This document shows, piece after piece, positions 1 to 64,000 of a stretch of DNA of 64,000 nt (position 1 is the stretch's first letter; each line of letters begins with the position of its first letter). The translations under genes and the position numbers were made by a program. Source of the DNA: Galaxea fascicularis (taxonomy: Eukaryota; Cnidaria; Anthozoa; Scleractinia; Euphylliidae); assembly GCA_948470475.1 (NCBI GenBank), contig OX419344.1, forward strand, positions 21,761,725 through 21,825,724, given 5' to 3'. The notes under the pieces were generated by a model. The model was not told where the DNA came from and ran no database searches. It saw only the letters and a list, made by a program, of their open reading frames with translations.

Positions 1-652
1 GCATCAACTCAAAAAATCCCTCACGTAGCTGATTTCGTTCCGACAAGAGCGTCTACTATAATCTTTAATTAAGACTGACAAATTAAGGAGAATGAATTTC
101 ATCACCGAAGTTTTTTTGTGACAGAAGTTCTCAGAAAAATGTCTTCAGTTTGTTAGCGTGACTTAACTGGGTGGCCATACAGTGCTTTTAAGCCGCTTAG
201 CTCAAGTCGCAAAGTAAATGTTTATGTACTGCTTTTCAAACTGACCAATTGATACTAGTAAGGTGAAAGTCGAGTTCCAGTCTGTGGTAATTTTCAATGA
301 AAACGATTGGGTTAAACGCTGAAATTAAAGCCGAGGGCAAATGTTGCTTGGAACGTCTCCAATCAAATTAATTAGTCACGAACAGTAAAGGAAGAATAGC
401 TGTTTCTGAAATCAAATAGTGTATGTGTTCTTTTAATATCGAATTCCCCCGGTTTTTGAGGGCATTGTCTGTGGATTGGAGTGACATGTCTAGGTTTACT
501 GAGCGGCCTGGTGATGTTTAGTTTGCAGGTGATGCTTTTAAATGACCGCTTGAATAGACACAGGGACCGCGCAGGGGGGAGGGGCCAGGGGCGCCAGGCA
601 AAAAATATTGCAAATTTAGTAAGATATATTTCCAAAATGATAAGCACTTTCA

Positions 653-737
653 CGGGATAACAGTGGTCGGCTAAAGCTGGCGGACCTCACGGGAAAACAT
701 CCAAGCCTGACGGAAGAAGGCTTATAAATTAAACTAC
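653..737 (+). repeat. Dispersed repeat, copy 1
   Basis: About 85 bases that recur in the same orientation near the other end of the window (63612-63695). Both copies share the run gtggtyggctaaagctg, then ggacctcac, and then catccaagcctgac and gaagaaggctta. The copies differ by scattered substitutions, so this is an old dispersed repeat. No coding sense or terminal structure is visible, and the class is unknown. Confidence 0.7.
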
Positions 738-2520
738 TCCGTTGGAGAGGCGAGAGCGGCCGCGGCACTTAAAATTGCTCCCTCCGTGGGCCCTGAAACA
801 TGTCTCTACTCTGTCTCTTTTCCTGGACGAAAGGAGAAAGCACAAGGACTTGAGCTGACTCTTAGAACTGTATTTTTTACTTAATTAGGCTCCAGAAATG
901 TGTCGTATTTATCTTAGTTTCCTCATGCCAAACGTAAATTGTAAGAGTTTTGGCGTTTTTCTAACATGACGCGTCCTTTCACTTCCAGAGTGTGGCTCTA
1001 ATTTTTGAGTCTGTTTACAAAGGTATCAAGGTGTGGCCATTCAAGAAGTTTCCATGAATACTTTTCAAATAGTTTGCCAAATTGTATTTGAGGAGATTTT
1101 TGATTTTGAATTTGGGTGTAATTGCTTGGGAATGAGCATTATGCCCGTATGCTTGGATGCATAGAGAAAACACGAAAAAACAGCAACCATAAGGGCTCCT
1201 GCAATAACGAAAGAAAAATAACAATCAAAGGTTCAAAACGTTTGTGAAAGTAATTTTAAGATGACATAACAACATTGTGACCTGGTCACGATTCGGACAT
1301 CTTGAAATATTTGAACTAAATTGCTTCACGTCCGTCTCTGAGTCCCCTAGTCATACCCAATGCTACCATTGTCCGCTATTTATTATTCGACGCTATTTTG
1401 GTGTCTCTTCGCTTAAGTAAAGGATGTTCTTGAGTTCCCTTCGGATTGATAACAAATTCTGTGGAATGACGTGGCAAACTCAGCTAAACAAAACAAGATT
1501 CGGCTCCTTTGGCAGGAACAGTATAATTTCAAGCTTTATTGCTTCCACCTGTTTACGCGTCTTCCAATCGCCAGTAATAACGGCGGGTGGCAAAAAAAAA
1601 TACTCAGAAAATGACATTAATTTATTTCCTTTCGAACAACTTTTGTTCGCCTTACTTCTAGTAAATTCTATGTCAGCTTTCTTAACATTGAGTCAGAGGC
1701 TGCGCCTGGCGTGGTAATTTTGTTAATGCTTTGCCTTTCAATATGAACACCAATGTTATCGAAACCTCTGCATTCCACACACATCTCACAGCAGACCTTC
1801 CGTTATTGTGTTTATCAATATTTCAATATGTGTTGACAGGAGTCAGCGTTTTCTCGTGGGAAGATTTGAGTTTCAGTGTTCGTTATTCAAATGCAATACG
1901 CCAGGATCAGCAGAGCGTTTCGGCTCCATAAAATGGTGGTTCGGTGTTATTTTGTCAGACAAAATTTCGACCCAAAATTGTTAGTTCATCAGGGATGGAG
2001 GTCTACATAAAAGCGGTGTATGCATAAATTCATTTAACTTAACACCATTCTAAGGCTGGTTTTCGCTAGCGCATAAACACAAGCAGAACATAACTGGCAT
2101 AACACGAAACATAAGAAGAACGAAGATATGTGATGAGAGTGTGATGAGAGGATTTATTGGTATTAGTTCCTTTGCTTTAGCTGATAAAGAATATAAAAGC
2201 CAACGTAGAAAATATTTAGTCTTTTGTTGCAAGTTCAATAATCCTTGAACTCAACCTGTTGTTAGTCACTGAAGCGTTAACTGTTCTGTAAGATCATAAC
2301 TGTAATAAGCATTCAAGCTGTAACTCAAACTGTTAGAAGCCGTTATCCACCTGTGTAACTTTTGGAAGTGATTAATGTTGTAAACGAGAAATTCCGTTCT
2401 AGCCAATCACTACTTTACAACTGTATCAGGTAACGGTTAGTTATCAGTTTTTAATGATATGATTTCATCACCTAAGATTGTAGTTTTCGTATAAATAGAA
2501 GTGCACTGTAGATGCTTCTC

Positions 2521-2589
2521 TGGTTACATCCGGAGTAATATCCTGGTTACATCCGGAGTGATATCCTGGTTACATCCGGGGTGAATTCA
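2521..2589 (+). repeat. 23-bp minisatellite, three copies
   Basis: Three head-to-tail copies of a 23-base unit beginning tggttacatccgg (2521-2543, 2544-2566, 2567-2589). The third copy is diverged at its end. Degenerate fragments of the same pattern (cttggttatgttcggg, cttggttgtatcc) run on to about 2640. It does not read through in any open frame. Confidence 0.85.
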
Positions 2590-2920
2590 TAGTTACGCCC
2601 TTGGTTATGTTCGGGCTATGCCCTTGGTTGTATCCTTGGTATTAAACCCTACGTTGGAGCCAAAGTTCTGTGTGGATTTACTGTCTCAAGGATATTCGTT
2701 CGTCGTAATAGATCCCGGCCTTCCCGCAGCCAGCGAGTTCCCCAGGAAGGAGCCTTTCCCAAAGAAGTTTTTATAGGGTTTTCCCGTCCCGTCCCGTCCA
2801 ATTGTTCGTTTGTGAAGGCAAAAGCGCTGTTTTCACACCAGAAGTGCACCCCTAATGAGATTCATGCTCTTTATGATAGAAAAAAAAAACAATTCTGTTA
2901 ACATGAAGACATATGGAATT

Positions 2921-3010
2921 AATATAATATAATACTATTTAATATTTATATAGCGCTTTTTACAATAAAAGATCAAAAGCGCTTTACAAAAAAAGAAGAA
3001 AGTATATTTA
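2921..3010. repeat. AT-rich repeat with inverted GCGCTTT motifs
   Basis: An AT-rich block contains tatatagcgctttttaca followed about 20 bases on by aaaagcgctttacaa. This is the kind of short dispersed repeat common in marine invertebrate genomes. No ends or target-site duplication could be fixed, so only the motif pair is claimed. Confidence 0.45.
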
Positions 3011-6000
3011 AAATAAAATAGTAAATCTAACTACACTAATTAATATAAAAATGATTAAAAGTATATAATAATTGTAATATGTACAAATAAAATATAATAA
3101 ATCAGTCCTAAAATTTATTTAAAGTAAACCTATCTGCATACGCTTTCCTAAATGAAAATAAATTACAATTGATTGTGTGTGATATGAAGTACCGAAGGTC
3201 CAAGTTGCGTGCATTTCTGGAAGTGGAAGAACGAGCCCACTTACCCCTCGGTCACATTCGGGCTAGACCCTCGCTTGCTTTGCCAATGTTTGCTTACCTA
3301 GCAGATGCCTAGCTCGTCACAAGTGTGACCGACCTAGCAGAACATTGCTAACTTGCGTAAAAAAGAGGCGGGGTAGCTCAAACCTTCAAAGGATCCGCAG
3401 TTCAGCTTAAGATCATCCAGTAGTGCTCTTGAGGTGTGCTAGGTAAACAAACTCGCAAGCTGACCAATAAGGAAGAGGGTCCTAATTGATCTTTCGGTGA
3501 TCGATTTGGTTGAGGTGTCGGGAAGTCATTGTCACTGTTGAAAACAGCATAAAAGAAACAAGTGTGTTCGTTTTTCTTATGTTTCTGCTGATGCTTATGT
3601 TTATTTCTCTGTTGTTCTCATTTGCGCTTATGCTTATGCTCATACGCTAGTGAAAACCAGTCTTAATTTAGACATCCTTTGTCTTACATGTAATTGACAC
3701 TGTACAATCGGATGATGGGGGCGTAACAAGGGCGTGACAGAGGTTTGTCCATAGCAACCGGCTCTTCCCTGTGTATTGTAACGGTTTTCCGCACCTATGA
3801 ACTTTAATTACAAGCACGAAACGAGGTAAAGTAGTGACAAAGTGACACTTTGTAAGTTTCTATATTGTAAGTCGTGTCTTCGCAAATCGAAAAGTCATAT
3901 CTTTGCAAAGGCGAAAAGTTTCCTAGTAGTTTGTGTACTTGGTGCACAAATTTCCATCGTCAGTTGTACAGTAAGGAATAAAATAAAAATGAGCAATGAA
4001 TAGTGTACCAAAGTGAGATATTAACAAGAATAATTACGGATGAAGGCGCGAACCAAAAAAACATAGAAAGTAATTAATAAGAAAGGGATAAATTAAGGTG
4101 TTTGACCTGGGAATTTAAAGACGGCTGTTCCCAAAGGATTTGCATGGTTTCCTTGATTTTCAATTGCAAGCTAGTGGAAGCAGAGTCGAAACATGTTTTC
4201 GTTAAAAAATGAACTTTAAAAACATCGCGTGGTTCATCAAAGTGATATCTTACTTCGTGCTGCTATTATTTTCGTTTTTTATTATAGTTAGTTTTTCCTA
4301 AGCCATAAAAGTATTTAGTGTTTTTCTCGCTGTACTTGTACCAGGAGCTCTTTCCACCAGTGTCGATAACAAAGCGATGAGAAAACGAGATTAGAACTCT
4401 CCAACTTAGCCTGATCTACTCTGGCCTGTCCAGATGTATTCCTGGTTTCGTTTAGTCAAGATTGTTAGCGCTTGGCTTCATTGCATGCACTCTTATTTAC
4501 ACGTTTGAACCACTGGAAAGTTTTCATATGAATGAGTGAATTACAAGAGATTTTAACTTGTACCCCAAACTATGAGGTCCAATGGCTGAGGTCATAGTAT
4601 TGTGGAAATTACATTCTCGACATATTTTATTGCCGTTTCCCTCAATCTGATTTGGACTGCTGATGCGAGCTCTGGATTCTTTTCTCTCACATGTTGAAGC
4701 ATGTTTTATAATACTTTAAATAATATATTCAATTTAACTTTACGTGTGTCATAACGCTCTAAATGTACTAAGAGTTGTTACAGGAAATTGGAACGTGCAA
4801 GCTAAGCTAAGTTTGTGAAAACAATCAAACAATCAGCCTTGTCGTTTTAACCCACACAGGTAGATAAAGAAACTTTCCCATGAGAAAATTGAATTAGGCT
4901 AGAGCCAAACTTCCGCCGATGCTGTTAGAAGGACAAGGACCGACTTGGCTGTTATAGGTGATAAGATCGTAAGCTTGACCATGAGAGTGATTGTGACAAG
5001 CTTATCTGTAGCGTTACCTTTCTCTTGGTTAGGCCGCGACTGTTCTGGTAAAGGACCGGAAACTTTGGTTTCCGTTGCTATTAGTTAATCGAACATTTTA
5101 ATTAACGCGAATTTAGCTAAGCCGAGATATTTACCGCAAGCTTTTTTTTCTACATTCCATTGTTGATAAGTTTAGGATCCCGTTCTTGTGACTTTTCAAG
5201 CTCTTTGAGCAGCCATAGCTGTGCTCGGCACTAAACGTTACTCTTGAAAGTACTTTACTCATTAGTGAACCTTGTAAATGTAGTTATAACCAACTATTCG
5301 ACTAGTTCTAGCTCTACGCTCGGGACACGTGTTCATCCGCCTAGAACTGTTATCCTTTTGTTCTTTGTTCTAAAAGGAAATGTTCCAATCTGCCGATCAA
5401 TGCTCAGCACGAGCGTACTTAACCGTCAGTTTTGTATAGTTTAAGGAGAGTTGGCTGCCGGCTACGGCAGAGCGCTGTAGTTTTTGCAGAGTCCCCCAGC
5501 AGGAATAAAGAAGAGGTTCAGTGGAGTTTTGTGGCTTCTAAATCTGTCCCGCAACACATAGACTAGGTCTGTTGAGAAACTTTTGCTTTTACCTCGTCAT
5601 TTCAGCCAATCTTGGGTCATGTCCGATAATATGTAACTTTATACGTGACTTCGCAAAATAATACGTGAAATCGCAAAATAAAAGCAGATATTGCCTCTTA
5701 GAAATACCTCAGGATCCAGAGTTGGCATTAAACGAAATATTTGCGGGCGCTTCTGCGTCTAATCCCACTGTGCAATTAATCTTCTTAAAATTTCGTAGAG
5801 TTACCTCATACGGATTTTTTTACGTTTGGGGCCAAAAATCGCAACATAATTCAAGTATGCTGTTCTGAGTAGATATCAAGGAAGTTTTATGAAGACAGTG
5901 AAAAGCACAATCAATTGTTTTCCGCGATTGGCGCGCGAGAGAAAGACAGAACGATTTCAGTGAATTTGAAGTTGCACTCCTTTCCTGTCCGACCTTCTTT

Positions 6001-6032
6001 TGCCGAAGAAACGTCTTTATTACCAATATGAC

Positions 6033-6643
6033 TCTGTGAGGCTCCCATTCTGTTCAAGTGGGAGTGGTAATACTCATTATCGCTACAAGTTGGGGATCCT
6101 GTGCTCACTGTTACTTTAAATGACTGAAGGTATATTGGCAACGAAGAGAGACTCACGCAGTCAAAGGGGGAACGCTAATACTCATTGTGACGACATGATG
6201 GGTATCGGTGATTACTATTAAGCGAATGATACACGGTTCAACATTTGTTGAGCAACAAATGTTGCAGCTGCTGATCAACAGTTGTTGAACAGTGTGTCAT
6301 GTGATGTTGAACGTTGAAGTATGCCGCTCAACAACCGTTAACATGTTGAAAGTTGTTGAACGTTGTTGAACGAAAATAGAGCTGGGGTCTATTCCATTCA
6401 ACAAGTTGCTGCAATATTTGTTGCTCAACAAATGTTGAACCGTGTATCATTCGCTTAATAGTAATCACCGATACCCATCATGTCGTCACAATGGGTATTA
6501 GCGTTCCTCCTTTGACAGCGTGAGTCTCTCTTCGTTGCCAATATACCTTCAGTCATTTAAAATAATAGTGAGCACAGGATCCCCAACTTGTAGCGATAAT
6601 GAGTATTACCACTCCCACTTGAACAGAATGGGAGTCTCACAGA
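6033..6643. mobile_element. Foldback element with ~235-bp inverted arms
   Basis: Two long inverted arms (about 6033-6269 and 6409-6643) are nearly identical in opposite orientation. The outer ends read tctgtgagRctcccattctg, and the inner ends carry cgaatgatacacggttcaac. The roughly 140-base centre is crowded with TGTTGAA/GTTGAAC words in both orientations. There is no transposase, so this is a non-autonomous foldback or MITE-type element. I could not see a convincing target-site duplication. It ends 109 bases before the first base of the gene 1 exon, so it sits inside the preceding intron. Confidence 0.85.
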
Positions 6644-6735
6644 TCTTCCTGGGTTTCACTTATAGTCTGTCTCTGCCCATTTGGGATGGAGGAGACAATA
6701 TTGAGTAAACTGTTTTGACCTTTGTGTACAATTCC

Positions 6736-6752
6736 GATTTTGCTATTTTCAG
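6736..6752 (+). other. 3' splice acceptor of the gene 1 giant exon
   Basis: The sequence cgattttgctattttcag is a pyrimidine-rich tract ending in AG at 6751-6752. Directly after it the frame of the giant exon is open in phase 0 (Ala-Glu-Arg-Trp-Lys...). There is no in-frame ATG near the exon start, and the first frame-compatible start-like codon (6774) is a GTG inside coiled-coil sequence. The exon must therefore be spliced to upstream coding sequence. Confidence 0.8.
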
Positions 6753-9700
6753 GCAGAGAGATGGAAAACCAAGGTGGAAAATTTGACTCGACAAAACCAG
6801 CAGCTTCAGGAACAGCTGTTTGACTTTAAATCCAAGTTCAACAATCAGCAAGAGGAGCTCTCCTCCACTCAGCGCCGGCTTCGCGAACGAGAATGGGAGG
6901 TAGAATCCCTTCGGCGCGAGCTCAACACCAAGATCAGCTCTGTGGACAGGATAAGAACCGAAAAGATGGTGATCGAGAAGGAACTCGTGATGCTGAGAGA
7001 TCAGATGACCAGTCAAGTTTCCCAGGTCCAGGTTCTGGAGTCCTCTCCCGACGACATGGAGATGTTGTTCTTGCGAGAGACTGTTTCTCAACTGGAAATC
7101 GAGAGCAAGAATGCGGTCGACGAGAGAGACATGCTGCAGGTCGAGCTATCTGCGTTACAGGCCAAGTTTGCGCAGCTACAGGATGATTGCGATCGATACC
7201 GTAGACAATCCGAGATTGCGGGAAAGACGGGCAGCTTGACCATTAGCCGGTATGAGGTGCAAGTTCAGAACGCTGTGAAGCAGAGAGAATCTTTCAAACA
7301 GCAACTCGATGACCTTAGAGAGGAGTTAAAGAAGGCTAGAGAAACGATTTCTCGCTTGCAGCGTGATGTCTTGCAGAGCCAGAATGACGCTAACAAGTAC
7401 AAGGAAGAGGCTGTTTTGAAGACACATCGAATAGAGAGTCTTCAAAACCAAAACACGAGCCTTGAGGAGAGTTTAGAGAAGCTCAAGTCAGAGTTATCCA
7501 AGTGCCAAACAACGGTAGATGTACAGAAACGGCAGCTTCTGACCTTGCAAGAAACGATCGCGCTTAATGAGAAAACCATCCGAGAATACGAAGCCACGGT
7601 CAAGACGCTGCATGAGGAAAAAGAGACCATCCAAAGGGAACTAGTCGTGGTGAATGGAAAATTCTCAAACCTCCAAGCATCCCAAAGCAAACTTCAAGAG
7701 CGCGTGAAAGAATGGGAATCGGTGGAGGTACAACTTCGGAAGCGAGTAGGCGAGCTTGAGACCGAGTTGGAAGTGCAGAAGGAAAGAGGTCCCGACAAGG
7801 TGGATGGACAGCTCGTCAGCAGGGTGGAAGATCTCCAGTCCCGGTTAGATGAATCCGTGATGTCAGTGACAGACCTTCAAGGACGATATGAAATTGTCAT
7901 TAGGGAAAGGGATGAACTAGGAAAGGTTGTTGAGAACCTCAACTCTAAGATGGTAACCACAACCGATTCGCTGCGAAGTGTACAAGAGGAGAAGGCGGAA
8001 TTGGAACGTGCTGCAACCACTGATCGTAATAGAATTTCAAGGCTAGAGGTTCAGTTGGAAAGCGTTACTAAAGCAAGAGACAGATACAAATCAGAGCTTG
8101 ATTCTGAGAAGAATAAAGTTGGCCAGATGAAGAAGGAGTTAATGGAGTTGCAACAAGAGTTGTCTGAGAGCAGAAGAGCAGTTGAACGGCTAAACGGAGA
8201 CCTGGAGAAAAGAGACAAAAACATTGCAGAGCTCAAGGTTAAAGTGACATCGCTGGAAGCAAAGGTTGATGACTACCGAGAAGAAAGTGAAAAGTTGGAA
8301 AGAAGAATCCATTTGCTGGAGAATGAAGTTGAAGAACTGCGCTCTGAACTGATGGAGATGCAGAAGCGATTGGGCGACTCCGAGACAAACTACAAGGTCA
8401 CAGCTGAAGAAAGAGACAGGATCAACGAGGAGCTGCAAAAGGTGTACAAGGACATGTCTAACTTACAGTCTGACTACAACGTCGTGGAGCAACAAAGGAA
8501 CGACTTTGAACATCAACTGTCGATATTGAGAAACAAAATCAAAAAACTGGAGGATGAGCTCAGCCAGGCGAATAGGGAAAATTCGGTGTTAGATATTGAG
8601 GTACAAGAACTTCGAACAACTAAAGCTAGGAGCACAGAGGAGATTGAGTCTATGAAGAACAAGCTTGCTGACTTGAAGAAACTAGCTGAAGCCTACAAGA
8701 AAGAGATCGCAGAAAGAGATAACTCAATCGAGCAACTCAGAGGTGAACTGGCTGCTGTAACATCAGATAAGGATAACACACTCGCGGAAATCAGTCGCTT
8801 TCGTAATGAGAACGATATTCTTCAGGAAGAAAACAAACAGCTACAAAGAGAACTTGGCGCAAGCAAGGATGAATTAATGAAATTATCTTCCTTGTATGAT
8901 ACTGCAACCCAAAGCAAAGAGCTCCTCCAGACAGATTTTGAAGTTGTTCAGATGAAAGTGTCCGATCTTGAGTCAACATACATGGATTTCGAAGAACGCG
9001 GTAAAGATGCAGGCGTTCTTTTAGAAGAGGAGCGACAAAGGAATGCGGAGCTGGAGACGACCGTGCGTGACCTTACCGATAGAGTGAAATCGTTGGAGAG
9101 TCAGCTGAATGAGAGACAAAGGGAAGTTGACAAGTTGGAGAACGACATGGATGTGGCTGAAGAAAAAATGCTTTCACTGAACATTGAGATTGAGAAGATT
9201 AATGAGGAGAAAAGCAAAGAGTATCAGAAGCTTTTGGCAACGGAAAGCAAGTTAAAAGAAGTGGAAAAAGATCTTGATGCCGCTAGTGATGACAAGGACC
9301 GAGCGGAAAAAGAACTTTACGCCTTTCAAAATAAGGTGTCTAAGCAAGAAACTCAGCTTGAGACCTGTCGTAGACAGATAGTGCAACTGCGAGAACAACT
9401 GGACGCTGCCAACAAGAAAGTCCTTGAAAGTCAGGAACGCTTTGTTCAGATAGAAAGTAAATCAGCGCAACACGAGAAGTTTGGCGAAACACTAAATGCC
9501 CTCATAGGAAGAAAGGACAAAACGATCGATGAGTTGAACAACAAGATTAAACAGCTTCAAGATGAGTTGGACAAAACCAAACGACAATTAAACAAGAACA
9601 CTGCCACATACGATGTACTGAAGACTGAAAAAGAAGAGCTGTTGAAGAGGATTACTGTCCTTCAAAGCAGACTTGACGACACAGATCATGACATTAGAGC

Positions 9701-12700
9701 ACTGAAGCAAAATCGCCAAGAGCTCTTACGTGATATCAGTTCAAGAGATCACAAAATTACCATCACTGAGACGCACCTCACCAGCGTGACGAAGGAACGA
9801 GACCACTATAAATCCGAAGGACTCGCATTGAGAGATGACTGTCGCAAGGCGAAGGAAGAGCTAATAAACACTAGAAACAGTTTATTGGAGAAAGACAGGA
9901 TCATTAACACCCACGTCAAGGACATTCAAGACAAAGCGAACTTGATAGACAGCCTAACTAATTCCAAACAAAATCTTGGAGATGAGTTGACGAACGTAAA
10001 GAAAGAACTCGAGAACACCCGAGTTTCCAGCCAAGAGAGGATCCGAGATTTACAAGGTCAAATACAGCAAGCAAACATCAAAGTTTCTAAGTTGGAGGTG
10101 AATGTGACAACGTTGAACCGGCAAGGTCAACTGAGTGAGAAAGATCGGAAACAGTACGATGACAAACTATTTGAAGCTGAGAATTTGTACAAAGCCACCC
10201 AGGGTCGCGAGGCCGATTTGAGAAGTGAAGTTGAAGTCCGTAATACGAGGATCGTCAAGATGGAGGCGGATTACAAGAAAGCACAGAAGCGTGTGTTTGA
10301 GTTAGAACACGAGACGACACAACTTCAGAAAACAGTGAGTGAGCTTCACAAAGCCAGACAGAGAATCGATCGAGAGAAAGCTGATTTGAAAGACGACCTT
10401 GTCAACGTCAACGCCAGGATCTCAGAGCTAGAGCTGAAATCTGATTACGACGACAAGGAGGTTGCTTCGCTGAAGAAGCAGCTTGAAGGAGCTCTTCAGA
10501 GGTCTTCGGGTGTCAGCCGCGAGGACTACTTAAAGCAAGAACAGCAGTTAGTGGAGTTGAAGTTGATCGCAGAGACAGCTCAAGACAGGCTGAACGAAAA
10601 GGACAACCTTATACGACAGCTGGAATCAGCTAGAACATACCTCGAAGACCAGCTGGAGTCTCTGAAGGGTGTCCTCAAAGCCAACGAGGAGGACGTCGAG
10701 AGACTCAAACATGAGGTCGGCAGCCTACAGGGGGAAAATATCGAGCTGAATAAAGTCATCAGTGAGCTTCACAGTGACTTAAAGAAGTTGACGCTGGTGA
10801 GAGAACGCCTTCAAAATGAGCTTGATAATCAAGGAAAGAAGATGGCGTCGGTGGAGGAGCAAATTGCACAGCTCATAAAAGCCGATGAAGGTAACAAAGA
10901 GAAGATCACTGAGCTGCGATCCTTATTAAACGAAAGTCGCGAGCAGAACACGATTCAGCAAAAGACCAACACTGACCTCCAAAGTAAAGTTGACTCCGTG
11001 GAGAAAGACGTGGACCATAAGACCAAGCTTATTGACGATCTTAGACAAAGTAAGAAGACCTTGGAAAACGAGATTGAGGAGTTGAGGAAGAGACTCCGTG
11101 AGTTACAAAACGACCACAATGTCATGGCGCGCGATAAGGAAGAGGTTGAGAGCAGCTTCAAGTTGATCTCCGAGAAGACGACATTAATGGAAGACTCGTA
11201 TGAAACCAGCAAAGGTGACGTGAGAAGACTGACTGAGCAGGTAGCCACCTTACAAGGAAGGCTTACTGACGCTGAGGGCGAAATAAGAGTGCACCAGGAA
11301 AAAGAGAGAGATTTGCTGGAGAAGGTAAGAAACTATCACGCGCAACTTTCCAAACTGGAATCCACAAACGAAATTCAGAGCGAAAGGATTATGGTCTTGG
11401 AGCAAGATGTGTTGTCCTTGAAGGAGGAAATAACAAATCTCTTGAACGATCGTGACCGTGCCGTCCGAGAGCTGTTGATTGTTACTAAAGAAGTAGAAGA
11501 GAGAACTACTGAGTACACGCGCTTGAAGAAAGCCCTTGACATCGCAAACAAGGAGAAGGAAGCGATGGCGGTGCAACTTGAGGAACAAGTCAATGTGATG
11601 TCGCAGAATGAGACGCAGCTTCTCAATACTGAACTTCAGCTTCAAGAGTTTATGGTACGTGGTGACGACACTGATGCCCAACCCAAAGACAGCATCAAAG
11701 CCGAGAGAGACTCGCTTCAAAGAGAGGTGCATGTACTGAGACAGGAAGTGTCCTCCATCCAAACCACCCTGGATAAAGCTCAACGAAGGAAGGATGACTT
11801 GGAGAAGGAGAACTTTGCCCTGCGTAAGCAAACCACAGAGCTTGAAATGAAAGTGAAGGCTCTTGATCACGAAAACGAAGACCTCAATCGTGAGCTAATC
11901 AAGGATCAAAAGAGAATAAGTGTACTGGAGGGAGAAATCCATCGGCTTAACGTGGACAAGAACAACCTCCTCGGGGAGCTGGAGAAAACAAGGGGTGTGG
12001 TGGACAAGCAGCGAGACGAGAACGTGTTGCTGCAGAGAGAGATTTCCGAGCTTAGATCCATAGTTGACAACTTTGACAAAACCATGGAGGAGAACAACAA
12101 GCAGATCGAATGGTACCGATCGACTAATAAGAATCTTGAGGAGGAGGTTACAAACCTGAAACGAAGAATAGCAAATTACAGAGAAGATTACGATAAAGCT
12201 CAGCACGATATGGCGGCCCTCACATTAAAGGTTCAAGAATTCGAATCCAAAGTTGATACTCTCAAACACAGTCTTGACCTTGCTGAAAATGAGAAAGACA
12301 AGCTGAAACAAGAAAAGGCAACGATTCTGACTTCACTGAATGACTATAAGGCCAACTTTGCCAATGCCAAGAGGGAGGTGGACAGGCTGCAGAACGAGGT
12401 ACTTTCAATAAACCGCAAACTCACTTATCTTCAAGCAAGAAATGAGACATTAGAAGAAGAGAGGGACCGGCTAAAGAAGGAAATATCCGAATTAAAGAGG
12501 GAGAACGCTGAATTAAGAGCACGACTTAACGCTCTCCAATCTGACAGAGATCGACTTCAAAACGAGATCACTGTAATAAACAAGAAATACGTAGACATAC
12601 AAACAGTGCAAACAGATAGGCGGGAAAAGAAACCAAACGATGCGTCCACTTTTAAGCGACTCAAGGATTTGGAAGAATCGTACCGGAAGGTTTTGAATGA

Positions 12701-15700
12701 GAAGGAAGATGGCGAAAGAAGGTACCTTGATAGTAAAAGAAGGATATCAAAACTCGAGTTGGAGCTTGGAGATTGCAGTCGAATTATCCAGTCCTTAGAA
12801 CACGATCTGTCATTAAAAGTGAAACGGATATCTGACTTGGAGGACAGTCTCTCTGAGCTTCATGGCAGAGATGTGGTGGATGAGGGTGATTATAAGGCTC
12901 TACGTAAGAAAGTGGTTAGCCTGGAACAAGAGCTACAATCTACAAAGAATAAAGTGTTTCGCTTAGAAGCTTACAAGACATCCCATGAAGAGAAGCTAAA
13001 GGAACTACAAGAAGACCTTCTCGCCAGTCAGCAAAAGACTGCGCAAACGGAGGCTATGCTACAGACGAGTCAAGAACAACTAAGTGCGCAACAAAAGGAA
13101 CTGTTAGAGGCCCTCAAGAAAATGGCCGACTGGGAATCAGCCTACAAGTCCGCCAACAACGCCAAGATCGAGCTTCAACGAACTGTTCAGACCTCGCAGA
13201 GCAGAATTGTTTCCCTGGAGGAAGAGTTGCAGAACCAGATGAAAGAGAATGCCCAGCTCAAGGGAGCGCTTGATCAGACACGAACAAGGAATGATAACCT
13301 CAGAGAAGACATCAATAACCTGCAAAAGAAATTGATAGAACAGCAGAAGTTTTACGAGGAACAAATTCGCGAACTGGTTGAAAAAAAGGCGATCATCGAG
13401 AGGCTTCAGGAAGAAAACGAGTATCTGGAAAGTGAGAAAGCAGAGCTGAAGGAGGAACTCGGTCGCGTACGAACGGAACTCGAGAAAACTCTCATGGAAC
13501 ATCGAGACACGAAGTTTGAACTCCAAAAGCTTCAAATCCACTACAATGAGTTAGAGGGTACGATCCGAATACTGAAGGACGAGAACGAGCGGCTTAAAAT
13601 GGAGCTTGCCTCTCTTAAGAAGCTATACGATGAGCTCAAAGTTTCTCGCGAAGAGACGATCGCCGTTCAGAGCGTTTCAACTGTAGAAGCAGCCGCCCCA
13701 GACATGTTCAGCGCTGATCTAAGCGACGAGTATGAAACCATCAGGATGGAACGAGATACTCTCAAGCGAGAAAACAATGCGTTGCAAGAGAAAGTTGCCG
13801 GATTGGAAAATTCCTTAGAGGAGGTCAAGCAAGAGAGACGGAAACTGCAGGACAAGGTGCTTGAACTGCAGAAAACAGTGTCCGAGAAGACTCAAGAAAT
13901 ACAAATCTTAACGGCAGAAAACAAGAAGATAACGCTAGAGCTACAAGCCGTCAGACGCCGCCTTGAGGATTTACAAGAGGAAGCCACGGACTGGGGCCAG
14001 GAGAGGGATTTGCTGGTGAAAGAAGTTGAATCCATGCAAAGAAAGCTGCATGATCTTGTGTTGGAAAGCCAGAAGGAAAAAGTCTCTGAAGTTTCCTCCG
14101 AACAGATATTTACAACTATGGAGGCCGATTTTAAGAAACTGCAAGAACGCGAGGCTGAACTTCAACTGGAACTTTTGGCAGCGTTGAAGAAAGTGTCCAC
14201 ACTAGAGCACGACTTGGGGACGGAGAGGGAAAAAAATGGAGGACTTCAGAGTGCAAACCGATTGTTGGAGGACAGAGTCACCACACTCAAACGAGAGGTT
14301 GTGGAGTACCAAACGAGGATCTCCAAGATTGAGTTAGACTATGAGCACATTCGCGAGCGGAATAAAGAGCTACTCAATCAGGTGGCCGAACTTGAGGGCC
14401 AACTCGAGACCGTTAAAGATTCAAGCAAGTTGTCACAGCAAGGCAAGTCCGATCTGGAGAATGAGATAACTTCTCTCAGAACTAAAGTAAAGAAAATGCA
14501 GATTCAGATTGAAGAAGACAAGAGAGTTCAGGAGAATCTGAAGGCTCAACTTCATGATTATAAAGACATGGGCGATAACCAGTCTAGAGAATTCTCTGGT
14601 CGCGTCAACGAACTAAGAATCGAGATCGAAACATATCGTAAGGAGATCATGGATAAAGAACGTGTGATCAAAGACATGCTGAACAAACAGGCCGATTTAG
14701 AAGACGACATTCATCGACTTCGACGAGATCTCCAGAGCAAGCAGGTAGAGTGCGAAGACTACATCAAAGATCTTGAGGGAAACAACCAACAAAAAGCAGA
14801 CATGGAAATCGAGATCAACACGCTGCGAGGACAAATACGAAACTTCGAGATTCTTCTTGAGGAGCAGGATAAGGACAAGAGCGAGTTGAAACTGAACATC
14901 AACGAAATTGTCAGCAAACATACCAATCAAAGCAATGACCTCAAGAAGCAGATTAACGATGCAACGAAACAAGTAGAAATTTGTAAGCGGGAGATCATTG
15001 AAAAGGAGACTATTATTAGAGACCTTAGAGAACGGATGTCTCAAGTGGAACATCAGCTTCACATCACCAAGACGGAGTTGGATTCCAGAGAAAATGATTT
15101 TGAAGATCACGTGAAGGACTTAGAGGACACTAAAAAGGAGAAGTCAGATTTGGAAGTAGAGTTGCTGGCGCTGAAGAGCAAGATTACCAAGTTGAGTGTA
15201 CAAATTGATACTGAGAAGGCCGAGAAAGTTCACCTACAATCACAGCTGGTGGAAGCGAAGACCCGCGGAGATAAAGAGTCAACTGGTCATGCTAAATTTG
15301 TGTCTGAGTTACAGACTAAACTTGAAAATGCCAAGAGAGAGATCAACGTCAAAGAGGATGAGCTTGAGCACTTGAAATACGAGCTGGAAGTGACAAGAAG
15401 AGATCTTCTTTCCAAGGATGGAGAGTTCAAGATTTCATTAGAAAAAATCGAGCAGATCACCAAAGAAAAATCGGAACTGACTGTGGAGATAATGTCGCTC
15501 CGAGAGAAGGTCATCGTTCTTGAAGGGGACGTGCAGAAGGAGAGGGTCGGAAGAGAAGGGCTTGAAAGACAAGTCATTGAGTCCACAGCTAAAGGTGAGA
15601 CGGACGCCCAGTTCATGAGCGAACAGATCGTGGAAATACAGACAAGAGTCGAAAGCTACAAGAAAGAAATAATTGAGAAGGAAACTATCATAGAAAAGTT

Positions 15701-17738
15701 GCGATTCCAAACCACTTCCTACGAGCAGGAGGTTGACCGTCTCAAGAGGGATTTAGCCTCCAAAAAAGGCGAATGCGAGAAATATCTTCTGGATATCGAG
15801 AAGCTTAAGCACGAGAAGTCAGACCAGGGCATGGAGATCATCTCCCTTCGTAATACAATCAACAAGCTGGAGGTTCACATAACAGAGCTGAGGAAAGACA
15901 AAGAGTTAGTGGTCGCCCAGGTAGATGAATTAAGGAGTAAAAACGAGAACGAGGCAAGCGTCATGCACGAGCAAATCATCGAGATTCAAACTCGCATCGA
16001 GGAGTACAAGACGGAAATAATCGAGAAAGAAACTACAATTGAAAAGCTCCGCATACTGATGTCAAACAACGACGCCGAGCTCGATAAACTAAGAAGAGAC
16101 CTGGAAACCAAAGAAGTGGAGTGTGATGGGTACATCCGGGAAATTGAGAAGCTCAATCAAGAAAAGTATGACCTCGAGTCCCAGCTCTCCACGATTCGTA
16201 GTAAATTTGACGTGCTGGTGAAACAGATAGATGAGGCACGAGCCGACAAGAATGTGACTGAGAGCGAAACAACCGTGCTGCTTGAAAAGATAACTGAGAT
16301 CGAGATGAGAATAGAGGTGTACAAGACGGAGATCATTGAAAAGGAGACCTTGATTGAAAGGTTGCGCATTCTGAACAGTTCAAACGAGCAGGACTTAGAA
16401 AGGCTCAAACGGGAACTGAGTAACAAACAAGTGGAATGCGATGGGTACATCAGTGAAATCCAGATCTTGAACCAGAAACTAGCAGAGTTAGACGTCGAGC
16501 TGAGTCACAGAAACAGTCGAGTTCTAAAGCTGGAAGGGTTCTTGGAGGACGAGAAAAAAGACAAGGAAAGTCTGTTAAGGGACACGAGATCGACTTTCGA
16601 AATCGATATTACCTCGCTGAAACGAGAGCTCGAGACGAAGATACTAGAGTGCAATGGCTACATTAAAGAAATCGAAGAGTTGAATCAAGAGATTTTCCGC
16701 CTCAAGGGCCTGTTAAGACCAGAGAGGGAGGTTGAAGCACATTATACCACGTCGCATATCATGCCGCCGAAAGAAGTTACAGTGACCAGAGAGGTTGTTG
16801 TACCCCAGCAATCTACACCGACGGAAGCGTCTGAGTCGTCTACCTTCGGCCACACCGAGTTCATGGTTGATGTCAAAGAGAAGACAAAACCTTTGGAGAT
16901 TTCCAACTACGAGATGAGCCCGAAAAGAATGGTGAAAATAAAGAGTCCTTTCGAGGCGCGCACAATTGACACCAGTACCACCACGGGAGGCAGCGCGCAT
17001 ACGAGCAGTACCTTAACAAAAATTACTAGGATCCAGAGGAGTGTGAGTCCAGTCCAGCGGTACCAGGTTGACGGAGGTGCAGATAAACCGTCTATCACAG
17101 TTGTAAGTAATAACGGTGTAAATTCCCCACCCATCGGTCCTATTAGGGTAACACATTTGGAGTCCAGTGCCTCTCCCAAGATAAATGTCCTCGTAGACCC
17201 CTCACAGCAATCCATGACACCCACATCGTTAAATGTCGCAGACACTAGAAGCCATACGTCTACAGTCAGCAGCAGTACTGTTATGACAAAAGTAACGCAA
17301 TTACAGACCAGTTCCTTGTCATCTGCATCCAATTCACGGTCCAACTCCCCTCAGGGGTTGGTACAAGTCCGGGTCAAGACCCCGGTAAATGGAATCGAGA
17401 CAACTACTGAGAGGCAAGAAGAATATAGTCAAACTGTCATTTCACAGGTCGAAGGGTCCGCGAGTCCTATTCGTGTCAAAGTTGAAGCTGAGGAGAAACT
17501 AGAATTTGAACCAGTACAACTTCATGGTGAAAGGAAGCCATTACAGACCGCCTCTTCATCAAGATATCAGACAGTTCAAACCCAGTTCGCTACCGGAGGT
17601 GAGGGCTCTTCACAAGGCAGTACAAGTAGCACTCGTACCAGAAAAGTCCAAGAATTTAAAGAACATCGCGTTGGGTTTCCACAATACGGCAGCGGACGGG
17701 GTCCTTCAAAGGACAACAGTAAAACTTCAGAACTGTAA
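6753..17738 (+). CDS. Giant coiled-coil protein 1, last exon (5' exons not found)
   Basis: A single uninterrupted exon of 10,986 bases (3,661 codons plus TAA at 17736-17738), entered in phase 0 from the acceptor at 6751-6752. About the first 3,320 residues are continuous heptad-repeat sequence rich in Glu, Lys, Leu, Gln and Arg, with no transmembrane segment, signal peptide or enzymatic motif. The rod is interrupted by short hinge-like segments, for example near 7244 (SRYEV), 10512 (SREDY), 12878 (EGDY), 13675-13735 (AAAPDMF then SDEY) and 14119 (EADF). Residues coded by 14595-16725 form about 6.5 tandem units of about 110 residues. The last ~337 residues (16725-17735) are a Ser/Thr/Pro-rich non-helical tail with repeated SP-x-V motifs. 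The composition resembles myosin rods, golgins and rootletin, but no family-specific domain is recognisable. A large cytoskeletal or scaffold protein is inferred, not shown. It is a tandem neighbour of the related gene at 40273-50929. Confidence 0.88.
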   Translation, partial: AERWKTKVENLTRQNQQLQEQLFDFKSKFNNQQEELSSTQRRLREREWEVESLRRELNTKISSVDRIRTEKMVIEKELVMLRDQMTSQVSQVQVLESSPDDMEMLFLRETVSQLEIESKNAVDERDMLQVELSALQAKFAQLQDDCDRYRRQSEIAGKTGSLTISRYEVQVQNAVKQRESFKQQLDDLREELKKARETISRLQRDVLQSQNDANKYKEEAVLKTHRIESLQNQNTSLEESLEKLKSELSKCQTTVDVQKRQLLTLQETIALNEKTIREYEATVKTLHEEKETIQRELVVVNGKFSNLQASQSKLQERVKEWESVEVQLRKRVGELETELEVQKERGPDKVDGQLVSRVEDLQSRLDESVMSVTDLQGRYEIVIRERDELGKVVENLNSKMVTTTDSLRSVQEEKAELERAATTDRNRISRLEVQLESVTKARDRYKSELDSEKNKVGQMKKELMELQQELSESRRAVERLNGDLEKRDKNIAELKVKVTSLEAKVDDYREESEKLERRIHLLENEVEELRSELMEMQKRLGDSETNYKVTAEERDRINEELQKVYKDMSNLQSDYNVVEQQRNDFEHQLSILRNKIKKLEDELSQANRENSVLDIEVQELRTTKARSTEEIESMKNKLADLKKLAEAYKKEIAERDNSIEQLRGELAAVTSDKDNTLAEISRFRNENDILQEENKQLQRELGASKDELMKLSSLYDTATQSKELLQTDFEVVQMKVSDLESTYMDFEERGKDAGVLLEEERQRNAELETTVRDLTDRVKSLESQLNERQREVDKLENDMDVAEEKMLSLNIEIEKINEEKSKEYQKLLATESKLKEVEKDLDAASDDKDRAEKELYAFQNKVSKQETQLETCRRQIVQLREQLDAANKKVLESQERFVQIESKSAQHEKFGETLNALIGRKDKTIDELNNKIKQLQDELDKTKRQLNKNTATYDVLKTEKEELLKRITVLQSRLDDTDHDIRALKQNRQELLRDISSRDHKITITETHLTSVTKERDHYKSEGLALRDDCRKAKEELINTRNSLLEKDRIINTHVKDIQDKANLIDSLTNSKQNLGDELTNVKKELENTRVSSQERIRDLQGQIQQANIKVSKLEVNVTTLNRQGQLSEKDRKQYDDKLFEAENLYKATQGREADLRSEVEVRNTRIVKMEADYKKAQKRVFELEHETTQLQKTVSELHKARQRIDREKADLKDDLVNVNARISELELKSDYDDKEVASLKKQLEGALQRSSGVSREDYLKQEQQLVELKLIAETAQDRLNEKDNLIRQLESARTYLEDQLESLKGVLKANEEDVERLKHEVGSLQGENIELNKVISELHSDLKKLTLVRERLQNELDNQGKKMASVEEQIAQLIKADEGNKEKITELRSLLNESREQNTIQQKTNTDLQSKVDSVEKDVDHKTKLIDDLRQSKKTLENEIEELRKRLRELQNDHNVMARDKEEVESSFKLISEKTTLMEDSYETSKGDVRRLTEQVATLQGRLTDAEGEIRVHQEKERDLLEKVRNYHAQLSKLESTNEIQSERIMVLEQDVLSLKEEITNLLNDRDRAVRELLIVTKEVEERTTEYTRLKKALDIANKEKEAMAVQLEEQVNVMSQNETQLLNTELQLQEFMVRGDDTDAQPKDSIKAERDSLQREVHVLRQEVSSIQTTLDKAQRRKDDLEKENFALRKQTTELEMKVKALDHENEDLNRELIKDQKRISVLEGEIHRLNVDKNNLLGELEKTRGVVDKQRDENVLLQREISELRSIVDNFDKTMEENNKQIEWYRSTNKNLEEEVTNLKRRIANYREDYDKAQHDMAALTLKVQEFESKVDTLKHSLDLAENEKDKLKQEKATILTSLNDYKANFANAKREVDRLQNEVLSINRKLTYLQARNETLEEERDRLKKEISELKRENAELRARLNALQSDRDRLQNEITVINKKYVDIQTVQTDRREKKPNDASTFKRLKDLEESYRKVLNEKEDGERRYLDSKRRISKLELELGDCSRIIQSLEHDLSLKVKRISDLEDSLSELHGRDVVDEGDYKALRKKVVSLEQELQSTKNKVFRLEAYKTSHEEKLKELQEDLLASQQKTAQTEAMLQTSQEQLSAQQKELLEALKKMADWESAYKSANNAKIELQRTVQTSQSRIVSLEEELQNQMKENAQLKGALDQTRTRNDNLREDINNLQKKLIEQQKFYEEQIRELVEKKAIIERLQEENEYLESEKAELKEELGRVRTELEKTLMEHRDTKFELQKLQIHYNELEGTIRILKDENERLKMELASLKKLYDELKVSREETIAVQSVSTVEAAAPDMFSADLSDEYETIRMERDTLKRENNALQEKVAGLENSLEEVKQERRKLQDKVLELQKTVSEKTQEIQILTAENKKITLELQAVRRRLEDLQEEATDWGQERDLLVKEVESMQRKLHDLVLESQKEKVSEVSSEQIFTTMEADFKKLQEREAELQLELLAALKKVSTLEHDLGTEREKNGGLQSANRLLEDRVTTLKREVVEYQTRISKIELDYEHIRERNKELLNQVAELEGQLETVKDSSKLSQQGKSDLENEITSLRTKVKKMQIQIEEDKRVQENLKAQLHDYKDMGDNQSREFSGRVNELRIEIETYRKEIMDKERVIKDMLNKQADLEDDIHRLRRDLQSKQVECEDYIKDLEGNNQQKADMEIEINTLRGQIRNFEILLEEQDKDKSELKLNINEIVSKHTNQSNDLKKQINDATKQVEICKREIIEKETIIRDLRERMSQVEHQLHITKTELDSRENDFEDHVKDLEDTKKEKSDLEVELLALKSKITKLSVQIDTEKAEKVHLQSQLVEAKTRGDKESTGHAKFVSELQTKLENAKREINVKEDELEHLKYELEVTRRDLLSKDGEFKISLEKIEQITKEKSELTVEIMSLREKVIVLEGDVQKERVGREGLERQVIESTAKGETDAQFMSEQIVEIQTRVESYKKEIIEKETIIEKLRFQTTSYEQEVDRLKRDLASKKGECEKYLLDIEKLKHEKSDQGMEIISLRNTINKLEVHITELRKDKELVVAQVDELRSKNENEASVMHEQIIEIQTRIEEYKTEIIEKETTIEKLRILMSNNDAELDKLRRDLETKEVECDGYIREIEKLNQEKYDLESQLSTIRSKFDVLVKQIDEARADKNVTESETTVLLEKITEIEMRIEVYKTEIIEKETLIERLRILNSSNEQDLERLKRELSNKQVECDGYISEIQILNQKLAELDVELSHRNSRVLKLEGFLEDEKKDKESLLRDTRSTFEIDITSLKRELETKILECNGYIKEIEELNQEIFRLKGLLRPEREVEAHYTTSHIMPPKEVTVTREVVVPQQSTPTEASESSTFGHTEFMVDVKEKTKPLEISNYEMSPKRMVKIKSPFEARTIDTSTTTGGSAHTSSTLTKITRIQRSVSPVQRYQVDGGADKPSITVVSNNGVNSPPIGPIRVTHLESSASPKINVLVDPSQQSMTPTSLNVADTRSHTSTVSSSTVMTKVTQLQTSSLSSASNSRSNSPQGLVQVRVKTPVNGIETTTERQEEYSQTVISQVEGSASPIRVKVEAEEKLEFEPVQLHGERKPLQTASSSRYQTVQTQFATGGEGSSQGSTSSTRTRKVQEFKEHRVGFPQYGSGRGPSKDNSKTSEL
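14595..16725 (+). repeat. Protein-level tandem repeats (~110 aa, 6.5 units) in gene 1
   Basis: Units begin near 14595, 14934, 15294, 15610, 15958, 16276 and 16600 (the last is partial), giving 105-120 residues each. The shared pattern starts with an EIQTRIEEYKxEIIEKE-like block, then xIEKLR, then LxRLKRDL, then a K-x-x-E-C-x-x-Y-I block and EKLNQEK. The cysteine of ECDGYI/ECEDYI is present in units 1, 4, 5, 6 and 7. Units 4-6 are the most alike, which points to the most recent duplication at the C-terminal end. The repeats are in frame within the rod and do not break the coiled-coil pattern. Confidence 0.85.
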
Positions 17739-18436
17739 GATTACTTTCTCCGGTAGTAATAGTGGTGATAGTTGGGTCAGCGGAAAGGGATACAGTGTTG
17801 TATGAAACAGAATCTAGTTTTTGCGAATTCCACAGTCTGTCTTTGCTGGAACCTAAGACGCGCGCACACGCACGTCTCAATGAACGTACAACGCGTGTTT
17901 ACAAGTACGAGATCGAATACAGAGTGCAAAGTTCTGTTTGACATCCTTCCTCCTCTATTGTTTTACAGCAGGGAGAATTCACAATTTTAGGAAGCTAATG
18001 GTTATGAATTATAGTATTTCTGGTATATTTGTATTCAATGTGGTACCTTGTAACCCAGTCGCAAGAAGCCCATGTGGATGCGCGTAGCGTTGCTGCACTT
18101 TTGAGCGCTCAATTTCTTTAGCGTCAAGGTTGTCTTTCCTATGCGCACAGCATGAAATAATTTTGCGGAGGGATACACAAAATATTTCACAGTTAGTTCG
18201 GGTGTTTGAAAGCTAATTTTGTCAAGAGATATGTTCAAAATAATTGTTAAATTATTAAGGATTGAACCTCCAACAAGAGTTCTATTCAAATCTAAAATAA
18301 GGAGCATTAATTCGGATGACACAGTGTACTGTTCGAAACGGGCTGCACCAGGTCATTATTACAAGAAATAATCGTCACAGTCTGAAGATGGGTTGGCGAC
18401 TCCTTATATAAAATACCAATTCAATAAACAATAAAG
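17739..18436 (+). other. Gene 1 3' untranslated region and poly(A) signals
   Basis: AT-rich non-coding sequence follows the TAA stop. The first good polyadenylation hexamers are a close pair of AATAAA at 18424-18429 and 18431-18436, giving an expected 3' UTR of about 700 bases. The choice of site is inferred from the hexamers only. Confidence 0.5.
18424..18436 (+). terminator. Paired AATAAA polyadenylation signals, gene 1
   Basis: Two AATAAA hexamers two bases apart, on the coding strand, downstream of the gene 1 stop codon and ahead of a long AT-rich stretch without genes. Confidence 0.5.
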
Positions 18437-19965
18437 TAACGAAACTAATTTTATTTTAAGTTTTTTAAAAGAAGTACGTAGGTATTTATTGTTTCACTTG
18501 TTAGGGATGTGCTTCAAATATAGTTTGTTGTTGCCAAGCGTAATTTGCAATGAAGTACGGCACAAGCAGAGCATAGGTATGCAAAAATTGTGTAAATGAA
18601 CTGAGGTGTCGCGTGCATAAGTGTAGCCACAAAGGACAAAATGTTCTTATTATCTTCTGCTTGCTCATTTACTTGGTAGTGTAGAACAGGTTAGGAGTTT
18701 TTCACGTAAGTGATTTTCGATGCAATTGGTTTTGTCACTTCGTGAGAGATTTGACTGCGATTTTAATGCCTTGAGCACTAATAGCGCTTGCATTTTCTGC
18801 ATTCTCAGCAAACGTGCATTGCTGCTACGTTTCTCAGCTGATTGAAATTGAGACAAACTCGTAAAATAGCCAGTGTATACAGGCCCTTAAAGCGCAGTCA
18901 CCAGAGTTAAAAGGAACTGCTCATGTGTATGTCAACTTGTGCTTTATTGTACTTGTGGTCTCAATGCACTAAGAACAACTCTTGTCCTTGTTTTTGCGTC
19001 GTCAGTTTAATTCAGGGGTAACGAGCTAAGGACATTCATGTATTTTTACGCCGATGTAGACTCTATCGAATTACCCAAGAAACAGTTAAGCAAGTTGACT
19101 ATGCTGCAGACAGTTATTAGAAAAGATATCTGCTTAGCTGTTTGCTTGTTCGGTGACAAGTTTCACTTTTGTTTCCAATTTTTTTTCTGTTATTAAAACT
19201 TTGACTAGCGTGCCAGTTGATGTTTAGCCAGGTTAGGTATGTAGTATTGGTTAAAATTATAGAAATGTTGCTAGTGCAATTTCTCTGAAAATCTCTGATT
19301 GCATGGCATTGTAATTACTGTTTGGCAAAGAATCTGTTATTCTTGATTTGCGACCTTTAGACTTTCTTTCAGTTAAACCTCATGTACTCTTTTTGCCTCA
19401 CAACAATTCCAGCAGAGTTAAATACTACGACTTGGAAGTTTCAAAGTTGTCTATACTTCGAATTTCCACATGCGGAACAAGACAGACTGAGTGAAGAAAT
19501 CGCAGTGCAACGTTCCTTGTAAATGCTTCGTGGTGACTATATAAGAATAATAACATTGATATAACTAAATTTTGAGAATTTAAGGCAATTCTTGGCGTCC
19601 TTTTGAAAGAATGTCGAGAGATTTTCACAGGAAGGTAATGCATTAAAAAACTAACACAAGTTACTTTCAGCAAGTCAGCAGGAAGGCAAAACTAATTCAA
19701 ACTGTGTACCTTGGCATTTGGTAATAAAAGGTTGGAAGACTTGCGACACTGTGTGGTATTTGTTCGGGGTTTTTAACACCGTTGCTTAATAGCTAAGCTC
19801 CCTTCTTTTTTAAAATCGCCTGTAGACGGTCTACTAGACTTTTAATATTGATTTAAAAAATTCTAGAGTGATTTTACTTAAACCTGTGAAATAGAAGTTA
19901 GTGTAATACTAACTACCAGCAACTATGACACAGTTCCTTTGTTTTTTTGGTATATTTGACTATTT
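18437..19965. other. Intergenic AT-rich DNA
   Basis: No gene, RNA or bounded repeat could be supported. The small open frames here lack recognisable family motifs and have intergenic base composition. Confidence 0.5.
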
Positions 19966-20188
19966 AACAATTAGACCCGTGGCCCTTGAGGGCGAAGAGT
20001 CTAATTGTTTTGGTATCACCCAACTAGTCGGACAGAGAAGGCAATAATAAAATTAGCAAATGCAAGTTAAAGAAATATTTATTTGGGAATAAAACGAAAG
20101 AAAGCGTAGAGCTCTATTGCTAATAGTTCTCTAGTAGCGTAGCCAATCAAAATGCGGGATTTGTTTTAGTCCACTAGTTGGGTGATGC
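19966..20188. mobile_element. MITE-like palindromic element
   Basis: An inverted pair, gtatcacccaactagt at about 20013 and actagttgggtgatgc ending at 20188, encloses about 140 AT-rich bases without coding capacity. Immediately outside the left arm lies a second short palindrome (aacaattagac at 19966 against gtctaattgtt ending 20009). The two may be one composite element. No transposase is present. Confidence 0.65.
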
Positions 20189-21660
20189 TAATACGCTGTA
20201 TACACTGTATTACATGTAGTATAGAGCGTTTTCAAGTGACATCATCAAAAGAGATGATCTAAAAAGCCACCAAAGTTTTTATCCACATAAGGCATAAAAG
20301 CTGTTAATTTTTTTCAGCAAATTGCCCAAGCGAGCTACCCTCTCCCCCGCCACTTCGTCGTAGACATTAGGGAGTTTACTGGTAACACGACGGCGACGGC
20401 AACAAGAAATTAGAACAACGGGTTAATTTAAAATAAAATAAAAACATCAACCGATGCACATTCATCACACTTTTTGGTATATTTCTCTATAATTTTACGT
20501 TTTATGGGGGATGTAAACACCCCACAACAAATTTTTACTTTTATTTTTAAACTTAAAACTGGTCTTTATAATTTGACTGCAGGAGAATTTAGCGAGTTGG
20601 AAGATTCGAGATGACGTTTGAAGAAGCGAATTCACTTTATAGATAATGTTTTCGCTACCGTCACTATTGGGGGTATCTTTTGGTAAAACTGTTTTTAAGG
20701 CTTCCTAAAATTCTGGGGGTGGTAGGGCCTCCCCTCTCCTCCCCCTGCTATGGGCCTGCTAGATATGAACGTTCGCGCCCTATGGACGTCTGGCGCGCTT
20801 TTGAAAAGGGCGCTAACATCTTGCAGTGCGTCGCGGATTGCGTGGCGATGATTACGTGTGGGTTTTCAAGCGAATTGAATGAACTGTTGAGAGAAATTTA
20901 TTCACGTTTTTCAGGCCTCGTGTGGTGATTATTTCTTGAAAGCCGTTTACAGTGGTTTTGTGTCCCGAAAGATGATTATTATGACAGTACAAGCAAAACA
21001 ACATACTGCAAACGAGTTTGTCATCGATTCGTTGTCATGAGAGTTTTGTCATACTGTTACAGCAAAGAGGGTTGTGTTTAATTGGAAAACAGATCGGGAA
21101 GTGGTGTACAGAGGGATAAGCAATCTCTACAAAGCGAGGACAGACTTCTGTTGGAAATGTTTGCCTCATTTCGGTCTTGTCAAAGTCGCCACAACGGCAC
21201 AACGACTTCGTATCTTCGGGCATGTTTGCATCATCAAGACACTGGGTTCAAAATCAGGTAAACCGCTTTATTTGTTCGACAGGTTATTTGAGGCTGTGAT
21301 TACCAATAAGTCACAATTCACCCCCAAACATCGTGCTACATTACATAAAACAAAATATTTCAAAATATTTTCCCTTGTTTCAACATGACACCATTTGTGC
21401 TGTGGCTATATGGCCGGCAACACTAAATGGCCGGCAGTCCGAGATTTTTCTAAAAATTGTCGAATCAAAGAACCCTGGCTAAACCAAACCATCGTATGTC
21501 GATTAGGAAAAGTCAAGCGATCCTGAAATGATTTTTAGATCTGAAGTCCAGCGCTTGCTTTTTGCTGGGCTTATCGTGGGAACCGTAATTTGTGATACTT
21601 AGAATTTTTTTCAGGTCGACTGCCGGCCAAGATGTTAAAAACACTAAATGGCCGGCTTGT
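20189..21660. other. Intergenic DNA without a supported gene
   Basis: Several short open frames occur (for example around 20680-20928 and 21074-21388), but none matches a family I recognise. A possible GT donor follows the second frame at about 21260, yet no partner exon is evident. Confidence 0.4.
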
Positions 21661-21664
21661 GATT

Positions 21665-22042
21665 TTTTGTTTTTGTTTTAACAACTTTACTGGACAGCAG
21701 ACCTGCCCAGTGGGGATGAGCACGAACGGGACTCTAAGGTCCCATGCGAGGTGCCTCCCCTCAGGTTAGCACTAGGGGTGGTCACAGCTAGGGTTCGTTA
21801 CGTCCCTAGAGGTTCTTTAACGTCCCACAGATTTTTAATTGTGAGGAGTTGTGAGACGGGACCTCCAGGTTTATCGTCCTTATCCGAGAAGACTAGAAAG
21901 TCTAACCATTTGCAGATGCCATTACAAAGGAAGCACTTACTCCTCAGTTATTTAAAGACCCTGAGTGCTGGTCCGGCCGGGGCTTGAACCCACGTCCTCC
22001 CGCACGGTAGTCCGGCACTCTACCAACTGAACCAACCGGTCG
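21665..22042 (-). mobile_element. tRNA-derived SINE (family 1), full-length-looking copy
   Basis: On the minus strand the element opens with a tRNA-like head (22042-21971) carrying an A-box-like TGGTTCAGTTGGTAGAG and a B-box GGTTCAAGCC, as needed for an internal RNA polymerase III promoter. A body of about 290 bases without coding capacity follows. It ends in an A-rich tail (gttgttaaaacaaaaac, at low coordinates). The head matches the tRNA-like piece at 53209-53281. The host tRNA of origin is not determined. Confidence 0.8.
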
Positions 22043-22082
22043 CCGGTTGATCCAGTGAAAACTAGATTGCCGGCGTCGGAAG

Positions 22083-22313
22083 CAGGGGCCCATTTCTCGA
22101 AACTCCCGAAAACGTTTCCGGCCCGAAAAGCCATGTCTAAAACTGCGATCCACTCATTCTAAAAAGCTGATCTTTTACTGTGATTTCAAGATAGGAAAGG
22201 GCAACTTTGTTGCAAAGTGTCATGCCTGGAAACGTCTTCGTTTTCACGATACGAAGAAAATTATGGCACCCGAAGTAGGCCCGAAAAGTTTCGGAGGTTT
22301 CGAGAACCCCCCC
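22083..22313. mobile_element. MITE with TTTCTCGAAA-type inverted termini
   Basis: The left end, aggggcccatttctcgaaact, is an imperfect inverted match to the right end, gtttcggaggtttcgagaac. A half copy lies at 53069-53200 in the same orientation. Both copies lie next to a tRNA-like SINE head. There is no coding capacity. Confidence 0.7.
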
Positions 22314-23056
22314 ACAAAAGGCTTGTTCTAAAACAAAAATAAAACTATTCTTGGTTTTCACTTGACGTCATAAAATACTAAAATTCAAAAGTAAAGAAAC
22401 TTTCCATTTTTAGCCTCATCACGTAAAAGACATTTTAGAAATGTATCTGCTTGCATGTTTTCAGCTCGGAAGCGTGCTTTGGTTTGAAAATAGTGCAGTT
22501 TGAAAGATGTCTGCTCACAAGCATCTCACGTACATGAAAACATCGATTCAGCGTGTTTTTCAGAGGCCTGAAAAGCCAGCATCGCACGAGAAGCGTCTAT
22601 GTAAATGTTTGCAAGTTCAAAAGAGGGAAGAAAGCCTTTGAAATAGCCAAACTAAATTCCACATGTTTTCACTCGTTTCCGGCTGCCATATTGGAGCCCC
22701 TCAGAGGGACTCCATCATGGTGCGTCCACACTAAACTCTGTAAGTTTGAGTGGTACATTTTGCCGAATAATTCGAGTATGGGATATCGCACAGCCCTGAA
22801 ACTTTGGCATTTTGTTTATGACTCTTCTACAATATCTTAATTTCTTGACTTGTATTGAGTGGTTGGTGATTTTATTTTATGACTTGCGTGACTTCCACGT
22901 GACTGAAAACCAAGAATATCATTTCACTTGACGTTTCGTAAGTTAAATGATGTAGCAGATATAGTTTCATTTTTGTTTTCCAGCAAGGCTTGTTTTCACG
23001 CTCCCCGATTACAGTTTGATACTAAAATAGTGCTTGCGTCTCCGACAATCTGGTTT

Positions 23057-23150
23057 TAATTTCACTAGATCATAAATCGACAGAGTCACATAAGCGGAAT
23101 CGATAATTCTGCTTCCGACTCTGTCGGTTTGATTTTCACTAGAACCAAAA
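23057..23150. mobile_element. Small palindromic element
   Basis: The inverted pair tcgacagagtc ... gactctgtcgg has matching outer arms, ttcactaga and tctagtgaa. It folds into a near-complete hairpin of about 95 bases. It is probably a MITE remnant, but no flanking duplication was identified. Confidence 0.55.
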
Positions 23151-25078
23151 ACCATTGAAAACGAGCCTTAAGTACATTCAAGTGTAAATCAGTTTCCGAC
23201 GCTTTATTTTGTATGGTTTTAAGTGCTGCCTGTTGCAACATTTCTCAGACCATGAGTATGTTAATCCCTTCATATACGACCTTATCCACGTCTACTCGAA
23301 GTTTCCCGGTTCACTTGTACGTGCGGCGTCTTTCTCGGTCTTTTCGGCGTGTCTTGCGAGGTATGAAAGCACCTTTGCATAAAGCGCTCCATAGTGAATA
23401 GTCTGGCACTGAATAGTCTGCATTTTTGCGTAGTCACATGACATTACAGACAATATCTTTAACCAAGGTTGGCTGGCCATAGAAGAGCTTACGTGTTTGG
23501 AGCCTACACTGCAAATTCGTTTGGACCATTCGGAGCTAAATATGTACATTTTATTCTCCTACAAGTTAAAATAAGAGATTTCAAATTAGTCAAAACCAAT
23601 AGGGTGTTTGAAATGTACCTTCTAAAGATTGCATCCTCCTCTGTAGGAACCGTGAGAACTGCCCTAGGAATTTGTTTGCTTTTTGTTTCGCTTTATCAAC
23701 AATGTCACCGAAAACAAAAGCAGTACACTCGTAAGTGCTATTGGCAATTGAATAACGTTCCCACATGAATTCCTCCACCCTTCTAAAAAAAGCTATAACA
23801 ACCCGTTTAACACGAAAACTAAAGAGCTTATGTGATAAAAACTTGCAAAGTAAAAACGCAAATACAGCGCTGTTGGAAACCTGTTAACCTTCGTATCAAA
23901 ACTAGAATTCAGGTATTTCACAAAGCTTTGCGTGGTAGTTATGTCCTGGCATGCATTTGTTACACATGATCACCTCGATTTGAAGCACTGCTTTATTGCT
24001 GTTTTTTTTTTTGTAATTTGAAGTCTTAACCATGTTATGTAAGCTTTCCTATTTTTCCTAATATTGTTTAATGTGTTATCAAATTTTGTCTTTGTCCCAG
24101 ATAATTAGAAATCTACCGCTGTTACTTGAATAAAATCTCTTTGTATTTTAAACCAACTCAACTATGCATCTTCCGGTGCACTTGTAATCATTGAAAAGGC
24201 AAGTGCTTGAGATTAAAAATAATAGAGTTGTTTTGGCTTGTTACTTGTGGATTTGATTTCAAGCTTTGCGTAAATGTTTTGAAAATCAACAGCGTGAATG
24301 AGTTGAACGATTGTTTGCAGTTAGAGGAAAAATCATCGCCTTTTTTGTTGACATATTTCGTTAGTTTAGCGCCAGTCAAAAAAAACCAAACAAACCAACA
24401 GGAAAACTCGAATATAAACGCTGCATGTGCATTTAAATGGTTTGCGGTACCTTCAAAGCTCGAATACATGCAGCTACACCACTAATAAGAACGCCAGCTC
24501 TGACGAGGGGCTAACGCTCAAAACGTCAGATTTTAGAATCTTTGTACAGTGGTCAATTTACATCATCAACTCCGTTGATAAAACCAAAGTGTACAACTCC
24601 CCCACCGACGCAGCACCACAACTTTTTCAGAAACTATCCCCTTTATTCCTTTTACTGAAGGATCAAGGACAAATCTCTGCAACAATTCCAACAAGCACAT
24701 GGGACACTTAGCAAATTATTCACAATATGTTCAAACAAAAATTGGTGAAATTCAAATCTCAACCCAATTAGGCTCATACCAAGACCTTAGCTTGAATTAG
24801 TATTAGGTCTTATTTGCCTTAAGGTATTTCATACCATAACTTCTTTGTCACTCTTCAGTATTCAACCATATTAAGCGCGTTAATTAATGGGTTTGTGTAC
24901 ATGAATCTGAACATTGCCACAGCGGCTTGTGACAGAAGTTAACCATTTTTGGTAAAACGTTGTAGCTCGCGAGCGAAGGGCGGCGGCGGCGGGAGACCTT
25001 TGCGCGTCCTCAAAAAAAAAAAAAAGAAAAGAAACACACCTGATCGCACTGGGCGTTTAATCGAAAGACTCCTAACGG
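23151..25078. other. Intergenic DNA without a supported gene
   Basis: Only short, family-less open frames are present. A run of 13 A at about 25013-25025 adjoins a CGGCGG-rich patch. Nothing else with defined limits is visible. Confidence 0.45.
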
Positions 25079-25508
25079 CTAGACGTTGTTATAAACAATT
25101 CTTTTATTCAGTCCGTTTGGCTGCAAATAATCCAGTTTTCTTTGCCAGAACATTTCTCCTCTGCGGAGGAGTTCCTTTTTGCGTTCGATAAGCGTGCCAC
25201 TTCGTTTAATTTGCTCAATGATTGTAATTAATACGTCATTGTCGAAGTTGTGTGTTCTAATGTTATATAAGAAGTGTTCCGTGAGTTCACACTGGAACTG
25301 ATAACTTTGTTTTTACTGTAAATGGTTTCTATGGTTGTTGAGTCGTAGGTTGAATTTCCTACATACTGTAACTTACTGATCTTGCATTCGATTACAGAAA
25401 TTACCCAAGCCGATTGACAATCCGTTGTATGGAATATGTCATAGAGTTTGCAGTTCTGGGTTCCTGTAAAGGTAGAGGTCTTGTTTATACGATTACACCA
25501 GCTACATC
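25079..25508 (-). pseudogene. Penelope-like retroelement fragment, GIY-YIG endonuclease end
   Basis: Minus-strand translation gives the pattern of the C-terminal GIY-YIG domain found in Penelope-like elements. A Cys-x-x-Cys pair stands near the start. Then comes an Ile-Glu-Cys segment followed by LQYVGNST (the QYVG box), and downstream EMFWQRKLDYLQPNGLN before a TAG at 25079-25081. The frame shifts once, at about 25300, between the QYVG part and the LQPNGLN part. The reverse transcriptase is missing, so this is a dead 3' fragment. Its 5' side is cut by the TA-flanked MITE at 25511-25786. Confidence 0.75.
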
Positions 25509-25510
25509 TA

Positions 25511-25786
25511 CAATCGTGGACAAAAGTGTTGACACATTTGAGCAAAACAAACGCTTTCTATCAGCGTCCATCCGTTATTGAAAAAACGTATTTTCTGTCG
25601 ATAGTAACCCCCCCCCACACACACACCCCTCTCCCCTTTTCAGTGTTGAAATACGCTCCATGGACACTGTCAGGTGATTACAACATTGTAAAGGGGGAAG
25701 GGGATCGAAATGTGAGAATTGGAGATCGGAAAACTCACGTGTTTTATTTTTTTGGGTGGTGTCTCAACTACTTTTGTCCATGATTG
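25511..25786. mobile_element. Tc1/mariner-type MITE with TA duplication
   Basis: A 276-base element bounded by the inverted repeat CAATCRTGGACAAAAG (25511-25526 and its complement ending 25786), with similarity continuing to about 28 bases. TA dinucleotides sit directly outside both ends (25509-25510 and 25787-25788), the target duplication expected of the Tc1/mariner group. It contains no transposase. A C/CA-rich simple stretch (about 25608-25640) lies inside. Confidence 0.8.
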
Positions 25787-25827
25787 TAGGTTTGTTGCCC
25801 TCAAGTAGTTGTGTTTCTCGAAGACTT

Positions 25828-25828
<1 letters not shown>

Positions 25829-25864
<36 letters not shown>
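25829..25864 (-). repeat. (TCAA)9 microsatellite, 3' tail of the LINE
   Basis: Nine exact TCAA tetramers on the plus strand read as (TTGA)n on the minus strand at the 3' end of the adjacent minus-strand LINE. CR1/L2-type non-LTR elements typically end in such a short tandem repeat rather than poly(A). Confidence 0.85.
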
Positions 25865-25867
<3 letters not shown>

Positions 25868-28405
25868 CTTTATTTAAACACGGTAAAATTCATCAGGTGA
25901 ATTACAATTTAAAATACAATTACATAATTATTTCTAATAACAATAAACGTACGCTTAAAAAGTCTCTACAGTAAAATACTATTCTAAACTAAACCTGTTT
26001 TCCATGAATGCCGTGTATTTAACTTAATTATATTTAACTAAAATGAAGGTTTAATAATTGCTTAAAAAGATCTAGAGATTTTACTTGTCTTAGATTGCAG
26101 GGTGGACTGTTCCAGAGAGTTGCACCTCTATAGCTAAAGCTCCTTTTTAGGTAGTTGGTTCTGGGTAAAGGGACATTTAATTTATTTGTAGAGTCTCTTG
26201 AGACATATCCTGACGTAGTGCGCTCAGTGAACATAGTGGATAAGTAGTCAGGAGTGAGATCATTAAGAGCTTTAAACACCATTAAAGCTACATGAATTTG
26301 ATGTTGGGCATTTAGGTCTTTCCATCCAAGCTGTCGTAACAAGTACGCAGCGTCAGCATCATAGGAGGAGGAAGTCAAAACGCGGGCAGCACGATCTGAA
26401 GCTTTTGTAATTTTTCGAAGAGCGTTTTGCCGCAATTCCCCCAGACAATACTACAGTAATCAAAATGGGGTTGTATTAAGGCATTGTAGATGTAATGTAG
26501 TATATCTGGTGGAACTAAAGGTCTAATTCGCTTTATGGCACCAATGCCGGAGGTAATCTTTTTGGACAGTTTGTGGATATGACTATGCCATGCCATGTTA
26601 TCATCAATAAGAATCCAAAGTGATTTAGTAGTGGATACTCGTTCTATAGAAACATTATCTGTCGAAGGTTCGAGGGATTCAGATAAAGTACTCAGTTTCT
26701 GTCTAGAGCCAATTAACATAAACTCAGTTTTAGTCGTATTCAGAGTAAGTTTGTTGCAGAGAAGCCATTTGTTGATGTTATTTAGATCACAAGTCAGACT
26801 AGTTTGTATTGAGTTTAAGTCTGTGCTAGCGTATGTTATGTGAGTATCGTCTGCATACATTCTAGGTTGGCAGAATGATAAACAATTTGGCAAATCATTG
26901 ATATAGATCAAAAATAGGAGAGGGCCAAGGATAGTTCCCTGAGGGACCCCACAACCCAGAGAACAATAGAAAGCGAACCGTTAACAACACATTTCTGAGT
27001 ACGGTTGCTCAGGTACGACTTAAACCAATCATAAGCAGGCTCCTGTATCCCATACAGACTAAGTTTAGCTAAGAGAACATCGTGATCAACGGTATCAAAT
27101 GCTTTTTTCAAGTCTGGGAAAACCACGGCATTTACATAACCGCGATCGATATTGAAAGCCTAGCTGTCAGTCGCTTCAATAAGAGCAGTGACAGTCGAGT
27201 GCAAGGATCGAAAACCTGATTGTTGGTTAATGATAATCGCTTCATTAGCCAAAAAAACTATACAATTGATCGTACACTATTCTCTCGAACACTTTAGCTA
27301 CTACTGAGATAACAGAGATCGGCCGATAATTATTCACATCAGTTCGCTCACCTTGTTTAAATAATGGTGTCACCCTAGCGCATTTCCAGTCGTCTGGAAA
27401 TAAACCAGAACTTAGAGACTTATTGAAAATGTTACATAAAGGGATCGAGATAAGATCGGCACATTCCCGAATTAGTTTGGCGGAAATATTATCCAGACCC
27501 GTTGCTTTGGATTTAGATAATTTGTTTAGGAGAGAAAAAACATTGCCACTACTAATCGGGAGCGAGTTCGCGTTCAGTTTTAATTCTTTTACAGACGCAT
27601 TGTTTTTCTGACGAGACGTGAGTTCATTAATAATTTGCCAGGTTTTGCGTAAATCGCCTTTAGACTGAAGAAATGCATTAGCATAATACAATGACTTGGC
27701 AGATTTAACTTCTTCATTGATCTTATTACGCAGCTTTTTGCACACAGCCCAGTCTAAAGGATCGTTAGACTTTACCGCTTTCTGTTTGGCAACATCGCGA
27801 TCGCGCATACCTTTCCGCAGGTCTGATGTGATCCAAGGGACCTTGCCCGACCTAACACGTTTTGTTTTGATTGGAGCATGGCTGTTCACAATAGTCAGAA
27901 ATTTAGCTTTCCAGTCAGCCCACGAAACGTTCGGGTCATCACTGGTACAAGACCAATCCTGTCGAGAAATGTCACTGCGAAAGTTCTCCCTGTTAAAATT
28001 ACAAAAATTTCTGAAAGTTTTAGTGTAATGCCCCTTGAAAGCAAACTCCGGTGATAGTTTACGATAAACATAAATAAGGCTGTGATCACTGATGCCAACA
28101 TGCAAAACTCCTGAACAGACTACCCTGTTAATACAGTTTGTAAATATTACATCAATTAACGACGATGATGATTCAGCAATACGAGTTGGCTCAGTTATGA
28201 GTTGCTGTAGCCCATACTTGATATCAGAAATTTCACAAAGTAAGCGTGTATTGGAGTCGAACTGGGTAGAGGCCAGATTACAATTCAAGTCACCCGTCAG
28301 ATAGTACTCAAGACCGAGAGAATCCAATTTTCCGATGAGGGTCTCATAGTGCGAGAAAATTTCGACTGAATCGAATTTCGGTCGCCTGTATGCGATTAAT
28401 GGTGG
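25829..28405 (-). pseudogene. CR1-type non-LTR retrotransposon, 5'-truncated and frameshifted
   Basis: On the minus strand this starts inside the apurinic-type endonuclease domain (TGDLNCNL, then DVIFTN and GISDHS, about 28290-28050). It continues through the reverse transcriptase: NNYRPISVIS about 27330, DLKKAFDTVDH about 27100, GVPQGTILGPLLF about 26940, YADD about 26845, and the C-terminal thumb region to about 26034. It ends in a (TTGA)n tail. The N-terminal half of the endonuclease is absent, with the break near 28405. Inside there is a nonsense codon near 27165 and a frameshift near 26960, so no intact protein can be made. The motifs place it in the CR1/Jockey superfamily. Confidence 0.88.
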
Positions 28406-30318
28406 TTCTTGAAAAATGTGGGCTAATCTTTCCTTCGACTGGAGGAAGTGCCAGTTCAGCGATAAATGTTGTGGCGTGGGCTAAATTTCCTCACCAGGGG
28501 TGTGCGATAGTAGATACCCTTTCTCTGGCGTGCAGACTCTCCTCCTGCGTTAGCGAGAGAACTTTCCGCATTTCTGTCACCACCCTCTCTCTTTTGTAAC
28601 CGCAGGCGATAACAAACTGTGAATATTCCGTTACCTCGCCTTAGGGTTTCGGTGTCGATCAAAGAGTGCACTGGGATTTTCGTAACTGAAACATAGCCTA
28701 AAAGATTCACAATGGGGGAATATCTGCCCCTGACGTTTTCGGAGCGGTCTATTTTGCTGTTTTTGGCAATCAAAAACGTCAGCTAGCACTCTTGAAAAGC
28801 AAATAGTTCCCTAGAAAGTTCGCGGAAAGTTCACTTTAGCTGGCGGTTTCACAAAGGAAGATTTCGTCCCGTAAAATTTCGGGCAGTTAAAATTTCAGCT
28901 AAGGAATCCGAACAGATCAAATTCGTTTAGCTAATGGAAACATCATTTCAAACAGGCTTCAAACACCATAACGTACTTAAAAATGCTTCTTTACAGCTGT
29001 TGGTTGATTTGACGTGCTGGGTGCCCCTGAATTGTGGGGAGGAATCCAGAGCCACCTTAAATTTCCTTTCTTACGATGCTGCACCTTGTTTTGGTTGTTT
29101 ATCTGATCTGGATTACCTCAGCCAACAAGGTATGCAAGCTCAATGATATATTTCGATTTATTGCCTGGAGCAAAATATTGTAAGCTTTCAGTTAATTATT
29201 ACACTTTAATAATCTGTAAAAGGAATTAATTGTTTTCATGTATTTCACCGCTACCAACAAAAGCCATCCTGTTTCCTTCCAAGGCCATCAGTCCATTGCC
29301 GGGCCAAATCATTTATGAAGAGCGATTGAACATAACAACACGAGAACAGGTTAGCTTTTTATAGACGTACTCTCGGAGATGTTTGATCTTTTCTCAACAG
29401 ACCGTGTTTTTGTTTTGTCAAGCCATTGGCTCGACGATGTGTTCAAAATTTGAATAGTTCACCCCATTTTATGGTACATTTAAATTCATTTGCGTTTGCC
29501 AAAGAGGCATTCTTTTCCAAGCATTTCTGCTTATCGCTTCAAAATACTGATCAAAACGCCAGACATTCTAAAAATGCTTAAGCGATTGAATCGAATGGCA
29601 CGTCAGACAAAATTCCTTTAAAAAAAAACTTTGATCGAAAGCGTATGAAGACAAGTGCCTCCGGCGAAACGAACATTTCTAACACGCACTTGTGCAAAGA
29701 TATGTCTTGGTATTGTTTCAGCCAAAAATGCACTTGTGTAGACGCTACTGTAGGGAGTTACTGTAAACAACATTGTTTATTTGAAGAGGTCACCTAGCAA
29801 TGTCACCGACGCCTACATGATGCATTCTTTGCCCAAATAATGCAAAAAAAACGACTTGTTGGCATGAACCAGTTTCTTCATGAAAATATTTCTGCGTTGA
29901 TAGCCAAGTTTATGGTCACCTTGAGGTAATACGGTAACAGGGTCCGGCGGTATTGTTGTTAAATATAGCAACAAAGCAGAGTTTGTGCTTTTATCCTTGG
30001 TGTTATTTGTTATGCTACGTGTCCAATTCCTGTCTTTGCTAATCAACTAAATCCTACTCACCTTAACTTTCCCATGGTGTAAAAACGAATTTTTTTGGTT
30101 TAAATCTGTCGATTAAATCATAAAAGCTAATAAGAATTACTCATTTGCGGTGTTGTTTACTACGTTGTACAAGGTGCCGGCTCTAAATCTTGAGTCTGCA
30201 AGTGAAACCTTAACTGACCATTCAAATAAAGCTATGAGCAGTGTTTTCCTGTGGTGCTGTTTACGGAGGTTTTATGTTTCAGTCTGTTGATTAATTGTGA
30301 CATTTCAGATACAAGCCG
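28406..30318. other. Intergenic DNA between two LINEs
   Basis: No gene or bounded element is supported. Short frames such as 28934-29146 have no recognisable motif. Confidence 0.45.
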
Positions 30319-33300
30319 ATAATAATAATAATAATAGTTTATTGATATCCCTCTCGCAGCCTAAAAGGCTGAATTACAAGGATGGTCAGTGACAATAGCA
30401 CAAGACACTACGGTATAAAGACAGTCAGATAAATAATGATATAACTATGATTAAAGCACAAATAACAGAGAAAACATAACAGAGAAAAGGATTACAACTG
30501 GTCTTGATACTTAATGGTGCAGAAATCTGCGAAACGCTTTGTCTTGGGGACAAAGCGCACCGGAACACGTTCGCCTGATCGGAGGCAGTACGGCCTGTCA
30601 ATTGACACGCGAGGAATTAATGGCTTAAGGACAGGAGACGAACGGCAATCACGCTTGATAAAATTTATGCAAGCTTCTTCCCTTCTTTGGGAAAGGGCAG
30701 TGATGTCAGATTGAATTAGGGCTTCGTCATAGTGACAGTTCGGCAGAATGATGCGCAGGGCCCTTTTTTGTACAGATTCTATAGCGTCATCTAAGTACTT
30801 AGGCAGAGCTGCCCACACAGGGCAAGCATATTCTAGTACAGATCGTACAATACTACAGTACACTTGCACTAGCTGCTTGATAGTGAGGCCACTCTTCTTA
30901 AGCGCGCGCAGTGCGTACAAACGCTTATTGGCCTTTTTGACTATATACTCTATGTGTACATTCCATGAAAGATCTTCAGAGATATAGACACCTAACAGCT
31001 TATAGGTTACAACCCTTTCAATGATAGAACTCGCAACGGTAAGGGGGCCAGGGGGGAATGGGCTATACTGCATAAAGTTAATGATCATTTCTTTGCATTT
31101 CTTAGAATTAAGTTTCATGCCTCTTAATGAAGCATATGTATAGATATCAGATACTGTAAATGGTAGGTAAGATGGCGAACACCTAGGGACGATTTCCATG
31201 GCAGTAGCATCGTCTACATACTTGACTCTGCTCTTACACTTAGCTGCCATCCCATTTACGAGAATGCAGAAGAGCAGGGGGGCGAGTTTGGTACCCTGAG
31301 GTGTCCCACCATTGAGCCCAACAGGGGGAGATAAGGAATTCCCAATCCTAACCCGCTGACTCCTATTCGTTAAGAAAGAAGCAATCCACCTAACAAGGTG
31401 GGGGTCAACATCTAAATTATTTAGTTCACTTAACAGTACATTGTGGTCCACAAGGTCGAAGCCTTTACTGAAGTCTGAGAAGAAAATTCTAATGTATCTG
31501 CCAGAAGTATCCAGTGTTTCTAAAATAGTGTGCATAAAGAAGATAAGAGCCTGGGTTGTCGAGCGACCAGAGAGAGCAAATTGCTTATTATCCAGTTTGT
31601 TAAACACACCGGTAATCAGAGAATCAGCGGCAAAACCTTCAAGTACTTTGGCTATCGGAGAGGTCAGTGAGATGGGTCTCAAGTCATTTTCAATGGACTT
31701 AGGAGGTCGGAGCTTTGGGACTGGGGCCACTATGGCTTGCTTTAGTTGCGTTGGAAAATAACCTTGTTCTAGTGACGAGTTGTAGATATCCGCCAAGACT
31801 GGGGAAAGCTCAAAGGCGAATTCTTTCCATACAACATTAGGGATTTCGTCCGGTCCAGGTGATTTCTTTGTCTTCAAAGCGCAAAGAGTCTTATAGACTT
31901 TATAGTCAGAGACATAGAGATGCTCAGGCACAGGGCCAATCAAACCAGGCAGTGGTTGCAAGGGCTTGAAATGGCTTGTAAGTCCACCAAGGAACTCATT
32001 AAACGACTGTGCGAGAGAGGCATCGTCAGTGATCTCACCACTGATCAGATGACTAGTCCAATCACCAGAGTAAGTGAGACCTCCCAGTACTTTGATATCT
32101 TTCCACCAGCGTGCACTGTTAGATTGTTGGAGGCTTGAGACCTTGTTGTTATAAAACTTTTTTTTACAAATGGAGCACTCTCTCTGTACCCTGTTTCTCA
32201 GCGCCTTATAGACCTGAGAGGATTTTCCATGTACGGCCAGGGCTTTCTGACGCTTGGCTATGAGGATCTTCAAACCAGCCGAGATCCACGGCTTGTCAGA
32301 TGACGACACCTTCACATTACGCAAAGGGAGAAATAAATTCACAGCGAACGTCAGACAGCTGTACAGGAGGTCAACTTTTTCTTGGACACTGGGGATCTGT
32401 TTGATGATCGACCAATCCATTGAAGTGACCCAGGCCCCTAACTCTCTTAGCCGACTACACCTGATGTCTCGTACCAGAATACTTTTTGGTCTCATTTTGT
32501 TGGAGGGATAAAGGTTGTTCATAGGGCTGATCATGATCGCATTGTGATCACTGGTTCCAATCTTAGGAAGTTGTACTGGATTAGACAGGAGATTGGGCTT
32601 GTTGGTAAAGCACCAGTCAAGAGTGGCATCATTCCGCGTGGGAAATCTGACTATCTGTCTCAAGCCAGTTGCCATGGTAACATCAGCAGACTTAATTCGT
32701 GTCGATGGAGGATTGAAATCGCCAATCACTATGGCTAAGCCATCAGGGCAGCTATTAAGAAAGGCCTCAATATTCTTCTGAATGTGCGAAATCAGTAGCG
32801 GATTTTGTTCGGCGGAGCTGCTCGGAGGGTGATAAACAGTCCCAATGAGCAGAGCTGAGGTTCCTCTAGGCAAACGGTGTGGCCGTACTTTGACCCAAAT
32901 CGACTCAATTTGAGGATCATCAAAGTCTGGTAGTAGATGGCATTGATGCGTTGACTTCACGTAGATACAGACTCCACCGCAGTTGGCGAAGCATCGGTCC
33001 TTACGAAAGCAGGTATATCCTGATAACGCACAAGCCGAGTCCGAAATGTCAGCATTTAGCCAAGTCTCCGTTAAACATACAAATGATGCATCGTTATTAT
33101 CAGCAATTGATTGCAGTTCATCGAGTTTGGGAAGAACCTGTCGAATATTGGCATAGACCATAGCCGGGATTGAAAATGGCGATCTCGTGACCCGTTTAGG
33201 AGGGTCCATGTGCATAGCATTGCTTACATTCCAGAGTTCACAGTTCGCTGGTTCCGGTTTCCATCGAAATTGTTGACCTTTCGCTTTCTTGCGGCCAGCC

Positions 33301-33640
33301 CGCTTAGATCGATTGGGCCTTCGTATTCCAAGGTCGTTTATGCGTTTCCAAACATCCGCAGGTAGCAATGATCGACAGGTAGACCTTCGGATTTTCTTGA
33401 GTTCAAATGACGAGTAAATTATTTGTCCTGGACAAACAACATGGCGGATCGAAGTTCTCGAAACACGAGACCACTCGATAGCAAAATGGCCGAAAAGGCC
33501 TAAGACGTACAGGAAACAATTCCACCATAGTAATCTGAGACTGGTTTGCTGTAAATCCTGCCACATTGTATGTCATGTACCAGTAATACAAACGAGAAAC
33601 TAGACAAAATACACAGAGCTCACAAACGTACATGACTTTC
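30319..33640 (-). mobile_element. CR1/L2-type LINE, near full length
   Basis: A minus-strand element ending 3' in a trinucleotide tail, (ATT)n (30319-30336 read in reverse), typical of CR1/L2 elements. It contains one long intact ORF (30492-33566). Only about 75 bases upstream of the ORF can be assigned, and no separate ORF1 is seen, so the 5' limit is approximate. The opposite-strand LINE fragments nearby are a different family, judging by tail and motif differences. Confidence 0.8.
30492..33566 (-). CDS. LINE polyprotein: endonuclease plus reverse transcriptase, intact
   Basis: A 1,024-residue protein without internal stops. Residues about 139-347 form the endonuclease/exonuclease/phosphatase domain: ETW at 167-169, GGVCIYVK at 197, GDFN at 282-285, LDWCFTN at 316 and SDHN at 339-342. 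Residues about 560-800 are the reverse transcriptase: SPGPDEIP at 569, DFSKGFDLVDH at 698, GTPQGTKLAPLLF at 754 and the catalytic YVDD at 783-786. A C-terminal thumb-like region follows. The endonuclease would nick target DNA and the reverse transcriptase would copy the element RNA at the nick. No RNase H or zinc-knuckle motif is evident. The true start is uncertain, because the first ~40 residues are hydrophobic and atypical. All visible catalytic residues are kept, so the copy may be young. Confidence 0.9.
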   Translation of the reverse strand: MWQDLQQTSLRLLWWNCFLYVLGLFGHFAIEWSRVSRTSIRHVVCPGQIIYSSFELKKIRRSTCRSLLPADVWKRINDLGIRRPNRSKRAGRKKAKGQQFRWKPEPANCELWNVSNAMHMDPPKRVTRSPFSIPAMVYANIRQVLPKLDELQSIADNNDASFVCLTETWLNADISDSACALSGYTCFRKDRCFANCGGVCIYVKSTHQCHLLPDFDDPQIESIWVKVRPHRLPRGTSALLIGTVYHPPSSSAEQNPLLISHIQKNIEAFLNSCPDGLAIVIGDFNPPSTRIKSADVTMATGLRQIVRFPTRNDATLDWCFTNKPNLLSNPVQLPKIGTSDHNAIMISPMNNLYPSNKMRPKSILVRDIRCSRLRELGAWVTSMDWSIIKQIPSVQEKVDLLYSCLTFAVNLFLPLRNVKVSSSDKPWISAGLKILIAKRQKALAVHGKSSQVYKALRNRVQRECSICKKKFYNNKVSSLQQSNSARWWKDIKVLGGLTYSGDWTSHLISGEITDDASLAQSFNEFLGGLTSHFKPLQPLPGLIGPVPEHLYVSDYKVYKTLCALKTKKSPGPDEIPNVVWKEFAFELSPVLADIYNSSLEQGYFPTQLKQAIVAPVPKLRPPKSIENDLRPISLTSPIAKVLEGFAADSLITGVFNKLDNKQFALSGRSTTQALIFFMHTILETLDTSGRYIRIFFSDFSKGFDLVDHNVLLSELNNLDVDPHLVRWIASFLTNRSQRVRIGNSLSPPVGLNGGTPQGTKLAPLLFCILVNGMAAKCKSRVKYVDDATAMEIVPRCSPSYLPFTVSDIYTYASLRGMKLNSKKCKEMIINFMQYSPFPPGPLTVASSIIERVVTYKLLGVYISEDLSWNVHIEYIVKKANKRLYALRALKKSGLTIKQLVQVYCSIVRSVLEYACPVWAALPKYLDDAIESVQKRALRIILPNCHYDEALIQSDITALSQRREEACINFIKRDCRSSPVLKPLIPRVSIDRPYCLRSGERVPVRFVPKTKRFADFCTIKYQDQL

Positions 33641-33725
33641 CCGTGGAGCTGCTTTTTATGAAGTGCAAGGAGGCTCAGAGTGGCTGAATCTCTTTATTCA
33701 GGGAATCAGATCCTGAAGTGAGTGA

Positions 33726-33762
33726 CACAGTAAACATCATTACGGTAATGATGTTTACTGTG
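33726..33762. repeat. Perfect 18-bp-arm palindrome
   Basis: The arm cacagtaaacatcattac (33726-33743) is followed by one spacer base and its exact reverse complement (33745-33762). It would form a perfect hairpin or cruciform. It lies about 160 bases beyond the 5' end of the LINE ORF. Confidence 0.85.
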
Positions 33763-34703
33763 CTCCATAAGGTGGTACAAACTGTTGGTTCTGGGAATGA
33801 AACTAAGGGCCGGGTCGCACTAGAACCAATTTTGTTTATTTCCAATTTTTGGCGAGGAAAAAATTGGCAAAAATTTCGAGTCTTGACAAACATCAAAGGC
33901 TACCGCGTGATTTCCAGACAAATCAGGGGTTTGGAAATGTTTGGAAGTAGGCGTCAGACTCTGGAAAAGTAGTCAGCTGTGATAAGTGAGGGGTTGCAAG
34001 GGCTGAGCTGATTGCTATGGCCAAAGTAGACAGAGTAGCCGGCGACTTGTAATCACGTAGCCGGCGGAACTCTGGCGGTCATCGGCTTGTTTTGAAACCA
34101 CTGGACAAAAGAGAAAGTGCGCAGAAAAAAAGTTATTTTACGTGTTGTACTATGACAACTTTGTTAATCTACGTTTATGAAATACCATATTCTTTTTATT
34201 GGCCTACACAACCACTCTTCAAAGGCGACTGTTGCAAACCATACTCAAGTTATTTGTAATGATTGGGAGCTGACTGCTCATCTCCTTCAAACTCCATGTA
34301 AAAGGTAATCTAAAGTACCCGGTAGAATTCTAGTCACGTTTTTGGCCTCAAAATCGTGATTGGAATTCTACTGCTAAAAATTAACAATACTTTCCAAGAT
34401 TTAAAGAAAGAACCCGTCAAAGTGACAACAAGGGCAAATCACGCGTATAGTTCTGTCCATGATAGAAGTTTGGTTCTGTAGCATCGTGGAAGTAAACGTA
34501 AATTCAGCTAAAAAGTTGTCATGACAGTTGCCCAAACTACAGGTATATCGTATTTTTGCATATAGAAGGCGGCATTTAAGTCCAGGTCATTTTCATAAAT
34601 GACAGTGGTACTTGTTCACAAGTTCTGGAATCTTCATAAAAATTTATACTGTGTTTGCAAATGATGCTTCCGTTCAATGCATGACTCCAAAAGGCTTCAG
34701 TGC
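33763..34703. other. Intergenic DNA with one imperfect hairpin
   Basis: No gene is supported. An imperfect inverted repeat, gtagaattctagtcacg (34322-34338) against cgtgattggaattctac (34355-34371), is the only structured piece seen. Confidence 0.45.
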
Positions 34704-34874
34704 GCTGGTAATTATACCTAATCATACCTGTTTGGTACGCTTTGGTGGCATATCAGGCGAGTTTGGTCGAGCCATGGTTCGTAGTTTGGAGCCAAAATAC
34801 CCATAGCGACACCAAACGAGCTCAGTATGCTGCCGAAGCGTATCAAAAAGGTACGATTAGGTAGTACCGTAACC
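34704..34874. mobile_element. MITE-like element with ~37-bp inverted ends
   Basis: The left arm (34707-34741, containing ctaatcatacctgtttggta) matches the reverse complement of the right arm (34837-34874, containing gtacgattag) with a few mismatches. The interior of about 95 bases has further TTTGG-type inverted words. There is no coding capacity. Confidence 0.65.
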
Positions 34875-37800
34875 AAATTCAGCCCAAATCAGTGATATTT
34901 TTAGTAGTTACAGTGACAAAATCGTGTGGCCCGCGAGGAGAATAATATGAGTTAACAAACGGCGCAAAGAAGTTGTGTTACCTTGAGTTTTATACAGCGA
35001 ACAAACTGTATATATTCAACTCTGTACTTTGTAATTTAACTGAAGATGACAAGATTCTGTCGAAACATGTCTTTAAAAAACATTGTGTTGTTTTTAAAAG
35101 TCGCAATACTTGTAATCCCATTATATTCTACCATAATAACAAATGATGAAACATGCCGTCAGACCCAAATAAAGAGCAAAATCAAGAAACTTAATGTAGT
35201 TTGGCATAAGGCATAATTCATACGAGACCGCTAAAAAATGGTTTTCCTTCAATCTGTTGTATGCATAACATCGATGACATTCGCGCACTTTCGTCCACCG
35301 AAGACGACAAAGCTTGATGTGAAGCATCAGCAAATCTATTCATCTCTGACCAACCGTAGAACCCTCTGTTCCAACCACAGAATTGCGGAAATTCTGGTTT
35401 GACAGGAGAGATTGATTAATAACTTTACATGATCTAGTTCGTACACGCTGGCTTTTCATTGTTAATAACGGACAAAAATAACCCACCGCGCAGAAGAGGG
35501 GTAATGATAGTTTTGTTAAACCATGTCTGTGTGCATATTTGAACTATTCCTGCGGCTGTGATCAGAGATGTGTGACCCGTTGAGTCACTGAGTACAACAC
35601 AGGCAACTTATTTTCACTATTAGGAAACGCCTTCATATACTTTCAGTCCACCAACTGGCCTACAAAAAGTATTCCGTATTTCTTACATAACAAAGGAAGA
35701 GCTTGTTTGTTTAAAAGTGAGTACTTATAAAGGCTTGTGTTAACTCGGACTCAAGTTAGCTGTGTTAAGGACTAACTCGCTGTTAGGTCTACATTTTTCT
35801 CTCTAAAAACCCTCTGTTTTCTTTAAAACAACGGAAAGGTCATCTTCTCAAGCTAGTATCTGTGATTTGCGTATATGGGAGGAATTTGTTTCGGTCTATG
35901 ACTTTGCGTTTATTTGCATTTTCAAATTTCTTGTCAGTCCAGTGACTTCTGCTACAAATAAAGCAGCCATAATTCATTTTCGTTGTTTTTGATCCTGTAC
36001 GCTGGGCCAGTGCCTTGATAGATTACAATACAGAGCTTTAAAGGTGGCGTTTACATGAACGCCATGTACAAATCTTTCTCAGGGATCTTGTAAACACCAA
36101 AAGGCAAAAAAGCAGTCACCGGTGTGAACTCACCCGGGATGAGTTCATTCATGTAAACAGAGAATACTGCAGCTGCCTTAAACGTCTCTTTCAGATAGTT
36201 GAAAGAAGCCTTAAAAATTGGTGAATTGTTGTAGAATCGTTATAAAAAAACGTTTGGCTTGTAGAGTAATACATTTTGCCTTCATCAACGTCACACATTG
36301 CTTGATTTGACAATTAAATTTCCTATTTAACGCTGATCAATTCAAACATGTTGACTTGAAGAGAAAGAATGAGTCATTCCCGGATTTGCATTACAGGACA
36401 GAAACAGCAGGGAAAGAATGTAAATACGCAAACATAGAAGATGTTAACTGAGAACTAGAGGTACTCCCGTCGAAGTTTTGTTCGTTTTAAATATCTTCAG
36501 ACAGCGTTCTTTCTAATCATAGCAGTAAAGTAAATTTAGCTTATTTTTTATATTAGCGACCATTGTTCGTAAAAAGTTCAATTAAAGGCCCAGCATTGAC
36601 AATCACTGTCTATTCATCATTCAAAATCTCTTAGGGAAACAGCATTTTTGACATTCTTTTTTTTTGTTTGAGCCCTATTGGTTTTTGATTGGGGGTTTTT
36701 AAATGACCCTGTTTTTCGATTATTGGGTTCCTTTGTACAAACTCCATGACGCGGAACTTGAAGACATATCAACGCAAGCCCTGTTCGACTCGCTACCGAG
36801 TTGAAGCTAGTCTTCGAACTCGCTGGCCGTCTGAGAGCAGCTTGAATAATCCCGACTTTGCCGAGACAAAATCTAATCCAGCAATTGACTGTCCATATTT
36901 CTTGATTTCCGGTTAGGTGGAGGACGTAACGTTTTGGTGAGTGTTTTGTTCCGTCTTAAAATATGGTTAAATGTTGCTCGATGGTAAGAAGTGGGGCGGT
37001 GGTTGATGCGGTCGGAGGTTGTTTTCGTTTATGTTGCATGAGGTTTGCCAGTGATACTGTTACACTCGAAAGTTCAATTTCTTACTTTGCCATGGACGGG
37101 GGAATTTTCCAGTATAACACTCAGATTATACTTTGTGCACTTTCTGTTAAGACTGAGCTTGGGTGTCGCAGTCATTATTACGAACAACTCGTGATCCGTG
37201 CAAGTCTTTTGATTTGCCTTTTTGCCGCGGAAATGTACTTGTCCCGGATACTTTTACTACTACTGCTTCAAAACCAGAGGAGAGTAATTATTTTGGTCGA
37301 GAACTAGATCCAAAGTTTCTTATGGTCTCCTCTCTACTTCAACCTAAAAAATCAACGACTAATCTCAATCTCGCAAAGTATTGAAAAGTTAGCATCACCA
37401 AATGAAAGCCTTTCAAATCGACTTTATTTCAGTGGCCTCTCGTCAGTGACTTGAGGAAATCGGAAAGCTTTTCAACTGAAGATCGAGCTCTAGGGGTGAA
37501 AAGTTAAAACTTATCAACTTTGCGGCGATGTTTGTCTTCGAGTGCTTTCAGTATGTTTACAAGTTAATCTGTTTTGTTTGGTCAGATGCCTTTGGATCCT
37601 CTTCAAATGATATAACAATACTTAATAATTATCAATATTCACGTCTGCTTCAGCAGATCCATAAAGTGTTCACTTAAATTTGATACAGAGAGTCATCGGC
37701 AATCTTGAACTTACCAGAAACAAAAGCGTGCATAAAATCTTTGATATGTAAAAACAATTACCTCAGTAATGTTTGATTGCGCTGGAACGTTCCTGAAGTG

Positions 37801-38300
37801 TTGAACTCAAAATTAATTCGACTCGAGATGATTTTATCACGAAAGTTGTTTGAGTTAAACTAGATTGCAATCTAAAAATTTAATGTTTTCCTTAAAGGGA
37901 GTGTCTCTGAGAAATACATCTACCTCAGCTTCCATTTCTAAAGTACATGTCGTGCCTGATATTGAAATGTTTCCCCTGGGCCTACAGCAAAATATGACAA
38001 GCTCTTGTTTAAGACTTTGAAGTTTTTAATTTGAATTGAGTTGATCAGTTTTCAAAAAAATCCTTAAGAAACTGAACCTTTTAATTTCGAGGTCATATTC
38101 AGGGCGAAACAGAAATGCGGCCTGCTCCTCTGGCGATTAAATACCGTACAGTTGACGTATATAGTTATCCAGAGCTTATTTCCATAGCAGTTGCGGTCAG
38201 CAAAGTACAAAGAAAGCGATTTGATATAAAACTTGGTTCCGTTTCAGTTGCGGTGGATAAGGAATAATTAAGTATTTAGCATGATCGGCTATACTTTTGG
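34875..38300. other. Intergenic DNA; one weak MITE candidate
   Basis: No exon could be supported. The frame at 36963-37307 is Cys-rich at its start but matches nothing I know. A possible small palindromic element lies at about 36042-36165 (cgtttacatgaa against ttcatgtaaac). The rest shows nothing recognisable. Confidence 0.4.
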
Positions 38301-38420
38301 TAAATAATGCGTATGAAAGAGATCATATGTGAACTGCGGATATGAAATCAAATGAAGAATAATTGTCGCAGTTGTGATCGCAATTTTTTCAATTGCGTAA
38401 AGAAGCCTGAAAAAATTCAG

Positions 38421-38471
38421 GACTTCAAAGGGGATCGAACCCGTGAGCTCGCGATTCCGGTGCGATGCTCT

Positions 38472-38491
<20 letters not shown>
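38421..38491 (-). other. tRNA-like segment, array unit 1
   Basis: Read on the minus strand it has a TAGCTCAGTTGGTAGAGC D-arm/A-box and a GGTTCGATCCC T-arm/B-box, with acceptor-like ends GGCTTCA and TGAAGTC. The B-box side of the stem is weakened (cccctttgaag). It is best read as a tRNA-derived SINE head, not a functional tRNA. Confidence 0.7.
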
Positions 38492-38512
<21 letters not shown>

Positions 38513-38670
38513 ATTTTGGGGTTCATATATTCCCGTGAGAGCTATGTAAGTGAATAATGCAAATGAAAGAGATCACATGTGAACTGCGGATATGAAATCA
38601 AATGAAGAATAATTGTCGCAGTTGTGATCGCAATTTTTTCAATTGCGTAAAGAAGCCTGAAAAAATTCAG

Positions 38671-38721
38671 GACTTCAAAGGGGATCGAACCCGTGAGCTC
38701 GCGATTCCGGTGCGATGCTCT

Positions 38722-38741
<20 letters not shown>
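38671..38741 (-). other. tRNA-like segment, array unit 2
   Basis: Same sequence as the unit 1 segment, displaced by 250 bases. A-box and B-box are kept, and the acceptor stem has the same mismatch. Confidence 0.7.
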
Positions 38742-38762
<21 letters not shown>

Positions 38763-38917
38763 ATTTTGGGGTTCATATATTCCCGTGAGAGCTATGTAAG
38801 TGAATAATGCATATGAAAGAGATCGTATGTGAACTGCGGATATGAAATCAAATGAAGAATGATCGTCGCAGTTGTGATCGCAATTTTTGCAATTGCGTAA
38901 AGAGGCCTGAAGAAATT

Positions 38918-39124
38918 ATTCACTTACATATCTCTCACGGGAATATATGAACCCCAAATTGACCAACTCCCAACGTCAGTGGCTTAATAGTTCAGTTGGT
39001 AGAGCATCGCACGGGAATCGCGAGCTCACGGGTTCGATCCCCTTTGAAGTCCTGAATTTTTTCAGGCTTCTTTACGCAATTGAAAAAATTGCGATCACGA
39101 CTGCGACGATCATCCTTCATTTGA
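38918..39124 (+). repeat. Inverted copy of the tRNA-like SINE unit
   Basis: An oppositely oriented, more diverged copy of the 250-base unit, joined head-on to unit 3. The tRNA-like part lies at 38981-39051, with D-arm TAGTTCAGTTGGTAGAGC and B-box GGTTCGATCCC. Together with the minus-strand units it makes a large imperfect palindrome. Confidence 0.85.
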
Positions 39125-40160
39125 TACTTTTTGTAGTTGCCAATCTTCACTTGGGAGTTGACCTAAGCACAATTAATTATGCAGGCCAAGGTACGCTCTG
39201 TAAAACATTGAAAATAATTATGGAAATCTGCTCTTCAAAGCAACAGGTATGTTGTATGTTAAGTCTTTGCAAAATACTACTGAGCTTTCCTTAAATTCTG
39301 GTAACTTCGTCTGTGATTATTATCGTTTCAATCGGTATTTGCTTGCGATACTGAATTGTCTCAGAAGTAATATGGCGTTCTTCGAGTACCTAACTTGTTT
39401 CCGTGATTCGACAGTAATCTCTGCGTAAACGGTTTCTTGTAAAATTTATTTCAAAGATTAGCGGCTCAATCGAACGCAATGCCAATACTTTTGCTTTACT
39501 TCGCTCTGTGATTGGTTGACAGAACTCACGTGGTTCGCGCGCGAAGTTCAGTGATGTTCACGCACGAGTGACCTTACCGACAGCCTATTTCACTTGACCA
39601 AATAAAGCGTGTTCCTCACCTTCCGGATGGGTTGGTGAATATTTCGGTGATCACTTTGCTTTTTATCAGCAAAGGAATAGTGCTCAAGGTGGAAAGGCGT
39701 AAAGTTTGAATACGGAGACGGTTGTTATTTATTAAAGCGGAGTCACGCTTCCGTGAATTTGAGTGAGCCTTTTTAGAAAAGGCAAATACGCTTAAAGTGC
39801 TATGCGAAAATCTTTCCAAGACTACTCGCACGCTTGACGTAACTTCAGTCCTGTTTCCTTTCGTGCCCTGAATTGCTGTTGACTACTGGACACTTGTCTT
39901 CGAATTCTCCAGGAACGAAGACCAACCAAAAACACTCTAAACTGCTGACGGTAGCACCTTAGCAATCGTTAACCATCGCTGGTCACGTGACTTACCAAAT
40001 AAGGTTGTGACTCGAAAATCTTGAAAACCTGTTCGATAGCTAAAACATAGTTAGGGTTTCCAAGGTATAAGGCTTAGGAACTTTCCATAGCAACAATTTT
40101 GTTGGGTTAGTCCCAACCCCCTCCCCTCCCCCTACATCTGACAGCAAGACCATTATTTAT
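39125..40160. other. Upstream region of gene 2
   Basis: No coding exon is supported. The promoter or a first untranslated exon of gene 2 probably lies here, because an acceptor-like site (40160-40175) precedes the coding exon. A pyrimidine-rich run occurs at about 40115-40135. Confidence 0.4.
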
Positions 40161-40175
40161 CATGTAATATTTCAG
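40160..40175 (+). other. Possible 3' splice acceptor in the gene 2 5' UTR
   Basis: The sequence catgtaatatttcag followed by gtcgtggg has the form of an intron end with a branch-like taat. It would put a non-coding 5' exon upstream and start the coding exon at 40176. This is sequence form only; no transcript evidence is available. Confidence 0.4.
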
Positions 40176-40272
40176 GTCGTGGGACGATAGAGTCAAGCGA
40201 TTTTGAGTCAATCAAGGACGTCATATCACCGACTTTTCAGAGCGAGGGACCGACTGAAGTGTATCGAACATC

Positions 40273-40617
40273 ATGTCTCAGCGTCGATCCTCGGCAAGGG
40301 ACCCGTCTCAAACGAACGAAACAAGGACGGTAATTAAGGATGAACAGGGTGGTATCGCCCTGATAACAGAGACCAACCATGAATGGGCGGAAGAGTACAA
40401 AAATTTGCTCATGGAATTTCAGCGCTTGAAAGACGAGTACGATGCTATGGAGCAGAAATATCAGGAAACTCAGAAAGAGAATGTGAAGGTGAAGAGGCAC
40501 ATGGAATTATCTGAGGTAAAGTTCACTCGAGAAAAGAACGGTTGGATGAAACAGAAGGAGGACCTCAATGGACAGATTGAGAAGCTGCGCAAAGAACTTC
40601 GCGAAAAGAGCGTCAAG
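40273..40617 (+). CDS. Gene 2 coding exon 1
   Basis: 345 bases, 115 codons, ending in phase 0 at the donor AAG|GTAATT. It starts MSQRRSSARD, a polar basic head, and enters coiled coil from about residue 45 (EWAEEYKNLLMEFQRL). Without splicing, the frame would run into an AT-rich intron and stop soon after. Confidence 0.88.
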
Positions 40618-43600
40618 GTAATTAATTCTCTAATTTATTTGCTTCACAAAAAAAACAGGGCACAATAAAAATGGCAGCTCTATTTTGCTATGTGGCTAGA
40701 AATGATTCCGTCACCTTAAGAGGAGGAAAGCCTTTAGTTTTTACCAAATTGCACTAAGACAGGACAGTGAAGAGAAATTGATATAACTTAAGTTTTGATA
40801 TGATAAGACTACATGTATGGTAAGTGGAGATGTGATTAACCTCATTGTATGTAGAACAGGCCACAATTCTTTTGCATTTGTTAATCTTAACATTTTTGTT
40901 TTCCGGGGATATTAAAACACCCTTATTAACATTTGAGTTGATAGAGCGCTTTTCAATTAGGTGCCCTAGTAGTATACAGAATAGCAGTTCTACGTCGGGT
41001 GGATCATTTGGATCATTTAGATCCACATGGTATGTGACATTTGGAGACTGTAAGAAATAAAACAATGACGTCATGATCCACCTGACGTAGAACCGCTATT
41101 CTGTATACTACTTGTCCCAAACACGAAAAAACAAAAGTTTTTCTGCATACAATCACAACAGAGGGAAACAGCACAGTGAGCCAATCAGAATTCGAAGAAA
41201 TCACAAGTAGAGATCAATATTTTGTAAATTAGACTTTTTAGTAATCTTAAGGAGGCTGGAAAGGGTTTTTAGCTGCACCCGCGCGCGCAATCTGCACATG
41301 CCATAATTAAGATGCACGCGTCAGCTGAATGAATCAAAATCAAGAACACCGCAAGTTAAAAATCGCGCAAACCGGAAATAAAATCTGCGGAAAACATTTG
41401 TTTTTTGCTCGAAATTTTGCTCGGTGACTATCTTGATTTTTTGCATGCACGTACCATTCACGATGGCACTTCAAATATAACAGTTTGGAGAAAAATCATC
41501 TAGTAGAATTTTCTGTAAACCATACAATGCGTTTTTTAAAATGCATTAAATTCTACTAGATAATTTTTTTTTCATACTGCCTGAAAAGTTAAAGAATTTA
41601 GGGATGATTTACAAAAACTGACATTTAGAGGACCTTTGTGAACCTGAATCGAGAGCGAAATCGAGAGCGAATAATCTGATTGTTTTAGTATAAATCTACT
41701 AGTCGTTCAAAACTAAACAAGTAAATTTATCTAAACTATCCCCGCAGACACTCTGAAAACGCGCAGAAGCGGCCTCCATTTTGTTGACAAACGCTTCTCC
41801 CTGTCTATCGCAAAATACATAGCGAGTAGCATAGCCAATAAGAGACCGGCATTCGTGGATTTATACTGAAAAGCAGTATTATATTCGTTTACTGTTACAG
41901 GTGGGTGACTTGCAGAGGGTGTTAGTTGACGCCCAGAAGAAAGCGGACGCACGTAAGGAGGAGCTTCAGACCAGAACCAAGCAAGTTGAGAGGCTGGAAC
42001 TTATCATCAGCGATCTTCAAAACAAGGTTTTAAACAGGAGTTTTACTGCGTACACCACAAAACCGCAATACACTAATCTGATATTGATATATCCGAGCTA
42101 TGAATCGCATGAAGGGTTTAATTACGATGAAACCTGTAAACATTAAAGACGTTTTTTCTCCTTTTCCCTGCGGTTTAATCTCACTGGAAGACACTGACTG
42201 ACGAATGTAGGACACGGCAAAGTGTATAAGGGTTATTTAACAGCGCGATGAAATCGTCCGCAACCTAAGCGTTACTACGAAAAGTCGATTTGGTGATTTA
42301 CTGACTGGTTGATCGGTCTATTAATTAGAATTAGCTGACTGACTGACTGATTGACTGAACTATCGTTTGATTGATTCTCAGGTCGTGCCCGACCTAAAAC
42401 AGAAGCTGAACAAATCTGAGGTCGACCTTGAAGTCGTTCAGAAGAGGAGCATCGAGCTGACTATCGACCTTGATCGTGCTGAAGAGCAGCATAACGTGGA
42501 TGAACAGACAATCGAGAAGATGCGCCACGAAAAGAACGCACTCATGGAGAAATTGACCAGGGCCGAGCGTGAGATCACAGTGGCCGAGGATGCACGGCAC
42601 AGAGCCGAAGAGCAGGTTACTATGCTGCAGGACTCAGAAAAAACAGTGCGTGAAAAGAATAGTAAATTGGAATTAGATCTGTTGTCGTCGCAAGAAAGAA
42701 TTCGAGAACTGGAGAACGACCTTAACAAGCGGCTTGCAGAACCAGAGATGAAGAGCTACAACATCACTGTTGTAGAGAGCGAACCTGTCTTGGAATCTGC
42801 CCCTCCTGGGTTCTCATTTGCCAATAAAGGACTTAATGACGAGAACGAGATGCTCACAAAGAGGGTAAAAGAACTGACTGACAGAGTGAAACGACTTGAA
42901 GGTGAGAAATCTTAAGAGTAGGACAGTTTCCGGTAGGAATATCAGAAATTAATGGCGTCAATTAGGAAAGCACCGGTAATTAGTTATAGTTAGAGGTTTG
43001 TTTACAGACTGAGAAATCAGAACCCAGTTAAACATTATCAGAAACTACTGCAGGATAGCACGGGTTCAAAGCTCTCACTTGCTGGATGGTGATATTGTAG
43101 GATTCTATTCGAAAACTCGTCAATGTCAGCACCACCTTTTATAGACTCTAGATATTTATCATTAATCATCTTACTCGGATTTGGACAAACTTTCGTATTT
43201 TTGGCACATATAATGTCGAATAACATGAAAGTACTGGTCACCGCTTTCGTTTAAAATTTCTGTCGCACCGATTCGGCAATTAAAATCGCCTTATGGAGCA
43301 TTATGAACAGTATCAGAAGAGTGCTTTGGGAAAGAAGAGAAGAAAACGGAAACGGTGAAGAAATATAAAATAGGAATGTACTGTTTGAGTCGAACCAAAA
43401 TATATCATGTTTTTATTTTAGACGAGAACTACGAATTAAAGACAAAGGTTGTAGAAGTTTCCAAGGACATCAGCAAATGGAAGAACAAGTATGAAGACGA
43501 GACTAAAGAAAAGATGAAGATTGCTGCTCAGTTTGAAAATGAGAAGGAAAACTATAAGAGGCTGAAGAACGATTTCAATGATTTGACAAGTAGGCTGACC

Positions 43601-46600
43601 AGGGGGGAGAGGACGATCGAGTCGAACAATAAGGAAATAGAGAAGAGGGGCAAAATCATAGAAGATCTGAGAGCAAAAGTGTTCCAACTGGAGAAGGACG
43701 TTGATGATCGAGAGGACACGATTGCGAAGCTTGAATCGCAGGTGGAGGAACTGGATAAGGACATGGAACGTCTGCATGAGAACACTCTGGAATATCGACG
43801 AAAGTATGGCGATCTGGACAGCGATTACAAAGTCAGTGAAAAAGAGAAAGAATCCGTGCAGAGGGACCTTGATGAGGTGAGCAGGAAGATTGTTGAACTA
43901 GAGAGCAAATGGAAAGAATCCGGAGAAGAGAAAGCTTATTTTCAGAAAGAAAACACTGATCTCAAGCAGAAGTTAACGTGGTTGGAAGCCGAATTAGATA
44001 CCACTATTAAGAAAAAGACGGTGCTCGAGAATGATGTGCAGAATGGGACAGACAAGATAAGCAAGCAACGCTTGAGAGCAGAAAAATTGGAGAAGAAGCT
44101 GGCTCAAGTCCAGGACGAAACAGAGCACTATAAGAATGAGTCGGCGCAGAAGAACAACAAGTTAGACGAGTTGAACGACAAATTGTCAGATCTCAAATCA
44201 AAATACGATGCATGCGTAACAGATCTGTCAAATGCCCGAGCAGACTGCGATTATAAAGACGACGAGGTCAAGCACTTGAATAAGAAGCTGGACAACAAGG
44301 AAAACGACATTAGCAAGCTTGAAGCTCAAATGGAGAAACTAACGAAAGAGAGGGACAATGCTGAAGTAGAGCTGGCTGGGGTCCTTGAAAAACTTCAGCA
44401 CATGGAACCGAAAAGAATGGGCGATGAAGTCAAACCGATGGAAGTGTCTTACTCGTACAGCGCACCAACAATTGACTTTGAAGCCGACCTAGCACCTCTC
44501 CGACAGAGGATATACGAACTCGAAACTGAAAACAACAGGCTACAGAACAACGAACAACACCTCGAAAGTAACCTCAAAAAGGAAGTAGACAACATCGCTT
44601 CACTGGAGAGAGATCTGAAGCGTGCCAACGCCGAAAACGAGGGTTTGGACAGGAAGGTAGTGGAAATGAAGAATAAAATAACTGACCTGGAGAAAGAAGA
44701 AGACGAGCTTATGGATACCAACAAGGACCTAAGAGAAAAGCTAGATGATCTCAGCCCACAGGTCGAGAAGCTGCAGAAAAGGATAGAGACACTGATTCTT
44801 GAAAGAGACAGGTTGAAGGATTATCTCAGCGACTCGAACGCAAGGCTTACCCAGAGCAAAGAGGATTACAACAACAAAAATCTTGATCTCTCAGAACAGG
44901 TGAAAGTCAACTCCACTCTTGGAAAGACAGTAAAGAAGCACGAAGTCAACCTAGAGTCACTGGCACAAAAATGCAAACAACTGGAGGAAGAACTGGAAAA
45001 TTTAAGACCTCAACTGAGAGCAGCTTTGACCAAGAATGAAACACTGGAAGCCGACATCAAGGAGTTGGATTCACGCAACAAACTTCTAAGGGGAAAAGTC
45101 GATGACCTGCAAAAGGACATTCTAGAAGAGATTGAAGCCAAGGAACGTCTTCAACAGGATGTTGACTCTTTATCTTACAAGTTGAACGTCACTGAGACAA
45201 ACAACAAGACCCTTGTCAAACAGAGAAACGATTTGCAAAGCCAGGTGGATGAGTTAGAGACCAAGCACAGAAAGCTTAAGCCAGAACTTGAGCAAACCCG
45301 CAACAAGCTTAAAGAGAAAGATCGTATCATAAGTCGCTCTCAGTCTGATTTGAAAGAAAAAGATTCGCAGATAAATGTATACAAGCGAAAGATCACCTCT
45401 CTTGAAGAAACTGTCACGTCCTCCAGGAAAGAGGTAGAGGCCCATAAGAGTGCTAATGAAATCAATCGTAATCGTGTTAAGGAGCTTCAAACCCAGCTTA
45501 TGGAGATGAGCAACAACATGCAGTCTGTAGCCAACGTTTCCGTTGTTCAGTCGGCCCCACCCGTCAGCTTCAGGGAAGAGCGGATCCGCAGTAGCCCTGA
45601 TGAGAGAGTCCATGACTTGGAGGCCCTACTCAAAAAGAGCGAGGCTCGCGAGGATACACTTAGGGAGCAGTTGGCGCTCTACGAGAACCGTCTGCCTCAG
45701 TCAGAAGCAGAGGCAAAGAAAGCACAAGAGAAAGCAATCGAGAATCAGCACACGATCAACACACTGCAAAAAAAACTAGACGAAGGCAAGAAAATGATGG
45801 ATAGAAGTAACCGAGAAAAAGAAGATGCCAAAAAGGAGTGTGTGGAACTTCGTACGCAAGTGACAGTCTTGGAAACCAAGGCCGTAGCAGATACAAATGA
45901 AATTAAATTATTAGAGAGTCAGTTAGAGCAGGCCCATCGACGTCTGGAGGAGACACAAGAAAAACTGCTGGCTATTGACGAAGATCATATACATCTTCGC
46001 TTGGAATTAGAAACTCATGACAAAGAAAAGGAAGATCGGAATGCCGTGGCTAAAAGATTGCTGGACAAGAAGACAGACTTGGAAAACAAGGTGGAACTCT
46101 TGGAGTCTGCTCTGAAATCAACTCGAGAAGATAGTGATGCTCTTCGAGAAGATAGATCCAAGTTGCAACAAGATCTTAACGATTTAAAGCGGGTAACTTT
46201 GGTTGAATTGAAGAGAAATTTCACCCGGATGCAGGGTGAGAGAGACCGTGCCGTCGAAGAGGTCAAGGCGTTGCTTGCAAAAGTCGAAGACCTTGAAAAT
46301 CAGCTGGCAGAAGCCCAAGCCAAGAAAAAAGAGATGGAAAAGGATAACGATGATCAAGACGCTGAGATACGACAGTTGAAAAACGAAATTGAAATCAATC
46401 ATAAAAAGACAGAAGATCTAGAGGACAAGATCGAGGTATTGAATCTGGAACTCCAGCGGGACGAAAAAGACATCGATGAATTGAAGGAAGCCAAGCGCAG
46501 GCTTGAGGACGAGGTTGCAGACTTACAAGTCAAGCTTGCAGAGAAGCAAGATGTCATTAACATTGCGCCCGTGAATATTGCACAAGTGGACACACAGTAT

Positions 46601-49600
46601 GCAGCCGCACCAGGATTCGATTTTGGAGCAGATCCAGAGGCTCTAAAAGACCTTGAAGACGAAATCATCGATCTGAAAGAGAAGATGAAAAGAGGAGAAA
46701 TGGAATACGACCTCTTGCGTGAGCAATTGAACGATTACAAAAAGAAACTGGGTGACTCGGAGGGCAAGAATCATCGGTACGAGACCAACCTCAAGGATGC
46801 TGAAAGTCGCATTAAGGAACTTGAGACGAAGTTAGGGGGTTCATTAGATGAGCTAAGTGTAATGACTGACAGGTATGATTCCGTGGAACGTGAACTCGAG
46901 CTCTTGAGGGATGAGCTCCAGGATGCGCAGACTAAACTATCCACCGCCGAGGCGAACGTCGTTGCCGGGACAGCCAAACTGAATGCTCTAAAACAGCAAC
47001 TTGAGGCTGCACAGAAAGATCTGCTAGACAAAAATGACGACGTTGTCGAGAAACAGCGAAAAATCAACGAGCTTTATGCCATTCTAGAGAGCGGAGGCAA
47101 GGATTCCGATCGATTAAAGAAGGTTATCGAGGAGCTACGAGAAGATGTTGACACTAAAGACCGAGAGAACACAAGTCTGCAGAGAGACCTACGCCTTGCT
47201 GAAACCAATGTTGCCAAACTACGAACAGCGTTGGAAGAAATGGAAACAAAGTTACACGATACGGAGCATGAGCGAGAGGAAATTAAGATGAAGGCCGATG
47301 GACTGAGCGTAGAAATAGAAATGCGAGATCGTGCACTTGAGGAAGCTCACAGAGAAGTTGATGACTCACGGGATAAATTAAAGGCCGCTAAGAAAGAAAT
47401 CGATGCCCTTCGCAGTCAGCTCAGGGAAGCGAACGTTGGCTTAAAGGCCGCCAATGACGAAAAGAAGATTCTTGAAGCAAGAATTGCCGAGCTGCAGAAG
47501 ATAATTGAGCAGGTACGAAAAGAATTGACAGCCAAAACCACCGTGGTTGCTACAAAATCTGGGGTGAGTGATGTATACCTGGACGACCTGAGAAACAAGC
47601 TATCGGAATATCGTCAGAAATACCAGGATGTCTGTAACGAAAAGATGAAACTCGAGCTTGAACTTCGTGAGAAGGACGTGAAGATTTCTCAAGTATCTAG
47701 TCCGTCAGATGCATTACGCGAAGAGCGAGACCGCCTTAAAGACGAAGTTATCAATTTACAAGCTGCACTTAAAGAAAGTAAAAGGAACTGCCAAAAAGCT
47801 CAGAGGGAAGTCGAGGAACTCCAGCGCCGCTTAGTCTCTAAGGACAACGAAATTCAGCGCCTGGAGGATAAAATACGTAAACTTGAGGAAGAGAAAGAAA
47901 AATCGAAGAAGGACTACGCCAACCTAGAGAAAAAGAATTCCGACTTAAAAGTCGAGCACGAAAAGCTCAAGTATGAGAAGCAGAGAGTAGAGAATGAGCT
48001 TTCTCTTCTGAAGAAGAAATTTCAGGCCCTGCAAAACCAGTTGAATGCAGTGGATGTTCCCAAGCAAAATCAAGATGTGGTGAGTAGAAAGAAGTATCAA
48101 GAATTGGAAGCAAGTTGTCAGGACGCGCTTCGTGAAAAGGAAAGGGCTAAAAGTGACATGGCTGTTTATCGTACCAAGATGGCGAAATTAGAAGTTGATA
48201 TGAATGAGCAGAAAAGGGAGAAAGATGCTTTAGAGGACGAGGTGAATCGCTTGAAAACCAATGAAGCTGAGCTAAAAAACAAACTTCAAACTGCACGGGA
48301 CAGGCACAGGGAGGACAAAGACAAGAGTCTAGAATGGCGAAAAAGTAATTTCGCTCCCTTAGAACAGGAACTTCAGAGAGCCAAAGGACAAATTAAGAAG
48401 TTCGAGAAGACCTTTGCTGGCCAAGAGAAAGTAATCGAGGACTTGAAAGACGAACTTGCTGACCGCGACAAACAAATTGCCCAGTTGGAGGATGAACTGG
48501 AAAACCAGGATGACACTGATAGCGTACCCCTTGATTCGATTAGCATTGACTTCAGAGGAGACACACAAGCTCTTCAAAATGCTTTAGACGAAAAGGCTGA
48601 CGCTCTCAAAGAACTCCAGAAAGTTAAAAGCAAGCTCTGGACTCTGGAGCACGACACGGATATCCTGAAGACGAAAGAGGCTCAAAACCAAAAGATGGTT
48701 GACGAGGTGAACAGCATCAACGACAGACTAAAAGAAGAATTGCGCGAGCTAAAGAAAGGAAACTGGGATCAACAAGGATCTCACAGCAAGCTTGAACAAG
48801 AAAACAGTGAGCTCATTCGCCAAAGTAACGCTCTTAAAGAGGACAAGGAAGATCTTGAAAAAGACGTGGAGGAACTCCGTGATGAGCTCAATGATGTGAA
48901 GGCCGAAAATAGAAAAATCATGATGGAGAATAAGGAGCAGAAGCTTGAGATACAGCAGCTGGAGGTAAAACTGCATGAGTTGGAAATGGGACACAAGTTA
49001 GTAAAGGACGACAACGAAAAGATCCGAAATGATTTGTTGAGGACACAGGACGAGAATGCGGATCTTAAGTATAACCTGAACAAGCAAAATGACATCATCC
49101 AGGTGCAGACGGTGGCTGAAGTGGAGAGCTCTCTTCCGGTGGTTTTCGATGACGATGTGGATGGAGTGAGGAGAGATAAAGATAGGCTGCAAATCGAGTT
49201 GGAGGCTGTGGAAGACCAGATGAAACGTCTGCAAAATGAGTTAACAGAAGAGCAAAAAGAGAACGAGAAATTGCGGTATGAATTGACCGAGACCAGACGA
49301 AGACTTAAAGAAGACGAGGCAGAGGTCAAGACGCTAGACACTGAGGTGGATAACCTTCGCCATGAGCTCAAGCTTGCAAACCAGAACAATAGTGAGTTGC
49401 ACAACGAAAATGACGATCTCAAGGATGCAAGAGACAAAGGTCGGGCAGAAAACGAGGATTTGAAAGCAGAAATCAAGGATCTGGAGAAAGAACTTCAAAA
49501 GTTAAACAAGGAGAAGGCAGACCTGGAAAGGGAGCAAAAGAGAGCTGGTGAAGTGCTTTTGGTGAAGAGAAGACCTTCTAAAGATCTTTATAACGAGAAA

Positions 49601-50929
49601 GAGAAAAGGATCAGAGAGCTGGGAGAACAAGTCGCGCGACTGGAACGTGATATTCAGAAAGGTGGGGCTGAGATGTTAGCGCTCAAAGACGAGAATGAAG
49701 ATCTACATGAGAAGAACAAAGACCTCCGTGATGAAAACAACTACCTCCACGGCAAGATAACCCAGCTAGAGAATGAAGCAAGCAGGGATAACAAGAAAAT
49801 TGATGATCTCGAAAAGGAGATCCGAGAATTAGAAGATAGGCTCGGGAGTGAAAAGGGTGGAATGGATCCTGCCAGAGAAAAGGAGCTGATGATTGAGATA
49901 GATACACTCAATGACAGGAACAACAAACTTCAGAAGTATCTGGATCAGGCTAAGAAAGACAAGAATGACTTGAAAGTACAACTCGATGAGTACAATAGCA
50001 AGTTTGACGACAGCAACAAACAGTTGTCTGTGCAGATTACTTCACTTTACGGAGGTCAGAGTGAGATTTATAAGAAGGAAATTGAGGAGAAAGACGACAA
50101 AATTGAAAAGTTGCAGAAAGAGAAGATGGAGTTAGCCATTGAGTTAGAACGCCTGAAAGAGGAGTACGATGCAGCTAAAGCCAACCAGTCAGACCTTCAG
50201 AAGAAAAATGACGAACTACAGGGAGATAACAAGTCCTTGAGAGACGACAAGATCAAGCTGGATAACAAGCTCATGGAGGAGATGAATACGAACAAGGTCA
50301 AAACAGCTGAGTTGGAAGCCGAGCAGGATATTTTGAAGAACAAGATCAAAGAGAAAGAGGACCTTGTTAAGAAGTACGAAAAACAATTACAACAGCTCCG
50401 AGAACAGTTGGCCACTTCCGTACGCAGCGATCAAGCTTCTACCACCCTGGTCGTGGAGCGAAAACCCAGTGTGCGACAACATAGTTTGATGCTGTCCTAC
50501 CAGGAAGGGCTGATGAACAGATCCGGGTTGTACCGATCCATAAGCGAAACCAGTTTACCTAATGGCGACGTTTCCAGTTCAAGTGACCACTCTGAACTGG
50601 GCGAGGTCCTGAGTAAAGAGCTTCCGCATGGTAGAGGTAGAAGGTCCAGTGCACCCAGAGATCACATTGGCGAGATGGTGGAGGCCTCTGAAACCAAGCC
50701 CACAGAGTCCGAGCCAGACTATTCCACCATCTTGAGGAGCAGTACGCCAGCTGCTGACGAAGAGGAAAAGGAACGTCGGTATTCAGGTTATCAACGAGAC
50801 CGAGGCTCTACCAAAGACAGTGACAGATACAGAGGTAGCACTGACACCAGCAGGGATCGTGACAGGAGAACGTCCACAGATAAAGACAGGGGAAGGGATC
50901 GCAGCAGAGCTGAATGTCAGCAAAGCTAG
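40273..50929 (+). CDS. Giant coiled-coil protein 2, complete four-exon gene
   Basis: Joining 40273-40617, 41901-42026, 42382-42901 and 43422-50929 gives exactly 2,832 codons and a TAG stop (50927-50929). The start ATG at 40273 is supported by an in-frame TGA at 40255. Residues 1-50 are polar and non-helical. From about residue 45 to 2660 the protein is almost entirely heptad coiled coil. It is interrupted by hydrophobic/proline hinge segments near residues 280-310 (ESAPPGFSF), 670 (SAPTIDF), 1030 (SAPPVSF), 1381 (AAPGFDF), 1704 (SGVSDVY), 1880 (VVSRKKY), 2030 (SIDFRGD), 2222 (SSLPVVF), 2380 (SKDLY) and 2540 (SEIY). From about residue 2678 the tail is Ser/Arg/Asp-rich, with basophilic serine sites (RKPSV, RRSSAP) and an RD/RS-like end. 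There is no signal peptide, membrane span or enzyme motif. A cytoplasmic scaffold or filament role is likely but unproven. It is related in plan to the gene ending at 17738. Confidence 0.9.
40968..41112. mobile_element. MITE-like element in gene 2 intron 1
   Basis: A 39-base inverted pair begins agtagtatacagaatagc (40968-41006, and complement 41074-41112) and encloses about 67 bases. The arms differ by a few substitutions. The interior repeats the word ggatca. It is non-coding and wholly intronic. Confidence 0.75.
41489..41568. repeat. Imperfect hairpin in gene 2 intron 1
   Basis: aaaatcatctagtagaattt is inverted as aaattctactagataatttt about 36 bases on. It is a probable small palindromic repeat of AT-rich sequence. 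Confidence 0.5.
41901..42026 (+). CDS. Gene 2 coding exon 2
   Basis: 126 bases, 42 codons, phase 0 at both ends. The acceptor is ttactgttacag|GTG, and the donor AAG|GTTTTA is weaker than the others. It codes for an unbroken coiled-coil piece (VGDLQRVLVDAQKKAD...). Confidence 0.85.
42330..42358 (+). repeat. (CTGA)n simple repeat in gene 2 intron 2
   Basis: A run of ctga/ttga tetramers lies about 25 bases before the exon 3 acceptor, where the branch point would be expected. The CTGAC-like units resemble branch-site consensus, but that role is only possible, not shown. Confidence 0.55.
42382..42901 (+). CDS. Gene 2 coding exon 3
   Basis: 520 bases, entered in phase 0 after ttgattctcag and left in phase 1 at the strong donor GAAG|GTGAGA. 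The split codon joins G to AC of exon 4 to give Asp. It codes for coiled coil and contains the first hinge segment (ESAPPGFSF). Confidence 0.88.
43422..50929 (+). CDS. Gene 2 coding exon 4, giant last exon
   Basis: 7,508 bases including the stop. The acceptor gtttttattttag precedes ACGAGAACTACG, and the frame restored with the last G of exon 3 is open for 2,502 codons. It holds most of the rod, at least nine hinge segments and the charged Ser-rich tail. Confidence 0.9.
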
Positions 50930-51473
50930 ATGTGGACATTACCAGAAATCTCAAGGAACCGGATTACTAAGGACTTAGTAGAAAATTCGCTTTACGTTAA
51001 AAAAACCTCAGGAGTATTTACAGGGTAGTATTATATCCATGCAGTTTGGTCTGGCTCGTTTTATGCACAAATGTAATAGAATCGCAAAATAGCCGACAGC
51101 TTCGATCAGCACTAGTCTTTACATAATAGCGTTAGCTTGATATTAGAATAGAGGAAACAATTCTTTAGAAATTTGAATCCGTTATTGAAGAGTCTTCATT
51201 GCACTGCAACTTTTACGCAGTTTTCGTGTTTCAAAAAGAGCAAAACAAAACAATAATATCACATTGAGATTTAAGCCAGTGGTCTAGCTTTTTTATCGAA
51301 GGTTGTTGATTGCTGATTGCGAAAACCTGTTTCAATTGTTTTGCGCCGAGATTAGTCGACCATAGATTTACTGAACAGTCCAATATACGTTAAATTTTCA
51401 ATTCAGTAGGCCAATATATAGGCAAAAACGGATGAAGTTTGAGTTATTCTCTTTACTGATATGCTACAATAAA
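50930..51473 (+). other. Gene 2 3' untranslated region
   Basis: AT-rich non-coding sequence after the TAG stop, up to the first clear AATAAA. No coding continuation is visible. Confidence 0.5.
51468..51473 (+). terminator. AATAAA polyadenylation signal, gene 2
   Basis: The first clear AATAAA after the gene 2 stop, 540 bases downstream, set in a long A run. The A run could also be genomic poly(A), so the site is tentative. Confidence 0.45.
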
Positions 51474-52203
51474 AAAAAAAAAATCTTTTTGATGTCTTTT
51501 AGCAAAGGAGTCTGCTGACTTGCGATCAGACTAATATGTTCTTGTTGACTTACTTGAGTTTGTCTAACTGCGATGCTTTTTTTCCTATGATGTTTTGTAA
51601 CACGAGATACGAACACTGCATGAAAAATCGCATTTCGCTCAAGTAACGTGAACGCCATTTTTCAGTAGGAAGCTTTTAGCAGTTTGACATCCAATCAAAC
51701 GATACGGCGACAGACACATGTTTGGTAGAAGGCACCTTTGAAGTGCACCAAACAACTGAACAGTCGAAGTCGATAAAAAATCCAACCTATCAAGACATGT
51801 AACAACCGGTATCGAGAACATTAGTAACAAATTTGTATATGGAGCTAATAAGCAATCCAAAAATACTTTTAAATGATCTTCAATTTTCTATGGAAAACCT
51901 GTTAACTGATAACCCGGCATTTTATTGAGTGCATTTGATCAGCTGTTTGATCGGGAAGCGAATTTTCGCATCCACTCTGTGACCCCCTTTGGCGATGTAA
52001 ATTTTCCTTTCCAAAATTTGAAGACACTTAGAATATTTTTCAACTGGTAGAGGAAGTCTTCCTTATTAAGAAAATAGAAATTTTCAATCCAGAATTGAAC
52101 CTGAATCCTTCGGTTTTCCCTAAGCACTACCACTATACTTAATTTCCTTTTCAATAATATTGCAGTGCTCACCAGATACATCTGAATGGGGGAGAGGACA
52201 AAA
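51474..52203. other. Intergenic DNA without a supported gene
   Basis: Short frames only. No structured repeat was recognised. Confidence 0.45.
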
Positions 52204-52822
52204 CACCGCGGAGTAGTATTCCATGAAATACCCTTGGATTACCTAAAATTGAATACCCTGAAAAATAATTTGGGAGTCAAGGAAAATGATTTTTCCAAAA
52301 TAGAAAGTCCTTTAAATGTACGCACCTTGCCACGTACCTTTATTCACGCTGAGCTCGCCTAGCTCAAACGGTATTTGTTTCTGTTTAAGACTCTCCAAGG
52401 CCGCCAATTTGGAAGGTATCAATAATCCGCTGGCCATATTCATTGCAGGCTCCTCAGTTACCCATCACGATTGGACATATTTTATACTTTTCGGATAGCC
52501 ACAAAAAAGCCCTCGTTCTTTTGTATAATTCTAGCGGAAACGTTTGAGAAGACGCATCCAATTCTTAAGACTGGTGATGATTTGGTAGTGAAAACGAAGA
52601 GAAGGGCGGTTGGGAAAAATCACAACTATCCGGCTTTACGCTCAACATGGCTCCTCGCGCCTTAGAGCCCGACTTAAATATTAAGTAAATAAAACAAAGG
52701 TACGTGGCAAGGTACGTACATTTGAATGACTTTCCATTTTGGAAAAATCATTTTCCCAAATTATTTTTCAGGGTATTTCATTTTAGGTAATCGAAAGGTA
52801 CTCGATGGAATAGCACTCCGTG
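52204..52822. mobile_element. Foldback element with ~130-bp inverted arms
   Basis: The left arm (about 52209-52340) and right arm (about 52695-52822) are inverted copies. They share tattccat, then gattacctaaaat, then ataccctgaaaaataatttg, then atgatttttccaaaat, and the run ccttgccacgtacctt. A short deletion in the right arm removes a few bases. The roughly 350-base centre has no convincing gene. It is non-autonomous. Confidence 0.8.
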
Positions 52823-53068
52823 TCCCGCCCGCTCCCGCTCTAGATTTCGCGCCAAAATGTTCACTTTATCTCCCACCAATCCGTGCGGGTGTAGTTTATT
52901 GCCACCATTGTTTGGAAGTTGCGACGTGCATAAAGAAGCTCGCGGAAGAAATCCTTGAAAAGGTAAACTTATTTCCCATCTCAATTTATCGTTGTATCAA
53001 AAAATTGACGAAGCACTAAATGCGTGAACTTTTTATAAAACTATAAAACGTTACGCGTGCGGCGTACC

Positions 53069-53200
53069 AGGGGTCCGTTTCTCGAAAGTCCCGAAAAGCC
53101 ATATTTTGTGAAACTCTAAAGAGCTGCTCTTTTACTATGATTTCAAGATATAAAAGGGCAAATTTCTTGTAAAATTGCATACCTAGAAACGTCCCCAATT
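53069..53200 (+). mobile_element. Half copy of the TTTCTCGAAA MITE
   Basis: Matches the left half of the element at 22083-22313 (ggggtccgtttctcgaaagtcccgaaaag, then cttttactatgatttcaaga, then cctagaaacgtc). The right half is absent, replaced by a tRNA-like SINE piece starting at 53209. Confidence 0.7.
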
Positions 53201-53208
53201 TTAACCGC

Positions 53209-53300
53209 CGACCGGTTGGCTCAGTTGGTAGAGTGTCGGACCAATGTGCGAGAGGTTGTGGGTTCAAACCCCGGCCGGACCAGCACTCGGGGTCTTTTTT
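53209..53300 (+). mobile_element. tRNA-derived SINE head (family 1), truncated
   Basis: A tRNA-like segment, about 53209-53281, with A-box-like TTGGCTCAGTTGGTAGAG and B-box GGTTCAAACCC. It is followed by agcactcggggtc and a T6 run (53295-53300) that could stop RNA polymerase III. Compared with the copy at 21665-22042, the body after this point is missing. Confidence 0.72.
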
Positions 53301-53306
53301 AACATC

Positions 53307-53354
53307 GGCCTAGCTGTATTGACCTCGCTATCGCTCGGTCAATACGGCAAGGCC
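53307..53354. repeat. Palindrome of 18-bp arms
   Basis: ggcctagctgtattgacc is inverted as ggtcaatacggcaaggcc, with two mismatches and a 12-base spacer. A second inverted pair (cgaccg/cggtcg) lies just downstream. It is probably an old MITE end. Confidence 0.7.
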
Positions 53355-53586
53355 TCAGTTTGAGGTTTTCCCGTAACGACCGAACGGTCGAGGGTATTAA
53401 GTTGTTTATTATATGGCTAGCAACTAACAATGGTTGGTCTGAATGTCATTACAATTTTGCATGCCATTTTTAGTTAAGACTTACTGTTGAAAATTTCAAA
53501 ACAAACTTTATTTATGGTGAGAAGAGTACCTCACAAATTAAGTAAGCTGAAAGCCACTCATTGGGCACTGGCAACATGGTAGTGAG

Positions 53587-53678
53587 AATTACCCCTTGAA
53601 TCTACCATTAGCAGCCATGGACTGTTTTGGCCTTAATGCTCAGGCTCAAACTTATATTTGGTAGATTAAGGGGTAATG
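53587..53678. repeat. Inverted repeat
   Basis: attaccccttgaatctaccat and tggtagattaaggggtaat face each other across about 53 bases. It is a small, imperfect palindromic repeat of unknown class. Confidence 0.6.
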
Positions 53679-53723
53679 CCTGCTGGATTAATATGATATG
53701 GATCAGCAGACCTGCCAACCCCT

Positions 53724-53820
53724 AGCTTGCAAATACAGCTGCCTCTTGTCACTCCCAGCCCCCAAGAGGTGTTTCCCCTCGGAGGCCATGAGCGATGAGA
53801 GGCAGCTGTATTCGCAGGCT
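53724..53820. mobile_element. 97-bp MITE with AGCYTGCRAATACAGC ends
   Basis: The inverted termini agcttgcaaatacagctgcc and ggcagctgtattcgcaggct cover about 28 bases each. The flanks carry the same 9-base word, ccaacccct, immediately outside the left end and two bases outside the right end. That fits a target-site duplication or pre-existing direct repeat. It is non-coding. Confidence 0.78.
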
Positions 53821-55960
53821 ATCCAACCCCTGATAAAGGAAGATCTGGAGACTCTGCATATAGTAGGCCTGTAAAGATTGCGCTCGGCGGGTTTTGAGCA
53901 ACATTTTGTGCTGCAAGCAACTTACAGCAACTTTTGCCTTCCAGCCCAGAGCATTGTTTGGGTAATAAATGAGCCATCTGAAGTATAAACACAGAAATGA
54001 ACTAAGATTTTGCACTTGTTTTGGTTGAAACTAAAAGTTCATTCTAGGTGTGTAAACTCAGTATTGTACCCACACTCAGGTCAGCAGTTACACACCAAAT
54101 TCCAGCAATTCTTTATTGGGATTTTGGTGGATTACATTATGTCAACATCTGCCATAATTATTGTTATTTTGCTCATGGCAGCAGTGGAAAGCAGGAAAAA
54201 CAAACAAAAACCAAAACAATATGATGGAAGCAGTTCACATCAAAGAATTTCTGCATGTTTAAAATGTTATGCTGAATGAAATAATTCACTTTGGAAAGCA
54301 ACTTTTTATATTCTAGGGGCATCTTTTTCAATTTTTGGCAACTTCTAAGCAACATTTGTCCATTTTTCAGAGCAACTTTGACTCAGTTTACTGACACAAT
54401 CTATACAGTCCTAGCAAAAGTAGTTCAAAATTCTGCTTTTTCACAATCAAGATTAAACAAACCCTTTTTCCATTTTTTGCAGTCATGAAGTATTCATTTA
54501 ATGTTACCTTGCTTTATTTGTGCTCTTTGTTGTAAGATGATGCAGCTTTCTTTTAATCAGTAAAATAATTAACAATTATTCTGAGAAATAACCAACAAGG
54601 CGTGTAGCACCGAGTTGGTTATGATCATTTCATAATTCCAGCAAGCCTGAGCAGAATAAAAAAACGGTCACTTACGTCACTTACACCCTTCTTCCACTGA
54701 GCCCTTCAATTGTTCTATTAAAAATGCTAGGACCACTCATTAAATGAGAATCTCAACAGAAATGGTGAAACAAAGAAGTGCAGAGAAAGAGAAAACTAAA
54801 AAGAAAAATTGTTGATCACATGACTAAGCGAAAAGAGCAGGAAACCTTTCAATGTGTCACATTGTTCATCTGGTAAAAGTTAAATGAAACTAATGAAACA
54901 ATCTGAGAAGAATGCAGAAGCTTATTTTGGGAAAGAATTGCTCTATTTACCGGCTCTGGACTGTTGAAATTGTTTTGGCAAGTAAAAAGGTTTCCAGGCA
55001 ATTTGAATGCCACTTGCCCAGACGGCTAGTGCTCCCATAATTTAGTATTCAACCCTGATCACATACTTTGAAGTCAGCGGCATTACATAAAAGTGCCCAT
55101 GGCATAGTCTAAATTCTAAATTAGTTTTTAGAGGTTAGGCCCAGATTCCCTCCTATATTTGTGAAAATAAATACAGCCCAAAGGCCCAAAAAATTTTTTG
55201 GATACCAAGTAGGATTTGAGCAGAATAAGGAAGTCCAAGCAGAATAAGCAATTTTTACGAGCACTGCTGGCAGGCAGAATAAGCCATTTTATGAACAGAA
55301 TTTATCCAAGCCCAGCACAGGCAGCCCAAGGAGGAGTACGTAATTTACATTTTTTGTGTATCGGGTGTTGGGGAACGTGACCTTTGAGCGAGCATGTATC
55401 GCGTTACAAAGTGACCGTTGAAAATTTGAGACGTATGAGAAATAAAATATTGAGATTTACGAACATAAAATAAAGGCAATTTTCAACTTTTTTCAATAAA
55501 ATTAATAGAGAAGACTCACTTCTTTTACTTTCTTGTGTGTTTTGGTGTGAATTCATGGTTTTCGCTTTCTTGCATGACTCCTGTTTCACCTTTCATATGA
55601 AAGAAACTCATAACAAGATAAGAAAAAATCTCCCATTGCAATTGAAAATTGAGTGTTGGTGACCAGAATTTTAAGGCTAGTCACCAGAATGTGACTTACT
55701 TTTAGCGTCTTACCATGTTTTGAACCAGTGCTCAAGAAATTCATTTTGTTTCAAAGGTAAGATTTGTGTTGTTGTTGACCTCCGGAACAGTTGTAATCCA
55801 TGCACTGAAATCGTCATTTAGTGGCTACCATGTTCGTCGGTTTCATCTGACAGCCATGCTGTGGGCTCATTGCAAAACATGTACTTTCCTTCCTTCATTG
55901 AATATTCATTGAAGCACCATTTTTCCTGGCGCTTTGCAAATTTTCGAATAGTTTTTGCAG
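53821..55960. other. Intergenic or intronic DNA
   Basis: No coding exon could be supported. AT-rich frames are short and have no family motif. A donor-like AAAG|GTAAGA at about 55757 might belong to an exon before 55961, but its open frame is too short to judge. Confidence 0.4.
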
Positions 55961-56386
55961 TCAGGAGAAAAAGAAAGTGCAAAGGAACTCATTCAAGGTT
56001 TGGCTGTATTGTGGACTCCAAATCAGAAGTCAATCTCCACATTAACTAAAGACAGTCTTAGTACAAGTTTACTGTCAGACAATATTGACAATATTTGCAG
56101 CAAACTTGGAGTTAGCAATCCTGTGTGGCCAAAAGTAACCAGAAACAGAAATTGTCTACATGTGTCATTATATATTCTGCCTCACTTGTATGACTGTGGA
56201 AAGAAATTGCCATTTGTTCATTCTTCAATTAAAAGAGCTATCTATTTAATGAAAACTCCTCCTCAATTTTTTTTATTAGAATGTATGCTACGTGATAATT
56301 TAATGTCCTTATACATGCATCACTGTCATACCCAGCCTGTTCCAAAAAACACACGGAGTCGTCTCGCAAAATGCATGTATGATTAA
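55961..56386 (+). CDS. Possible terminal exon of an unrecognised gene
   Basis: After an acceptor-like gtttttgcag (ending 55960) the frame is open for 141 codons to TAA (56384-56386), and AATAAA follows about 95 bases later. The translation (SGEKESAKELIQGLAVLWTP at its start) has balanced composition: helix-forming segments plus scattered Cys, His and Trp. It looks like real globular or helical-repeat protein rather than random AT-rich sequence. I recognise no family. There is no in-frame ATG at a sensible start, so it would be the last exon of a multi-exon gene or a decayed gene fragment. Confidence 0.45.
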   Translation, partial: SGEKESAKELIQGLAVLWTPNQKSISTLTKDSLSTSLLSDNIDNICSKLGVSNPVWPKVTRNRNCLHVSLYILPHLYDCGKKLPFVHSSIKRAIYLMKTPPQFFLLECMLRDNLMSLYMHHCHTQPVPKNTRSRLAKCMYD

Positions 56387-57275
56387 TGTGTGGGGCTGTG
56401 TGGAAATCTTGCCCATGACTGACTCTTTAGTGGTCGTTCACGGGTAGGAATATGTTTTAGCGTATTCATATTTCACTGTGAATAAAAAATTTTATGGAAA
56501 CCATTTGGCAACTGAAAAAAGTCACCACTTGGCTCCGGCATAAAAAAGTAAATTTCAGACCCTAAGTTTGTGTAATTTTTGAAAACTGTCTCAGAAAAGA
56601 AATATTTCCATTGATGAATAAGCATATACCTTGCAAATTTTTCAAACTTTGCCTCCATCTTGAAAATTCTACATCCACAATGCATCGCAGTTGCAGTGCA
56701 TACTCTACCTGTTATATACACAAAGTCTTACTTAGGGTTGATTAGGAAAGTATTTTCTTCTGCAGTGAAAGTCCATTTCATGTTGTTAATTTGTTTGTGT
56801 TAATTCTACATTATTGTTCCTGCCTTCAAAAACATACCTGTACTCATCTACTCAGTAATCAGAAATGCAAATCCTCCCCTGCAATCACCTCAACAAGAAT
56901 TTGATTAATGGACTTGTTTATTATCAATCAAGAAATTTTGAAGACATATCATTTTATTAAAAACTGAACTCCGGATGTTAGATTTCCGGCATTTCATTGG
57001 CTAGCTGGACACAGGTTATCAGCTCATATACTGAGTGCAACAAATATGGTCAATGAAACACGTTAGCATTCAGCAAATAAAGAAAGCTGAGTAAAATTTT
57101 CCTCTGAAACCAGCAGCCATTAGCAAAATCATCTTGCAGCAGAATTAACAAGTAGAAATTGCAACACTGGAACCAAAATACAGACTAATTGAGTGTTTTA
57201 GAACGACAAAAGACCAGTGGTCTCTTGTACCTGCACTTGATGCCATGTACAAATTACCAGCTTCAAACATTTAAT
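56387..57275. other. Non-coding DNA, putative 3' flank
   Basis: Contains an AATAAA near 56481 downstream of the possible exon. Nothing else is supported. Confidence 0.4.
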
Positions 57276-57482
57276 GTCAGAGAAAACCAGGCAAGGGTGA
57301 AAGATGGGGGTTGGCCAATTGACTTCAAACTTTCACCATTTAATGCCTGTCCAAAATGATAAAGAAAGATGGTGTTTAGAGATTTCTCTGGTATTTGCTT
57401 TCCTACTTTGACCACCCCCCTTGTTTTGGCCTTCACCGACCCTGAAGTCACGCTAAATATGTGCCAAGTTTGATGCTAAATA
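57276..57482 (-). repeat. Inverted arm, left copy
   Basis: About 207 bases whose reverse complement is found at 60081-60294 with roughly nine tenths identity by eye. On the minus strand an open frame (SVKAKTRGVVK..., IPEKSLNTIFLYHFGQ) runs through it and is kept in the right copy. The two could be long terminal inverted repeats of a 3-kb element or two separate insertions in opposite directions. Confidence 0.75.
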
Positions 57483-57851
57483 TGCTAAATAAGTTTGTAT
57501 GCTAACTACGTCACAATGAAATATATACATGTAAAATGTTTGATGAAAACTAAAATAACAGTAATTAATTTAAATATGAAATACATACCTATAAAATTAA
57601 TAAAAAGCTAAAAGCAGAAGTAGTAATCTAAAATCTAACAGTAATCAATTTAAAAGTACACATACCGGTAGTTGCTGATTCTGTGTCTCGACATTGAGAT
57701 TGCTGTTACATCAAAAATAAAGTCTTTGAAATAATCCCTGGCAGTAAGCTGTTTTGTAGTTCACCAAGTTCCATAATATAGAGCCTTGATAGGCTAATGA
57801 GTGTTTCATATATCTGCTTTTGTATCTGTAGATGGCTGCTACCTTGTGCCC
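57483..57851. other. AT-rich DNA next to LINE fragment
   Basis: Probably includes the 3' UTR of the minus-strand LINE fragment at 57852-58109, but no microsatellite tail is clear. Confidence 0.35.
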
Positions 57852-58109
57852 TCACAGCGAGTAGCAGTTGTCTCGTTTACTAAAAATATTTCCACATAAA
57901 CTGTCAGGTAATACATGTATATTTTTGTTTGTGTTGTACATTAATTTAAATATTTCCAGTTTATAACTTAATTTGATTGTTAACCAATTCACAGTTTCCA
58001 TTACTTCACTGGATGCCATGTCCTTAGATGAATTAAAAATAATCCTGGTGGCCCTACAGTGCAGTCTTTCAATTGAATTAATTATGTCTGAATTACAACA
58101 CGACCCCAC
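57852..58109 (-). pseudogene. LINE reverse-transcriptase C-terminal fragment
   Basis: The minus-strand frame reads GSCCNSDIINSIERLHCRAT followed by RIIFN. This is the pattern of the thumb/C-terminal region of CR1-like reverse transcriptases (WGxC... I..I..LQ.RA.RII). No catalytic domain precedes it, so this is a 5'-truncated remnant. It lies between the two inverted arms. Confidence 0.7.
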
Positions 58110-58161
58110 AAAACAAGGACATAATTTATCGATGGTAAAAAGACACTAAAAATAGAATTTC

Positions 58162-58237
58162 GGTAGTGCTAACCATTGGTTAAGTTATATTTAAACCTAT
58201 AGGTTGTCATGGCATTTAACCCTGGTTAGCACTAACC
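58162..58237. mobile_element. 76-bp palindromic MITE-like unit
   Basis: ggtagtgctaaccattggttaa and ttaaccctggttagcactaacc are inverted with few mismatches around a 32-base AT-rich loop. It directly adjoins the start of the LINE fragment region. Confidence 0.65.
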
Positions 58238-60080
58238 ACATCTTGAGCAACTTGGTCCAGGTTAGTGTCTGATTGAGGTGTTACCTGACCAGGGCCTACA
58301 GAGCAATTTTTAAAGTGTGTGGGACCACTCCTGCCTCTTCAACTGACATGAGGGGGCTGACTCTAAAAATGGTTAAAACAGGACTAATTCATAAGACTCA
58401 TAAGACTTATTCTGTCAGACGTGGATGTTTTAGTATCCGTGAGGACTGCCAGACTTTTAGCCAAGAACTATTATCCATGAAAGTACTTTTCATTTTTTAA
58501 AGTGTATTTTACTTAGTTTGTCTTTTTTTTTTTTGCAAAAAGTGGGGGCCCCTCCCTCTGTGCAGTCCATGCTGAAATTCACAAGATTTCAGTAGACAAC
58601 CTTGTTCGATGTCATATGCTTGCCATATCGTGCAGAATCCACTCATGTCAGTGACCTGTGACCTGGAAATAATTTGGCAAACTGATTGTGAAACATCTAC
58701 GTCAACAACAGCAGCTCAACTTCCTTTCAGACCTCCGAGAAACTCATGGCACACTTCATGTTTCTCATTCACCCACTTAAGTTCTGATGTGGTTACATAT
58801 ATCCTTGTCAGCTTGAGGGTCAGAGGAGGTGTAGCTGATTAACAGCTGGAGCCATTCTCAAGTTTTAGAGAAATATAATGTTCTGTTAGTTTAGCAGGGT
58901 TCTCCAGTTTAGTTGAAGTCATGTACGTTCTCTCCAAACTTCTCCACTTTAAGGGCTCTGAAGAGGCTCATCAAGTGAACCTTAATTTTTGGGAACAAAA
59001 AGATAGTTTCTGCAAACCTAAGCATTGTAAACAGCTATCTTGTTCATTAACAGTCATAAAATAATATTATTATACAACTTGTAAACACTTATAGAGCTGG
59101 TAAAATAAGCAACTTGCTTCTGTGGAACTTCTGCTCAGAATCAAAAGACCCTGATAGGTAAAACAAAATAGATTTTGTGGGTAATGAATACCATCCAGGT
59201 AATTATCGATGTCTGTTTTGTGTGATATACCTGATTGGTCAGATGCCTGTCAATTGTTCCGCCCTATAATTATTATGGATAATATTTCTGCAGGGATTTG
59301 TAAATTGGAAATGGTTTTAGTCCTTCCCTAGTGATTCTATGTACTGCAGTTTTTTTTAAAATTGATATCACGAAAGATGACTACGTAATGCCATCAATAA
59401 TTGATCCTCTGTACGATTGACAGTCAATCTCCATTCTTTTGAATAAAAAAAGGTGATACTTTAAAGTAAGATCACAGTTTAAGGTAATGCTCTATATACA
59501 AAAATATGTTTAAGTTTTAACCAAGGCCAACTATTTTATTGTAAGTAAATAGCCCATAACTTTGCGAAAAACTGGGGCTACTGTTCGCGGTATATTACAA
59601 TTTATTTTATTTTAGAGTGTGTGAGGTATTAATTCTGTTGTGTTTAAATCGTAAACAGCATTGTAATGGTAATAAGCTATAATATAGCAATAATTATATA
59701 TCACGAGAGTTGAGAGATGTTCAATGATTTCAATGAGGAAATTGCTTACAAATGTTGCCAGGAAATACACTGGTACATCACTAACATTTAGCATGGTTCA
59801 TGCACACACATTTTAACAGCTCAAGTTACAGTTCACTGATTTTAGTAGTAAGACGTTAGACTTGCAAATTATTGTGAGACTGTTAGAAAACAACTCCACA
59901 AATCTGAGAAAAGTCACTCTCAAATTAGGTCCAAATTAGCATACACCATTTTCATGCATGGGACAAAATTTTGAAAATCTTAGAAAAATTCAATTTTTTT
60001 TGTGCTTGAAGAACGTAATATATCCTGTAAGCAACACAAACAACTGACGTGAGTCCCCAGAAATGATGCGAAATGTGTTT
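58238..60080. other. Intergenic DNA between the inverted arms
   Basis: Short frames only; no recognised protein, RNA or bounded repeat. If the arms are terminal repeats of one element, this would be its interior. Confidence 0.4.
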
Positions 60081-60294
60081 TATTTAGCATCAAACTTGGC
60101 ATATACACTGTACTAAGCGTGACTTCAGGGTCGGTGAAGGCCAAAACAAAGGGGGTGGTCAAAGAAGGAAAGGAAATACCAGAAAAATCCCTAAATACCA
60201 TCTTTCTTTATCATTTCGGACAGGTATTAAATGGTGAAAGTTTGAAGTCAATTAGCCAACCCCCATCTTTCACCCCTGCCTGGTTTTCTCTGAC
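60081..60294 (+). repeat. Inverted arm, right copy
   Basis: Reverse-complement partner of 57276-57482. The open frame SVKAKTKGVVK... is kept on this strand, with conservative-looking changes. The outermost sequence shared by both arms begins gtcagagaaaaccagg and ends near the word tttgatgctaaat. Confidence 0.75.
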
Positions 60295-61497
60295 AATGAC
60301 TCTCAACTTTTACAAGTGTCACATTTAGTAAAGACGAGAGGAATTGCTGCTGTTGTTGTTTTTGTTATTCTGCTCAGCCGTGGTTCCAAATTGCTGCTTC
60401 AAATATTCTTCTGAGACAAGGCTCATGTGTTGATCACAGATGAGATTGTTAAATTTTATAAATTTTGAGCAGTAATGTATTGGCAAGAAATTTTTTTTAT
60501 GTCTATTACAGATAAGTATTGTCCGTGCAACTTTGATGTTTGAGTAACAAAGCCCCCAGGCGAGATTAAACTTTTGTTGGGAAATAATGCTGAAGATTTG
60601 AATAACACTAAAATTCTCTCAAGGGTGACTTTTAGAAGTAAACCTTTGTATTCTTATTCCAGAATAAGGCCAGTTGAATGCAACCTAACTTATCTTTATG
60701 TTTCATGTCATTACAGAGTTGATATGTCAAAACGAAATGTGTGTTCATGGTGGTTTTGTACTCGGCTATTTTTTTTTTTCACCCTTTGTACAAATGACTC
60801 TACTTGTCATTGCCCTATTTTCTGTTTCTCGGGAACATGAGCGCATGACTGCAAATGTTTTTTGTTTTTCCTTACTTTGATACCATTCATAGAAATTTAG
60901 TTGCTGGAGAGTTTGCTAGCATTTCCAAGTTAAACAATTTTTTAAAAATTTTCATGAAACTTATAAAAGTGAGAAATTACATTTTTAAATGATGTTTTCA
61001 TTGCCGTTGGTGTTTGCATCACTTAACCTTCCTTTGTCCGTAGGGAAATTCAATTGGTTTTAAAAAAGCAAGAGGAATAATGTTGGAGAATCAATTTCTG
61101 ATAATTGTTTTGTAATACTGTAATGGTGACAAGCCACTTCTAGTAGATCCCAGTTTTTTAAGATAAGTTTTTTTGTCATCAACCTCAAATTTTCACTTGC
61201 GCAATGAAGTAGTGCACTGTTGCACCACTTACGTTCAAATAAAAAATATCCAGCTTTTAGCTGTTTAATATAATGCAGGCCAGTGCTTTTCACTTTGAGC
61301 TAAGGATACATTCAATGTTTATGTTGCAGTGTCTGATTGTCAAAAACCTATTAGGTGCTTTTGAATGGTTGAGCCTTGATTACTTTTATAAATTATATGA
61401 ATAATTGTTGTTCGTTTTTATTGAAGCTTGTTTTGTGGGAAAAATTCATTTGTGCTACAGATATGGAATTTGTATGTGTACTCAAATGGTGACGAGT
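60295..61497. other. Intergenic DNA without a supported gene
   Basis: AT-rich, with short frames and T runs. No feature with defined limits. Confidence 0.45.
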
Positions 61498-61615
61498 GAA
61501 ATTAGGGAATAATTTCACTTGCGTTTTGTCCAAATTCTAATAATTTCCCGAGCCCAAAGGCTCGGGAAATTATTAGAATTTGGACAAATCACAAGTGAAA
61601 TTATTCCCTAATTTC
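61498..61615. repeat. Near-perfect hairpin, 57-bp arms and 4-bp loop
   Basis: The left arm (61498-61554) and right arm (61559-61615) match at 55 of 57 positions when inverted, with only caaa between them. The arm ends are gaaattagggaataatttc outside and aatttcccgagcc inside. It is non-coding. It could be a tiny MITE or one end of a larger palindromic element. Confidence 0.9.
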
Positions 61616-61640
61616 ATGAGCAAAAAATTTGATTACCTAT

Positions 61641-62198
61641 TAATATCATGGGTGACAAATTACACTTACAATCGTGGGATTTTGACTTGTTTATTGTATC
61701 GAGAACTCCACGCATTGAAATGCTCAAAGCGTACTTTCGGCTGAAGTTCACAATTGTTTGAATTTTTCGACAAAAAGCCCTTTGAAATCCTTCTTGCTGT
61801 TTACAAAATGTTTCAAAGTTGCGTCAACTGTCAAATCTTTGTTACATGATTCGCTATAGTCATGAATGAACTGAAAGCGACGCCCGTGTAAAATGCGCCT
61901 AAAATCCGATCACGGTCATCTGTGTATTTGTCTCCGTGTTAACACATTTTGAAGTATAAATTGTCGCTAAAAGTTTATTATATGGCCAAAGCAAACTGGA
62001 CTAGATGAAATTCAAGCAAAAATGTACAAAGTTAAAACTTTAAGAGCTCGTAAGCACATCCATAACATCTTTGAACCTGGAGCGCCATCTTGACACAAAA
62101 CATTGCCATGGCAATTTTGTAATTTCACATGTGAAATTATAAATTAACTCTTAAATTTTGCGCCAAAATTAAGGAGTAATTTGTCACCCATGGTATTA
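61641..62198. mobile_element. 558-bp element with 23-bp terminal inverted repeats
   Basis: taatatcatgggtgacaaat (start 61641, with tac after it) is inverted at 62176-62198 with one mismatch in 23. There is no ORF of note inside. A small palindrome, aatttcacatgtgaaatt, lies near 62125. It is a non-autonomous DNA-transposon-like element, 25 bases from the hairpin at 61498-61615. Confidence 0.75.
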
Positions 62199-62977
62199 TC
62201 ACATTAATTTTGTTGACTGATATTTGTTGTACAGAATGAATTTCCTTCCACCAACAGTGTGGAACCTCTTCATGTAAGGATCAGGATTTCTTTCCTTTTA
62301 TCTCAACCCTAGCTTTCTTGAGGATTTGATTCAAAATGAAGTCATAAAAACTGTCAGTTGCATGAACTCGTTCAGTTACTTTCATTATATTTTATCACAT
62401 GTGGTGAGGATAACTACCCACCCCTTGCATTTCAGCATTGAGGCAAACAATTATTATTATTGTTCTTATCAAAGAACTTTCTTATTTTTTTTTTCTTAGC
62501 AATTCATGGTCCATTGGATGCCATTATTGTTTCCAGTGTTTCACTCAGGAGAGATCAACTGACTGATGGACTGACTGGCCAGTGGCTTGAGGGATGGCTG
62601 ATTGCTGCCTGCACACCGATCAGTGAGACTGCTTTTTTTTTCTTTTCTTTTTCTTTTTTCTTTCTTTTTTTTTTTTTGCTGTGATGCGTGCAATTCACAT
62701 TTCTCTTTTGCTTCCAACCTAAAAACAGTTTTGCAAAGTGAATACAGTAAGATCTTTGAGCAAGACTTGGTTTCACCCTTCACCCCTGTGAAATTGTCTA
62801 AAAATATATCATAATAATAATGATAATTATTTGAAGCTTTTTTGCCATTTTTTTTTTGTGGTTGAATTGATAGTTTATTTTCAAACATGAAAACATGCCA
62901 AGTTTGTACAACCAAAAGAGTTACTGTGAAGTATATATGAAATAATTCATATTTGTACTGCGGTTGTAGATGCAAGT

Positions 62978-63008
<31 letters not shown>

Positions 63009-63043
63009 TTAAGCAACTGGAAAGAAGAAGCCTGAAAAAATCA

Positions 63044-63044
<1 letters not shown>
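62199..63044. other. AT-rich DNA with polypyrimidine tract
   Basis: Holds a C/T tract of about 48 bases, nearly all T (62631-62678). Open frames here, on both strands, come from this tract. The left part of the SINE-related repeat (from about 62968) begins inside this interval. Confidence 0.45.
62631..62678 (+). repeat. T-rich polypyrimidine tract
   Basis: A nearly pure T run with interspersed C. It is simple sequence and generates artificial Phe- or Lys-rich open frames. Confidence 0.85.
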
Positions 63045-63077
<33 letters not shown>

Positions 63078-63140
63078 GATACCGGTGCGATGCTCTACCA
63101 ACTGAGCTATGAAGCCACACATTGGGAGCGAGGTCAATTT
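62968..63140 (-). mobile_element. tRNA-like SINE copy (family 2)
   Basis: Related to the 250-base units at 38301-39124. It shares the run aagcctgaaaaaat...cagg next to the tRNA-like part and ttgggagc beyond it. The copy is single and diverged from the array. Confidence 0.75.
63045..63116 (-). other. tRNA-like segment with complete cloverleaf, Thr-type anticodon GGT
   Basis: 72 bases on the minus strand fold as a tRNA. Acceptor GGCTTCA pairs with TGAAGCC, and the D-arm is GCTC...GAGC. The anticodon arm has loop CCGGTAT (anticodon GGT), and T-arm ACGGG pairs with CCCGT around TTCGAAT. The A-box and B-box are consensus-like. The anticodon stem has a mismatch, and the segment lies inside a SINE-like repeat, so it is probably a SINE head rather than a working tRNA-Thr gene. 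Confidence 0.6.
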
Positions 63141-64000
63141 ATTCTACCTTGATGCAGGAAAATTACACAACTGAACCATAAACTAAGGTTATTTTGGCCT
63201 CTTAAGTGCACCAGAGCAACACATAGGAATGGTGTTTAGGAGATTTTGAGAATGCACCCTCATTATGTCAGTCCCAAGATTGATCAGTATAGTATTTCTC
63301 TCTATTTTTTCAGCAATTAGTTAAGGGTAATGAGAATATTGAATGTCGACAATTAGGGAAGACTACTGATGTCTTCTAGCCTTCAGGAACCATTCAAAAT
63401 GGAGAATCTACAATTTGGTCTTTGAACTGAAAGGGTTTATTCACAGTCATTTTAAGGTATTAATCACAAAGTTGTTTTTGGAAAAGTGGTTTGTGTTTCA
63501 ATAGTCTCTCTCTCTTGCAACGTAAACCATAGATATGTAGGATTTAAAATTGAATTTCCCTACAGCTGTATGTCTTGTTGTCAGCCATTTTTAGTATTGT
63601 CAGTGTCATTTCACGGCATAATAGTGGTTGGCTAAAGCTGATGGACCTCACAGGAAAACATCCAAGCCTGACAGAAGAAGGCTTATGAACTAAGCTGAGT
63701 TAGATGCATTTTAACTAATTTTAGAGTCAACCCCCTCCTCTCAGTTGAAGAGACAGGGCAGCCTCCTACAGACCCTATATTAGCTTCCTTCTTCTGTGCT
63801 CTGGGTTCTATTGGATTGGAGCCTTAGTCTGTCCTCATTTCATATTCCAACTTTGAAATCCAAGTCTGTTTTATCTGTTTTCTTTATTCAAGATGAGGGA
63901 AGTTACACACAGACAATTTTCCAACATCTGTGTTAAATTTTCAGAACTTGGTCTTTTAAGTTATCATTTCAGTAGCAATTGTTAATTCGCCTTGGGTTTT
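63117..64000. other. 3' end of window, no gene seen
   Basis: AT-rich DNA containing only the dispersed repeat at 63612-63695. No exon is supported up to the edge of the window. Confidence 0.45.
63612..63695 (+). repeat. Dispersed repeat, copy 2
   Basis: Same-strand partner of 653-737; see that entry for the shared words. The flanks differ completely, so this is a dispersed rather than a segmental repeat. Confidence 0.7.

Follow-up and report, generated by a model that had tools for sequence, protein, structure and literature searches.

Locus organization

The window, the whole 64,000-nucleotide stretch of the Galaxea fascicularis genome analysed here, contains two homologous genes on the forward strand, 22.5 kb apart (Table 1). 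We checked reading frames and AG/GT exon borders and reproduced the coordinates and separation given in a preliminary description of the locus, as well as its giant last exon in each gene. That description had also reported short early exons for gene 2; three were found upstream of the giant exon with AG/GT at every internal junction, giving a four-exon gene model with a protein of 2,832 aa. Among the matches listed, the gene 2 exons matched coral orthologues P0001, P0003, and P0005 at 50-64%. The open frame of gene 1 spanned 6705-17738 (+), and a splice acceptor, TTTTCAG, preceded position 6753. Early exons of gene 1 were not found in positions 1-6760 among the matches listed, and neither this part of the window nor the 16.7 kb to its left held a convincing upstream coding exon. 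In some searches the gene 1 reference began in the intron, 16 codons ahead of the acceptor; that of gene 2 carried 38 intron codons before its own acceptor and omitted exons 1-3. The preliminary description had suggested repeat invasion of the spacer, and this is supported by a reverse transcriptase-bearing frame and a second reverse transcriptase fragment found there.

Table 1 Features of the two giant coiled-coil genes and the spacer between them.
Feature	Position	Strand	Observation
Gene 1 giant last exon	6753..17738	+	3,661 aa plus stop; acceptor; 79% to P0011 over P0011's 2,375 aa
Gene 1 core rod, residues 1 to about 2309	6753..13679	+	Aligns collinearly to gene 2 and to paralogues C, D, E
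Gene 1 distal hinge VSREETIAVQSVSTVEAAAPDMFS, residues 2297-2320	13641..13712	+	Loop here in 6/6 paralogues
Gene 1 rod extension	14634..16658	+	Six protein-level repeats, units of 105-116 aa
Gene 1 tail	16698..17735	+	Ser/Thr-rich, basic (pI 9.4); ends ...SKTSEL, as does P0011
Spacer, gene 1 to gene 2	17739-40272		22,534 bp
Spacer reverse transcriptase fragment	26375-26980	-	
Spacer open frame, 1,026 aa	30492-33572	-	Matches reverse transcriptase and, weakly, endonuclease
Gene 2 exon 1 (coding part)	40273..40617	+	AG/GT borders at internal junctions; coral orthologue matches
Gene 2 exon 2	41901..42026	+	AG/GT borders; coral orthologue matches
Gene 2 exon 3	42382..42901	+	Holds hinge 1 YNITVVESEPVLESAPPGFSF, about 42742-42822
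Gene 2 giant last exon	43422..50929	+	58-62% to gene-2-type coral proteins
Gene 2 hinge 2 VSYSYSAPTIDF	44408..44479	+	Heptad model; AlphaFold2 low-confidence break
Gene 2 hinge 3 VANVSVVQSAPPVSF	45524..45601	+	Heptad model; AlphaFold2 low-confidence break
Gene 2 hinge 4 VDTQYAAAPGFDFGAD	46568..46636	+	Heptad model
Gene 2 distal hinge VQTVAEVESSLPVVFDDD	49103..49168	+	Position matches gene 1 distal hinge
Gene 2 C-terminal CQQS	50915..50926	+	CaaX-like; C(K/Q)Q(N/S) in 10/11 gene-2-type sequences

Homology of gene 1 and gene 2

Gene 1 and gene 2 shared 23% identity over 2,150 aligned residues with a net length difference of 2 residues. Their five best ungapped diagonals all fell at offsets of 79-84 (z 18.2 to 8.5), and a coherent single offset spanned about 1,900 residues. 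In a band test the pair had a ratio of 1.62 (z 5.0), while 11 unrelated long coiled coils reached at most 1.07 against gene 1 and 1.16 against gene 2 (z at most 3.1), and a reversed-sequence control had no comparable offset band. The preliminary description had taken unrelated coiled coils as the yardstick for its claim of shared ancestry; because neither the 11 controls nor the reversed sequence produced the band, that comparison does not refute homology. The profile-profile comparison with bias controls that it called for gave E 1.8e-77 over 2,424 columns for the two genes; an unrelated family of coral coiled coils, used as control, reached E 3.3e-13 over 702 columns.

The competing explanation is convergence, in which heptad and composition bias would make two unrelated genes look alike. 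Raw scores do mislead in these proteins: bacterial SMC models hit both genes with E-values from 1e-65 to 1e-110 yet stayed below cut-offs, and the best diagonal between fish P0038 and paralogue E (313) almost equalled that between gene 1 and gene 2 (324). However, P0038 was itself among the 11 negative controls, and these, the reversed control, the one offset held over about 1,900 residues, the controlled profile comparison, hinge positions common to the paralogues, and the adjacency of the two genes together make convergence scarcely credible. Offset coherence and the controls ruled out coiled-coil bias as the source of the similarity. The homology of gene 1 and gene 2 is secure; what the proteins do we infer below. 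Comparison of gene 2 with Actinia P0019 failed the band test (offset 579, ratio 1.09), though the best single diagonals nevertheless agreed (offsets -150 and -151). Secondary diagonals hinted at a 432-residue super-repeat that was weak in profile self-comparison, and we make no claim for it.

Gene family

The G. fascicularis genome (416.6 Mb) contained at least six family members, namely gene 1, gene 2, and paralogues C, D, E, and F, five of which lay within 1.3 Mb on one contig. The giant frame was single in gene 1, gene 2, C, and E, split in D (2,231 + 581 aa), and in three frames in F. In members, a single giant exon coded most of the rod, and the core rod was collinear with the other paralogues at one offset. 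In an unrooted tree, the sister of gene 1 was paralogue D (SH-aLRT 96.6 / UFBoot 96), a divergent gene that lies on the opposite strand, beyond the left edge of the window. The longest internal branch led to gene 2 with its orthologues, and gene 2 was the most distant of the six. The earlier scenario of a tandem duplication followed by divergence was right about common descent by duplication and about strong divergence, but not about one event that made gene 1 and gene 2, given at least four more members and the sister position of D; the tree did not support a private duplication of the pair. The family arose by repeated duplication, mostly inside one chromosomal region. We rejected gene 1 as the orthologue of group C after identifying the C gene of this genome itself (70% to P0012).

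Gene 2 and a third paralogue had orthologues in stony corals, and one relative came from a sea anemone (Actinia P0019). All family relatives with a named source were hexacorals. Searches of open-access literature gave us no published description of the giant-rod family.

Rod architecture

Heptads. With family sequences as its training set, a heptad model placed 98% of the gene 1 rod and 93% of the gene 2 rod in heptads, with LIVM fractions of 0.59-0.61 at core positions versus 0.08-0.11 elsewhere, in agreement with the long heptad rod first described in both genes.

Core length. Very long coiled coils are commonly written off as impossible to align. In this genome, core length differed between gene 1 and the five paralogues by 2 to 41 residues despite 23-32% identity (net difference from gene 1 over residues 120-2300: gene 2, 2; D, -4; E, -11; F, -38; C, 41), and therefore selection probably sees axial register. 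Near-exact length kept at 23% identity makes this a clean case in which axial register is conserved rather than sequence. Length conservation was weaker further out, with net differences of 69 in P0022 and 203 in Actinia P0019, the latter including one gap of 117.

Hinges. Similar hinge segments had been noted in the two genes, and gene 2 VQTVAEVESSLPVVF indeed occupied the place of gene 1 IAVQSVSTVEAAAPDMF in the alignment. In gene 1 numbering, a hinge or heptad break lay close to residue 161 in 6/6 paralogues, to residue 1961 in 5/6, and to residue 2317 in 6/6. In a rotation test of hinge positions, fractions of 0, 0.006, and 0.003 of 1,000 rotations reached the three observed statistics. 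In an AlphaFold2 model covering 899 residues of gene 2, confidence dropped over two long stretches, at hinges 2 and 3 (block pLDDT 26-48); three further breaks, each of 5-10 residues, fell at places without a loop in the heptad model. The hinge motif SAPxF, a pattern picked after seeing the hinges, occurred four times in gene 2, twice in D, once each in gene 1 and E, and not in C or F. It was also absent from 13/13 C-type sequences tested and from P0019, P0022, P0005, and P0007.

Rod extension. The six repeats of gene 1 began at residues 2628, 2744, 2860, 2969, 3085, and 3190, with pairwise identities of 22-47%. A motif scan found no such unit in paralogues C, D, E, or gene 2.

Charge. A charge period of 14 residues, as would fit lateral packing, exceeded the 99% null in E, F, D, P0022, and the genome's own C; gene 1 only just exceeded it (2/200 shuffles reached the gene 1 value), and gene 2 and five other family sequences did not. 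The 28-residue period of myosin gave no peak above null.

Tails and C-terminal ends

The preliminary description gave both genes a Ser-rich basic tail. Both tails were Ser/Thr-rich (26-27%), but only that of gene 1 was basic (net +6, against pI 6.5 and net -1 in gene 2), and tails of the two types showed no homology, with no match better than E 0.25. The TSEL end, common to gene 1 and P0011 only, is a candidate PDZ-binding end and, by the PDZ consensus, a possible class I ligand. Gene 2, P0002, and P0001 ended in CQQS or CQQN, within the wider CaaX-like pattern (Table 1; gene 2 is counted in the 11), and paralogues D, E, and C had unrelated ends. CKQX ends are described as farnesyltransferase targets in PMC10320760, where a yeast reporter table row gives CKQN '+ 88' and CKQS '+ 100' (taken here as percent modified) and where CQQS has 0 occurrences. 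Judged from its sequence, the gene 2 end could be farnesylated and is a putative anchor.

Comparison with known systems

No domain that names a family had been recognized in either gene, and Pfam and NCBIfam scans of the known exons concurred. Both libraries returned generic models of coiled coils; CENP-F_leu_zip, ATG16, and Fez1 were among those over cut-off, which is uninformative for naming. Neither gene matched a solved structure at E 0.001.

CENP-F and rootletin. CENP-F is a giant coiled coil with a farnesylated C-terminus. Its very long rod resembles those found here, as do the CaaX-like box of gene 2 and the CENP-F_leu_zip (PF10473) match of gene 1 (93.6 bits, cut-off 34.5), but the N-terminal domain PF10481 and the C-terminal Rb-binding domain were not in the giant exons, gene 2 exons 1-3, P0001, or P0003. 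PF10481 (CENP-F_N) matched elsewhere in the genome, on C3 and C12. Alternatively, the family could be a component that hexacorals added to striated rootlets or to supporting rods, ciliary or in cnidocytes. A striated fibre would suit long register-constrained rods, rootletin (CROCC) likewise has a long rod that could build fibres, and rootletin rods have a 75 nm repeat according to PMC8435291. However, the Rootletin domain PF15035 was absent from the known exons of both genes and from full-length relatives, yet present in this genome in exons on contig C4, and we consider a rootlet-type filament doubtful. The domain negatives for CENP-F and rootletin cover the known exons, which for gene 1 means its giant last exon.

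Golgins. In a golgin-like role, a C-terminal membrane anchor would hold rods that capture vesicles, with hinges lending flexibility. Golgin B1/giantin is also a giant coiled coil, and Stylophora P0016 carries the source name golgin subfamily B member 1-like; the name is automatic and may reflect coiled-coil similarity. The two hinges modelled as disordered and the CaaX-like end would fit a tether, but that end occurs in gene-2 types only, the D, E, and C ends being unrelated, and a flexible tether has no need of near-constant rod length. We regard this role as unlikely, if worth keeping in view.

Intermediate filaments and myosins. Intermediate filaments (lamins, nematocilins) also combine a rod and a tail, but their rod is several times shorter than these. 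Filament model PF00038 scored 31.7 (gene 1) and 19.5 bits on the giant exons and 38.5 on P0011, under the cut-off of 40, and the Pfam matches here included no Ig tail domain. Myosin and paramyosin rods are length- and register-conserved coiled coils like those described here, but no motor domain was among the Pfam matches, and the myosin charge peak was lacking as above. Lamins carry a CaaX box according to PMC4448529.

Proposed organization

We put slightly better than even odds (about 0.55) on register-constrained cytoplasmic rods of a giant coiled-coil family, with common hinge positions and different C-terminal anchors. From the rods and their ends we infer coiled-coil oligomers, lateral assembly or spacing, and PDZ and farnesyl attachment. 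Most probably the rods would be packed laterally within a filament or scaffold of the cytoplasm, or would bridge a fixed distance, and family members would differ in how the rod end is attached. In gene 1, six internal repeats would lengthen the rod, which would close with a PDZ-type end. The CaaX-like end of gene 2 could be farnesylated, so its rod would be tied to the membrane.

Should the rods build a structure, corals and anemones possess a cytoskeletal or tethering system so far undescribed; with its paralogues clustered and ending differently, the roles of rod and anchor would be separable experimentally. A bolder version, which we consider improbable, is a hexacoral-specific system in which paralogues co-assemble in register as one ruler with different ends (farnesyl anchor, PDZ docking, longer rod), a filament class apart from intermediate filaments, myosin rods, and rootlets. 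The predicted core rod has about 2,300 residues and is interrupted by short hinges or heptad breaks whose positions the paralogues share; at the rise per residue we assume, it would measure roughly 340 nm if it were a continuous coiled coil.

Homology of the two genes

Gene 1 and gene 2, the two giant coiled-coil genes of the window, match each other at E 6e-86 across 2,323 residues (BLASTP with composition adjustment and SEG). Raw E-values are untrustworthy here because bacterial SMC models also hit both proteins with E-values of 1e-65 to 1e-110 while staying below the cut-offs, and we therefore tested whether the similarity falls on a single offset. Among all ungapped diagonals, the top five lay at offsets 81, 84, 82, 83, and 79 (z 18.2 to 8.5), all inside gene 1 residues 394-2311. 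The sixth-best lay off this band at offset -350 (z 7.3), and a reversed gene 2 control reached z ≤6.4 at scattered offsets. Diagonal height alone is insufficient, because an unrelated fish coiled coil (P0038) scores 313 on one diagonal with paralogue E of this genome and the best gene 1-gene 2 diagonal scores 324. We also summed the segments near one offset and took the ratio of the best band to the next. This ratio was 1.62 for gene 1-gene 2 (z 5.0), versus ≤1.07 (gene 1) and ≤1.16 (gene 2) when 11 unrelated long coiled coils including P0038 were run against them (z ≤3.1), and ≤1.15 and ≤1.16 for five proteins of another coral coiled-coil family. Profile-profile comparison gave E 1.8e-77 over 2,424 columns, against E 3.3e-13 over 702 columns for the other coral family. 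Gene 1 and gene 2 are homologous, and the likeness claimed in the preliminary description goes beyond that of unrelated coiled coils by both measures.

Family and phylogeny

Searching the genome (G000; 416.6 Mb, 170 contigs; window at C10:21761725-21825724) with gene 2 and paralogue E, in which the top candidates were scored, brought up no fewer than four additional family members, C to F, and the family is clustered. The shorter frame L029 is perhaps a derived member. Phylogenetically, gene 1 and D were sisters (support 96.6/96), and the gene-2-type sequences grouped as a single clade, with the longest internal branch (1.66) leading to it. In this unrooted tree, UFBoot values were only 36-71 where E, C, F, and the anemone sequence diverge at depth. 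The two genes had been read as a tandem duplicate pair: they are homologous neighbors but not a private pair, given the clustered family and the sister relationship of gene 1 to D.

The nearest named database relatives of the window genes came from stony corals. Sources included Desmophyllum and Oculina for the gene-2-type proteins (P0001-P0010), Stylophora, Montipora, and Oculina for the C type, and the sea anemone Actinia for P0019. A profile of four members listed 29 proteins, 12 of the family at ≥584 bits and 17 others at ≤86 bits; among the matches listed from capped candidate sets, the members with a named source were hexacorals, which does not prove absence elsewhere. Gene 1 had one close relative, P0011 (79%, a fragment), among the two matches listed from 2,489 candidates scored. 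In four sources (Oculina and three more), gene-2 and C types lay on contigs of equal size (P0003/P0021, P0004/P0023, P0005/P0025, P0008/P0027), which suggests, without a view of gene order, that their linkage is old. The family is real and of a known general kind, the giant coiled-coil rods, and as far as literature searches show it is undescribed.

Desmophyllum P0001 was 63% identical to Oculina P0003 and 61% to gene 2, hardly closer to its fellow stony coral; hidden paralogy or uneven rates may account for this. Against their nearest database relatives, C was 96.7% identical to P0031 and gene 1 only 79-80% to P0011, so gene 1 evolves much faster if both relatives come from one species. A second coral giant coiled-coil family (P0033, P0036, P0037, P0048, and also P0043) is apparently unrelated; its proteins match Oculina LOC144664605 at 68-76% and have a conserved LIAAF motif at the end.

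Core length and rod anatomy

In the joint alignment, gene 1 and gene 2 had 2,150 aligned residues, of which 23.1% were identical; the 22 gap events were each ≤6 residues, and the net length difference was 2. Net differences from gene 1 were -4 (D), -11 (E), -38 (F), and 41 (C), and among database relatives 69 (P0022) and 203 (Actinia P0019, including a single gap of 117). Heptad breaks or hinges recurred near gene 1 residues 161 (mostly breaks) and 2317 (loops) in all six paralogues, near 1961 in five, and near 94 in four; the three sharing statistics were reached by fractions 0, 0.006, and 0.003 of 1,000 rotations. Core length and hinge positions are conserved among this genome's paralogues.

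Although two thirds to three quarters of the ~2,200 residues have changed, length has been kept within 2-41 residues, from which we infer selection on axial register, as might act in proteins packing side by side or bridging a fixed distance. Alternatively, the rods could form a golgin-like tether or a rootlet-type fiber. In the known exons, neither a Rootletin domain nor a CENP-F N-terminal domain was found; these sit elsewhere in the same genome, on contig C4 and on C3 and C12, respectively.

A heptad model placed 92-99% of residues of ten family rods in heptads, with LIVM at 0.54-0.61 of core positions versus 0.08-0.11, values that are descriptive only since the model was trained on these rods. 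An AlphaFold2 monomer model of 899 residues of gene 2 (six sequences, pTM 0.29) had long helices, long breaks at 352-391 (hinge 2) and 724-760 (hinge 3), plus three short ones (168-177, 523-527, 832-837) missing from the heptad model. Hinges of gene 2, gene 1, D, and E carried SAPxF-form motifs. This pattern, picked after the hinges had been inspected, occurred in 2-4 copies in 7/9 gene-2-type sequences tested (shuffled gene 2 expectation 0.004) and once each in 2/16 non-family proteins; it was absent from 13/13 C-type sequences, F, P0019, P0022, P0005, and P0007. Six repeats of 105-116 aa, whose motif was not found in C, D, E, or gene 2, are much of gene 1's extra rod. A 14-residue charge period exceeded the 99% level of the null in E, F, D, this genome's C, P0022, and barely gene 1 (reached by 2/200 shuffles), fell below it in gene 2 as well as five further family sequences, and passed in one of ten outside controls.

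C-terminal ends

The tails of gene 1 and gene 2, earlier listed as a shared feature, gave no match on comparison. The last four residues are TSEL in both gene 1 and P0011, and 10/11 gene-2-type sequences, counting gene 2, end in C(K/Q)Q(N/S), the exception being P0003; the preceding tails vary more (33-62% across four gene-2 types). PMC10320760 reports that farnesyltransferase acts on CKQX ends, and its CKQN table row reads '+ 88'. From its terminal motif, gene 2 has about an even chance of being farnesylated. The paralogues would differ at this end, gene 2 possibly being anchored to a membrane and gene 1 possibly docking to a PDZ domain.

Gene models and locus

A splice acceptor lies immediately 5' of 6753 in gene 1, giving 3,661 residues in a single exon. 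The joined gene 2 exons encode 2,832 residues with zero internal stops. The 22,534-bp spacer contains non-LTR retrotransposon remains, which supports its proposed invasion by repeats. The 411-aa frame beside the reverse transcriptase (RT) fragment had zero Pfam matches and looks like the same sort of element.

Features of the window and family loci elsewhere in the genome (C10, contig carrying the window)
Feature	Position	Strand	Remarks
Gene 1 open frame	6705-17738	+	ORF
Gene 2 exon	40273-40617	+	
Gene 2 exon	41901-42026	+	
Gene 2 exon	42382-42901	+	
Gene 2 exon	43422-50929	+	
Non-LTR retrotransposon frame, 1,026 aa	30492-33572	-	Reverse transcriptase and weaker endonuclease matches
RT fragment and adjoining 411-aa frame	26375-28480	-	
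tRNA-Thr(GGT) gene	63044-63116	-	Good, 62.3 bits
Paralogue D	C10:21737.6-21746.6k	-	~15 kb left of window, head to head with gene 1
Paralogue C	C10:22.80 Mb	+	Candidate first exon at 22802571
Paralogue E	C10:23.03 Mb	-	3,099-aa frame
Paralogue F	C3:1.65 Mb		Three frames
L029, 1,193-aa open frame	C10:23.54 Mb		Largely coiled coil; hinge-like stretch VVVQSAAPLAQIEEDF
416-aa frame	C3:11.93 Mb		

In the genome search, C10:21777183-21778361, part of gene 1, was assigned a 4,279-aa open frame, although other rows of that table give 3,677 aa. A 250-bp unit in 2.5 copies (96% matches) at 38303-39052 contains two tRNA-Ser(GGA)-like sequences on the - strand, and a third on the + strand directly follows the array; these are possibly tRNA-derived repeats.
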